In this document: positions 1 through 64,000 of the stretch, piece after piece
Layout of the letters: every line of letters starts with the position of its first letter
Numbering within the stretch: position 1 is the stretch's first letter
Program-made: the position numbers and the translations under genes
Assembly (NCBI GenBank): GCA_037176725.1
Contig: JAZBRS010000060.1
Location: 59,858,001-59,922,000 of the forward strand
Reading direction: 5' to 3'
Source: Posidonia oceanica
Lineage: Eukaryota; Streptophyta; Magnoliopsida; Alismatales; Posidoniaceae
Length of the DNA: 64,000 nucleotides
The notes under the pieces: generated by a model
The model's input: the letters and a program-made list of their open reading frames with translations, nothing else
What the model was told of the DNA's origin: nothing
The model's database searches: none

Positions 1-2059
1 CGTCACGCAAAACGAGCGAAAAACAAAGCAGCGCGCAAAACGAGATAAGAGAGCAAGAAGGTTCGCAAAACAGGACGAGAAAACAGAATGGTATGCAAAA
101 CGGGGCGAAGGAATAAAACCGGCACGCAAAACGAACGAGAAGGCAAGACAGTGCGCAAAACGAGACAAGAAAACAGATGGGCACGCAAAACGGAGCGAAA
201 ACGAGGGCGGGCACGCGAAACGGTGTCAAAACAGCGAAGCAAAAACCTCGAAAAAGCCATGCAAATGCGAGGATGCAGAAAGAGATTAAAAGGGGTCGAA
301 GGGGAGGCAAGACAACGTGTGTATAAGAACAAACGCTGTTTAGGGCCGCTCAGAGTAGGTGTGAAGACCTACTGAGGGGAGAAGGGGCAAATGGAGGGAT
401 TACCACCTCTTTGCGACTGTTTCCCACTAAACCGTTCCACGGTGTGTCTCGCATGCTGCCCAAAGCTCGCGATGCGATCGGATCGTGGAAAAAGGGGAAG
501 AAAGTCACATAAAGTGGCAAATCCAGGGAGAACGCAACACGAAACACACAGAGAAACGCGAAACGAGGATTTGAATAGACAAGTAGAAAGGGGAAGTCCT
601 ATTCTACATGCTCAAAGAGACAGAAAGCGAAAACAAGGAAAACTGTGCAAATGCCATGCAAATGAATGCAATGCAGGGGTTCAGGAGGACATACCAGGAA
701 ATCCGGGAGCCTGATCTGAAATCTGTCTGGTCTATGCTGAAGAGCGCTTCGCTGCGGTCGCTTGGGCAGCTCACTTGAGAAGATCCAACGGCCGGATTGG
801 AAGATATCGCAGCTCCAAGGCAGAAGGGCCAGAACAGAGGAGAAGAACAGATCTAGGTGTTCAGGAGGTCCTAGGGATGTGCAAAAAGGTCCTCCCAAGT
901 GAAAGGGAGCTAGAAGTACTAGTGTGTGCAGGGAGATGCTAAAATGCAAGACTAAATGAGTGCAGGATGCATGCAAAAGCAAGAAAAGCAAAGAGAAGTA
1001 ATTTGAGAAAAACCAGGAGTTCGGAAAGCATCTTGAAAAAGAAGAGGGGATAAAAGTGCAAATTTCCCAGAAAACAGGGTCCCAGGGAGGATTTTGAAAA
1101 CAGGGGAAGACAAGGATCTATTTGGCAAAAAAACTAGGCTCAGAAAGGTGTTTTGAAAAGAAGGTATGCTTTGAAAGAGATTTTGAAACCAAAAGGGGTC
1201 AGAGTGCAATTTTGAAAAAATCTAGGGTCTAAAATGCAAATTTTCCAGAAAACAAGGTCCTGGGGAGTCTGGGGGTACTAGTGGAAGGTCTGTATGAAAT
1301 TTGGTAGGCATAGGGGCTAAAATGCAATCTAGGGGCAAAATGGTCTTTTCACATGATTTTTAAAGCATGCAGGGACCTAAGTGTGATTTTGAAATCATGC
1401 AGGGGTTGGAAATGCAATTTAGTATGGAAAATATGCTCTGAAAATTAAATGACTGGACCACAGTGCAATTTCTGGAAAATATGGGGTTAAAAATGCAATG
1501 CAGTAAGTTAAAATGCATGCAGCACAGTTACTGTCCATTTAAAATGGACCTAACTGCAAATATGATAAAGTAGAGGGGCAAATATGCAATGCATTAACCA
1601 AAAATAAAAATCAGAACCTAAGTTTCTACAGTGCATGGACTTAAATGCAAAAATAGAAAAATGCAGGGGCTTGGAATGCAATGCAGTATGGAAAAATAAA
1701 AAAAATCCCAAGTTCTAACAGTGCATGGGACTTAAATGCAAAAATAAAAACATGCGAGGGGCCAGGATGCAATACAGTATGGTAAAATATGAGTAAATAA
1801 ATGAACTGACTTGGTACAGGACTTAAATGCAAAAAAGGAAAACAGGAGGACTAAACTGCAAAATATCATAACAGCACAGCACAGTAAATGGATCTACTTG
1901 CAAATATTGAAAAACATAAACAGATCGTGCAATTTAGCAAAGTATTTAATTAAAAATCAAGCAGAATAAACGAAATAAGGACTGGAATGCAAAAATGAGG
2001 AAACTTAGGACAGACATGCAATATTTACCCTAAAACTATATAAACTGAAAAATAAGTGA

Positions 2060-2092
2060 ACAGTGTTGATCGTCGACGGCGACGATCACTGT
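2060..2092 (-). repeat. LTR inverted repeat (stem-loop), left copy
   Basis: Arms GATCGTCG (2068-2075) and CGACGATC (2080-2087) flank a 4-base loop. Outer arms ACAGT and ACTGT lie at each side, with a three-base bulge. The solo LTR has a diverged hairpin at the matching place (about 56260-56297) with arms ACAGTGCT and AGCACTGT. The potential to fold is kept while the exact pairs change. The role is unknown. Confidence 0.6.
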
Positions 2093-2353
2093 AGCACGAA
2101 GCTTCCAGAGTTCATGCCGTCGACAGGGGAGGCTGAGGATGCGCGGGAAGGCGGAGAGCAGCGTCGGCGGTCGTCCGGAGCTCCGGGGGTCGACTGGAAC
2201 TCGCTCTGCTGGTCGGAATGTCCGGAGGAAAAGCAGCCGGCGCCGGAGAAGGAGGACTGTCCGGCGAGCTGAAGACGGAGCAGGAGGTCCGGAAAGCCTA
2301 TTCTAAAGGCTGGGGAAGCAAGAGAAGAAGGAGAGGAAGCTAGGGGAAGCAGT

Positions 2354-2360
2354 GATTACC
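2354..2360 (-). other. Splice-donor-like AG/GTAA site in the LTR
   Basis: The sense strand reads GGTAATC here. Matching GGTAA sites occur at 24449-24455 (right LTR), about 33531-33538 (element 2 LTR) and about 55992-55999 (solo LTR), all just after a conserved stretch ending CTCAGACGC or similar. Three diverged LTRs keep this motif. It could be a 5' splice site of a leader intron, or chance. No acceptor was identified with confidence. Confidence 0.2.
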
Positions 2361-5153
2361 TTTTCCCGCGCCTGAGTCGCTCCCCCGACGTCAGTGACTT
2401 CAGCTGTCGCCGGTGGAGGCCGCCTGGTTGCTGCAGGCGTTGCCGGCTGCCCGCGGAGGTTGGGATCACTTCAGGACGTCCCTCCGGTGCCTCCTGATCA
2501 ATCGGACCGAAGTTCTGCAGCTCAGGTAACGCTTTGGCTTTTCTGGGTTCAGAGGACGCTGCCGGAGGTCGAGGGAGGTGTCCGCTGCTCGTCGGCTTAG
2601 ATGGAGCATTCCGGGAGATTGCTGGAGGTGCGGGGAGTGGTTCTGGGTGGTTGAATTGTTTTTTTGGGAGGCTGTAGGTGGAGATTGGAAGTCGGCTGGT
2701 TTTCTGGTCAGTGAGTGGTGTAAGTGTTTGTGGTGGAGTATGGAAGCTGTGGTGAGCGGTTGGGTTCGAGGCCGAGGGCTTTAGAAAGGTGGAGGCCTGG
2801 TGAGTGACTGGGTGAAGTTTGGGGGGGAGTTGCGGGCTGGAGTGATGGGAATTGTGAGAGAAAGGAGCTGGGTTGCAGGTCTGGTGATCAGGGTGTTTCC
2901 GGGTGGTTTTAGGTGGTTTCAGTGGGTGGAATGGCCGGAGAATGAGGCTGGGAAATGGCTGGGTTTTGGGTGATCTTGAGGGAGCAATGGGGAGAAGTGT
3001 GGAGGCTTGGAGTGGTGTTGGGGGATTGGAAAAGGAAGAAGGATGCTCTGCTGATATTTTCAGAGAAGAAAAGAAGAAGACTGGATGGAGGGATCGGGCT
3101 CTGATGAGGGCTTCTCTCCGGGATGCCCAGAACTCACAAACACTCTCTTTTCCTCTCTCTTTTCACTCCGGAATTGGAAGAGGATCAGGGGAGGAGGAAG
3201 ATCGCACAGAAAGGAAAGAAAATTCGGATTTTGGTCTCTGGTCTGCTGGTGGTCTCTCGTTGCTCTCTCTTGCTCGCTCTCACTGCCAATTGAAGGTCGA
3301 TCTCTCCTCGATTGAAGGAAGGACGGGAAGCTTAAATCTAGTAGAGGAGAGGCTGCTGGCGCGCTGGGCGCGAGCTGAGAATTTCAAACTCGGCCGGCGG
3401 TTACTGCAGCAGATGGGACGGGGCGACCGATTCCGGAAAAGCTGCTGAGACGAAGGAGAGGCGGCGAGTTGCTGTAGAATGAAGTGACGGAGCTTCGAAT
3501 TTAAAAGGGGGAGGGAATCCTGTTGCTGCAGCTTCGTGGGAGAATCGGCCGGAGAAAAACGCAGAGGAAGATTGAGGAAGAAGAAGGGTGGGGAAGGCCG
3601 GACTGTGGGCCGAGAAAAAAAACGAAGAAATAAAAGAAAAAAGGAAACGGGCTGAATTGAGCCCAGTAAAGAAAAGAAAGAATAAAAAAGAAAAGTAAGA
3701 GAGAAGGAGAGGGTAGAATGGGGAAATAAGATAGGTAAAAATAAACTAAAAAATAAATAAAAATATTAGAAGAGTTGTACTGTAGATTAGGATTTTAATT
3801 AAGATTTTTAATGGTTATTTTGAGTTGATTAATGTGTTTTGGGCTTGATTAGGGTTTTAAAGCTTTGGTTTTGTTCTTAATTGGTTTTCACTTGATTAAA
3901 TGTTTGTTAAACCTTTTTTAAATTGTTTTAAAAATTGTATTTCCCTTGTTAGACACTTAGGATATTAATTAGGATTTTTCAGGATTTATTTCGTATTATT
4001 TTAGGGTTGGTTTTAGATTTTAAAGTTGTAGTCTTCTTAGGGTTTTTCTTTCTTAAGTCTTTTAAGTTATGTCTTGATTTTTTATTTAAGGAATTTTCTT
4101 GAAGTTTTTAGTAGGATTTTTTTGGTTTGATAGGGTGTTTTCGAGCTTTTCAGATGTGTTTTCTTTTCCTTTTTTTTTTTAATTAAGTTTTTACTTGTTT
4201 TTCTTATGTTCGTTAGGTTAAGTCTTTTGCCTTTCTTAATTACTTGTTCTAGTATTTGATTTTTTAATTCTTCTTTTTGGGTTTGTTTTTTAATTCCTCT
4301 GATGGGTTTTTACCTTTGGTGGGTTTTGATTTTATTTTAGCTTTTTCCTTGATTTTCCAGTGTTTTCTTTTGATTTGTTTTGCATTTTTTAGTTTGCATG
4401 TTTGGTTTTCTTTTTAGCTTGATTTAGTTAAGTTTAAGTTGTTAATTGCTTGTTTAATATTTTTTAATTGTTTTTCTTAGTGTACTGATTTGTTTGTTTT
4501 ATGTTTTGAGATTTTACAGATTTTTATGGGTTTTTGTGGATTTTTGCAAAAGGGAGAAAAGGAAAAGAGAAGGAGGAAAGAAATGGAAACAAAGGGAAAT
4601 AAAAGGGGAAAAGATAGGTTGGAGGAAAACGATTTTTAAAAATTCAGAAAAAGTGTTAAAAATAAAGTAAAAATCAGGATAAAATAGAGGAGGGATAGAA
4701 GCACAGAGGGGGCCCACAGCCAGACCCAAAAAAGGATGAGAAAGCGGGGAAAAAGGGAGATGATAATCAGGAGAGAGAGAGGAGAGAGAAAATGATAATC
4801 CCGGAGAGAGAAAAGGATAATTTGAGTGAATGGAGGTCTTAATGGTCTCGGAATTGGGTGAAAATTGGTGGGTGGGTAGTCTAGGTTTTGAAGTCTTGGG
4901 TCTGAAATTTTGGTTTGATTCTAAAGAGGTTTTGGAGGGGTTTCAAGGTATAGAAAAAGGGTAGTTTCACCTAAGTTTTCTAGGGTTTTTGGGAATGGGT
5001 CAGGCTTGGAAAATCCTAGGTTTTTGGGTAGGTTTGTTGAGTGGATAGTGGTGGGTTTTCCTATGGATTTTGGTTAGGTTTTGAGGTTGGGAAGGGGGGT
5101 AGAGGTTTAGGCCAAAATGGGCTGATTTTGAAGGGTTGAGAGGAGGGTTAGGG

Positions 5154-5162
5154 TTAGGGTTT
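5154..5162 (-). promoter_or_regulatory. Telobox-like motif in U3
   Basis: The sense strand reads AAACCCTAA followed by two more CCCTAA-like units (about 5146-5163). The same motif is at 27250-27258 in the other LTR of element 1 and at 30906-30914 in element 2; the solo LTR has a one-base variant. In plants teloboxes bind Myb-type and Polycomb-recruiting factors. Function here is inferred only. Confidence 0.35.
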
Positions 5163-5233
5163 GGTTGGGGTTTGATCCAGCAATCAACCAGAGGGCTCCA
5201 AGGGTCTAGGCCTGCCAAGATGGGGTGTCAACA

Positions 5234-5247
5234 GATGCCCCTCCCTG
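5234..5247 (-). other. Polypurine tract (PPT) of element 1
   Basis: Directly before the 3' LTR the sense strand reads AGGGAGGGGCATC, then TGTTGACACC. A purine tract at this place is the usual primer for plus-strand DNA synthesis. The same sequence precedes the LTR of element 2 at 30815-30827. Confidence 0.85.
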
Positions 5248-5781
5248 AGCGAGGGCAAGCGGAGCGCGGCCGCTGCTCAGGGTTGACAAGACACCCCATC
5301 TGACCGGCGGGAGCAGCGGGTTGCTATGGGCGTGAGCTACTTATTCGGCGGATGCACCGAAGATCGTAGCCCGTTGCCGCAATGCAAAATGCCAGTGCAG
5401 ATGGATGCTGTGCTATGTGTATGTATGCTGATGCGAGTGCAATGCAAGAGTTAGTATAAAAGTTAGTGCAGCTAGAAGAAAATGCTAATGCTGTGCAAGT
5501 GATACTGATGATGCTAAAATGGCATGCAGTGCTAGCTAAGAAAGTGCAGAGATGATGCAAGAAAATGGTAAAAAGGCGCGATGTGGTGCAAACGTCTGGC
5601 AGGGAGGGCAGACTTGCACGACAAAGCGAAGGAAAACAGGGTGCAGCTGGTCCCCGCCCGGGGAGCAAGCTAGCAGGAAAGAAGGGCGCGAGGGGAGAGA
5701 GGCCAACTCTCCCATCGCAGAAAGGGGGTGCGTGATCTCGTCTTCCTGGGACAAGGTCACGCCGAAAAGGAGAAAAAAAAC
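5248..5781 (-). other. Element 1 non-coding segment between PPT and repeats
   Basis: No coding region is supported. The stretch matches element 2 at about 30255-30811 in opposite orientation. It contains an imperfect hairpin next to the PPT and short repeated ATGC/TGCAA words at 5390-5530. Nothing else is recognised. Confidence 0.5.
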
Positions 5782-6780
5782 GATAAGGTGACGGGCTTAT
5801 CGTCCGGATAGTTTACGGTCCTATCAACCGGGAGCGACAGTTTACGGTCCTGTCAACCGGAGCAGTTGTGAGTGATAGTTACTGGATATCAGCCGTATAA
5901 CATGGTTGTGGGTGATAGTTTAGGAGTATCAGCCTAACGACAGTTTACGGTCCTGTCAACCGGTGGATAGTTTACAGACCTATCAACTGGAGGATAGTTT
6001 ACAGTCCTATCAACTGGAAACCCACAAACCATGAGTGATAGTTACTGGATATCAGCCGTATAACGCAATGCCGGATAGTTTACAGTCTATCATCTGGAAC
6101 GACAGTTTACGGTCCTGTCAACCGGCGGATAGTTTACAGTCCTATCAACTGGAGGATAGTTTACAGTCCTATCAACTGGAAACAGCATTGCGAGGGACAG
6201 TTACTGGATGTCAGCCGTATAACATCATTGCGCGTGGTAGTTTACAGTCCTACCAACTGGTGGATAGTTTACAGTCCCATCAACTGGAGCGACAGTTTAC
6301 GGTCCTGTCAACCGGCGGATAGTTTACAGACCTATCAACTGGAAACGCGCAATGATGAGGGATAGTTACTGGATATCAGCCGTATAATGCAATTGCGGGT
6401 GATAGTTTAGGAGTATCAGCCTAACGACAGTTTACGGTCCTGTCAACCGGTGGATAGTTTACAGACCTATCAACTGGAGGATAGTTTACAGTCCTATCAA
6501 CTGGAAACCGCAATTGCAAGGGACAGTTACTGGATGTCAGCCGTATAACGTAATTGCACGCGGTAGTTTACAGTCCTACCAACTGGAGCGACAGTTTACG
6601 GTCCTGTCAACCGGTGGATAGTTTACAGACCTATCAACTGGAAAAGTGCAATTACGAGGGACAGTTACTGGATGTCAGCCGTATAACACAACTGCGGGCC
6701 AACCATGGATCGGCCAGAAGATAGTTTAGGTTATCAGCCTGAGAGTGATTGATTGTTGATAGTTTCGGATATCAGCCTAG
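5782..6780 (-). repeat. Pseudoknot-forming tandem repeats, family PK-A
   Basis: About 25 units of 25-30 bp, most reading on plus GATAG-TTTACAGTC-CTATC-AACTGG or close variants. Stem B pairs GATAG with CTATC. Variants GACAG/CTGTC (5836-5854) and GGTAG/CTACC (6236-6254, 6562-6580) change both arms together. A second, crossing stem A pairs CAGT with ACTG or, in other units, CGGT with ACCG; both arms again change together. GATAG units occur with either stem A, so the two stems vary independently. On the sense strand the order is A, 1-nt loop, B, 1-nt loop, A', 4-nt TAAA loop, B', a classic H-type pseudoknot geometry. Interspersed units carry GATA/TATC or GACA/TGTC stems. A few units (for example the CCCATC arm near 6275) are mismatched. 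Confidence 0.8.
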
Positions 6781-7655
6781 CACGAGTGATTGATTGATTG
6801 ATAAGAGGGGGCAAGATCATGATGAGAATGATAAGATATCGGACTTATCGGCCGGCAAAGAGGGGATGAGGTAATGATGAGAAATTAATCTAAAGAGGGG
6901 ATGAGATCATGATGAGAAATTAAGCTAAAGAGGGGGGTGAGATCATGATGAGAAATTAAGCTAAAGAGGGGATGAGATCATGATGAGAAATTAAGCTAAA
7001 GAGGGGATGAGATCATGATGAGAAATTAATCTAAAGAGGGAGATGAGATCATGATGAGAAATTAAGCTAAAGAGGGGGGTGAGATCATGATGAGAAATTA
7101 AGCTAAAGAGGGGATGAGATCATGATGAGAAATTAAGCTAAAGAGGGGATGAGATCATGATGAGAAATTAATCTAAAGAGGGAGATGAGATCATGATGAG
7201 AAATTAAGCTAAAGAGGGGGGTGAGATTATGATGAAAAATTAGGCTAAAGAGGGGGGGGAGATCATGATGAGAAATTAATCTAAAGAGGGGATGAGATCA
7301 TGATGAGAAATTAAGCTAAAGAGGGGACGAGATCATGATGAGAAATTAAGCTAAAGAGGGGATGAGATCATGATGAGAAATTAAGCTAAAGAGGGGATGA
7401 GATCATGATGAGAAATTAAGCTAAAGAGGGGGGGAAGATCATGATGAGAAATTAAGCTAAAGAGGGGGTGAGATCATGATAAGAATGATAAGATATCGGA
7501 CTTATCGGCCGGCAAAGAAGGGGTAAGGGAATGATGAGAATGATAAGATATCGGACTTATCGGCCGGCAAAGAAGGGGTAAGGGAATGATGAGAATGATA
7601 AGATATCGGACTTATCGGCCGGCAAAGAAGGGGTAAGGGAATGATGAGAAGAAAC
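6781..7655 (-). repeat. 35-bp tandem repeat block with GATAAG hairpin units
   Basis: From about 6880 to 7475 a unit of about 35 bp, with core AAAGAGGGGATGAGATCATG on plus, is repeated about 17 times with small length changes in the G run. At 6829, 7487, 7544 and 7601 lies another unit carrying GATAAG (7487-7492) and CTTATC (7501-7506) plus a crossing CGG (7497-7499)/CCG (7509-7511) pair. This is the same pseudoknot layout as in family PK-A and in the satellite. Element 2 carries the same block inverted at 28560-29310. Confidence 0.85.
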
Positions 7656-7658
7656 CAT

Positions 7659-7753
7659 CCCTATGACGCCAGGAACGTCATAGGGGAAAGGGGGAGAGAA
7701 TGATACCGTGGGGCGATCAAAAGATGCCCCTGGTGTCGGGATGACACCAGGGG
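7659..7753 (-). repeat. Two long perfect stem-loops in the 3' region
   Basis: First stem-loop: ten-base arms 7659-7668 and 7676-7685 (CCCTATGACG / CGTCATAGGG) with a 7-base loop. Second: eleven-base arms 7727-7737 and 7743-7753 (CCCCTGGTGTC / GACACCAGGGG) with a 5-base loop. Both recur in element 2 (28544-28568 and 28475-28501), where substitutions keep pairing as Watson-Crick or G-U. Confidence 0.8.
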
Positions 7754-7792
7754 TTGGCCAGCGCATCCATGGCATCGAAAGCAGAGAGTGAT

Positions 7793-8268
7793 GACAAGAG
7801 TGTCGTGCTTGTCAGACGAGTAGTTTGGGGTACCAGCCCGCAAGGGATTCAGCTGAGGGCGATCAGCTGGGGACTCAACTGGGGTGACCAGCCGAGAAGA
7901 GTGTTAGGTTGACGGACCTTTCGCCGAGCAGTTTGGGGTGCCAGCCCGCGGGGATGATGATCCAGCTGGGGCGACCAACTGGGGACGATCAACCGAGAAG
8001 GGGACTCAGCTGGGGATGATCAGCTGGGGATGATACCACCGGGCGACCAAAAGATGCCCCTGGTATCAGGATGATACCAGGGGATGGTCGGTACGCCCCT
8101 GGCATCAGGATGCAAGGACAGATAGGCGAGTGGATGGATGATAGGTTGACGGACCCATCGCCGAGCAGTTTGGGGTGCCAGCCCACGAGGGACTCAGCTG
8201 AGGATGAACAGCTGAGGAGGATAACAGGTTGACGGACCTTTCGCCGGGCAGTTTGGGGTGCCAGCCCG
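7793..8268 (-). repeat. Pseudoknot-forming repeats, family PK-B
   Basis: The first unit (7793-7819) pairs GACAAG with CTTGTC and, crossing it, TCGT with ACGA. Next units pair GGG with CCC across a B stem that changes in both arms: AGTA/TACC at 7819-7839, AGCA/TGCC at 7927-7947, GGCA/TGCC at 8247-8267. The loop lengths are the same as in PK-A (2, 1 and 4 nt on the sense strand). Between them lie CAGCTG/GATCAGCTG words and a further perfect 11-bp stem-loop at 8057-8083 (CCCCTGGTATC / GATACCAGGGG), which differs from the one at 7727 by a compensated base pair. Confidence 0.75.
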
Positions 8269-8581
8269 CAGAGGATGGTGGTCCAGCTGGGGGCGACCAA
8301 CCGGGGATGCCGGACAGCGGAGCTGAGTGTCGCGGGCCTGCAGATGCTCTGGGCTCCGGATTGGGTGCTGAGGACTTCGCCGCGCTGGGATGTCTGCAAG
8401 CCTGATTAGAGGGCCCAAGATAATGATGATGATGATATGCAATGCAGCAAAGAGTCTTGATGTGCAAGCAGAAAGCAGAAACAGTTTTTATTGATATGAT
8501 CTTGATAAGTACAATGCCTGAGGCAGGCCAGAAAAGCACAGCACAAACTGAAAGAAGACCACATGATGGTCGCACAAGGGC
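8269..8581 (-). other. Short 3' untranslated stretch after the extra ORF
   Basis: Non-coding stretch between the extra ORF stop and the PK-B repeats; it matches element 2 at about 27980-28290. A small ATG/ATC-rich run lies at 8420-8445. No other structure was recognised. Confidence 0.5.
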
Positions 8582-9919
8582 CTAGTCAACCCGGGCCTTC
8601 TTCGGCTGCCTGGAGTCGGGGAACAAGGGGCCGCCTGGCGGGACTTCAGTGATTGGCCAGAGCTGTCGGACTTCCGCTTCATAATCAGAAGTGCATCCAG
8701 TACCTCTCACGGCTGCAACGTCTGTAGATTGGACCCCATGCTGCATCAGACTAGCAAGCTTCTTGGTTGGGGCAGTGGTGCTGAGAGGATAAGTCTGTAG
8801 AAGCTCGGGCGCTGTACTGTCGATGAAGGCGCCCTGCTGGAAGCCGAACTGGCGCATGACCCTGATTGGATGGTACTCTACGCCTGCTGTGAAGCCTGGA
8901 AGAATGATCAGCCGCGTGTCACGCGCGCTGAAGAAGATTGTGAATGGCTCTGCTGCAGAGGGAATGATGCGCCAGATCACAGCGTCGTCGGTCAATGCTG
9001 ACAGCCTCTCGTATTCGTCTTTGACGCTCTTGTCTGTTCTGGTACAGGCGCTACTGCAGTAGGCTTCGAAGGCGTGCACTTGAGGGCGCAGGAAGTCCAT
9101 TTCTAAGTGCGCGATCAGCCAGACTTGTATAAGTGCTCCGCAACCGTGGAAGTGGCGGCAGCGATGAGAAATGCGGTCCAGCCCGCGATAAGTCTCTGCC
9201 AAGAGAACTGGTGCCAGGTCTATATGCTGGGTCACCACAGCTAGTGCAATCTCTGCAACTTCGATGGCCACTGTCAGTCGGCCATGAGTAAAGATTAGTT
9301 CGCCCAGAAAGCGGATGACGAATCCTCGGAGCCACAGCTCATCTCCGAGGTCAGCACGCTTGTTCAAGATATCATCAAAGTGTGCAAGGCGAAGCATAGG
9401 CTCTTGTCCACTGGTGCAGATTAGCTTTTGTTGGCAGGCTTGAGTGGAGAGTCCAGTCAGCTGGTTCAGGACTTGGAGATATCCGTCGCGCCTCATGAAG
9501 ACAGGCGGCCCCAAGATCTTTGAAAAGCCGCAGATCCGACGCACCTCTTCCAGTGTAGGTGTCAGTTCAGTCTTGTTGAAGCGGAAGACATGATGTGCCG
9601 GCTTCCAGAACCTCGCGGCGACACACAGAAGGTGGCGGCTGACCTCCACATCAGCAGCCTTTAGCAGCTTAGTTGGTATGCCCCACAGGCGCAACTTTCC
9701 ACAGTCTTGTAGAGTGAGCCTGCTGATCCATTCTCGCAGGGTTTCCGAGCAGTGTGCGGGAGTCAACAGAGTAGGAAAACCCATTGCACTGGTTGCAGAA
9801 GACAGGCTGATTGCTGCTAGGCTTGAGGTACCTGCTATCAATAAATAGTCAGATCTCGCAGGCATATAATCTTTGACAACAAGCAGGAGCTGAGACTGAA
9901 AATGTAGTTCCATATGCAT
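8582..9919 (-). CDS. Extra retrotransposon ORF, plant-mobile-domain-like protein
   Basis: A 445-codon ORF in the same sense as gag-pol, lying between pol and the 3' repeats. It has none of the gag, protease, RT or integrase motifs. The region with RFWKP (W105), followed by a basic/aromatic stretch and TPTLEE (about residues 119-124), resembles the start of the plant mobile domain (PMD, aminotransferase-like) and related DUF families often carried by plant transposons. A second conserved-looking part is around R356 (YHPIRVMRQFGFQQ). The start is uncertain: M1, M3, or M46 (9784), where the PMD-like part begins; a pyrimidine-rich CAG just upstream of M46 could be a splice acceptor. The C-terminal 215 codons are kept in frame in element 2 with only scattered, mostly mild substitutions, which suggests selection for protein. 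Exact function is unknown. The Ogre extra ORF lies before gag; this one lies after pol. Confidence 0.75.
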   Translation of the reverse strand: MHMELHFQSQLLLVVKDYMPARSDYLLIAGTSSLAAISLSSATSAMGFPTLLTPAHCSETLREWISRLTLQDCGKLRLWGIPTKLLKAADVEVSRHLLCVAARFWKPAHHVFRFNKTELTPTLEEVRRICGFSKILGPPVFMRRDGYLQVLNQLTGLSTQACQQKLICTSGQEPMLRLAHFDDILNKRADLGDELWLRGFVIRFLGELIFTHGRLTVAIEVAEIALAVVTQHIDLAPVLLAETYRGLDRISHRCRHFHGCGALIQVWLIAHLEMDFLRPQVHAFEAYCSSACTRTDKSVKDEYERLSALTDDAVIWRIIPSAAEPFTIFFSARDTRLIILPGFTAGVEYHPIRVMRQFGFQQGAFIDSTAPELLQTYPLSTTAPTKKLASLMQHGVQSTDVAAVRGTGCTSDYEAEVRQLWPITEVPPGGPLFPDSRQPKKARVD

Positions 9920-11305
9920 TCAGCAGTTGATAACAGAACATAGCAATTAAGCACAAGTGAATAAAGGGAATTGGCAGCAGTCCGGTGAAAAGCGGGGGTG
10001 AGGACCGGCAGGGGATGTGGACTGGCACAGCTTGAGTGTCGCCGATGTGCCTCTGCTAGGGGGAAGTACTGTCTCAAGGCCTGAGCGGGTCGCAGAGCGG
10101 AGAGATCGGCGGAAGAGGAAAGGAATGAAAGAGGATGCATGTATGCAAGATGCTGGTAGTATGCTTATGTGGATGAATATTATTGGATGAATAAGTATGT
10201 TTGAATGGATGGGTATGCTAGGGTGCCCTCAGCATACGGAGTGCTTTGGTGCCTGCTGCAGAGGAAGGGAGTGGCCCTTGACTCACTGGGCCCTACTTAG
10301 ACTCTTGGCTTATTGGTGGCGCTCCGGAACAGGTTGTTGGCATTATACAGGTGGTGATGTGGTGAGGACAGGCTACTGGCTGCATTCTCAGGACCTACAC
10401 CTATTCTTTCAGCTCTCTCTCTCTTTTTTTGAAAGGTTTCTCCCTCATAGGTATGCAGTCTTTTTCTGCCCCTAGCTGGGAGAAGGTACGCGTTTGCTCT
10501 TGGGAGGATGTGGTAGACCCCTTTTTTTTCAGGCTGGTCATGCTGGGGATCTCTAGTAAAGTGTGGGGGATAACGGTGCCTGTGTTTTTTGGGCTGCCCT
10601 TGCCTTTTTCTTCTTCTCTTTTTTTTTGTTTTGCTTGCTTTTCTCCTTTTTTTTTTGTCTTTGTTTTTGTTCGACCTCTTTTTTTCTCCTTTTTTTTGCT
10701 TGATCTTTTCCTCTTTTTTTTTCCTTCAGGCTTTTGCTATCCCCATTCTGGTGGCAAAAGAAGGGTGCTTGAAATGTAATGGATTCAGGTTTTGGGTCTG
10801 CTGTGCGATGGGTAGAAGGAGCAGGGTTAGACTGCACACCCCTATCTCTAGGGCCGGCTTCTGTCTTCGTCTTCTGTTCCTTGGAGGTGCCCAAACCTAG
10901 ATGTCTATTCTCACTTTTTTTTCAAGCTCACAACCTAACATTTTTTCTCCCTCAGAGGTGTATGTCCTTGTGAGATTGGGCAGTTCGCCTGTCCTAATTG
11001 GTGGTGGCTCCCTCACTTGCTAAGTCATCTAAGTAGTGCCGGGTGAGGCAGGGTGACCCTTTCCAGAGCAGGCGAGCACTTCCGGTTGTCATCACCGGGC
11101 TCAAGATGCAATGCTTGAGAGAATGACGATGATGATTTGAATAGGGATGCAAGAGTTGAAAGGATGATGATGATGATTTGAAACAGAGAGTCGCAAGAGT
11201 TGAAAGAATGACGATCATGATTTTGAAAGGAGATGAAGCAAGAAGGCGAGAATGAAAATGCAAGTGTAGGTGGGAGAAGGGCATCTGCAACGGGGCCACT
11301 TTCGG
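9920..11305 (-). other. Spacer between pol and extra ORF
   Basis: No supported gene. On plus, 10585-10735 is a T-rich run, so the element RNA carries a long A/G-rich tract there. Around 11100-11240 short GATGATGATG-containing units recur about three times. Frames open in this region look like low-complexity noise (K/E-rich or F/L-rich). Confidence 0.55.
10585..10735 (-). repeat. Low-complexity purine tract in sense RNA
   Basis: The plus strand is T with scattered C; the sense strand is therefore A-rich purine. It could act as an internal polypurine priming site or be simple low complexity. The sequence alone does not decide. Confidence 0.6.
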
Positions 11306-14300
11306 CTACTGATAGTACTTCTTCAGATAGCAGAGGTTGACGGGCTCAGACTGCTCGACCTGGTCCATATCTTCAAGGGTTACAGCGCCTCCCGAAAAGA
11401 TCTGCTTGACCACAAAGGGGCCACGCCAATTGGGTCGGAATTTCCCTCGACCGTCCGGTAAGTGAATGGCGCGCAAGACAAGGTCCCCTGGCTGGAAGCT
11501 TCTGGGCTGGACCTTCTTCAAGAATGCTCTGGCCATCCGCTTCTGATAGCAGTGAGCGTTGTGCATGGCTTGCAATCTGCGCTCATCAATCAAGTTCAGT
11601 TGGATGCAGCGGTCTTCGACCCATTCTGCTTCTTCCAACTCAGCTTCCCGCAGGATCCGCAGAGAGGGGATCTCCACTTCAACAGGTAACACCGCTTCCA
11701 TGCCGTACACCAGAGAGTACGGGGTGGCTCCTGTAGAGGTCCGGATTGATGTCCTGTACGCCCAGAGCGCGTACGGGAGCTTGTCGTGCCAATCCTTGTG
11801 GATTTCTGCCATTTTCTTCAGAATCTTGACAATGTTCTTGTTTGCAGACTCCACTGCTCCGTTCATCTGAGGCCGATAAGGCGAGGATCGATGGTGCTTG
11901 ATTCTGAGACCTTGCAGGTATTCTTCGATCCTTTTGGCAATGAAGTTTGAGCCGTTATCAGAGATGACAGAGTACGGGACCCCATATCGGGCAACAATAT
12001 TGTTTTTGATAAATTTTTCTGTTGCCGAAGCGGTGACTGTTCTGTAAGAGGCTGCTTCCACCCACTTGGTAAAGTAATCGATCGCTACCAGAATGTAACG
12101 ATGACCATTTGAAGCAGCAGGGTGGATGGCGCCGATGACATCGATCCCCCAGGTGGAGAAAGGCCATGGCGAAGACATGTTGTGCAGCTGATGCGGAGGG
12201 GCCTTGATGAAGTTTCCATGGATTTGACAGTTGTGGCATCTACGCACGAACCGGCAGCAGTCGGCTTCCATGGTCTGCCAGAAATAACCTTGCAGCATGA
12301 TCTTCTTGGCTAGGAGAACGCCGTTCATGTGCGGGCCACAGGTCCCCGCATGCACTTGAAGCATCAGCGTGTCAGCCTCTGATTTGTTCAGGCAGCGTAG
12401 TAGCATCTGATTGTATGACCTTCTGTACAGCTGCCCGGCCCCTAACACATACTTTGACGCCAGGCGCGCCAAAGTTCTCTTGTCTGCTGCCGTGGTATCA
12501 GGAGGAAAGTTACCAGACTCCAGGAAAGATTTTATGTCTTGATACCAGGGCTGCCCCTCTGCGGGATCCGCTTCTTCTATGCTCATGCAGTATGCAGGCT
12601 GTTCAATGCGAGTGACTGATACATCCACACTGCTGTCTTCAGAAATGGTGAGCCAGGATGCCAGAGTTGCTAGTGCGTCTGCATACGCGTTCTTTGCTCT
12701 GTTCAGGTATGTGAAGCGGATGCTCTTGAATTCTTTCATCAACCTCAGCAGGTGTTCGTGATACGGCACAAGCTTGGGATCTTTTGTCTTCCATTCGCCG
12801 TTCACTTGAGAAATTACCAGCATGGCATCGCCATGCACATGCAACTTCTGCGCCTCATGCTCGAGGGCGACTTTCAACCCCAGGATGCATGCTTCGTACT
12901 CTGCTTCGTTGTTTGTGCAGGTGAAAGTCAGCTTCCTCGCGAAAGGAGTCATCTGTCCTTGGGGCGTGGTCAGCACTGCGCCTACGCCTCGACCCTTCTT
13001 GTTGACTGCACCATCAAAGTAGAGCTGCCATTCCTCTGCTTCTTCAGGATTTTTCTGCTCAGAGTCCTCCATTGCAAAGAGAATGTCTTCATCAGGGAAC
13101 TGCGTCTGGAGGGGTTGGTATTCAGGCAGAGGGAGGTCAGCAAGATGGTCTGCCATTGCTTGACCCTTCATGGATTTCTGTGTGACGAAGGTGATGTCGT
13201 ACTGAGACAATAACACCTGCCACTTAGCACATCTGCCCACCATGGCCGGCTTCTGGAAGAGGAATTTGATAGGATCATGCCGGCATAAGAGCTGTACTGG
13301 GTATGCCATCATGTAGTGTCTCAGCTTCTGTGCAGCCCAGACAAGTGACAAGCAAGTCTTCTCTAGTGTTGTGTACCTGGCTTCGCATTCATTAAATTTC
13401 TTGCTCAGGTAGTAGATGGCGCGCTCCTTCCTACCAGATTCGTCATGTTGGCCCAAGACGGCGCCCATGGAATGCTGCGTGGTAGAAAGGTAGAGAAGTA
13501 AAGGTCTTCCCGGCGTAGGCGGGACCAGGACAGGAGGCTTGATCAACAGCTGTTTGATCTTGGCAAATGCAGCCTGACACTCCTCGCTCCAGTGAATCTG
13601 TGCATTCTTCTTTAAGAGCTTGAATATAGGTTCGCAGATGGGCGTAAGCTGTGCGATGAAGCGACTGATAAATTGTAAACGCCCAAGCAGACTTCTGACT
13701 TCTTTTTCAGTTCTAGGGGGTGGCATGTCCACGATGGCTTGTGCTTTCAACGGGTCCACCTCAATCCCCCTTTGGCTAACAATGTAGCCGAGCAATTTGC
13801 CAGAAGACACCCCGAATACGCACTTCTTGGGATTCAGGCGCAGCTTGTACTTCCGTAGACGGTCAAAGAGCTTTCTGAGACAGGCAAGATGATCCTCGGG
13901 CTCTTTGGTTTTGGCGATCATATCGTCTACATAGACCTCCACTTCTTGGTGCATGAGGTCGTGGAATAGCGCAGTCATGGCCCTCTGATAGGTTGCACCA
14001 GCATTCTTCAGGCCGAACGGCATGACTTGGTAGCAGAAGACTCCCCAAGGGGTGATAAATGAAGTCTTTTCCATGTCCTCTTCTGCCATTTTGATCTGAT
14101 TGTATCCAGAAAAGCCGTCCATGAAGGAGAGCATTTTATGGCCCACTGTATTGTCGACTAGGACGTCAATGTGGGGCAATGGAAAGTCGTCCTTGGGACT
14201 TGCCTTGTTCAGGTCCCTATAGTCGATGCAGATCCGGATTCGGCCGTCTTTCTTGGGCACGGGTACAATGTTTGCCAGCCATTCCGGATAAAGAACGACC

Positions 14301-17300
14301 TTCAGAAAGTTGACTCCAAGCTGCTTCATTATCTCTTCTTTGATCATGAGCAGCCACTGTGGTCGCCATCTTCTCAATTTCTGCTTTACTGGCTTGGCAT
14401 CCGGATTTAAGGGCAGATTGTGCACCACTATCTCTATGTCAAGGCCGACCATATCTTCATAACTCCAGGCGAAGACATCCGCATATTCTTTCAGGAATGC
14501 GATGAATTCTGCTCGAGCCTGGGTGGACAGCTGGGCACTGATGCAAACTTCTCTGACTTCCTCAGCTGTGCCGATGTTGACAACCTCCGTTTCCTCTTCG
14601 ACATGGAGGTTGGGGCCTTCTGGGTCGTCGTCATAGGGCCGGAACTCGGGCAAAGGTTCGTTAGTCTCATCCATGCCCGTATCATCCTCTTCTCCATAAG
14701 CAATAAGTTCTGAGAGGATCTCTTTCTCGAAAGAAGGACTTGCAATGCTGAAAGAGTGTATGTGTTCTGTTGCTTGGCCCTGGTGACGCTTCAGGATGGT
14801 TACGCTCACTCGAGTATTCTTGTAGCCTCGGTGCGCGACCTCCGTCCTAGCAACTCCTTCTACTGTTTGCTCTGGCCTGACTGACTCTGCTGAGTGCTTT
14901 GCTGATTCTGCTGCCGATACTGCTGACTGCTCTACTGACTGTGCTGCTGAGGCATTCTGCTCTGCTGCTGCTGCATTTACTGCTGATGCTCCTCCCTCTG
15001 GGTCTTCTAGTGTGCTTGTGGAGGATATGCCAGACTGGCGGCTGATCTGGTTACTGCCGCTCGGTGCATTGCTCAAGTGAGGCATGGGTTGTACAAACCA
15101 CCTAGACCCACCTTCTAGTTGAAGAGTGATGAGCTCATCTGGTCTAGGGGAGTCCGGCGTTGCTGAGTCTTCTAGAACCATGATAGAAGCATGGTCCTCT
15201 TGCAGGGGAGGGTCCGTGACTACGGCTTTTCCTTTCCTTTCTGCAGCTTGATGCTCTGCCAGGTCTTCTGTTATCGACTTGATCTGTTCTTGATAGAGTA
15301 GCTCTAAGTCGGACATCCAAGAATCGACCTGGGCTTCTATTGCCGCTCCTTCTTCCTCGTCCGAGGGGGAGTCGACGTAGTAGGCGCCGGGGGCCTGCGG
15401 CACTGGCCCGGCTGCAAGATGGATCGCCGCCCTTGGGGTCTGCATGATCTGGTTCACGGGCGCGTCTACTGATAGCAGCTCAGATGTAGAAGGCCCAAGT
15501 AGACAGGCCAGCGGTGCTGCTAATGGATAAGCTTCCAGGGTCACTGCGGAAGGGTAAACAGGGGTGCTCTTTGGAGGGCTCAAGGGCCCGGAAAGTGTAG
15601 TGCTCAGTTGGCCTTTTGTATCGGGCCGTAACTGAGAGGGCGCAGCCTCTGACGCCATAGGGTCTTGCCATGAGAGCTGCTGCAGGTCGTCAGGAGAATG
15701 CGGAGCGGACTGCGCCAGCTGCATTCCTGAAGTTGATGCTGAGGGAGCGGGCTGGGCCACGCTGCTGACTGAATTGATGGACTGCCCCTCCAGAGATGGG
15801 GGCAGTGGCACTGATGTTGCTGTGACCGCTGGTAGCATGCTTGGTTCTGCCAAGAGGAGTGTCTCTGACTCCTGCACTGCTGCTGACTGTTGCTGGGGAA
15901 CTGATGTGGCTGGAAAAGGATGAGAATTTGCATTTGCCACAGGGCCTGCTGAACTGCCTGCTGTTTCTGCCAGAGGGAGAGCTAAATAAACTAACTGCGG
16001 GGCCTCTGCTCTGACTACTGTTTCTGCTGAGCTGATTGGGACTGCCTCTGTTGCATCAGACTGCTCCTCATCCGAGTAGTAGTCCTCAACACACACCCAA
16101 TCCTCTGTCGGCGCTGCGGCTTGATAGTCGGTTGATCCCAGAATTCCTGCACTGGTAAAGTTAGTGAGGTCTCTGGGAATGGCTGGTGCACGATCTCTGA
16201 GTTGAAAGCAGTGATCTTCGTCGAGCTTTGGTTCGTAGCCGAGACCTTCAGACTTCCTTCGCTCCACTGCTATGATCGGCTCCGCGATCCCTTGGCCGTG
16301 ACGCCCGAGCGGCGTGCCCTTTGTGTAACCCCACCTGTGACATACATTCTCGACCATTCGAAAGGGGTTACTGTGAACGGCCAAAGAGTTGACACGTTCA
16401 AGATCAGGAACGAAGTTAACTGGCTCGCACCGGTTAACGCGATAGAGGGCTTCAGAAGTCTCGGGGTCAAATGGGATGGATTGCGAAGACACGGGAGAGA
16501 CTGCTTCAATCCGCTCCTTCTCAAAGTTCTCCGCCATGACGACAATGACATCATCGCCACGACGGTACTTTATCATTCGATGGAGGGTTGAAGGAAGGAC
16601 CTGATGCTTGTGAAGCCAAGGGCGCCCAAGCAGAAGATTGAAGTTAGGCTTCAAGTCGACGACATAGAATTCTACGTCGAAGACGACCGGGCCGATAGCC
16701 AGAGGGATAATCAGAATCCCTAGAGCGTCATGGTGAGTGTTGTCAAAAGCAGTCATTCCCTTCACGGCTGGCGTGATATCCTCGGCTTTGAATCCGAGCT
16801 TGGTTGCTGTACGCAAGGGGCAGACGTTAAGGCCTGACCCGTTATCAACCAGTGTTAGGGGAATGCGAAAGTTTTTGAACTGCACCGTGACGAATAGGGG
16901 CTGGTTGTGATTAATCCCTGCCGGAGGCAGTTCATCACTCGTAAAAGAGATGACCTGGGGCTCCACGATTAACCCAACCATGCTCTCCAAGGCAGAAGGC
17001 TCAATGGACTGGGACACACGAGCAGCCTGGAACACACGAAGAAAAGCCTCGCGATGTTCGGCAGAAGTGTGGATCAAATCCCAGATGGAGATGTCAGCTT
17101 TAACCTTCTTAAGCTGGGAGGTTAGGTCTGCTCTAGGTTGGTCTCTCCTAGCAGCTGGAGGGGTGATTCTAGCAGGTTCTACAGGGGTAGTGGCAGGAAG
17201 CTGGGTTACTACAGGCCGGCTAGGGGCTTGGCTAACTACAGGCTGGTCTGGGGCTGGATCTGCTAAGGGTTGGCCTGAGGGTGGGGGTATAACAGGTCTA

Positions 17301-20212
17301 GGATGCGTTGGCCTAGTCGCCGGTGCTGGGGGCCTGTAAATCCTCCCCGATCGCGTTACTTCCGCGCACATTTCTGTGGCGTAGCTGTAAGGGACGCGAT
17401 GGGTGTCCAGGGTCAAGTTAATGACGACTGGAGCATGTGCTGCGAGCACAGGAGGGGTTACAGGGGGACCTACAGGATACTGAGGTCTGTCTAAGGGATA
17501 TGGTTGTTGGGGTGGGAAGGCTGGGGCAGGTTGAGGTCTGCCTAGAAGGTGTGGTTGAGGTCGCCCTAGAAGGTGAATGGGAGAACTAGGCTGGGCTCTG
17601 GCTAAAAGGTGTACGGGAGATTGAGCCTGAGGGAGCACGGTGGGAGACGCGCGAGGGCGCTCCGGCCTGGCACGCGGTCGGATCAAATGGATTCCCGACT
17701 CGGAGCCGGCAACTGCCGCCAAATAGAGACTGACTGGGAAAGGCTCAGAGATGTCAGAGATAAGATCAGAGGGGTCTACTATAGAAGTAGCAGGCCCAGA
17801 AGGAAAGACAGAGTGGACGCCTGAGGTTCCCGCCCTTCCCGGATAAGAGTGCTCCGGTAAAGGTTGGCGGACGATGCCAGAATGCGGGGGAACAGCTGGA
17901 GATGCAGATGCATGGGTGCGTGCTTGAGTGGAAGCCTCGTGCGTGTCGATCACAATCGTTCCCGATTCGATCAGGTCCTGAATTGCATTCCGCAGGGAGA
18001 AGCAATTATCCGTCGAATGCCCGACGCTTCGATGGAAATTGCAGAAGAGGTCCGGCCTAAACCAATGCGGCAGAGGGCTTGGCGGCGGACGAACCTCCGG
18101 GAACTTCAGGAGCGATGCCACCTTTGGCAAGATGACCGTGAGTGGTTCCACCAGTGGGGTGAAATTCCGCCTCTCAGCGGGTGGTCTTCTTTGCCTTGGG
18201 TACGGGCCTTGCTGAACCGGTGCGGCAGGATAGACCGGTCTAGCGGTGGTTGTGATGTGCGGTGTGTGCGGGATCCTAGGTGCAGGAGCGTACACCACCT
18301 GAGCTGGGGCAGGCCGTGACGGCAAGCGAACAGGCACAGCAGGAGAATCGACGAATGCAACAGCGGGTTTCGGCGAGTCCTTCCTCTTCGGGCGGTTGTT
18401 GTTGCTGCCGCTGTTGTTGTTGTTGGAGGTGCTGCTGTTGGCACTGTTGCTGCTTATCACTGCCTGCTTAGCGAACGCAGAGAGAGCTGGGAAGTTGCCA
18501 CTCCGCAAAGAACTCTCCACGCGCGCTCCAGCTCTGATGAGTGCCGCAAAAGTAGTGACTGGTTGAATGCTAAGCAAAGCTCCGAGAGACGGCTGCGCCC
18601 CTTTGATAACGATCTCGATAGATTCCTCGTCAGAGGGTCTATCCCGAACCTGAGAGGCAAGGGCGCGCCAGCGGCCGACGTACTCCCCGAACGGCTCGCC
18701 AGAGTTCTGCTTGATGGCGATCAAGTCCGCCCTCTTCGGGACAAGATCGAGGTTGAAGGAGTACTGTTCCAGGAACGCCTGACTGAGGTCGTTCCAAGTC
18801 TTGATGGCTGACATATCGAGTGATGTGAACCACTTGAGCGCCGGCCCGGTCAAACTCTTCTGGAACAAGCGGATCAGCAACCTCTCGTCAGCCTGAAGCT
18901 GAGCGAGATCACCGTAATACGCCTTCAGGTGTGCTACAGGGCAGCCCCTACCATTATACTTCTCGAAGTCCGGGATTTTGAACTTCGGAGGGAGTACCGC
19001 CTCTGGAAAGCAGCAGAGGTCTCGGAATTGGTAGGTCTGGTGCTCAGTACCCTGCACTAGTCGTAGTGCTTTCTCCAAGACGTCCATCCGGTTATTGATG
19101 GGGTCGGGGATTGCTGCTGTAGGAGAGGGATCAGCAGGGGTAGCGAGCACATATGCCGAATGGGTCGCACCTAAGTGCTCCTCCGGATCTACCATAGCGT
19201 CGCCTGGTGGAGCAACGGGATGGCCGGCGTATCCGTGCTGGGGGATGGTGTATGCAGGAGTGTATGCAGGATGCTGGACTTGAGGGAGGGGAGAAGAATA
19301 AATGCCATGCTGTGCTGGGACAGGGATAGGATGGCGGAGCACCAGTTGCTGTGCAGGCGGGATGCCAGACAGCGAGCCAGTGGGGTACTGGGCTCCAGCC
19401 GATCCGAAGGGTTGACCACCAGAATGAAGTGGAGCATGCTGTGCCAAGTGTTGTGCAGGAGGCGGCAAACGAGCCCCCATCGTCGGAACCGTGAGCAGTT
19501 GCGACGATGGTCGAGGCGGAGGTGTAGAGGTCGATGCAAGGAATGCAGGAACTGGCCTCGGAGGAACCTCAGGAACGACAGAGATAGAAGGGGGACGAAC
19601 TGATAGAGCCATGCCCTGCAGTCTCTGGGCAAGCTCCATCAGGTGCTGGTACTGCGCCTCGGGCGTCTCGCCAGTGGGGACGCTGAAGTGCAGTGCCGGC
19701 GGAGGCTGAGAAGCAAGTGGCACGGACACAGACTGTCCGGGAGGGAAGGATTCTACAGAGAAGGTCGCAGCAGCGGTGGAAGGGATGTCGAAAGTGACGT
19801 ATCCCTGGGACGGAGGGGGCAGTGGCGTCTCCGGAGTGCGAGTAACGGCCGTCAAGATAGACTCGGCGACCGGATCCGGAGGAAGGGAGGCTTGCCACTG
19901 TCCCGGGGTGTACTGAGAACCTAGAGACGTCAGAGGAGGAAACCCTGGCGTCGGAGGGGGAACAAGAGGGACAGAGGGAGCAACCAGAGGGGTCGGAACG
20001 GAAACACCCTCCGTGACAGGAGTAAAAGAAGGCTCACTAACGTACTGGGCCATTGCTGACCTAGAGCGTGTGAGAACTGGGCTGCGACGGGTATTCAAGC
20101 GATGCTTCCTAAGAGGAGCTATCGTCGCAAGTGCGGATAGCTCGGAAGGGGAATGGTCGCGAACTAAGTCGCAAAAGGGCGTCAACGAGGGTCGGTACTC
20201 AAGCTCTGGCAA
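11306..20212 (-). CDS. gag-pol: Gag-pol polyprotein (Ty3/gypsy, Tat/Ogre-like), intact
   Basis: Single 2968-codon ORF with no stop or frameshift. Order: P-rich N-terminus; gag core from about residue 410 to 580; N/S-rich linker; zinc knuckle of C-x2-H-x4-H-x4-C type (C724, H727, H732, C737); P-rich linker; aspartic protease with DNGS at 1123-1126 instead of DTG/DSG, then LLLGRPW; G-patch-like glycine motif near 1306 (GQGI, later GLGYEP); a long low-complexity acidic/serine linker; reverse transcriptase with YVDD at 2094-2097; RT-linked RNase H near 2240; second RNase H with FDG (D2400); integrase with an HHCC-like part near 2620 and D2691, D2752, E2788 (D-D-35-E). The second RNase H places it in the Tat clade. 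Start: M1 at 20212 or M54 (MAQYV, 20053); not decided. Unlike published Ogre elements, no intron is needed to join the reading frame. Confidence 0.97.
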   Translation of the reverse strand: MPELEYRPSLTPFCDLVRDHSPSELSALATIAPLRKHRLNTRRSPVLTRSRSAMAQYVSEPSFTPVTEGVSVPTPLVAPSVPLVPPPTPGFPPLTSLGSQYTPGQWQASLPPDPVAESILTAVTRTPETPLPPPSQGYVTFDIPSTAAATFSVESFPPGQSVSVPLASQPPPALHFSVPTGETPEAQYQHLMELAQRLQGMALSVRPPSISVVPEVPPRPVPAFLASTSTPPPRPSSQLLTVPTMGARLPPPAQHLAQHAPLHSGGQPFGSAGAQYPTGSLSGIPPAQQLVLRHPIPVPAQHGIYSSPLPQVQHPAYTPAYTIPQHGYAGHPVAPPGDAMVDPEEHLGATHSAYVLATPADPSPTAAIPDPINNRMDVLEKALRLVQGTEHQTYQFRDLCCFPEAVLPPKFKIPDFEKYNGRGCPVAHLKAYYGDLAQLQADERLLIRLFQKSLTGPALKWFTSLDMSAIKTWNDLSQAFLEQYSFNLDLVPKRADLIAIKQNSGEPFGEYVGRWRALASQVRDRPSDEESIEIVIKGAQPSLGALLSIQPVTTFAALIRAGARVESSLRSGNFPALSAFAKQAVISSNSANSSTSNNNNSGSNNNRPKRKDSPKPAVAFVDSPAVPVRLPSRPAPAQVVYAPAPRIPHTPHITTTARPVYPAAPVQQGPYPRQRRPPAERRNFTPLVEPLTVILPKVASLLKFPEVRPPPSPLPHWFRPDLFCNFHRSVGHSTDNCFSLRNAIQDLIESGTIVIDTHEASTQARTHASASPAVPPHSGIVRQPLPEHSYPGRAGTSGVHSVFPSGPATSIVDPSDLISDISEPFPVSLYLAAVAGSESGIHLIRPRARPERPRASPTVLPQAQSPVHLLARAQPSSPIHLLGRPQPHLLGRPQPAPAFPPQQPYPLDRPQYPVGPPVTPPVLAAHAPVVINLTLDTHRVPYSYATEMCAEVTRSGRIYRPPAPATRPTHPRPVIPPPSGQPLADPAPDQPVVSQAPSRPVVTQLPATTPVEPARITPPAARRDQPRADLTSQLKKVKADISIWDLIHTSAEHREAFLRVFQAARVSQSIEPSALESMVGLIVEPQVISFTSDELPPAGINHNQPLFVTVQFKNFRIPLTLVDNGSGLNVCPLRTATKLGFKAEDITPAVKGMTAFDNTHHDALGILIIPLAIGPVVFDVEFYVVDLKPNFNLLLGRPWLHKHQVLPSTLHRMIKYRRGDDVIVVMAENFEKERIEAVSPVSSQSIPFDPETSEALYRVNRCEPVNFVPDLERVNSLAVHSNPFRMVENVCHRWGYTKGTPLGRHGQGIAEPIIAVERRKSEGLGYEPKLDEDHCFQLRDRAPAIPRDLTNFTSAGILGSTDYQAAAPTEDWVCVEDYYSDEEQSDATEAVPISSAETVVRAEAPQLVYLALPLAETAGSSAGPVANANSHPFPATSVPQQQSAAVQESETLLLAEPSMLPAVTATSVPLPPSLEGQSINSVSSVAQPAPSASTSGMQLAQSAPHSPDDLQQLSWQDPMASEAAPSQLRPDTKGQLSTTLSGPLSPPKSTPVYPSAVTLEAYPLAAPLACLLGPSTSELLSVDAPVNQIMQTPRAAIHLAAGPVPQAPGAYYVDSPSDEEEGAAIEAQVDSWMSDLELLYQEQIKSITEDLAEHQAAERKGKAVVTDPPLQEDHASIMVLEDSATPDSPRPDELITLQLEGGSRWFVQPMPHLSNAPSGSNQISRQSGISSTSTLEDPEGGASAVNAAAAEQNASAAQSVEQSAVSAAESAKHSAESVRPEQTVEGVARTEVAHRGYKNTRVSVTILKRHQGQATEHIHSFSIASPSFEKEILSELIAYGEEDDTGMDETNEPLPEFRPYDDDPEGPNLHVEEETEVVNIGTAEEVREVCISAQLSTQARAEFIAFLKEYADVFAWSYEDMVGLDIEIVVHNLPLNPDAKPVKQKLRRWRPQWLLMIKEEIMKQLGVNFLKVVLYPEWLANIVPVPKKDGRIRICIDYRDLNKASPKDDFPLPHIDVLVDNTVGHKMLSFMDGFSGYNQIKMAEEDMEKTSFITPWGVFCYQVMPFGLKNAGATYQRAMTALFHDLMHQEVEVYVDDMIAKTKEPEDHLACLRKLFDRLRKYKLRLNPKKCVFGVSSGKLLGYIVSQRGIEVDPLKAQAIVDMPPPRTEKEVRSLLGRLQFISRFIAQLTPICEPIFKLLKKNAQIHWSEECQAAFAKIKQLLIKPPVLVPPTPGRPLLLYLSTTQHSMGAVLGQHDESGRKERAIYYLSKKFNECEARYTTLEKTCLSLVWAAQKLRHYMMAYPVQLLCRHDPIKFLFQKPAMVGRCAKWQVLLSQYDITFVTQKSMKGQAMADHLADLPLPEYQPLQTQFPDEDILFAMEDSEQKNPEEAEEWQLYFDGAVNKKGRGVGAVLTTPQGQMTPFARKLTFTCTNNEAEYEACILGLKVALEHEAQKLHVHGDAMLVISQVNGEWKTKDPKLVPYHEHLLRLMKEFKSIRFTYLNRAKNAYADALATLASWLTISEDSSVDVSVTRIEQPAYCMSIEEADPAEGQPWYQDIKSFLESGNFPPDTTAADKRTLARLASKYVLGAGQLYRRSYNQMLLRCLNKSEADTLMLQVHAGTCGPHMNGVLLAKKIMLQGYFWQTMEADCCRFVRRCHNCQIHGNFIKAPPHQLHNMSSPWPFSTWGIDVIGAIHPAASNGHRYILVAIDYFTKWVEAASYRTVTASATEKFIKNNIVARYGVPYSVISDNGSNFIAKRIEEYLQGLRIKHHRSSPYRPQMNGAVESANKNIVKILKKMAEIHKDWHDKLPYALWAYRTSIRTSTGATPYSLVYGMEAVLPVEVEIPSLRILREAELEEAEWVEDRCIQLNLIDERRLQAMHNAHCYQKRMARAFLKKVQPRSFQPGDLVLRAIHLPDGRGKFRPNWRGPFVVKQIFSGGAVTLEDMDQVEQSEPVNLCYLKKYYQ

Positions 20213-21365
20213 AGGGAACTCGCTTACCGATCACGCTGACACAACAGAAGGAAATTAGGGTTAGAAACTAGAGGATGAATGCAAATGAGTTAGTTAAGTG
20301 GCGTGAATGATATGCATGCTTTCTAGTATGCCCCCCTCACCTAACTAGTGTGTCCTAGTAAGGTTGTCTACTCCGGGTATCCCTGGATGTACGGGTCACC
20401 GACTCAGGTCAGAAAAAGTAGGTCCCCTGTCTAACTCCCGGCCCAAAGCTCAGGTAATGACAGGGTGGTGCGTTAGTGGCCTCTACCCCGCCAAAGCGTG
20501 GGTGGTACCCTCTACTAACACCGACACGACCCCCGGACAAGGAGGGGACGGACCGACCAACTTATGCCACGCCCAAAGCAGTGGAACAAGAGGCCGGAAT
20601 CGTCCTTCGCAGACTAGTAGGTGGACTCAGAGGAGAAGAATGCATGCCCTATATGATGCTTATGCAAATGATTAGAGTTTTTTATCTTGCATATTTTATT
20701 AACCAAAAAAGGGAGTGAAGGATTGTTTGTAGTCTCTAGTTGCCCCTAGAAGTTCTTTTTACTTGCATTTTTTAGTTAACCATGGGGGAAGCAGACAAGT
20801 CTCTACTATCCTAAGCATGGCAAGTGCGAAAGGGAAGAAAATCAGTCAAAATGGCAAGCAACCATCATACAACACAACAAAAGGCATGTTCATGGCATGT
20901 GCGAGTGTTTGTGAACATGATGGTGAAAAAGAAGCATTCATCAAGTCAAAAGGCACGTAGGCATAGTATGTGCGTGTGTAGTGGCATAGCAAGAGTGTAA
21001 AGGAAGCATTCAACATCCAAAAAGCATGTATTTAGCCAAACAAAGTATGTAGACATGCAATGCGCAAGAATTAAAGCAATAATAGGCAAGTAAGGCAAAA
21101 CAAGGTAAGAGTAAGCAGACTGTAAAAGAAATAGGAGTATAAGCAAGACAATAAGTAAATAAACAAGCAAATAAGCGAGGCCAGGTAAAAGAAAGCGCAA
21201 ACCGAGGCGAAAGAGGTGCAAAACCCAAGCAAAGTAGCCACGAAGCGACTTGCTAGGGGTTTGCACAGAAAGGCGAGCAAAACGGGCAAGAAAGGCACAC
21301 AAGGTAGACAAAACTACAAAACAAGCGAGCGAAAAGCCGAGAACGAAAGCCAGAGTCTAGACTTC
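20213..21365 (-). other. 5' leader of element 1
   Basis: About 1.15 kb between the primer binding site and the gag-pol start. No conserved ORF is supported; the open frames are F/L-rich shadows of an AAGCAA-rich stretch. Packaging and dimerisation signals would be expected here, but I cannot identify them. Confidence 0.5.
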
Positions 21366-21383
21366 TCCCCAGCGGAGTCGCCA
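21366..21383 (-). other. Primer binding site (PBS)
   Basis: One base after the 5' LTR end the sense strand reads TGGCGACTCCGCTGGGGA. Its complement ends in CGCCA, as a tRNA 3' end would. Ogre-type elements are reported to use tRNA-Arg; matching this exact tRNA would need a tRNA set from the host. Position and the CCA complement make the call firm. Confidence 0.85.
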
Positions 21384-21497
21384 CTGTAGCGATCCTGATC
21401 GGAACCAGGCTCGCTATTTAGCGGCGATTGAGATCCGAGGAAGAGGCTTAACTCGAAAAACACTTAAAATCGAGGAGAAAAAGGAAAAGATAAATCA

Positions 21498-21506
21498 GAG
21501 TCGCCA
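21498..21506 (-). other. PBS-like word inside U5
   Basis: The sense strand reads TGGCGACTC, identical to the first nine bases of the true PBS, about 115 bp before the LTR end. It is kept in element 2 (34137-34145) and in the solo LTR (58723-58731). In those two copies it follows ACATGG, so an older LTR end ...ACA may have lain here. Confidence 0.5.
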
Positions 21507-24130
21507 CCACGTCTATTAACCGAAGACGAGGAAAACCGGGGTAATGCGTGAATTAACGCGCAAAACCAAGCAAGAAATGCAAAGCAATGCAATGCAAAGG
21601 GAAACAGATGCAAATACATGCAAATGAGATGACTCTAGCCTAGGATAAGGGCGGTACGGTCATTGCGGGCCAAAAGACAGGGTAAGGACTCCTGTTACGT
21701 GCGGGGAAGGTATTAGGCACCCCCGACACGCCCGAAAATCGGTCTTTCTAGGCTTACGCTCGCATACGCAAAAAGATGCAGGATTGAATGCCTATGTGCC
21801 TATGAATGCCTAAATGAATGCTCAAGGAGTGCTCTAAGTGGGGAGAAACAATGCAAGGAAGTAAACGTGCTCTCTAAGTGCTCAGCTGCGCTGTCTGTGT
21901 TCCGAACCAGGCGTAACCTAGCTCGTGAGAACTCCAGGCAGTAAGCATCACAGCCCTATATGCAAATGCAAGCGAGAAAACGAAACAGCGAGAAAACCAT
22001 GCAATGCAATCGACATGCAAGGGAAAACGGCGTAAAACACGCAAAACTAGGCGAGAAATGAGCAAAGCACGCAAAACGATGCAAAAGAGCGAAACCATCA
22101 CGCAAAACGAGCGGAAAACAAAGCAGCGCGCAAAACGAGATAAGAGAGCAAGAAGGTTCGCAAAACAGGACGAGAAAACAGAATGGTATGCAAAACGGGG
22201 CGAAGGAATAAAACCGGCACGCAAAACGAACGAGAAGGCAAGACAGTGCGCAAAACGAGACAAGAAAACAGATGGGCACGCAAAACGGAGCGAAAACGAG
22301 GGCGGGCACGCGAAACGGTGTCAAAACAGTGAAGCAAAAACCTCGAAAAAGCCATGCAAATGCGAGGATGCAGAAAGAGATTAAAAGGGGTCGAAGGGGA
22401 GGCAAGACAACGTGTGTATAAGAACAAACGCTGTTTAGGGCCGCTCAGAGTAGGTGTGAAGACCTACTGAGGGGAGAAGGGGCAAATGGAGGGATTACCA
22501 CCTCTTTGCGACTGTTTCCCACTAAACCGTTCCACGGTGTGTCTCGCATGCTGCCCAAAGCTCGCGATGCGATCGGATCGTGGAAAAAGGGGAAGAAAGT
22601 CACATAAAGTGGCAAATCCAGGGAGAACGCAACACGAAACACACAGAGAAACGCGAAACGAGGATTTGAATAGACAAGCAGAAAGGAGAAGTCCTACTCT
22701 ACATGCTCAAAGAGACAGAAAGCGAAAACAAGGAAAACTGTGCAAATGCCATGCAAATGAATGCAATGCAGGGGTTCAGGAGGACATACCAGGAAATCCG
22801 GGAGCCTGATCTGAAATCTGTCTGGTCTATGCTGAAGAGCGCTTCGCTGCGGTCGCTTGGGCAGCTCACTTGAGAAGATCCAACGGCCGGATTGGAAGAT
22901 ATCGCAGCTCCAAGGCAGAAGGGCTAGAACAGAGGAGAAGAACAGATCTAGGTGTTCAGGAGGTCCTAGGGATGTGCAAAAAGGTCCTCCCAAGTGAAAG
23001 GGAGCTAGAAGTGCTAGTGTGTGCAGGGAGATGCTAAAATGCAAGACTAAATGAGTGCAGGATGCATGCAAAAGCAAGAAAAGCAAAGAGAAGTAATTTG
23101 AGAAAAACCAGGAGTTCGGAAAGCATCTTGAAAAAGAAGAGGGGATAAAAGTGCAAATTTCCCAGAAAACAGGGTCCCAGGGAGGATTTTGAAAACAGGG
23201 GAAGACAAGGATCTATTTGGCAAAAAAACTAGGCTCAGAAAGGTGTTTTGAAAAGAAGGTATGCTTTGAAAGAGATTTTGAAACCAAAAGGGGTCAGAGT
23301 GCAATTTTGAAAAAATCTAGGGTCTAAAATGCAAATTTTCCAGAAAACAAGGTCCTGGGGAGTCTGGGGGTACTAGTGGAAGGTCTGTATGAAATTTGGT
23401 AGGCATAGGGGCTAAAATGCAATCTAGGGGCAAAATGGTCTTTTCACATGATTTTTAAAGCATGCAGGGACCTAAGTGTGATTTTGAAATCATGCAGGGG
23501 TTGGAAATGCAATTTAGTATGGAAAATATGCTCTGAAAATTAAATGACTGGACCACAGTGCAATTTCTGGAAAATATGGGGTTAAAAATGCAATGCAGTA
23601 AGTTAAAATGCATGCAGCACAGTTACTGTCCATTTAAAATGGACCTAACTGCAAATATGATAAAGTAGAGGGGCAAATATGCAATGCATTAACCAAAAAT
23701 AAAAATCAGAACCTAAGTTTCTACAGTGCATGGACTTAAATGCAAAAATAGAAAAATGCAGGGGCTTGGAATGCAATGCAGTATGGAAAAATAAAAAAAA
23801 TCCCAAGTTCTAACAGTGCATGGGACTTAAATGCAAAAATAAAAACATGCGAGGGGCCAGGATGCAATACAGTATGGTAAAATATGAGTAAATAAATGAA
23901 CTGACTTGGTACAGGACTTAAATGCAAAAAAGGAAAACAGGAGGACTAAACTGCAAAATATCATAACAGCACAGCACAGTAAATGGATCTACTTGCAAAT
24001 ATTGAAAAACATAAACAGATCGTGCAATTTAGCAAAGTATTTAATTAAAAATCAAGCAGAATAAACGAAATAAGGACTGGAATGCAAAAATGAGGAAACT
24101 TAGGACAGACATGCAATATTTACCCTAAAA

Positions 24131-24140
24131 CTATATAAAC
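24131..24140 (-). promoter_or_regulatory. TATA-like sequence in the LTR
   Basis: The sense strand reads GTTTATATAG, downstream of the LTR stem-loop (24155-24187). The left LTR has the same at about 2036-2045. The solo LTR has a weaker AGTATAG at the place, and element 2 lacks the whole region. A promoter role is only a guess. Confidence 0.2.
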
Positions 24141-24154
24141 TGAAAAATAAGTGA

Positions 24155-24187
24155 ACAGTGTTGATCGTCGACGGCGACGATCACTGT
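24155..24187 (-). repeat. LTR inverted repeat (stem-loop), right copy
   Basis: Same stem-loop as at 2060-2092: arms 24163-24170 and 24175-24182, outer arms 24155-24159 and 24183-24187. Confidence 0.6.
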
Positions 24188-27100
24188 AGCACGAAGCTTC
24201 CAGAGTTCATGCCGTCGACAGGGGAGGCTGAGGATGCGCGGGAAGGCGGAGAGCAGCGTCGGCGGTCGTCCGGAGCTCCGGGGGTCGACTGGAACTCGCT
24301 CTGCTGGTCGGAATGTCCGGAGGAAAAGCAGCCGGCGCCGGAGAAGGAGGACTATCCGGCGAGCTGAAGACGGAGCAGGAGGTCCGGAAAGCCTATTCTA
24401 AAGGCTGGGGAAGCAAGAGAAGAAGGAGAGGAAGCTAGGGGAAGCAGTGATTACCTTTTCCCGCGCCTGAGTCGCTCCCCCGACGTCAGTGACTTCAGCT
24501 GTCGCCGGTGGAGGCCGCCTGGTTGCTGCAAGCGTTGCCGGCTGCCCGCGGAGGTTGGGATCACTTCAGGACGTCCCTCCGGTGCCTCCTGATCAATCGG
24601 ACCGAAGTTCTGCAGCTCAGGTAACGCTTTGGCTTTTCTGGGTTCAGAGGACGCTGCCGGAGGTCGAGGGAGGTGTCCGCTGCTCGTCGGCTTAGATGGA
24701 GCGTTCCGGGAGATTGCTGGAGGTGCGGGGAGTGGTTCTGGGTGGTTGAATTGTTTTTTTGGGAGGCTGTAGGTGGAGATTGGAAGTCGACTGGTTTTCT
24801 GGTCAGTGAGTGGTGTAAGTGTTTGTGGTGGAGTATGGAAGCTGTGGTGAGCGGTTGGGTTCGAGGCCGGGGGCTTTAGAAAGGTGGAGGCCTGGTGAGT
24901 GACTAGGTGAAGTTTGGGGGGGAGTTGCGGGCTGGAGTGATGGGAATTGTGAGAGAAAGGAGCTGGGTTGCAGGTCTGGTGATCAGGGTGTTTCCGGGTG
25001 GTTTTAGGTGGTTTCAGTGGGTGGAATGGCCGGAGAATGAGGCTGGGAAATGGCTGGGTTTTGGGTGATCTTGGGGGAGCAATGGGGAGAAGTGTGGAGG
25101 CTTGGAGTGGTGTTGGGGGATTGGAAAAGGAAGAAGGATGCTCTGCTGATATTTTCAGAGAAGAAAAGAAGAAGACTGGATGGAGGGATCGGGCTCTGAT
25201 GAGGGCTTCTCTCCGGGATGCCCAGAACTCACAAACACTCTCTTTTCCTCTCTCTTTTCACTCCGGAATTGGAAGAGGATCAGGGGAGGAGGAAGATCGC
25301 ACAGAAAGGAAAGAAAATTCGGATTTTGGTCTCTGGTTTGCTGGTGGTCTCTCGTTGCTCTCTCTTGCTCGCTCTCACTGCCAATTGAAGGTCGATCTCT
25401 CCTCGATTGAAGGAAGGACGGGAAGCTTAAATCTAGTAGAGGAGAGGCTGCTGGCGCGCTGGGCGCGAGCTGAGAATTTCAAACTCGGCCGGCGGTTACT
25501 GCAGCGGAGGGGACGGGGCGACCGACTCCGGAAAAGCTGCTGAGACGAAGGAGAGGCGGCGAGTTGCTGTAGAATGAAGTGACGGAGCTTCGAATTTAAA
25601 AGGGGGAGGGAATCCTGTTGCTGCAGCTTCGCGGGAGAATCGGCCGGAGAAAAACGCAGAGGAAGATTGAGGAAGAAGAAGGGTGGGGAAGGCCGGACTG
25701 TGGGCCGAGAAAAAAAACGAAGAAATAAAAGAAAAAAGGAAACGGGCTGAATTGAGCCCAGTAAAGAAAAGAAAGAATAAAAAAGAAAAGTAAGAGAGAA
25801 TGAGAGGGTAGAATGGGGAAATAAGATAGGTAAAAATAAACTAAAAAATAAATAAAAATATTAGAAGAGTTGTACTGTAGATTAGGATTTTAATTAAGAT
25901 TTTTAATGGTTATTTTGAGTTGATTAATGTGTTTTGGGCTTGATTAGGGTTTTAAAGCTTTGGTTTTGTTCTTAATTGGTTTTCACTTGATTAAATGTTT
26001 GTTAAACCTTTTTTAAATTGTTTTAAAAATTGTATTTCCCTTGTTAGACACTTAGGATATTAATTAGGATTTTTCAGGATTTATTTCGTATTATTTTAGG
26101 GTTGGTTTTAGATTTTAAAGTTGTAGTCTTCTTAGGGTTTTTCTTTCTTAAGTCTTTTAAGTTATGTCTTGATTTTTTATTTAAGGATTTTTCTTGAAGT
26201 TTTTAGTAGGATTTTTTTGGTTTGATAGGGTGTTTTCGAGCTTTTCAGATGTGTTTTCTTTTCCTTTTTTTTTAATTAAGTTTTTACTTGTTTTTCTTAT
26301 GTTCGTTAGGTTAAGTCTTTTGCCTTTCTTAATTACTTGTTCTAGTATTTGATTTTTTAATTCTTCTTTTTGGGTTTGTTTTTTAATTCCTCTGATGGGT
26401 TTTTACCTTTGGTGGGTTTTGATTTTATTTTAGCTTTTTCCTTGATTTTCCAGTGTTTTCTTTTGATTTGTTTTGCATTTTTTAGTTTGCATGTTTGGTT
26501 TTCTTTTTAGCTTGATTTAGTTAAGTTTAAGTTGTTAATTGCTTGTTTAATATTTTTTTAATTGTTTTTCTTAGTGTACTGATTTGTTTGTTTTATGTTT
26601 TGAGATTTTACAGATTTTTATGGGTTTTTGTGGATTTTTGCAAAAGGGAGAAAAGGAAAAGAGAAGGAGGAAAGAAATGGAAACAAAGGGAAATAAAAGG
26701 GGAAAAGATAGGTTGGAGGAAAACGATTTTTAAAAATTCAGAAAAAGTGTTAAAAATAAAGTAAAAATCAGGATAAAATAGAGGAGGGATAGAAGCACAG
26801 AGGGGGCCCACAGCCAGACCCAAAAAAGGATGAGAAAGCGGGGAAAAAGGGAGATGATAATCAGGAGAGAGAGAGAGGAGAGAGAAAATGATAATCCCGG
26901 AGAGAGAAAAGGATAATTTGAGTGAATGGAGGTCTTAATGGTCTCGGAATTGGGTGAAAATTGGTGGGTGGGTAGTCTAGGTTTTGAAGTCTTGGGTCTG
27001 AAATTTTGGTTTGATTCTAAAGAGGTTTTGGAGGGGTTTCAAGGTATAGAAAAAGGGTAGTTTCACCTAAGTTTTCTAGGGTTTTTGGGAATGGGTCAGG

Positions 27101-27329
27101 CTTGGAAAATCCTAGGTTTTTGGGTAGGTTTGTTGAGTGGATAGTGGTGGGTTTTCCTATGGATTTTGGTTAGGTTTTGAGGTTGGGAAGGGGGGTAGAG
27201 GTTTAGGCCAAAATGGGCTGATTTTGAAGGGTTGAGAGGAGGGTTAGGGTTAGGGTTTGGTTGGGGTTTGATCCAGCAATCAACCAGAGGGCTCCAAGGG
27301 TCTAGGCCTGCCAAGATGGGGTGTCAACA

Positions 27330-27334
27330 CCCAG
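27330..27334. other. Expected target-site duplication of element 1 (CCCAG)
   Basis: The five bases following the TG...CA end of element 1. Only one side is visible. They belong to the extra ORF of element 2, whose reading continues directly from here. Confidence 0.55.
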
Positions 27335-27979
27335 CACATAGACCTGGCACCAGTTGTCTTGGCAGAGACCTATCGCGGGCTGGACCGCATCTCTCATCGC
27401 TGCCGCCACTTCCACGATTGCGGAGCACTCATACAAGTCTGGCTAACCGCACACTTAGAAATGGACCTTCTGCGCCCTCAAGTGCATGCCTTTGAAGCTT
27501 ACTGCAGCAGCGCCCGTGCCAAGACAGAAAAGAGCGTCAAAGAAGAATACGAGAGGCTGTCAGCACTGACTGACGACGCTGTAACCTGGCGTATTGTCCC
27601 CTCTGCAGCAAAGCCATTCACTGTCTTCTTCAGCGCGCGTGACGCGCGGCTGATCATTCTACCAGGTTTCACAGCAGGCGTAGAGTACCATCCAATCAGG
27701 GTCATGCGCCAGTTCGGCTTCCAGCAAGGCGCCTTGATTGACAGTACAGCGCCCGAGCTTCTACAGATGTACCCTCTCAGCACAACTGCCCCAACCAAGA
27801 AGCTTGCTAGTCTGATGCAGCATGGGGTCCAATCTACAGACATTGCAGCTGTGGGAGGTGTAGGATGCACCCCTGAGTATAAAGCTGAAGTCCGACAGCT
27901 CTGGCCTATCACTGAAATTCCGCCAGGCGGCCCTTTGTTTCCCGACTCCCGGCAGTCGAAGAAGGCCCGAGTTGACTAG
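27332..27979 (+). pseudogene. Extra ORF of element 2, 5' part cut off by element 1
   Basis: 215 codons in frame, matching about residues 231-445 of the element 1 extra ORF, and ending with the same KARVD terminus. The frame is open from the insertion point (QHIDLAP...). No stop or frameshift has been gained. Differences from element 1 are scattered and often conservative (for example I/V, D/E). The missing N-terminal part is expected beyond the left edge of the window, on the far side of element 1. As it stands it is disrupted. Confidence 0.85.
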
Positions 27980-28290
27980 GCCCTTGTGCAACCATCATAT
28001 GGTCTTCTTTCAGATTATGCTGTACATTTCTGGCCTGCCACAGGCATTGTACTCACCAAGCTTTATCAATGAAAAACTGTTTCTGCTTTCTGCTTGCACA
28101 TCAAGATTCTTTGCTGTATTGCATATCATTATCATCACCATCTTGGGCCCTCTAACCAGACTTGCAGACATCACAACGTAGCAAAGTCCTCAGCACCCAA
28201 TCTGGAGTCCGGAGCCTCTGCGGACCCACGTCGTCAAGCTACGCCATCTGGCGTCCCCAGCTGGTCGCCCCTAGCTGGATCATCATCCCC
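27980..28290 (+). other. Untranslated stretch after the element 2 ORF
   Basis: Matches element 1 at about 8269-8581. Non-coding; no further structure recognised. Confidence 0.5.
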
Positions 28291-28568
28291 AGCTGAGTCC
28301 CTAGCGGGCTGGCACCCCAAACTGCTCGGCGAAAGGTCCGTCAACCTGTCATCCTCCTCAGCTGATCATCCTCAGCTGAGTCCCTAGCGGGCTGGTACCC
28401 CAAACTACTCGTCTGACAAGCACGACAATCTTGTCATCACCCTCTGCTTTCGATGCCAAGGACGCGTTGGCCAGCCCCTGGTGTCATCCCGACACTAGGG
28501 GCATCTTTTGATCGCCCCTTGGTATCATTCTTCCCCCCTTTCCCCTATGATATTCCTGGTGTCATAGG
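28291..28568 (+). repeat. Element 2 PK-B units and long stem-loops
   Basis: Contains GGG/CCC pseudoknot units with GGCA/TGCT (about 28307-28330) and GGTA/TACT (about 28388-28410) stems, then the TCGT/ACGA plus GACAAG/CTTGTC unit (about 28410-28437). Stem-loops follow at 28475-28501 and 28544-28568. Compared with element 1, arm changes keep pairing, using G-U in places. Confidence 0.75.
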
Positions 28569-29315
28569 ATGATTTCTTCTCATCATTACCTCACCCCCTC
28601 TTTGCCGGCCGATAAGTCCGATATCTTATCAATCAATAATTCTCATCATTACCTCATCCCCCTCTTTAGCAATAGTTCTCATCATAATCTCACCCCCTCT
28701 TTAGCAATAGCTCTCATCATGTTCTCCCCCCCTCTTTATCTCATCATTACCTCACCCCCTCTTTGCCGGCCGATAAGTCCGATATCTTATCAATCAATCA
28801 CTCTCATCATGATCTCATCCCCCTCTTTAGCAATAATTCTCATCATGATCTCATCCCCCTCTTTAGCAATAACTCTCATCATGACCTCATCCCCCTCTTT
28901 AGCAGTAATTCTCATCATGATCTCATCCCCTCTTTAGCAATAGTTCTCATCATGATCTCATCCCCCTCTTTAACAATAGTTCTCATCATTACCTCATCCC
29001 CTCTTTATCTCATCATTACCTCATCCCCTCTTTTGCCGACCGATAAGTCCGATATCTTATCAATCAATCATTCTCATCATGATCTCACCCCCCTTTTTAT
29101 CTCATCATTACCTCACCCCCTCTTTGCCGGCCGATAAGTCCGATATCTTATCAATCAATCACTCTCATCATGATCTCATCCCCCTCTTTAGCAATAATTC
29201 TCATCATGATCTCATCCCCCTCTTTAGCAATAACTCTCATCATGACCTCATCCCCCTCTTTAGCAATAACTCTCATCATGATCTCATCCCCTCTTATCAA
29301 ACAATCAATCACATT
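28569..29315 (+). repeat. Element 2 tandem repeat block (about 36 bp unit)
   Basis: Inverted counterpart of 6781-7655. A unit with core CTCATCATGATCTCATCCCC is repeated about 16 times, interrupted by units with the crossing CGG/CCG and GATAAG/CTTATC arms (about 28599, 28768, 29037, 29127). Confidence 0.85.
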
Positions 29316-30255
29316 CTAGGCTGATATCCGAAACTATCAAACAATCAATCACATTCTAGGCTGATATCCGAAACTATCAAACAATCAAGCACTCTCAGGC
29401 TGATATCCTAAACTATCTGCTCTCAGGCTGATAACCTAAACTATCATCTGGGCCGATCCATGGTTGGCCCACAGTTGTGTTATACGGCTGACATCCAGTA
29501 ACTGTCCCTTGCAATTGCGGTTTCCAGTTGATAGGTCTGTAAACTATCCTCCAGTTGATAGGTCTGTAAACTATCCACCAGTTGATAGGACTGTAAACTA
29601 TCGCTAGGCTGATATCCTAAACTATCACCAGCAATTGCATTATACGGCTGATATCCAGTAACTATCCCTCATCATTGCGCGTTTCCAGTTGATAGGTCTG
29701 TAAACTATCCACCAGTTGATAGGTCTGTAAACTATCCGCCAGTTGATAGGCCTGTAAACTATCCGCCAGTTGATAGGACTGTAAACTACCACGCGCAATC
29801 ATGTTATACGGCTGACATCCAGTAACTGTCCCTCGCAATGCCGTTTCCAGTTGATAGGACTGTAAACTATCCTCCAGTTGATAGGTCTGTAAACTATCCG
29901 CCGGTTGACAGGACCGTAAACTGTCGCTCCAGTTGATAGACTGTAAACTATCCGGCATTTGCGTTATACGGCTGATATCCAGTAACTATCACTCATGGTT
30001 TGTGGCTTCCAGTTGATAGGTCTATAAACTATCCGCCAGTTGATAGGTCTGTAAACTATCCGCCAGTTGATAGGTCTGTAAACTATCCGCCAGTTGATTG
30101 GACTGTAAACTATCCCACACAACCATGTTATACGGCTGATATCCAGTAACTATCACTCACAACTGCTTCCGGTTGACAGGACCGTAAACTGTCATTCTAG
30201 GCTGATAACCTAAACTATCACTCCCGGTTGATAGGACCGTAAACTATCCGGACGA
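29316..30255 (+). repeat. Element 2 PK-A pseudoknot repeats
   Basis: Same family as 5782-6780, here in plus sense. Stem A is CAG/CTG or CGG/CCG, with both arms always matching in the units I read. Stem B is mostly GATAG/CTATC, with GACAG/CTGTC units near 29902 and 30173. Exceptions with one mismatched arm: CTACC near 29785 and GATTG near 30096. Confidence 0.8.
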
Positions 30256-30285
30256 TAAGCCCGTCACCTTATCACCTTTTTTCGA
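30224..30285 (+). repeat. Satellite-like segment inside element 2
   Basis: In order: a GATAGG unit (30230-30247), a GATAAG unit (about 30253-30271) and a T-rich tract, preceded by CCGG. The satellite monomer has exactly this order: GATAGG hairpin, GATAAG hairpin, then ACTTTTCTTTTCC tract. The element 1 counterpart is at 5761-5830 in inverse orientation. It is a likely source, or sister, of the satellite monomer. Confidence 0.65.
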
Positions 30286-30811
30286 CGTGGCCTTGTCCCA
30301 GGAAGGCAAAGTCACGCAAACCCTTTTTTTTTTTTTGCGGTAGGAGAGTTGGCCTCTCTCCCCTCGCACCCTTTTTTCTTTTCTGCTAGCTTGCTCCCCG
30401 GGCGGGGACAGGCTGCACCCTGTTTTTCCCTTGCTTTGTCGCGCAAGTCTGGCCTCCCTGCCAGATCCTCGCGCCACATCGCGCCTTTTTATCATTCCTC
30501 TTGCATCATCTTAGCACTTCCTCAGCTAGCACTGCATATTACTTTAACATCATCACCATCACTTGCACAGCATCAGCATCTATTCTAGCTGCACTAACTT
30601 TTATGCTAACTTCTTGCATTGCATTTGCATTAGCATGCATCGCACTTAGCATTATCCATCTGTACCTAGCATCTTGCATTGCGGCAACGGGCTACGATCT
30701 TCGGTGCATCCGCCGAATAAGTAGCTCACGCCCATAGCAACCCGCTGCTCCCGCCGGTCAGATGGGGTGTCTTGTCAACCCTGAGCAGCGGCCTCGCTCC
30801 GCTTGACCTTG
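30286..30811 (+). other. Element 2 non-coding segment before PPT
   Basis: Matches element 1 at 5248-5781. It holds TGCATT/TTGCATTAGC-type words and no supported gene. Confidence 0.5.
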
Positions 30812-30814
30812 CTC

Positions 30815-30827
30815 AGGGAGGGGCATC
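30815..30827 (+). other. Polypurine tract of element 2
   Basis: AGGGAGGGGCATC directly before the LTR start TGTTGACACC, identical to the tract of element 1. Confidence 0.85.
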
Positions 30828-33800
30828 TGTTGACACCCCATCTTGACAGGCTTGGATCCTTGGGGCCCTCCTGGTGATTGCTGGACTCAAACCTAACCCA
30901 AAACCAAACCCTAATCCTCTTCTTTACCCTCCAAAATCAGCCCATCTTGACCTAGGCCTTTACCCCTCTTCCCAAGCTCAAAACCTAACCAAAACCCATA
31001 GGAAAACCCACCAACACCCACTTAGCAAGCCTACCCAAGAACTTAGAAATTTCCAAACCTAGACCATTCCCAAAAACTCTAGAAAACCTAGGCAAAACTC
31101 CCCTTTTTCTACACCTTGAAACCCCTCCAAAACCTTCTTAGAATCAAACCAAAACTTCAGGACCAACACCTCAAACCCTAGACTACCCACTCACCAATTT
31201 TCACTCCATTCCAAGACCCTTAAGACCCCCTTTCATCCAAATTATCCTTTTCTCTCTTTGGGATTATCATTTTCTCTCTCCTCTCTCTCTCCTGATTATC
31301 ATCTCTCTTTTCATCCCCTTTTTGCCCTTTTTCTGGCCTGACTGTGGGCCCCCTTTGTACTTCTATCCCTTCTCTACCTTATTCCAATTTTTACTTTATT
31401 TTTAGCCTTTTTTCTGAATTTTAAAAATCATTTCTCTCCAACCTATCTCTTTTCCTTTTATTTCCCTCTTTTTCCCTTTTCCTTCTTCCTTCTCTTTTCC
31501 TTTGCCTTCTCTTGCAAAAATCCATAAAAACCCCTAAAAATCTGTAAAACCCCAAAACATAAAAGAAACAAATCAGAACCCTAAGAAAAACAATTAAAAA
31601 ACATTAAACAAGCAATTAAAAACCCAAACTTAACTAAATTAAGCTAAAAAGAAAACCAAGCATGTAAGCTAAAAAATGCAAAACAAATCAAAAGAAAACA
31701 CTGAAAAATCAAGGAAAAAACTAAAATAAAACCAAAACCTACCAAAAGTAAAAACCGCATCAAAAGAATTAAAAAAACAAACCCTAAAAAGAAGAATTAA
31801 AAAACAAACACTAAAACAAGTAATTAAAGAAACAAAAAGACTTAACCTAACAAACCTAAGAAAAAACAAATTAAAAAACTTAATTAAAAGGAAAAGAAAA
31901 ACACATTTAAAAGACTTAAAAACACCCCATCAAACCAGGGAAATCTAACTAAAAACTTCAAGAAAAATCAACAAATAAAAATCAAAGCATAATTTAAAAG
32001 ACTTAAGAAAGAAAAAAACCTAAGAAGACTAAAACTTAAAAACCTGAAAACAACCCTGGTTAATACGAAAATAAACCCTAAAAAATCCTAATCAATATCC
32101 TAAGTGTCCAACAAGGAAAACACAATTCTTAAAACAATTTAAAAAAGGTTTAACAAACATTTAATCAAGTGAAAACTAATTAAAAGCAAAACCAAAACCT
32201 TAAAACCCTAATCAAGCCCAAAACACACTAACTAACCCAAAACAGTCATTAAAAAATCTAATTAAAATCCTAACTCACAACACAACCTTTCTAGTATTTT
32301 TACTTATTTTTAATTTATTTTTCTAATTTTATTTCCTTTCTTTTTCCTCTATTTCTTTCTTTCTTCCTTCCTCATTTTCTTTCTTTTTTCTTCCTTACTG
32401 GGCCTGTCAGCTCGTCTCTCCCTTTCTTCTTTATTTCTTTTTTTCTTTTTCCGGCCCGGCCCGCCTTCTTCACCCCTTCTTCCTCCTTCACCTTCTTTGC
32501 ATTTTTCCACCGGTTTTCTCCCACGGCCAGCAACAGTCCTCCCTCCTTCATTTTTGAATTCAAGCTTCCATCCTGTCACCTACAGAGCTCGCCGCTCCTC
32601 TCTTCTCTCAGCACCATTTCCGGGAGGCATTGAATGCCGATCGCCTCGCCGACGCCCGTCGTTTCTGCTGTAGTGCCGCCGGTGGAATTCAAACCTCCAG
32701 CGCGCCCAGCAGCCTCCGTCCTCTGATAAAAAGCCAGCCCTTCAATCCTCCTTCATCGCTTTTCGACGCTCCGAGAGAGAGAGAGCTGAAATCCAGAGAA
32801 TTCTCCAGCAAAACCTTCTTCTTCTCCCTCTGAAAATTCAGCAGAACTTCCCCCTCCTTTTCCAGCAATCCAAGCCCCATCCAAGCCTCAATTTCTCTCC
32901 CAATTGATCCCCCAAGTTCACCCAGAAACCCAGCAATCTTCCTCCACCCTTCCACGGCCTTTCCACCACCCAGAACCACCACCAGCTCACCTGAATCCAC
33001 CGCAGAAGCTAACTACAAGCCAACTCCAATCTCTCCTGAAATTACCTTCACCACAGTCCACCGCATCTTCCCAAATCCTTCCCCAACACTCACCTGCACC
33101 CCACCTTCCAGAAACACCAGACCTTCAACCCTATCCCTCACCACCGCCTGAGATTTCCACTACAAACACCTTGCCTCACTTCTGTCCAGAATCAGCCCGT
33201 CTTTCCAATTTCTCGCCACACGCTCCAGAACCCCAATCCAACCATCCAAACCCCTTCCCCGAGCCTCCAGCTACCTCCCGGAAGGCTCCACCAGCTCCGA
33301 CGAGCAGCAAACAACTTCCCCCACCTCCGGCTACCACCTGTGGACCCAAAGTTGCCGAATCGCCGCCTGAGCTTCGAAGCTCGCGTCCGGACGACTGGGA
33401 AGCACCAGAAGAACATTCTGAAGCAGCTCCAACCCTCGCGAGCAGCCGACAGCACCCGCAGCGACCGGACAGACTCCACCGGCAACCTCTGAAGCCACCG
33501 TCGTCGGTAGGGCATCTCAGACGCGGAACCAGGTAAATTCCACTTCCCTTAGCCTCCTCTTCCTCCCCTCTTGCTTCTCCAGCCTTTAGAATAGGGTCTC
33601 CGGCTCTCCTGCGCCGAGTCAAGCTCCGGCCAGGGTCTTCTTCTCCGGCGAGTCTCTCCGGTCGTCCCGCAGCTCCGTCCAGCAGAACGCAGCTCCGGTG
33701 GTTGCCTGGAGTTCTCACGAGCCCGGTTTCGCCCGATTCGGAACACAGACAGCGTAGCTGAGCACTTAGACAGCACGTTTACTTTCCTTGCTTTGCCTCT

Positions 33801-34260
33801 TCCCACTTAGAGCACACCTTGAGCATTCATTTAGGCATTCATAGGCACATAGGCATTCAATCCTGCATTTCCCTGCGTATGCGAGCGTAAGCCTAGAAAG
33901 ACCGATTCTCGGGCGTGTCGGGGGTGCCTAACACCTTCCCCGCACGTAACAGGAGTCCTTGCCCTGTCTTTTGGCCCGCAATGACCATACTACCCTTATC
34001 CTAGGCTAGAGTCATCTCATTTGCATGTATTTGCATTTGTTTCCTTTGCATTGCTTTGCTTTGCATTTCTTGCTTGGTTTTGCGTGTTAATTCACGCATT
34101 TCCCCGGTTTTCCTTGTCTCCCGTTAATAGACATGGTGGCGACTCTGATTTGTCTTATCTTTCTCTTTTCTCCTCGATTTCAAGTGTTTTCGAGTCGAGC
34201 CTCTTCCTCGGATCCTATCGCCGCTAAATAGCGAGCCTGATTCCGATCGGGATCGCTACA
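30828..34260 (+). repeat. 3' LTR of element 2 (3433 bp, internally deleted)
   Basis: Starts TGTTGACACC and ends GATCGCTACA. It is collinear with the solo LTR but lacks about 2.1 kb: the sequence leaves the alignment near 33697 (solo LTR about 56158) and rejoins at GCCTGGAGTTCTCAC near 33704 (solo about 58288). The lost part includes the stem-loop and TATA-like region and the TGCAAATGC-rich stretch. The open frame at 32904-33536 is P/S-rich and not clearly coding. Confidence 0.93.
34137..34145 (+). other. PBS-like word inside U5 of element 2
   Basis: TGGCGACTC, about 115 bp before the LTR end, as in the other LTR copies. Confidence 0.5.
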
Positions 34261-37200
34261 CTATCCTCTCGGTCCATAAGTGCGAAACTTATCACTTTTC
34301 ATTTCCTTTGCGATCGATAGGTCCAAAACCTATCCTTCAAGTCAATATGTCCGAAACATATCACTTTCCATTTCCTTTGCGGACGATAGGTCCGAAACCT
34401 ATCCTTCCGGTCCAAAAGTCCGAAACTTATCACTTTTCGTCTCCCTTTTAGTCGATATGTCTGAAACCTATCCTTCTTATCGATAAGTCCGAAACTTATC
34501 ACTTTTCTTTTCCTTTGTAGTCGATAGGTTTGAAACCTGTCCTTCCTGTTGATAAGTCAGAAACTTATCACTTTTCTTTTCCTTTGCGGTCGATAGGTCC
34601 GAAACCTATCCTTCTGGTCGATAAGTCCGAAACTTATCACTTTTCTTTTCCTTTGCGGTCGATCGGTCCGAATCCGATCCTTCCGGACGATAAGTCTGAA
34701 ACTTATCACTTTTCTTTTCCTTTGCGGTAGATAGTTCCGAAACCTATCCTTCCGGTTGATATGTCCGAAACTTATCACTTTTCTTTTCCATTGCTGTCGA
34801 TAGGTTCGAAACCTATCCTTCCAGTCGATAAGTCTGAAACTTAGCACTATTCTTTTCCTTTGCGGTCGATATGTCCGAAACATATCACTTTTCCTTTCCT
34901 ATGCAATCGATTGGTCTAAAACCTATCCTTCCAGTCGATATGTCCGAAACTCAACACTTTTCTTTTCCTTTGCGGTCGATAGGTCAGAAATCTATCCTTC
35001 CAGTCCAAAGCCTATACTTCCGGTCGATAAGTCCGCAACTTATCACTTTTCTTTCCTTTGCGGTCGATTGCTCCGAAACCTAACCTTCTGGTCGATATGT
35101 CCAAAACTTATCACTATCCATTTTCTTTGCGGTCGATAGGTCCGAAACTTAACACTTTTCTTTTCCATTGCGGTCGATCGATCCGAAACCTAACCTTCCG
35201 GTCGATAAGTCCAAAACTTATCACTTTTCTTTTCCTTTTCAGTGGATAGGTCCGAAACCTATCCCACCGGTCCATAAGTCCAAAACTTATCACTTTTCTT
35301 TCCTTTACGGTCGAAAAGTTCGAAACCTTTCCATCAGGTCGATAAGTTCGAAACTTATCACTTTTCTTTTCCTTTGCGGCTGATTGGTCCAAAACCTTTC
35401 CTTCCCATCGATAAGAACCGAAACTAATTACTTTACTTTTCCTTTGCAGTCGATAGGTTCGAAACATATCCTCCCGTCGATAAGTCTGAAACTTGTCACT
35501 TTTCTTTTCCTTTGCGGTTGACCGGTCCGAAACCTATCCTTCCAGTCGATAAGTCCGAAACTTATCACTTTTCTTTTCCTTGGCGGTCGATAGGTCCGAA
35601 ACCTATCCATTCGGTCTTTAAGTTCGAAACTAATCACTTTTCATTACCTTTCGGTCGATAGGTCCGAAACCTATCCTTCCGATCGATAAATTCGAAACAT
35701 ATCACTTTTCTTTTCCATTGCGATCGATAGGTCCGAAACCTATTCTTCCAATCGATAAGTCCGAAACTTATCACTTTTGTTTTCCTTTGCGATCGATAGG
35801 TCCGAAACCTATCCTTCGGGTCGATAAGTCTGAAACATATCACTTGTCTTTTCCTTTGTGGTTGATTGGTCTGAAACCTATCCTTTCGGTCGATAAGTCT
35901 GAAACTTATCACCTTTCTTTTCCAGTGCGGTCGGTAGGTCCGAAACCTATCCATCCGGTCGTTAAGTCCAAAATTTATCACTCTTCTTTTCCATTGTGGT
36001 CGATAGGTCCGAAACCTATCCTTTCGGTATTTAAGTCTGAAACTAATCACTTTTCATTACCTTTGCGGTCGATAGGTCCGAAACCTATCCTTCGGTCGAT
36101 AAGTTCAAAACTTATCACTTTTCTTTTCCCTTGCGTTCGATAGGTCCGACACCTATCCTTCCAATTGATAAGTCAGAAACTTATCACTTTCCTTTTCCAT
36201 TGCGGTCCATAGGTCCGAATCCTCTCCTTCTGGTCGATTAGTCTGAAACTTATCACTTTTCTTTTCCTTTATGGTAGATAGGTCCGAAACCTATCCTTTC
36301 GGTCGATAAGTCCGAAACTTGTCACCTTTCTTTTCCATTGCGGTCGATAGGTCCGAAACCAATTCTTCCGGTCGTTAAGTCCGAAACGTATCACTTTTCT
36401 TTTCCTTTGCAGACGATAGGTCCGAAACCTATCCATCCATTCAATAAGTCTGAAACTTTTCACTTTTCATTTACCTTGCGGTAGATATGTCCGAAACCTA
36501 TCCTCCTGCTCGATAAGTTCGAAACTTATCACTTTTCATTTCCTTTGCGATCGATAGGTCCAAAACCAATCCTTCCTGTCGAAAAGTCCGAAACTTATCA
36601 CTTTCCATTTCCTTTGCAGTCGATAGGTCCGAAACCTATCCTTCCGGTCCATAAGTCCGAAACTTATCACTTTACTTCTCCATTGTGGTCGATATGTCCA
36701 AAACCTATCCATCTGATCTATAAGTCCGAAACTTATCAATTTTCTTTTCCTTTGCGGTCGATAGGTCCGAAACCTGTCCTTCCTGTCGATAAGTCTGAAG
36801 CTTATCACTTTTCTTTTCCTTTGCGGTCAATTGGTCCGAAACCTGTCCTTCCGGTCGATAAGTCCGAAACTTATCACTTTTCTTTTCCTTTGTGGTCGAT
36901 AGTTCCGAAACCTATCCTTCCGGTTAATAAGTTTGAAACTTATCACTTTTCTTTTCCTTTGCGGTCGATAGGTCCGATATCTATCCTTCCCGTCGTTAAG
37001 ACCGAAACTAATCACTTTACTTTTCCCTTGCGGTCGATAGGTTCGAAACATATCCTTCCCGTCGAAAAGTGAGAAACATATAACGATTCTTTCCATTGCG
37101 GTCGATCGGTCCGAAACCTATCCTTCCGGTCGATAAGTCCGAAACATATCACATTTCTTTTTAATCACGGTAAATATGTCCGAAACTTATCCTTCGGGTC

Positions 37201-37400
37201 GATACGTCAGAAACTTATCACTTTTCTATTCCATTGCGGTTGATAGGTCCGAAACCTATCCTTCTGGTCGATAAGTCCTAAACTTATCACTTTCCTTTTC
37301 CTTTGCGGTCGATAGGTCTGAAACAAATCCTTTCGGTCTTTCTGTCCGAAACTAATCACTTTTCATTACCTCTCCGGTCGATTGGTCCGAAACCAATCCT
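34261..37400 (+). repeat. Large duplicated block inside the satellite, copy 1
   Basis: Matches 44405-47230 through shared variant monomers. At the start the offset is 10144 bp (147 monomers), for example the CAATATGTCC monomer at 34343 and 44487. Later the offset shifts by several monomers, so the block has gained or lost units. A third related block is at about 47400-49900, offset 2898 bp (42 monomers) from copy 2. Confidence 0.75.
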
Positions 37401-37859
37401 TCCGGTCGATAAGTTCGGAACTTATCACTTTTCTTTTCCTTTGCGATCGATAGGTCCGAAACCTATTCTTCCAATCGATAAGTCCGAAACTTATTACTTT
37501 TCTTTTCCTTTGCGATCGATAGGTCCGAAACCTATACTTCGGGTCGATAAGTTTGAAACTTATCACTTTAATTTTCCATTGCGGTTGATAGGTCCGAAAC
37601 CTATCCTTCTGGTCGATAAGTCCGAAACTTATCACCTTTTTTTTCCAGTGCGGTCGGTAGGTCTGAAACCTATCCTTCTGGTCGTTAAGTCCGAAACTTA
37701 TCAATTTTCTTTTCCTTTGCGGTCGTTAGGTCCGAAACCAATCCTTTCGTTCGATAAGTCTGAAACTTATCACTTTTCTTTTCCATTGCAGTCGATCAAT
37801 CCGAAACCTAACCTTTCGGTCGATAAGTCTGAAACTTATCACTTTTCTTTTCCATTGCG

Positions 37860-40800
37860 GTCAATCAATCCGAAACCTATCCTTCCAGTCGATAAGTCCG
37901 AAACTTATCACTTCTCTTTTCCTTTGCGGTCGATAGGTCCGAAACCTATCCTTTCGGTCGATAAGTCTGAAACTCATCACGTTACGTTTCCATTGAGGTC
38001 GATAGGTCCGCAACCTATCCTTCCGGTCGATAAGTCCGAAACTTATCACATACATTTTCCTTTGCGGTCGATAGGTCCAAAACCTATCCGTCCGGTCGAT
38101 ATGTTTGAGATTTGTCACTTTTCATTTCCTTTGCGGTCGATAGGTCCGAAACCAATCCTTCCGGTCGATAAGTCTAAAACTTATCACTTTTCTTTTCCAT
38201 TGCGGTCGATAGGAACGAAACCTAAGCTTCAGGTCATTAAGTCCGAAACTTATCACTTTTCTTTTCCTTGGCGGTCGATTGGTCCGAAACCTATCCTTCC
38301 GGTCGATAAGTCCGAAACTTTTCACATTTCTTTTCCATTGCTGTTGATAGGTCCGAAACCTATCCAACCGATCGATAAGTCTGAAACTTATCACTTTTCT
38401 TTTCCATTGTGATCGAAAGGTTCGAAACCTATCCTTCCGGTCGATAAGTCCTAAACTTATCAATTTTCATTTCCTTTGTCTTCGCTAGGCCCGAAACCTA
38501 TCCTTCCAGTCGATAAGTGTGAAACTTATCACTTTTCATTTCCTTCGCGGTTGATAGGTCCGAAACCTATCCTTTCGGTCGATAAGTTCGAAACTTATCA
38601 CTTTTCTTTTCCTTCACGGTCGATATGTCCGAATCCTATCCTTCCGGTCCATAAGTCCAAAACTTACCAATTTTATTTTCTTTTACGGTCGATAGGTCCG
38701 GAACCTATCCTTCCGGCCGATATGTCCAAAACTTATCACATTTCTTTTCCTTTGCAGTCGATAGGTCCGAAACCTGTCCTTCCGGTCGATAAGTCTGAAA
38801 CTTATCACTTTTCCTTTCCTTAGCGGTTGATAGGTCCGAAACCAATCCTTCCGATTGATAAGTCCGAAACTTATCACTTTTCTTTCCTTTGCGGTCGATA
38901 GGTCAGAAACCTATCCATTCGGTCGATAAGTCGGAAATTTATCACTTCTCTTTTCCTTTGCGGTCGATAGGTCTGAAACCTATCCTTTCGGTCTCCAAGA
39001 CCGAAACTAATCACTTTTCATTACCTTTGCGGTCGATAGGTCCGAGACCTTTCCTTCCGATAGATAAGTTCGAAACTTATCACTTTTTTTTTCCATTGTG
39101 ATTGATAGGTCTGAAACCTATCCTTCCAATCGATAAGTACGAAACTTATCACTTTTCTTTTCCGTTGCAGCCGATAGGACCAAAACCAATCCTTCTGGTC
39201 GATAAGTCTGTGACTTATCAATTTTCTTTTCCTTTCTGGTTGATAGGTCCGAAACCTATCCTTCCAGTCGATAAGTCTGAAACTTATCACTTTTCGTTTC
39301 CTTTACGGTCGATAGGTCCGAAACCTATCCTTCCGGTCGATAAGTCTGAAACTTATCACGTTACTTTTCCATTGAGGTCGATAGCTCCGCAACCTATCCT
39401 TCTGGTCGATAAGTCCGAAACTTATCACATATATTTTCCTTTGCGGTCGATAGGTCCAAAACCTATCCTTCCGGTCGATATGTTTGTGATTTGTCACTTT
39501 TCATTTCCTTTGCGGTTGATAGGTCCGAAACCTATCCGTCCGGTCGATAAGTCTAAAACTTGTCACTTTTCTTTTCCTTTGCAGTCGATAGGTACGAAAC
39601 CAAACCTTCTGGTCATTTAGTCCGAAACTTATCACTTTTCTTTTCCTTTGCGGTCGATTGGTCCGTAACCTATCCTTCCGGTTGATAAGTCCGAAACTTA
39701 TCACTTTTCTTTTCCTTTGCTGTTGATAGGTCCGAAACCTATCCTACCGATCGGTAAGTCTGAAACTTTTCACTTTTCTTTTCCTTTGCGGTCGAAAGGT
39801 TTGAAACCTATCCTTCCGGTCGATAACTCCGAAACATATCACTTTTCTTTTCCATTGCGGTCGATCGATCCGAAACCAAACCTTCCGGTCGATAAGTCTG
39901 AAACTTATCACTTTTCCTTTCCATTGCGGTCGATTGATCCGAAACCTATCCTTCCAGTCGATAAGTCCGAAACCTATGACTTCTCTTTTCCTTTGCGGTC
40001 GATAGGTCCGAAACCTATCCTTCCGGTCGATAAGTCTGTAACTTATCACGTTACTTTTCCATTGAGGTCGATAGCTCCGCAACCTATCCTTCCGGTCGAT
40101 AAGTCCGAAACTTATCACATTTATTTTCCTTTGTGGTCCATAGGTCCAAAACCTATCCTTCCGGTCGATATGTTTGAGATTTGTCACTTTTCATTTCCTT
40201 TGCGGTTGATAGGTCCGAAACCTATGCTTCCGGTCCATAAGTCTGAAACTTATCACTTTTCATTTCCTTTGCGGTCGATAGGTACGAAACCTAACCTTCC
40301 AGTCATTAAGTCCATAACTTATCACTTTTCTTTTCCTCTGCGGTCGATTGGTCCGAAACCTATCCTTCCGGTCAATAAGTCCGAAACTTATCACTTTTCT
40401 TTTCCTTTGCTGTTGATAGGTCCGAAACCTATCCTACCGATCGATAAGTCTGAAACTTATCACTATTCTTTTCCTTTGCTGTCGAAAGGTTCGAAACCTA
40501 TCCTTCCGGTCGATAAGTCCTAAACTTATCAATTTTCATTTCCTTTGTCTTCGCTAGCCCCAAAACCAATCCTTCCAGTCGATAAGTCTGAAACTTATCA
40601 CTTTTCATTTCCTTTGCGGTTTATTGGTCCGAAACCGATCCTTCCAGTCGATAAGTCCGAAACTTATCACTTTTCTTTTCCTTCACGGTCGATAGGTCCG
40701 AATCCTATCCTTCTGGTCGACAAGTCCGAAACTTACCACTTTTATTTTCTTTTACGGTCGATTGGTCCGAAACCTATCCTTCCGGTCGATATGTCCGAAA

Positions 40801-41500
40801 CTTATCACATTTCTTTTCCTTTGCAGTCGATAGGTCCGAAACCGGTCCTTCCGGTCGATAAGTCTGAAACTTATCACTTTTCTTTTCCTTTGCGGTTGAT
40901 AGGACCGAAACCAATCCATCCGGTCGATATGTCTGAAACTTATCACTTTTCTTTCCTTTGCGGTCGATAAGTCCGAAACCTATCCGTCCGGTCGATAAGT
41001 CTGAAATTTATCACTTTTCTTTTCCTTTGCGGTTGATAGGTCCAAAACCTATCCTTTCGAACTCCAAGACCAAAACTAATCACTTTTCATTACCTTTGCG
41101 GTCGATAGGTCCGAGACCTTTATCACTTTTCTTTTCCATTGCGATTGATAGGTCTGAAACCTATCCATCCAATCGATAAGTACGAAACTTATCACTTTTC
41201 ATTTCCTTTGCGGCCGATAGGACCAAAACCAATCCTTCTGGTCGTTAAGTCTGTGACTTATCAATTTTCTTTTCCTTTCTGGTTGTTAGGTCCGAAACCT
41301 ATCCTTCCAGTCGATAAGTCCGAAACTTATCACTTTTCGTTTCCTTTGCGGTCGATAGGTCCGAAACCTATCCTTCCGGTCTATAAGTCTGAAACTTATC
41401 ACGTTACTTTTCCATTGTGGTCGATAGCTCCGCAACCTATCCTTCCGGTCAATAAGTCCGAAACATATCACCATTCTTTTCCAGTGCGGTCGGTAGGTCT
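37860..41500 (+). repeat. Higher-order repeat with 690-bp step (10 monomers)
   Basis: The marker TTACTTTTCCATTGAGGTCG occurs at 39361 and 40051, exactly 690 bp apart. Its variant at 37982 is 1379 bp before, and a further one at 41404 is 1353 bp after. A second marker, TCTTCGCTAG, recurs near 38479 and 40548 (about 30 monomers). The same set of variant monomers reappears at 62670-63530, beyond the solo LTR. Confidence 0.75.
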
Positions 41501-44404
41501 GAAACCTATCCAGCCGGTCGTTAAGTCCGAAACTTCTCACTTTTCTTTTCCATTGCGGTCGATAGGTCTAAAACCTATCCATCCGTTCGATAAGTCTGAA
41601 ACTTATCACTTTCTTTTCCTTTGTGGTCGATCGGTCGGAAACCAATCCTCCCGGTCGATAAGTCCGAAACTTATCACTTTTCATTTCCGTTGCGGTCGAT
41701 AGGTCAAAAACCTATCCTTCCTGTCGATAAGTACGAAACGTTTCACTTTCCATTTCCTTTGCGGTCGATAGATCCGAAACCTATCCTTCCGGTCCATAAG
41801 TCCGAAGCTTATCACTTTTCTTTTCCTTTGCTGTCGATAGGTCTGAGACCTATCCTTCTGACCAATAAGTCCGAAACTTATCACTTTTCTTTTCCCTTGC
41901 GATCGAAAGGTCCGAAACCTGCCCTTCTTGTCGATAAGTCAAAAACTTATCACTTTCCTGTACCTTTGTGGTCGATAGGTCCGAATCCTATCCATCCGGT
42001 TGTTAAGTCCAAAACTTACAACTTTTCTTTTCCTTTGCGATCGATAGGTCCGAAACCTATCCTTCCGGTCGATAAGTCCGAAACTTATCGCATTTCTTTT
42101 CCTTTACGGTCGATAGGTCCGAAACCAATCCTTCCAGTCGATAAGTCCGAAACTTATCACTTTTCTTTCCCTTTGTGGTCGATTGCTCCGAAAGCTATCC
42201 ATCCAGTCGATAAGTCCTAAACTTGTCACTTTTCTATTCCTTTGCAGTCGATATGTCCGAAACTTATCACTTTTCTTTTCCTTTGCAGTCGATAAGTCCA
42301 AATGCTATACATCCGGTCAATCAGTCTGAAACTTATAACATTTCTTTCCATTGCAGTCGATTGGTCTGAAACCTATCCTTCCGGTCGATTAGTCCGAAGC
42401 TTATCGCTTTTCTTTCCCTTTGCGGTCGATCTGTTCGAAACCTGACCATCTGGTGATAAGTCCGAAACTTATCACTTTTGTTTTCCTTTACGGTTGATAG
42501 GTTTGACACCTATCCTTCTAGTCGATAAGTCCGAAACTTATCACTTTTCTTTTCCTTCGCGGTCGATCGGTCCGAAACCTATCCTTCCAATCGATAATTC
42601 CGAAACTTATCACTTTTGTTTTCCATCGCGGTCAATAGGTCTGAAACCAATCCATCATGTCGATAAGTCCGAAACTTATCACTTTTTTTTCCTTTGCGGT
42701 CGATAGGTCCAAAACCTATCCTTCCGGTCGATAAGTCCGAAACTTATCACTTTTCTTCTCCTTTGCGGTCGATAAGTCCGAAACCTATCCTTCCGATCGA
42801 TAAGGCCGAAACATATCACTTTTCTTTTCCTTCCCGTCGAAAAGACCGAAACTAATCACTTTTCGTTTCCGTTGCGGTCGATAGGTCCGAAACAAATCCT
42901 TCCCGTCGAAAAGTCCGAAACTTATAACTTTTCTTTCCTTTGCGGTCGATAGGTCCGTAACCTATCCTTCCGGACGATAAGTACGAAACTTATCACTTTT
43001 CTTCTTCTTTACGGTAAATAGGTCCGAAACCTATCCTGTCGGTCGATAAGTCCGAAACTTGTCACTTTTCATTTCCTTTGCGGTCGATTGGTCCAAAACC
43101 TATCCACCCGGTCGATAAGTTTGAAACTTATCACATTTCCTTCCTTTGCGGTCGATAGGTCTGAAACCTATCCTTCCAGTCGAAAAGTCCGAAACTATTC
43201 ACTTTTCTTTTCCTTCGCGGTCGATAGGTTTGAAACCAATCCTTCTTGTCGCTAAGTCCAAAACTTATCACATTTCTTTTCATTTGCGGTCGATTGGTCC
43301 GAAGCCTATCGTTTCAGTCGATAAGTCCGAAACTTGTCATTTTCTTTTCCTTTACAGTCGATAGGTCCGAAACCTATCCTTCTGATCGATAAGTCAGAAA
43401 CTTATCACTTTTCTTTTCCTTTGCGGATGATAGGTCCGAAACCAATCCTTCCGATCGATAAGTCCGAAACTTATCACTTTTCTTTCCTTTGCGGTCGATA
43501 GGTCTGAAACCTATCCATTCGGACGATAAGTCCGAAACTTATCACTTTTCTTTCCTTTGCGGTCGATTGGTCCGAAGCCTATCGTTCCGGTCGATAAGTC
43601 CGAAACTTGTCACATTTCATTTCCTTTACGGTCGATAGGTCCAAAACCAATCCTTCTGATCGATAAGTCCGAAACTTATCACTTTTCTTTCCTTTATGGT
43701 TGATAGGTCTAAAACCTATCCATCCGGTCGATAAATCTGAAACTTATCACTTTTCTTTTCCTTTGCGGTCGATAGGACCGAAACCTATCCTTCCGGTCGA
43801 TAAGCCTGAAACTTATCACTTTTCTTTTCCAATGCGGTCAATAGGTCCGAAACCTATCCTATCAGTCAATAAGTTCGAAACTTATCACTTTCCTTTTCCT
43901 TTGCTGTCGATAGGTCCGAAACCTTTCCTTCCGGTCGAAAAGTCTGAAACTTATCACTTTTCTTTTCCTATGCGGTCGAGAGGTCCATAACCTACCCTCC
44001 CGGTCGATAAGTCCTAAACTTATCAATTTTCATTTCCTTTGCCATCGATAGGCCCGAAACCTATCCTTCCGATTGATAAGTCTGAAACTTATCACTTTTC
44101 ATTTCTTTGCGATCGATAGGTCCAAAACCTATCCTTCTGGTCGATAAGTCTGTGACTTATTACTTTTCTTTTCCTTTGTGGTTGATAGGTCCGAAACCTA
44201 TCCATCCGATCGATAAGTCCGATACTTATCACCTTTCTTTTCCATTGCGATCGATAGGTACGAAACCTATCCTTCCAGTCGTTAAGTCCGAAACTTATCA
44301 CTTTTCTTTTCCTTTGCGGACGATAGGTCCGAAACCTATCCATCCGTTCGATAAGTCTGAAACTTATCACTATTCTTTTCCTTTGCTGCCGATAGGTCGG
44401 AAAC

Positions 44405-47230
44405 CTATCCTCTCGGTATATAAGCGCGAAACTTATCAATTTTCATTTCCTTTGCGATCGATAGGTCCAAAACCTATCCTTCAAGTCAATATGTCCGAAA
44501 CATATCACTTTCCATTTCCTTTGCTGACGATAGGTCCAAAACCTATCCTTCCGGTCCAAAAGTCCGAAACTTATCACTTTTCGTCTCCCTTGTAGTCGAT
44601 ATGTCCGAAACCTATCCTTCTTATCGATAAGTCCGAAACTTATCACTTTTCTTTTCCGTTGCGGTCGATAGGTCCGAAACCTGTCCTTCCTGTCGATAAG
44701 TCAGAAACTTATCACTTTTCTTTTCCTTTGTGGTCGATAGGTACGAAACCTATACTTCCAGTCGATAAGTCCGAAACCTATCACTTTTCTTTTCCATTGC
44801 GGTCGATTGGTCCAAAACCTATCCTTACGAACGATAAGTCCGTAACTTATCACTTTTCTTTTCCTTTGCGGTCGATAGTTCCGAAACCTTTCCTTCCGGT
44901 CGATATGTCCAAAACTTATCACTTTTCTTTTCCTTTGCTGTCGATAGGTCCGAAACCAATCCTTCCAGTCGATAAGTCTGAAACTTAACACTATTCTTTT
45001 CCTTTGCGGTCGATATGTCCGAAACATATCACTTTTCCTTTCCTATGCGGTCGATTGGTCTGAAACCTATCCTTCCAGTCAATAAGTCCGAAACTCATCA
45101 CTTTTCTTTTCCTTTGCGGTCGATAGGTCAGAATTCTATCCTTCCGGTCCAAAGCCTATACTTCCGGTCGATAAGTCCGCAACTTATCACTTTTCTTTCC
45201 TTTGCAGTCGATTGCTCCGAAACCTAACCTTCTGGTCGATAAGTCCAAAACTTATCACTATCCACTTCCTTTGAGGTCGATAGGTCCGGAACCTATCCTT
45301 CCAGTCGATAACTCCGAAGCTTATCACTTTTCTTTTCCTTTGCAGCCGATCGATCCGAAACCTAACCTTCCGGTCGATAAGTCCGAAACTTATCACTTTT
45401 CTTTTCCTTTTCGGTGGATAGGTCCGAAACCTATCCCACCGGTCCATAAGTCCGAAACTTGTCACTTTTCTTTCCTTTACGGTCGAAAAGTTCGAAACCT
45501 TTCCATCCGGTCGATAAGTTCGAAACTTACCACTTTTCTTTTCCTTTGCGGTCGATAGGTCCGAAACCTTTCCTTCCCGTAGATAAGAACCGAAACTAAT
45601 TACTTTACTTTTCCTTTGCGGTCGATAGGTTCGAAACATATCCTTCCCGTCGAAAAGTCAGAAACTTGTTACTTTTCTTTCCTTTGCGGTCGATAGCTCC
45701 GAAACCTATCCATCCGGTCGATAAGTCCGAAACTTATCACTTTTCTTTTTCTTTATGGTAAAAAGGTCCGAAACGTATCCTTCCGGTTGATAAGTCTGAA
45801 ACTTGTCACATTTCTTTTCCTTTGCGGTTGACCAGTCCGAAACCTATCCTTCCAGTCGATAAGTCCGAAACTTATCGCTTTTCTTTTCCTTGGCGGTCGA
45901 TTGGTCCGAAACCTATCCTTCCGGTCGATAAGTTCGAAACTAATCACTTTTCATTACCTTTCGGTCGATAGGTCCGAAACCTATCCTTCCGGTCGATAAG
46001 TTCGAAACTTATCACTTTTCTTTTCCTTTGCGATCGATAGTTCCGAAACCTATTCTTCCAATCGATTAGTCCGAAACTTATCACTTTTGTTTTCCTTTGC
46101 GACCTATAGGTCCGAAACCTATCCTTCGGGTCGATAAGTCTGAAACATATCACTTTTCTTTTCCTTTGTAGTTGATTGGTCTGAAACCTATCCTTCCGGT
46201 CGTTAAGTCCGAAACTTATCACCTTTCTTTTCCAGTGCGGTCGGTAGGTCAGAAACCTATCCATCTGGTCGTTAAGTCCGAAACTTCTCAATTTTCTTTT
46301 CCTTTTCGGTCGATAGGTCAGAAACCTGTCCTACCATTTGATAAGTCTGAAACTTATCGCTTTACTTTTCCTTTGCGGTCGATAGGTCTGAAACCTAACC
46401 TTCCAATCGATAAGTCTGAAACTTATCACATTTCTTTCCTTTGCGGTCGATAGGTCTGAAACCTATCCATTAGGTCGTTAAGTCCAAAATTTATCACTCT
46501 TCTTTTCCTTTACGGTCGATAGGTATGAAACCTATCCTTTCGGTATTTAAGTCTGAAACTAATCACTTTTCAATACCATTGTAGTCGATAGGTCCGAAAC
46601 CTATCCTTCCAATCGATAAGTCAGAAACTTATCACATTCCTTTTCCATTGCGGTCCATAGGTCCGAATCCTCTCCTTCTGGTCGATTAGTCTGAAACTTA
46701 TCACTTTTCTTTTCATTTATGGTCGATAGGTCCGAAACCTATCCTTCCGGTCGATAAGTCCGAAACTTGTCACCTTTCTTTTCCATTGCGGTCGACAGGT
46801 CCGAAACCAATTCTTCCGGTCGTTAAGTCCGAAACTTATCACTTTTCTTTTCCTTTACGGACGATAGGTCCGAAACCTATCCATCCATTCAATAAGTCTG
46901 AAACTTTTCACTTTTCATTTCCTTTGCGGTAGATATGTCCGAAACCTATCCTCCCGGTCGATAAGTACGAAACTTATCACTTTTCATTTCCTTTGCGGTC
47001 GATAGGTCCAAAACCAATCCTTCCTGTCGAAAAGTCCGAAACTTATCACTTTTCTATTCCATTGCGGTTGATAGGTCCGAAACCTATCCTTCTAGTCAAT
47101 AAGTCCGAAACTTAACACTTTCCTTTTCCTTTGCGGTCGATAGGTCCGAAACATATCCTTTCGGTCTTTCTGTCCGAAACTAATCACTTTTCATTACCTC
47201 TCCGGTCGGTTGGTCCGAAACCAATCCTTC
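44405..47230 (+). repeat. Large duplicated block inside the satellite, copy 2
   Basis: Counterpart of 34261-37400. The bases at 44405-44409 (CTATC) and onward match the flank right after element 2, so this block shows the target site before insertion. Confidence 0.7.
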
Positions 47231-47399
47231 CGGTCAATAAGTCCGAAACTAATCAACTTTCTTTTCCATTGTGGCCGATAGGTCCGAAACCAATCCTTCC
47301 GGTCGTTATGTCCGAAACTTATCACTTTTCTTTTCCTTCGCAGATGATAGGTCCGAAACGTATCCATCCGTTTGATAAGTCTGTAACCTATCCCTTTCT

Positions 47400-49900
47400 T
47401 TTCCTTCGCGGTCGATAGGTTGGAAACCTATCCTCCCGGTCGATAAATCCGAAACTTATCACTTTCCATTTCCTTTGCGGTCGATAGGTCCGAAACCTAT
47501 CCTTCCGGTCCAAAAGTCCGAAACTTATCACTTTTCGTCTCCTTTGCAGTCGATATGTCCGAAACCTATCCTTCTTATCGATAAGTCCGAAACTTATCAC
47601 TTTTCGTTTCCTTTGCGATCGATAGGTCCGAAACCTGTCCTTCCTGTCGATAAGTCAGAAACTTAACACTTTTCTTTTCCTTTGCGGTCGATAGGTCCGA
47701 AACCTATCCTTCCGGTCGATAAGTCCGAAACTTATCACTTTTCTTTTCCTTTGCGGTCGATTAGTCCGAAACTTATCACTTTTCTTTTCCTTTGCGGTCG
47801 ATAGTTCCGAAACTTATCACTTTTCTTTTCCTTTGCTGTCGATAGGTCCGAAACCTATCCTTCCCGTCGATAAGTCTGAAACTTAACACTTTTCTTTTCC
47901 TTTGCGATCGATATGTCCGAAACTTATCACTTTCCTTTTCCTATGCGGTCGATTGGTCTGAAACCTATCCTTCCAGTCGATAAGTCCGAAACTCATCACT
48001 TTTCTTTTCCTTTGCGATCGATAGGCCAGAAATCTATCCTTCTGGTCCAAAGCCTATACTTCCGGTCGATAAGTCTGAAACCTATCACTTTTCTTTCCTT
48101 TGCGGTAGATTGGTCCGAAACCTAACCTTCGGTCGATAAGTCCAAAACTTATCACTATCCATTTCCTTCGTGGTCGTTAGGCCCGAAAACTATCCTTCCT
48201 ATCGATAACTCCGAAACTTTTCACTTTTCTTTTCCATTGCGGTCGATCGATCTGAAACCTAACCTTCCGGTCGATAAGTCCGAAACTTATCACTTTTCTT
48301 TTCCTTTGCGGTGGATAGGTTCGAAACCTATCCCACTGGTCCATAAGTCTGAAACTTATCACTTTTCTTTCCTTTACGGTCGATAGGTTCGAAACCTTCC
48401 CTTCCGGTCGATAAGTTCGAAACTTATCACTTTTCTTTTCCGTTGCTGTCGATAGGTCCGAAACCCTTCCTTCCCGTCGATAAGAACCGAAACTATTTAA
48501 TTTACTTTTCCGTTGCTGTCGATAGGTTCGAAACATATCCTTCCCGTCGAAAAGACAGAAACTTATAACTTTTCTTTCCTTTACGGTCGATAGCTCCGAA
48601 ACCTATCCATCCGATCGATAAGTCCGAAACTTATCACTTGTCTTTATCTTTACGGTAAATAGGTCCGAAACCTATCCTACCGGTCGATAAGTCTGAAACT
48701 TGTCACATTTCTTTTCCATTCCGGTTGATAGGTCCGAAACCTATCCTTCCGATCGATAAGTCCGAAACTTATCGCTTTTCTTTTCCTTTGTGGTCGATAG
48801 GTTCGAAACATATCCTTTCGGTCTTTAAGTCCGAAACAAATCACTTTTAAATACCTTTCCGGTCGATAGGTCCGAAACCTATCCTTCCGGTCGATAAGTT
48901 CGAAACTTATCACTTTTCGTTTCCTTTGTGATCAATAGGTCCGAAACCTATTCTTCCAATCGATAAGTCTGAAACTTATCACTTTTGTTTTCCTTTGCGA
49001 TTGATAGGTCCGAAACCAATCCTTCGGGTCGATAAGTCTATAACTTATCACTTTTCTTTTCCTTTGTCGTTGATTGGTCCGAAACCTATCCTTCCAGCCG
49101 ATAAGTCCGAAACATATCACCATTCTTTTCCTGTGCGGTCGGTTGGTCCGAAACCAATCCAACCGGTCGTTAAGTCCGAAACTTCTCACTTTTCTTTTCC
49201 TTTGCGGTCGATAGGTGTAAAACCTATCCTTCCGTTCGATAAGTCTGAAACATATCACTTTCTTTTCCTTTGCGGTCGATAGGTCGGAAACCTATCCTCC
49301 CGGTCGATACGTCTGAAACATATCACTTTTCATTTCCGTTGCGGTCGATTGGTCGAAAACCTATCCGTGAAGTCGATATGTCCGAAACTTTACACTTTCC
49401 ATTTCCTTTGCGGTCGATAGGTCCGAAACCTATCCTTCCAGTCCATAAGTCCAAAACTTATCACTTTTCTTTTCCTTTGCTGTAGATAGGTCCGAGACCT
49501 ATCCTTCCGACCGATAAGTCCGAAACTTATCACTTTTCTTTTCCTTTGCGTTCGATAGGTCCGAAACCTGCCCTTCTTGTCGATAAGTCAGAAACTTATC
49601 ACTTTCCTTTTCCCTCGCGGTCGATAGGTCCGAATCCTATCCATCCTGTCAAAAAGTCCTAAACCTACAACTTTTCTTTTTCATTGTGGTAAATAGGTCC
49701 GAAACCTATCCTGCCAGTCGATAAGTCCGAAACTGATCACTTTTCATTTCCTTTGCGGTCGATAGGTCCAAAACCTATCCATCCAGTCGATAAGTTTGAA
49801 ACTTATCACATTTCCTTCCTTTGCGATCGATAGGTCTGAAACCTATCCTTCCGGTCGATAAGTCCGAAACTTTTCACTTTTCTTTTCCTTCGCGGTCGAT
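47400..49900 (+). repeat. Large duplicated block inside the satellite, copy 3
   Basis: Shares the unusual monomer with CCAAAGCCTATACTTCC (about 48048) with 45150 and 35006, and follows the same order of variants as copies 1 and 2. Confidence 0.65.
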
Positions 49901-52900
49901 AGGTTTGAAACCAATCCTTCTGGTCGACAAGTCCAAAACTTACCACTTTTCTTTTCCTTTGCGATCGATAGGTCCGAGGCCTGTCGTTGCGGTTGATAAG
50001 TCCGAAACTTGTCACTTTTCTTTTCCATTGCGGTCGATCGGTCCGAAACCTATCCTTCTGATTGATAAGTCTGAAACTTATCACTTTTCTTTCCTTTGCG
50101 GTCGATAGGTCCGATGCCTATTGTTCTGGTCGATAAGTCTGAAACTTGTAACTTTTCATTTCCTTTGCGGTTGATAGGTCCGAAACCTATCCTTCTGGTC
50201 AATAAGTCCGAAACTTATCACTTTTCTTTTCCTTTGCGGTCGATAGGTCCGAAACCTATCCTATCGGTCAATAAGTGCGAAACTTATCACTTTCCTTTTC
50301 CTTTGCTGTCGATAGGTCCGAAACCTTTCCTTCCGATCGATAAGTCCGAAACCTATCACTTTTCTTTTCCTTTGCGGTCGATAGGTCCGAATCCTATCCT
50401 ACCGGTCAATAAGTCCAAAACTTATCACTTTCCCTTTCCTTTGCTGTCGATAGGTCTGAAACCTTTCCTTCCGGTCGATAAGTTCGAAACTTATCACTTT
50501 TCTTTTCCTTTGCGGTCGATAGGTCCATAACCTAGCCTCTCGGTCGATAAGTCCAAAACTTATCAATTTTCATTTCCTTTGCCAACGATAGGCCCGAAAC
50601 CTATCCTTCCAGTCGATAAGTCAGAAACATATCACTTTTCATTTCCATTGCAGTTGATAGGTCCGAAACCTATCATTCTGGTCGATAAGTCTGAGACTTC
50701 TCACTTTTCTTTTCCTTCAAGGTCGATAGGTCCGAATCATAACCGTCCGGTCGAAAAGTCCGAAACTTATCACTTTTCTTTTCTTTTGCAGTCGATATGT
50801 CCGAAACCTATCTTTCCGGTCGATAAGTCCGAAACTTATCACTTTTCTTTTCCTTTGCAGTCGATAGGTCCGAAACCTATCCTTCCGGTCGATATGTCCG
50901 AAACTTATCACTTTTCCTTTCCTTAGTCGTCGATAGCTCCAAAAACTATCCTCCCGGTCGATAAGTCCTAAACTTATCACTTTTCATTTCCTTTGCGTTC
51001 TACAGGCCCGAAACCTTTCCGTCCGGTCGATAGGTCTAAAACTTATCACTTTTCATTTCCTTTGCGGTCAATAGGTCCGAAACCAATCCTTCCGGTCGAC
51101 CAGTCTGAAACTTATCACTTTTCTTTTCCTTCGTGGTCGATAGGTCAGAAACCAATCCTTCTGGTCGATAAGTCTGAAACTTATCACTTTTCTTTTCCTA
51201 TGTGGTCGATAGATCCAAAACCTATCCTTCTGATCGATAAGTCCGAAACATATTACTTTTCTTTTCCTTTGCGGTCGATAGGTCCGAAACCTATCCTTCC
51301 GATCGATAAGTCTGAAACTTATCACTTTTCTTTCCTTTGCGGACGATAGGTCTGAAACCTATCCATCCGGTCGATATGTCCGAAACATATCACTTTTCTT
51401 TTCCTTTGCAGTCGATAGGTTCGAAACCTATCCTTTCGGTCTTCATGTCCGAAACTAATCACTTTTCATTACCTTTGCAGTCGATAGGTCCGAAACCTAT
51501 CCTTCCGGTCGATAAGTTCGAAACTTATCACTTTTCTATTCCTTTGCGGTCGATAGGTCCGAAACCTGTCCCTTCAATCGATATGTCCGAAACTTATCAC
51601 TTTTCTTTTCCTTTGCGGTCGATAGGTCCGAAACCGATCCTCCTGGTCGATATGTCTGAAGCATATCGCTTTTCTTTTCCTTTGTGGTTGATCGGTCCGA
51701 AACCTATCCTTCCTGTCGGTAAGTCCGAAACTTATCACTTATCTTTTCCATTGCGGTCGATAGGTCCGAAACCTATCTTTCCGTTCGTTAAGTCCGAAAC
51801 ATATCACTTTACTTTTCCTTTGCGATCGATTGGTCCGAAACCTATCCTTCCGTTCGATAAGTCTAAACTTATCACTTTTCTTTTCCTTTGCTGTTGATAG
51901 GTCGGAAACCAATCCTCCGCGTCGATAAAAGCGAAACATATCACTTTTCATTTCCGTTGCCGTCGATAGGTCAAAAACCTATCCTTCCAGTCGATATGAA
52001 CGAAACTTATCACTTTTCATTTCCTTTGCGGTTGATTGGTCTAAAACCTATCCTTCTGGTCGATAAGTCCGAATGTTATCTCTTTTCCTTTCTTTTGCTT
52101 TCGATTGGTCTGAAACCTATCCTTCCGATCGATAAGTCTAAAACTTATCACCTTTCTTTTCCATTGCGGTCGATAGGTCCGAAACCTGTCCTTCCGGTCA
52201 ATAAGTCTGAAACATATCACTTTTCTTTTCCTTAGCGGTCGATAGGTCCGAAAACTATCCTTCCAGTCGATAAGTCCGAAACTTATCACAATTCTTTTCC
52301 TTTGCAGTCGATAGGTCTGAAACCTATTTTTCCGATCGATAAGTCCGAAATTTCTCACTTTTCTTTTCCTTCCCGTCGAAAAGACCGAAACTAATCACTT
52401 TTCATTTCCTTTGCGGTCGATAGGTCCGAAACATATCCTTCCCGTTGGAAAGTCTGAAACATATAACTTTTCTTTCCTTTACGGTCGATAGGTCTGAAAC
52501 CTGTCCTTCCGGTCGATAAGTATGAAACTTTTCACTTTTCTTTTTCTTTGCGGTAAATAGGTCCGAAACCTACCCTACCGGTCGATAAGTCCGAAACTTA
52601 TCCCTTTTCATTTCCTTTACGGTCGATAGGTCCAAAACCTATCCATCCAGTCGATAAGTCTAAAACTTATCACATTTCTTTCCTTTGTGGTCGATAGGTC
52701 AGAAACCTATCCTTCCGGGCGATAAGTCCGAAACTTATCACTGTAATTTCCCTTTACGGTCGATTGGTCCGAAACCTATCCATCCGGTCGATAAGTCTGA
52801 AACTTATCACTTTACTTTTTCGATGCAGTCGATAGGTTCGAAACCAATCCTTCCGGTCAATAAATCTGAAACTTATCACTTTTCTTTTCCATTGTGGTCG

Positions 52901-53106
52901 ATAGGTCCGCAACCTATCCTTCCGGTCAATTAGTCCGAAACTTTTCACTTTTCTTTTCCTTTGCGGTCGATAGGTCCGAAACCTTTCCTCCCAGTCGATA
53001 AGTCCTATACTTATCAATTTTCATTTCCTTTGTCTTCGATAGGCCCGAAACCTATCCTTCGGGTCGATAAGTCTGAAACTTATCACTTTTCACTTACTTT
53101 GCGGTT

Positions 53107-53111
53107 GATAG
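53107..53111. other. Target-site duplication of the solo LTR, left (GATAG)
   Basis: GATAG directly before TGTTGACACC. The same five bases follow the LTR at 58848-58852. Joining the flanks restores a normal satellite monomer. Confidence 0.95.
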
Positions 53112-56100
53112 TGTTGACACCCCATCTTGGCAGGCCTGGACCCTTGGAGCCCTCTTGGTGATTGCTGGATCAAACCCCTAACCAAACCCTAGCCCTAATC
53201 CTCCTCTCTACCCTTCAAAATCAGCCTGTCTTGGCCCAGACCTTTACCCCCCTTCCCAACCTCAAAACCTAACCAAAATCCATAGGAAAACCCACCACCA
53301 TCCACCCAACAAACCTACCCAAAAACCTAGAAATTTCCAAACCTAACCCATTCCCAAAAACCATAGAAAACCTAGGTGAAACTACCCTTTTTCTACACCT
53401 TGAAACCCCTCCAAAACCTCCTTAGAATCAAACCAAAACTTTAGAACCAACACTTCAAACCCTAGACTACCCACTCACCAATTCTCACCCCATTCCAAGA
53501 CCATTAAGACCCTCTTTCACCCAAATTATCCTTTTCTCTCTCCGGGATTATCGTTTTCTCTCTCCTCTCTCTCTCTCCTGATTATCATCTCTCTCTTCAT
53601 CCCTTTCTTATCCTTCTTCTGGTCTGGCTGTGGGCCCCTCTGTGCTTCTATCCTTCCTCTATCTTATCCCTATTTTTACTTTATTTTTAACACTTTTTCT
53701 GAATTTTAAAAAATTGTTTTCCTCCAACCTATCCCTTTTCCTTTTATCTCCCTCTTTTTTCCATTTCTTTCCTCCTTCTCTTTTCCTTTTCTCCCCTTTG
53801 CAAAAATCCACAAAAACCCATGAAAATCTGTAAAATCTCAAAACACAAAAGAAGCAAATCCGAACCCTAAGAAAAACAATTAAAAAATGTTAAACAAGCA
53901 ATTAACAACTTAAACTTAACTAAAGCAAGCTAAAAAGAAAACCAAACATGCAAACTAAAAAATGCAAAACAAACCAAAAGAAAACACTGAAAAATCTAGG
54001 AAAAAACTAAAATGAGATCTAAACTCACCAAAAGTAAAAACCCCACTAAAAGAATTAAAAAGCAAACCCTAAAGAGAAGAATTAAAAATCAAACACTAAA
54101 ACAAGTAATTAAAGAAGGCAAAAGACTTAACCTAATAAACATGAGAAAAAAAGTTAAAAACTTAATTAAAAAAAAAAAAGAGAGAGAAGAGAAAAACACA
54201 TCTGAAAGACTTGAAAACACTCTATCAAACCAGAAAAACCCAACCAAAAACTTCAAAAAAAAATCAATAAATAAAAATCAAAACATAACTTAAAAGACTT
54301 AAAAAGGAAGAAACCCTAAGAAGACTAAAACTTAAAAACCTAAAACCAACCCTGATTAATACGAAATTAAATCCTAAAAAATCCTAATCAATATCCTAAG
54401 TGTCCAACAAGGGAAATACAATTTTTAAAATAATTTAAAAAGGGTTTAACAAACATTTAATCAAGTGAAAACCAATTAAAAGCAAAACCAAAACCCTAAA
54501 ACCCTAATCAAGCCCAAAACACATTAATCAACTCAAAATGACCATTAAAAATCTTAATTAAAATCCTAATCTACAGCAAAACTCTTCTAATATTTTTATT
54601 TATTTTTAGTTTATTTTTACCTATTTTATTTTCCCATTCTACCCTCTCTTTCTTTCTTACTTTTCTTTTCCATTCTTTCCTTTTTTTACTGGGCTCAATC
54701 CAGCCCGTTTCCTTTTTCATTTATTTCTTTGTTTTTTCCTTCAGCCCGCACGGTCCGGCCCACGCCCCTCCGTCTTCCTCCTTCTCCTTCTGCAGATTTT
54801 TTCTGCATTTCTTCCCGCGAGCGGCCGGCTACAGAATTCCCTCCTCCATTCGAAATTCAAGCCTCCATCACTTCAATCCACAGAGCTCGCCGCCCCTCCT
54901 TCCTCTCCGCGGCTTTTCCGGAGCTGGTCGCCCTGTCCCCTCTGCTGCAGTGATCGCCGGCCGAGTTTGAATTCTCAGCTCGCGCCCAGCAGCAGCGGCT
55001 CCTCATTCATAAGCCTCCCGTCCTCCCTTCAATCCAGAAGGCCAGACAGACCAGTGCAGAACCAATGTGAGCAACCTTCACCTTCAGAGCGAACCAGAGA
55101 GTGAGAGAGCAATCCCCAAAACCAGAATTTCCAACTTCTTCCCCACCAGCCACTCCTTCCTCTTCTTCTCTGTCTCCTCCACTTCCAGAAGAGAGAGTGA
55201 CCAGAGAGAGCGGTTTGGGAGTCACCTTGACATCCCGGAGAGAGACTTCAATCCCCCAGCCTCCTCCACCCAATTCCCTTCCCTTCTTCTGCCAAAATCT
55301 TCTGCAGAACCTCTTCTCTCTTTTCCAGTAACCCAATTCCTTTCCCAGCCTCCATTCTTCTCCCCTTTGCTTCCCCAATCTCACCCAACACCAGACCTTC
55401 ATCCTCCACCATCCCATTGCCTTTCCGCTGCCCGGAACCACCCCAAATCACCTGAAGACCACCTGAAGCTCCAACTGTAAACCCAATCTGATCCTCTCAC
55501 AATTCCCTCTACTCCAGCTCACCGCCTTCTCCCAAACTTCATCCAGAGACTCACTGGACCTCCACCTTCTCAAAACACCAACCATCAAACCCAGCCACTC
55601 ACCACAGACCAAGAACAGCACAGCAAACACCTGTGTCACCTCCAGACCCAAAATCAGCCCGACTCTCAAACTCTCTCCTCACTCTCCAGAAAAATCCTCC
55701 AATCATCCAACCCCACTCGCCAGACTTCCAGCAATCCCCCGGAGCACTCCATCCAGCCTGAGGAGCAGCAAACACCCTCCCCGACCTCCGGCAGCATTCT
55801 GAGAACCCAAAAGTGCCGAATCCTCACCCGAGCTGTAGAGCTTCGGTCCGATCGATCAGGAAGCACCGGAGGGATGTTCTGAGGCAGCTCCAACCTTCGC
55901 GAGTGACGGACGACGCCCGCAGCGACCGGACGGCCTCCACCGGCGACTTCTGAAGCCACCGACGTCGGGAGGGCGACTCAGACGCAAAAAAAGGTAAACC
56001 TTTCTTCCCTTAGCTTCCTCTTCCTTCCCTCTTGCTTCTCCGGCCTTTAGACTAGGATTTCCGGTCTTCCTGCTCTGTCCTCGACTCGCCGGTCAGTTCT

Positions 56101-58847
56101 CCTTCTCCAGCGCCGGCTGCTCTTCCTCCGGACACTCCGACCAACAGAGCGAGCTCCGGACCGTTCCCAGAGCTCCGGACGGTCTCCGGCTACGCCCTCC
56201 GCCAACCTGCGCCTCCTCAGCCTCCCCTGTCGGCGGCCACGAGCTCTGGAAGCTTTGTGCTACAGTGCTCGTCGCCGTCGACGATCAGCACTGTTCATTT
56301 ATTTTTCTTCAGTATAGTTTTAGATGTAAATATTGCATGTTTAGCTTAAGTTTTTCAATTTTTGCACTTTAGTCCTTCTGTCATTTATTTTTGCTTAGTT
56401 TCTAATTAAATACTATGCCAAATTGCAGCTTTTATTTGTGTTTTCCAGTATTTGCTTTTCAGTCCTTCTACTGTGCTTTTCAGTTATAATATTTTGCATT
56501 TTAGCCCCTCTGCTTTCGATTTTTGCATGCAAGTCCTGCTCATAATCAGTTCATTTATTTGCTTGCATTTTACCATACTGCATTGCATTCTAGGTCCCTG
56601 CATGTTTCTGTTTTTGCATGTAAGTCCATGCACTGTAGGAACTTAGCTGTTATTTCTTATTTTGCATACTGCATTGCATTTCTCTCCCCTCTGTTTTTGC
56701 ATATTTGCATTTAGGTCCATTTTAAATGGACAGTAACTCTTGCATGCATTTTTAGCTTATTGTATTGCATTTTTGACCCTGTTCTTTTTAAAAATTGCAC
56801 TGTAGTCCTGTCCTTTATTTTTCAGAGCATGTTTTCCATATTAAATTGCATTTTAGACCCCTGCATGATTTAAAAATCACACATAGGTCCTTGCATCTTT
56901 TAAAAAATCATGTGAAAAGACCATTTTGCCCCTAGGTTGCATCTTAGCTCCTATGCTTACCAAATTGCATGTAGACCCTCCACTAGCATTCCCAGACTCC
57001 CCAGAACCTTGTTTTCTGGAAAATTTGCATTTTAGACCCTAGTTTTCTTAAAATTGCTTTCTGATCCCTTTCTGCTTTCAAAACTTCTTCTAAAACATAC
57101 CCTCTTTTCAAAACAGCTTTCTGAGCCTAGTTTTTTGCAAAATGGACCTCTGTCCTCTCCTGTTTTCAAAATCCTTTCCTGTGGACCCCTGTTTTTTGGA
57201 AAATTTGCTTTTTTAGCCCCTTTCTTTTTTTAAAATGCCTTTTGAACTCCTGGCTTGTCCCAGTTTCTTCTCTTTGCTTTTTCTTGCTTTTGCATGCATC
57301 CTGCATTCATTTAGTCTTGCATTCTAGCATCTTCTTGCACACTAAGCACTTTTAGCTCCCCTTCACCTAGGAGGACCTTTTCGCACATCCCTAGGACCTC
57401 CTGAACACCTAGATCTATTCTTCTCCCCTGTTCTGGCCCTTCTGCCTTGAGGCTGCGATATCTCCCAATCCGGCCGTTGGATCTTCTCGAGTAAGCTGCC
57501 CAGGCGACCGCAGCGAAGCGCTCTTCAGCATGGACCAGACAGATTTCAGATCAGGCTCCCGGATTTCCAGGTATGTCCTCCTGAACCCCTGTATTGCATT
57601 TGCATAGTTTTCCTTGTTTTCGCTCTCTGTCTCTTTGAGCATGTAGAATAGGGCCTCCCCTTTCTGCTTGTATCTTCCAATCCTCGTTTCGCGTATTCCT
57701 GAGTGTTTTGTGTTGAGTTTTCCTTGGATTTATCACTTAATGTGACTTTCTTCCCCCTTTTCCACGATCCGATTGCATCGTGAGCTTTGGGCAGCATGCG
57801 AGACACACCGTGGAACGGTTTAGTGGGAAACAGTCACTAAGAGGTGGTAATCCCTCCATTTGCACACTCTCCCCTCCGTAGGTCTTCACACCTACTCTGA
57901 GCGGTCCTAAACGACGTCTGTTCTTACACACACGTTGTTTTGCCTCCCCTTTGGCCTCTTCTGATCTTTTCTGCATTCTTGCATTTCGCATGGCTTTTCT
58001 GAGGTTTTTGCTTCGCTGTTTTGGCACCGTTTCGCGTGCCCGCTCTCGCTTTTGCACCGTTTTGCGTGCCTCTTTGCTTCCTTGTCTCGTTTTGCGTGCT
58101 GCCTTGCTTTCTCGCTCGTTTTGCGTGCCGGTTTTGTTCTTTTGCTCCGTTCTGCTTGCCTTGCTCTTTTCTCATCTAGTTTTGCGTGTTTTACGCCATT
58201 TTCCCTTGCATGTCGATTGCATTGCATGGTTTCTTTCGCTGTTTCGCTTTTTCGCCTGCATTTGCATATAGGGCTGTGATGCTTACTGTCTGGAGTTCTC
58301 ACGAGCTAGGTTTCGCCTAATTCGGAACATGGACAGCGTAGCTGAGCACTTAGAGAGCACGTTTACTTCCTTGCCTTGTTTCTTCCCACTTAGAGCACAC
58401 CTTGAGCATTCATTTAGGCATTTATAGGCACATAGGCATTCAATCCTGCATTTTCCTGCGTATGCGAGCGTAAGCCTAGAAAGACCGATACTCGGGCGTG
58501 TCGGGGGTGCCTAATACCTTCCCCACGCGTAACAGGAGTCCTTACCCTGTCTTTTGGCCCGCAATGACCGTACTGCCCTTATCCTAGGCTAAGAGTCATC
58601 TCATTTGCATTTGTTTGCATTTGTTTTCCTTTGCATTGCTTTGCTTTGCATTTCTTGCTCAGTTTTGCATGTTAATTCACGCATTTCCCCCGATTTTCCA
58701 TGTCTCCCGTTAATAGACATGGTGGCGACTCTGATTTGTCTTATCTTTCCTTTTTCTCCTCGATTTCAAGTGTTTTCGAGTTGAGCCTCTTCCTCGGATC
58801 CAATCGCCGCTGAATCAGCGAGCCTGATTCCGATCGGGATCGCTACA
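53112..58847 (+). repeat. Solo LTR (5736 bp) in the satellite
   Basis: Begins TGTTGACACC and ends GATCGCTACA, with GATAG on both sides and satellite beyond. No internal element sequence, PBS or PPT is attached. It is therefore a solo LTR left by recombination between the two LTRs of a full element. It is related to but clearly diverged from both element 1 and element 2 LTRs. The P/S-rich open frames (for example 55067-55480) are not supported as genes. Confidence 0.96.
58723..58731 (+). other. PBS-like word inside U5 of the solo LTR
   Basis: TGGCGACTC, about 116 bp before the LTR end, in the same context as in the other copies. Confidence 0.5.
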
Positions 58848-61800
58848 GATAGGTCTGAAACATATCCTTCTGGTCGATTAGTCCGAAACTTATCACTTTT
58901 CTTTTCCATCGCGGTCGATAGGTCCGAATCCTAGCTTTCCGGTCGATAAGTCTGAAACGTATCACTTTTCTTTTCTTTTGCGATCGATAGGTCTGAAACC
59001 TATCCTCCCGGTCGATAAGTCCGAAACATATCACTTTTCTTTTCCTTTGCAGTCGATAGTCCGAAACCAATCCTCCCGGCCGATATGTCCTAAACTTACC
59101 ACTTTTCATTTCCTTTGCGTTCTATAGGCTCGAAACCTCTGCTTCCGGTCGATAAGTCTGAAACTTATCACTTTTCACTTCCATCGCGGTCATTAGGTCT
59201 GAAACCAATCCCTCCGGTTGACATGTCCGAAAGTTTTCACTTTTCTTTTCCTTTGCGGTCGATCGGTCAGAAACTTATCCTTCAGGTCGATAAGTCCGGA
59301 TCTTTTCACTTTTCTTTCCTTCGCGGTCGATAGGTCCGAAACCTATCCTTCTGGTCGATAAGTCCTAAACTTATCACTTTTCTTTTCCTCTGCTGTCGAT
59401 AGGTCCGAAACCTATCCTTCCGATCGATAAGTCTGAAAATTTTCACATTTCTTTCCTTTGCCGTCGATAGGTCTGAAACCTATCCATTCGGTCGATAAGT
59501 TCGAAATTTGTCACTTTTCTTTTCCTTTGCGGTTGATAGGTCCGAAACCTATCCTTTCGGTCTTTAAGTCCAAAACTAATCACTTTTCATTACCTTTGCG
59601 GTCGGTAGGTCCGAAACCTATCCTTTCGGTCAATAAGTTCGAAACTTATCACTTTTCTTTTCCATTGCAATCGATAGGTCCTAAACCTATCCTTCCAATC
59701 GATAAGTCCGAAACATATCACTTTTCTTTTCCATTGCGGTTGATAGGTCCGAAACCTATCCTTCTGGTCAATAAGTCTGAAACTTATCACTTTTCTTTCC
59801 CTTTAGGGTTGCTAGGTCCGAAACCAATCCTTCCGGTCGATAAGTGCGAAACTTATCACCTTTCTTTTCCATTGCGGTCGATAGGTCCGAAACCAATCCT
59901 TCTGGTCGTTTAGTCCGAAACTTATCACTTTTCTTTTCCCTTGCGGACGATAGGTCCGAAACCTATCCATCCGTTCGATAAGTCTGAAACATATCACCTT
60001 TCATTTCCTTTGCGGTCGATAGGTTGGAAACCTATCCTCCCGGTCGATAAGTCCGAAACTTATCACTTTTCATTTCCTTTGCAGTCGATAGGTCCAAAAC
60101 CTACCCATCTAGTCGATAAGTCCGAAACTTATCACTTTCCATTTCCGTCGCGGTCGATAGGTCCAAAACCTATCCTTCCGATCCATAAGTCCGTAACATA
60201 TCACTTTTCTTCTCCTTTGTGGTCGTTAAGTTCGAAACCTATCCGTCTGATCGATATGTCCGAAACTTATCAATTTTCTTTTCCTTTGTGGTCGATAGGT
60301 CCGAAACTAGTCCTTCCTGTCGATTAGTCTAAAGCTTATCACTTTTCTTTTCCTTCGCGGTCGATAAGTCGGAAACCTATCCTTCCGGTCGATAAGTCCG
60401 AAACTTATCACTTTTCTTTTCTTGTGCTGTCAATAGGTCCGAAACCTATCCTTTCGGTCGATAAGTTCGAAACTTAATACTTTTCATTTCCTTTACAGTC
60501 GATAGGTCCGATACCTATCCTACCCGACGTTAAGACCGAAACTAATCACTTTACATTTCCTTTTCGGCCAATAGGTTTGAAACATATCCATCCCGTCGAA
60601 AAGTCGGAAAGATTTAACGTTTCCTTCCTTTGCGGTTGATAGGTCCGAAACCTAACCTTCCGGTCGATAAGTCCAAAACTTATCACTTTTCTTTCTCTTT
60701 ACGGTAAATAGGTCCGAAACCTATCCTTCCAGTCGATAAGTCAGAAACTTATCACTTTTCTTTTCCGTTGCGGTTGATAGGTCTGAAACCAATCCTTCCG
60801 GTCGATAAGTCCTAAACTTATCACTTTTCTTTTCCTCTGCGGTCGATAGGTCCAAAACCTATCCTTTCGGTCTTTAAGTCCGAAACAAATCACTTTTCAT
60901 TACCATTTCGGTCGATAGGTCCGAAACCTATCCTTCCGGTCGATAAGTTCGAAACTTATCACTTTTCTTTTCCTTTGCGATCGATAGGACCAAAACCAAT
61001 TCTTCCATTCGATAAGTCCGAAACATATCACTTTTCTTTTCCGTTGAGATCGATAGGTCCGAAACCTATCCTTCGGGTTGATAAGTCTGAAACTTATCAC
61101 TTTAATTTTCCTTTGTGGTTGATAGGTCCGAAACCTATCCTTTCGGTCGATAAGTCCGAAACTTATCACCATTTTTTTCCTGTGCGGTCGGTAGGTCTGA
61201 TACCTATCCTTCCGGTCGTTAAGTCCGAAACTTATCACTTTTCTTTTCCTTTGCGGTCGATAGGTCCGAAACCTATCCTTCCGTTCGATAAGTCTGAAAC
61301 TTATCACTTTCTTCTCCTTTGTGGTCGCGAGGTCGGAAACCTATCCTCTCGGTCGATAAGTCTGAAACATATCACTTTTCATTTCCTTTGCGGTCGGTAG
61401 GTCGAAACCTATCCTTCCTGTCGATATGTCCAAAACTTTTCACTTTCCAAATCCTTTGCGGTCGATAGGTCCGAAACCTATCCTTCCGGTCCATAAGTTC
61501 GAAACTTATCACTTCTCTTTTCCATTGCTGTTGATAGGTCCGAAACGTATCCTTCCGATCGATAAATCCGAAACTAATCACTTTTCTTTTCCTTTGCCGT
61601 CGATAGGTCCGAAACCTGTCCTTCGTGTCGATAAGTCTAAAACTTATCACTTTCCTTTTCCTTTGCGGTCGATAGGTCCAAATCTTATCCTTCCGGTCGA
61701 TATTACCGAAACTTATCAGTTTTCTTTTCCTTTGCGGTCGATAGGTCCGAAACCTATCCTTCTTGTCGATATGTCCGATACTTATCACTTTTCTTTTCCT

Positions 61801-64000
61801 TTGCGGTCGATAGGTCCGAAACCAATCCTTCCTGTCGATAAGTCCAAAACTTATCACTTTTCTTTTCCTTTGCGGTCGTTAGGTCATAAACCAATCCTTC
61901 GAGTCGATAAGTCAGAAACTTATCACTTTCCTTTTCCCTTGCGGTCGATTTGTCCGAAACTTATCACTTTTCTTTTCCTTTGCGGTCGATAGGTCTGAAA
62001 CCAATCCTTCCAGTCGATAAGTCCAAAACTTATCACTATACTTTTCCTTTGCGATCAATAGGTCAAAAACCTATCCATCCGATCGATAAGTCCGAAAATT
62101 ATCACTTTTCTTTTCCATGGCGATCGATAGGTCCTAAGCCTATACTTTCGATCGATAAGTCCGAAGCTTATCACTTATCTTTCCATTGCGGTCGATTGGA
62201 CCGAAACCTAACCTTCCGGTCGATAAGTCCAAAACTCATCACGATCCTTTTCCTTTGCGATCGATAGGTACGAAACCTATCCTTCCGGTCGATAAGTCTG
62301 AAACATATCACTTTACTTTTACTGTGCAGTCGATAGGACCGAAACCTATCCATCCGGTCGATAAAGCCGAAACTTATCACTTTTCTTTTCCATTGCGGTC
62401 CATAGGTCCGCAACCGATCCTTCCGTTCGATAAGTTCGAAACTTATCACTTTTATTTTCCTAAGCAGTCGATAGGTCCGAAACTTATCCTTCCGGTCGAT
62501 AAGTTTGAGATTTAACACTTTTCTTTTCCTTTGCGATTGATGGGTCCAAAACCTATCCTTCTGGTCGATAAGTCTGAAACATATCACTTTTCTTTTCCGT
62601 TGTGGTCGATAGGTCCGAAACCTAACATTCCGGTCGATAAGTCTTAAACTTATCACTTTTCTTTTGCTTTGCGGTCGATTGGTACGAAACCAATCCTTCC
62701 AGTCAATAAGTCCGAAACTTATCACTTTTCTTTTCCTTTGCTGTCGGTAGGTCCGAAACCTATCCTTCCGGTCGATAACTCCGAAACTTATCACTTTTCT
62801 TTTCCATTGCGTTCGATCGATCCGAAACCTAACCCTCCGGTCAATAAGTCCGAAACTTATCACTTTTCTTTTCCATTGCGGTCGATCGATCCGAAAACTA
62901 TCCTTCCAGTCGATAAGTCCGAAACTTATCACTTTTCTTTTCCTTTGCGGTCGATAGGTCCGAAACCCATCCTTCCGGTCGATAAGTCTGAAACTTATCA
63001 CGTTACTTTTCCTTTGAGGTCGATATGTCCGCAACCTATCCTTCCGGTCGATAAGTCCGAAACTTATCACAAATATTTTCCTTTGCGGTCGATAGCTCCA
63101 AAACCTATCCTTCTGGTCGATAAGTTTGAGATTTGTCACTTTTCATTTCCTTTGCGGTTGATAGGTCCGAAACCTATCCTTCCGGTCGATAAGTCAGAAA
63201 CTTATCACTTCTCTTTTCCTTTGCGGTCGATAGGTACGAAACCTAACCTTCCGGTCAATAAGTCCGAAACTTATCACTTTTCTTTTTCATTGCGGTCGAT
63301 TGGTCCGAAACCTATCCTTCCGGTCGATAGGTCTGAAACTTATCACTTTTCTTTTCCTTTGCTGTTGATAGGTCCGAAACCTATCCTACCAGTCGATAAG
63401 CTTGAAACAGATCACTTTTCTTTTCCTTTGCGGTCGATAGAGTCGAAACCTATCCTTCCGGTCGATAAGTCCAAAACTTATCAATTTTCATTTCCTTTGT
63501 CTTCGCTTGGCCCGAAACCTATCCTTCCAGTCGATAAGTCTGAAACTTATCACTTTTCATTTCCTTTGCGGTTGATAGGACCGAAACCTATCCTTCTGGT
63601 CAATAAGTCCGAAACTTATCACTTTTCTTTTCCTTCACGGTCGATAGCTCCAAATCCTATCCTTCCAGTCGATAAGTCCGATACTTATCAATTTTCTTTT
63701 CTATTACGGTCGATAGGTCCGAAACCTATCCTACCGGTCGATAAGTCCGAAACTTATCACATTTCTTTTCCTTTGCAGTCGATAGTCCGAAACCAATCCT
63801 CCCGGTCGATAAGTCCGAAACTTATCACAATTCATTTCCTTTGCGTTCTATAGGCTCGAAACCTCTGCTTCCGGTCGATAAGTCTGAAACTTATCACTTT
63901 TCATTTCCTTTGCGGTTGTTTGGTCCGAAACCAATCCTTCCGATTGACAAGTCCGAAACTTATCACTTTTCTTTTCCTTTGCGGTCGATAGGTCAGAAAC
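58848..64000 (+). repeat. 69-bp satellite array, right block (about 75 monomers, runs off the edge)
   Basis: Continuation of the array at 34261-53111: same orientation, monomer and phase once the solo LTR and one GATAG are removed. Variant monomers such as TTCTATAGGCTCGAAACC occur at about 59119 and 63843. Long open frames (up to 394 codons at 62669-63853) come from the 69-bp period. Confidence 0.97.

Follow-up and report, generated by a model that had tools for sequence, protein, structure and literature searches.

The making of satellite DNA from tandem arrays in the 3'UTR of retrotransposons is a process already known in plants (PMC7004042). Nine FabTR satellite families of Lathyrus sativus are described as derived from Ogre elements (Vondrak et al., Plant J. 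101:484, PMC7004042), and the hypervariable 3'UTR tandem repeats of Tat elements have been proposed as satellite seeds (Macas et al. 2009, cited in PMC7004042). The locus from Posidonia oceanica described here resembles the FabTR case, as given in that account, in having dispersed short arrays downstream of gag-pol, of which some expanded to long arrays in Lathyrus, and in having elements inserted into the expanded array. It differs in that there is one expanded zone, in one assembly, and in that the inspected invaders and the probable source are of different families. Both the site and the proposed seed are shared with the Tat proposal, whereas the unit found here consists of two hairpins and a pyrimidine tract and is single-copy in the family-1 tails read. 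The long region between pol and the 3' LTR, often with tandem arrays, is also described for Retand (Vicient 2025, PMC11963269). However, Retand is reported there to carry mostly an antisense TRP28 ORF and LTRs of 315–1194 bp, in contrast to the sense plant mobile domain (PMD) ORF and the LTRs of about 3.4–5.9 kb seen here.

The stretch analysed, hereafter the window, comprises 64,000 nucleotides, and its features are collected in Table 1. Element A sits inside element B, which in turn sits in a satellite array. The two LTRs of A are 99.4% identical (3' versus 5'), and CCCAG is found as a 5-bp duplication on both sides of the element. The 3' LTR of B is 98.9–99.3% identical to the pieces of its 5' LTR at -51330 and -17663..-12810.

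Table 1. Features of the window, with positions counted from its first letter.
Feature	Position	Strand	Remarks
3' LTR of A	1..5233	-	extends to -710, outside the window on the left
3'UTR of A	5234..8581	-	27-, 35- and 55-bp tandem hairpin repeats
Single satellite-like unit ending the UTR repeats of A	5761..5830	-	GATAGG hairpin, GATAAG hairpin, T/C tract; score 55
PMD ORF of A	8582..9919	-	PF10536, E 7.9e-20
gag-pol ORF of A	11306..20212	-	gag, weak protease match, G-patch, RT, RNase H, second RNase H (RVT_3), integrase
Leader of A	20213..21384	-	PBS-like GTGGCGACTCCGCTGGGGA adjoining the LTR, read directly
5' LTR of A	21385..27329	-	TGTTGACACC...GATCAGGATCGCTACA; earlier reading TGTTGACACC...GATCGCTACA
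Remainder of the PMD gene of B	27330..27979	+	interrupted by A; 90.6% to the PMD of A
3'UTR of B	27980..30827	+	ends in PPT AGGGAGGGGCATC
Single satellite-like unit ending the UTR repeats of B	30224..30285	+	alignment score 48
3' LTR of B	30828..34260	+	internally shorter than the 5' LTR of B
69-bp satellite block of the C59 mega-array	34261..53111	+	starts with CTATC, the duplication of B
Solo LTR C within the satellite	53112..58847	+	GATAG on both sides
Satellite	58848..64000	+	runs on past the window to 73216, orientation unchanged

The domains in the gag-pol ORF of A follow the order RVT_1, RT_RNaseH, RVT_3, rve, which places the second RNase H after RH and ahead of integrase. This RT-RH-aRH-INT order is the one by which Ogre-like members of the Tat clade are recognised (PMC6317226). 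Furthermore, A carries a PMD ORF (PF10536 match), an Ogre-associated feature reported from 57% of Ogre elements (PMC6317226). Ogre is described as mostly having two ORFs, gag-prot and pol, with a spacer or an intron between them (PMC6317226). This split is absent from A, where gag-pol is a single continuous ORF of 2968 aa, and we therefore regard A as an Ogre-like Tat element rather than as Ogre proper. A protein search with the PMD ORF gave 12 matches, ten at 52–85% identity and two, from Nicotiana, at 22–23%. The protease match in the gag-pol ORF is weak and below the cut-off, and the Pfam matches of the PMD remainder of B are likewise below the cut-off. The idea that the satellite is the interior of a non-autonomous element (LTR-leader-satellite) was abandoned when, with the end of the LTR and the PBS-like word located, the supposed leader proved to be LTR.

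The satellite forms a mega-array whose zone covers about 1.76 Mb of a single contig, C59 (58.342–60.106 Mb by pattern). An exact 50-bp consensus occurs at 47 places in the genome, 43 of them on C59 (58.345–60.091 Mb, all on the plus strand) and one each on C6, C18, C43 and C44. An exact 35-mer occurs at 433 places; of the 100 listed first, the C59 zone accounts for 72 and some 20 dispersed loci for the other 28. All copies of the zone among the matches listed share one orientation, and the satellite blocks are all on the plus strand across the 344 kb read around the window. Such long arrays of uniform orientation, located elsewhere than in the element, are expected of a satellite derived from a Tat/Ogre 3'UTR. 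Within the array, one block of 39 kb (90.7%) and one of 10.6 kb (96.7%) are duplicated. Its monomers average 9.3% from the consensus, whereas the LTR pairs of A, B, D and E are 98.3–99.4% identical. A DNA search with the 69-mer, in which common words are skipped, gave no match.

In both A and B, the hairpin unit that comes last in the 3'UTR can be aligned with the entire 69-bp monomer. A reading made from the sequence alone had claimed that the monomer's three parts (GATAGG hairpin, GATAAG hairpin and T/C tract) recur in equal order and orientation in B and inversely in A, and this was confirmed. The unit of B (62 bp) scored 48 against a doubled satellite unit; 2000 dinucleotide shuffles of it gave a mean of 13.5 (sd 2.4, maximum 26) and 2000 shuffles of the satellite a mean of 13.7 (maximum 27). 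The unit of A (70 bp) scored 55, against a mean of 14.7 (sd 2.6, maximum 28) for its own shuffles and 15.3 (maximum 28) for those of the satellite. In A, the match takes in all 69 bp of the period and continues into the CGG that follows, interrupted by a single 4-bp gap and a single 1-bp insertion. Those spacer words that were said to agree are present, but the word after the stem in A is TTATCGT, not TTATCAC. Furthermore, the span 30224–53111 given in that reading joins the end of the UTR of B, its 3' LTR and the satellite block.

The prediction of elements with several tandem units was borne out at all four dispersed exact-consensus sites examined. Each is a short array of 5.6–17 units (L029, L030, L031 and L032) that adjoins tail sequence of a diverged sister family, here called family 2. 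Family 1, which includes the invaders A, B and D, is a huge Tat/Ogre-like family with 25,437 exact PPT-LTR junctions. The two families differ by about 23–29% in the PMD gene and the UTR end: identity is 71–73% in the PMD at the two short-array loci where it was read upstream, and 74–77% in the UTR end at three loci, with the PPT downstream. Where both flanks were read, the heads of L029 and L031 align between contigs at 84%, and the tails of L030, L031 and L032 pairwise at 79–90%. The array consensus is 98.6% (L029), 100% (L030), 100% over 68 columns (L031) and 95.2% (L032) identical to the mega-array unit, an identity that is partly by choice as the four loci were selected through the exact consensus. 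An array-tail pattern occurs at 215 places genome-wide; among the 44 tails within the contig range common to both listings (from the first 100 listed), five, at four loci, have the family-2 PPT-LTR word 1.0–1.34 kb downstream on the same strand (shifted-control mean 0.015). Short in-element arrays of the same monomer, downstream of the coding region, are likewise expected of a satellite derived from a Tat/Ogre 3'UTR.

The satellite thus probably arose by in situ expansion of an array in which the hairpin unit ending the 3'UTR of Tat/Ogre-like family 2 was repeated in tandem. The proposed direction, from element to satellite, rests on distribution and diversity within one assembly. The unit may have been duplicated during replication of the element, by slippage or template switching, giving the short arrays, and one copy on C59 would then have grown as a result of unequal exchange and the duplication of large blocks. 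Family 1, of which B (with A inside it), solo LTR C, D and others were later inserted in the array, would be merely a younger settler.

Conversely, a family-2 element may have picked up a piece of an older, unrelated satellite and spread it by retrotransposition. This is consistent with the consensuses of L029, L030 and L031, which are identical to the satellite or one base off, and with the intermixing of their monomers with those of the mega-array. In a tree of 69-bp rows (27 monomers of L029–L031, 16 of L032 and 120 of the mega-array), the 27 need 25 label changes among the 120, and therefore form no parental clade; all labels together need fewer changes than shuffles (28 versus a mean of 42.5, minimum 39), much of this being due to L032 (16 monomers, 8 changes). 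Nor did pattern searches find a family-2 remnant at the edges of the C59 zone; an edge-type pattern had no match genome-wide, and none of the 25 places of an array-head pattern is on C59. However, the second hairpin of the homologous unit adjoins one conserved word, GTCCCAGGAAG, at 13,671 places, which the capture of a finished satellite would not yield. The family-2 arrays also hold, in addition to the 69-bp type, a 71-bp GATGAG/GATGGG type (L032 and parts of L030 and L031), with tracts of many lengths, and a single long zone stands against many dispersed short arrays. We therefore consider capture unlikely.

Seven insertions into the array were found within the 344 kb read, five of them with matching 5-bp duplications. 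Family 1 could be thought to home to the satellite stems GATAG/CTATC and GATAAG/CTTAT, in which five of the seven fall (CTATC, GATAG, ATAGG, CTTAT, and CTTAT/CCTAT with one change). The other two lie elsewhere (GCGGT on both sides; CCAGT, read on one side), and 6 of 24 genome-wide LTR-end matches beside satellite-like words, some of which may be chance, begin with a stem word. Outside the array, the duplications are CCCAG for A and CCCAT for E, and a preference for 5-bp duplications with A/T-rich centres is reported as general among plant LTR elements (PMC6911290). Stem homing was not upheld as a rule, and we find it quite improbable.

The sequence-only reading had taken the retrotransposon that now invades the array as the source of the satellite. 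A Tat/Ogre-like 3'UTR does remain the probable source, but that of sister family 2. The alignment of the A and B units far above shuffles speaks for the invading family, and so does a cluster of family-1-type pattern with a 72-bp period at C2:18393924-18395194, which indicates that a family-1-type unit can also be amplified. However, A, B and D have one unit each in their whole 3'UTRs, and thus no start of an array, and six family-1 tails have one each within their last 700 bases. Identity to the satellite is 81.0% and 82.5% for the two family-1 units passing the coverage cut, against 95.2–100% for the family-2 arrays, and the distance to the nearest mega-array monomer is 0.159–0.175 against 0.032–0.082. 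An origin from family 1 is consequently very hard to credit. Chance likeness, conceivable given such short motifs and so simple a tract, is refuted by scores about 14–16 sd above shuffles and by the same consensus in dispersed elements, and has practically no probability left.

Within the mega-array, hairpin 1 has 8190 of 9414 paired, above all 300 shuffles by a small margin (mean 8107, maximum 8152), and hairpin 2 has 8468 of 9636 paired, which is not above all shuffles (mean 8463, maximum 8491). Compensatory evolution in the mega-array was rejected: the stem pairs total 147 where 105.6 would be expected, with slid-control ratios of 0.58–2.54, and unrelated position pairs reached 16.8. A rather doubtful speculation is that the 3'UTR hairpins are both a maintained part of the element's RNA/DNA cycle and the engine of satellite birth. 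Paired changes would keep the stems in elements, template switching at the stems would repeatedly multiply the unit (69-, 71- and 72-bp arrays, in two families), and the stems would decay after escape to the chromosome.

The locus is a clear case within one assembly, in which short-array elements, the single expanded array and the elements that settled later can all be distinguished, and it illustrates that a satellite need not descend from the element found within it. If the contrast in stem pairing between element arrays and mega-array holds in more families, the direction of exchange would be readable without outgroups. Were the hairpins indeed the engine, loss of stem pairing would serve as both a clock and a direction marker for the conversion of element to satellite.

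The sequence-only reading held that the 69-bp satellite was born from the 3' region of the retrotransposon family now inserted in it. The underlying likeness is real and covers the whole period. Local alignment against a doubled 69-bp unit gave scores of 48 for 30224-30285 and 55 for the reverse of 5761-5830, against means of 13.5-15.3 and maxima of 26-28 in shuffled controls (per comparison, 2000 shuffles for the query and as many for the satellite). The unit was present within the last 700 bases of all six tails anchored on a polypurine tract (PPT) in the 344 kb read, and the whole 3'UTRs of elements A, B and D, Tat/Ogre-like LTR retrotransposons of family 1, hold one copy each. In assembly G000 (2.96 Gb, including contig C59, which carries the window), the family-1 PPT-LTR junction AGGGAGGGGCATCTGTTGACACCCC occurs at 12,767 + 12,670 exact places (none for the backward-pattern control). 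At 6,827 + 6,844 places a GATAAG hairpin stands 5-35 bases ahead of the conserved word GTCCCAGGAAG, and the second half of the unit is therefore a widespread tail component; loop and tract differ among the 100 listed matches. At C2:18393924-18395194, nine matches of a family-1-type double-hairpin pattern lie at distances from one another that are always multiples of 72 bp. By this spacing the locus is probably a separate short array, which suggests independent amplification of a family-1-type unit.

The exact 50-bp satellite consensus was found at 47 places. Of these, 43 are + strand matches on C59 between 58.345 and 60.091 Mb, and the contigs C6, C18, C43 and C44 hold a single one apiece. An exact 35-mer spanning the tract has 410 + 23 places genome-wide; 72 of the first 100 listed matches fall in the C59 zone (58.342 Mb onward), and the other 28 are scattered over about 20 loci elsewhere. 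A match at C59:60105790 brings the zone to about 1.76 Mb. Satellite blocks total about 152 kb of the 344 kb read, all in + orientation, and the sole minus-strand match there is a unit in an element's tail.

Element B is embedded in the satellite with CTATC flanking both ends, and A is inserted inside the plant mobile domain (PMD) gene of B (+ strand). Seven insertions into the array lie in the 344 kb read. Matching duplications flank five of them (GCGGT, CTATC, GATAG, ATAGG, CTTAT); in a sixth the two sides differ by one change, and the seventh was read on a single side. The gag-pol of D has an internal deletion relative to that of A. Both the PMD and the Tat-type gag-pol are indicative of a plant genome. 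About 2.3 kb of B's own 5' LTR is absent from its 3' LTR, which was therefore probably shortened by deletion after insertion. The UTR hairpin repeats of E hold an inserted LTR beside GATAG/CTATC (one side read).

Features of the elements (window positions; values outside 1-64000 lie in the flanks) and of the dispersed short-array loci L029-L032 (positions within the stretch read)
Feature	Position	Strand	Description
Element A LTRs	-710..5233 and 21385..27329	-	99.4% identical; 5-bp duplication CCCAG
Element A gag-pol ORF	11306-20212		G-patch domain between protease and RT
Element B 3' LTR	30828-34260	+	B 3'UTR ends at PPT just before
LTR C	53112-58847		in satellite, GATAG at both ends; internal part absent, hence solo LTR
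Element D	73217-98491		beyond the window; in satellite, ATAGG at both ends
Element E	about -44600 to -37703		nested in B 5' LTR, CCCAT at both ends
L031	array 1440-2401		complete order: PMD (72.6% identical to A's), UTR, array, UTR end, PPT, LTR starting TGTAGACACCCCG
L029			PMD (71.2%) and array head; no match to the searched features beyond it
L030, L032			array and UTR end with PPT-like word; no PMD in the 3.5-kb stretch read
L030	about 2660-2480	-	short LTR-like fragment almost directly before satellite array
L032	about 515-530		LTR-like end GGGGTGTCAATA adjoins short array

At the four dispersed exact-consensus sites, 3.5-kb stretches were read, one per site, and all four hold multi-unit elements, as had been anticipated, in a family other than the invaders'. 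Counted in 69-bp units, the arrays are 5.6, 13.5, 13.9 and 17.3 long (main TRF rows: 5.6, 11.0, 9.4 and 16.4 copies). They belong to the probable source, family 2, whose PMD and UTR end are about 23-29% diverged from those of family 1; the claim that the source is the family now invading the satellite is not supported. Where two loci on different contigs retain the flank on the same side of the array, those flanks align, at the head in one of six pairs (L029-L031) and at the tail in three of six (L030, L031, L032); the array was therefore inherited together with the element. L030 is likely a deletion derivative without the coding region, and the L032 array may likewise have received a family-1-like element.

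Consensus identity to the satellite unit is 98.6% for L029, 100% for L030 and L031 and 95.2% for L032, and 81.0% and 82.5% for family-1 units (two of six above the coverage cut). Distances to the nearest monomer of the mega-array, the long zone on C59, are 0.032, 0.059, 0.055 and 0.082 for L029 to L032, and 0.175 and 0.159 for the two family-1 units. In a tree of 120 mega-array monomers, 43 element monomers and two UTR units, labels are more clustered than shuffled (28 changes; mean 42.5, minimum 39 in 200 shuffles). Despite this, the L029-L031 monomers are scattered (25 label changes for 27 monomers), so the tree gives exchange no direction.

Genome-wide, exact matches number 242 + 265 for the family-2 PPT-LTR word; pattern matches number 115 + 100 for the array tail and 7 + 18 for the array head. 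Within contig range of listed PPTs lie 44 listed tails; five of these (four loci) are followed downstream, on the same strand, by the PPT at a distance of 1,001-1,336 bp (shifted control 0.015); for the remaining 39 the exact PPT was not found within 3 kb. Head-tail pairs spanning about 0.7-1.9 kb were identified by eye on C6 (70.847 Mb), C19 (202.40), C22 (5.86) and C25 (139.12), which pairs four of the 13 heads in contig range of listed tails.

The hairpin-1 stem of the family-2 arrays changes in pairs: 251 of 258 cells are paired, where 2000 shuffles average 233.8 and reach at most 242. Hairpin 2 of these arrays has no pairing excess (249/258 vs 249.1). Pairing in the mega-array is 87.0% vs 86.1% for hairpin 1, topping all 300 shuffles by a small margin, and 87.9% vs 87.8% for hairpin 2. 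Single stem changes predominate in mega-array blocks (hairpin 1: 1876 single, 174 double). In the family-1 27-bp repeats 258 of 260 cells are paired, or 43 of 45 over nine distinct rows, where the shuffle test is weak (mean 41.3, maximum 43). Because copies within one array have common ancestry, none of these pairing counts stands for independent events. Paired variants in the UTR repeats of A, B, D and L029-L032 include GATAG/CTATC, GACAG/CTGTC, GGTAG/CTACC, GATAGG/CCTATC and GATGAG/CTCATC. In single-stranded DNA folding the satellite unit does better than shuffled sequence (z -2.8), and the B and A units have no clear excess (z -0.4 and -1.2), which counts against stronger hairpins in family 1.

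Mega-array monomers average 9.3% from their consensus, against identities of 98.3-99.4% within the LTR pairs of A, B, D and E; given comparable rates, the array would be much older than these insertions. Among the departures of monomers from consensus, T>A is the most frequent (2978 cells). Pairwise identity in the largest block is 83-84% at 14 lags from neighbours to 400 units apart, and when every lag up to 599 was scanned, peaks appeared at 140 (88.0%), 280 (86.0%) and 26 (85.8%) units. Large block duplications cover 39 kb (90.7%, offset about 9.7 kb) and 10.6 kb (96.7%).

No description matching this satellite was found among the titles and abstracts listed, which does not establish absence from print. 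In Vondrak et al. (PMC7004042), nine Lathyrus satellites have the same kind of origin and Ogre elements are inserted in expanded arrays; this kind of satellite origin is therefore already known. In Posidonia oceanica the unit in UTRs, the short family-2 arrays, one long zone and insertions within it are all present. Slippage or template switching during element replication would have produced the short arrays, with the CGG word flanking A's unit at both ends in the alignment as short homology available for a first duplication, and in situ expansion through unequal exchange may then have built the long zone.
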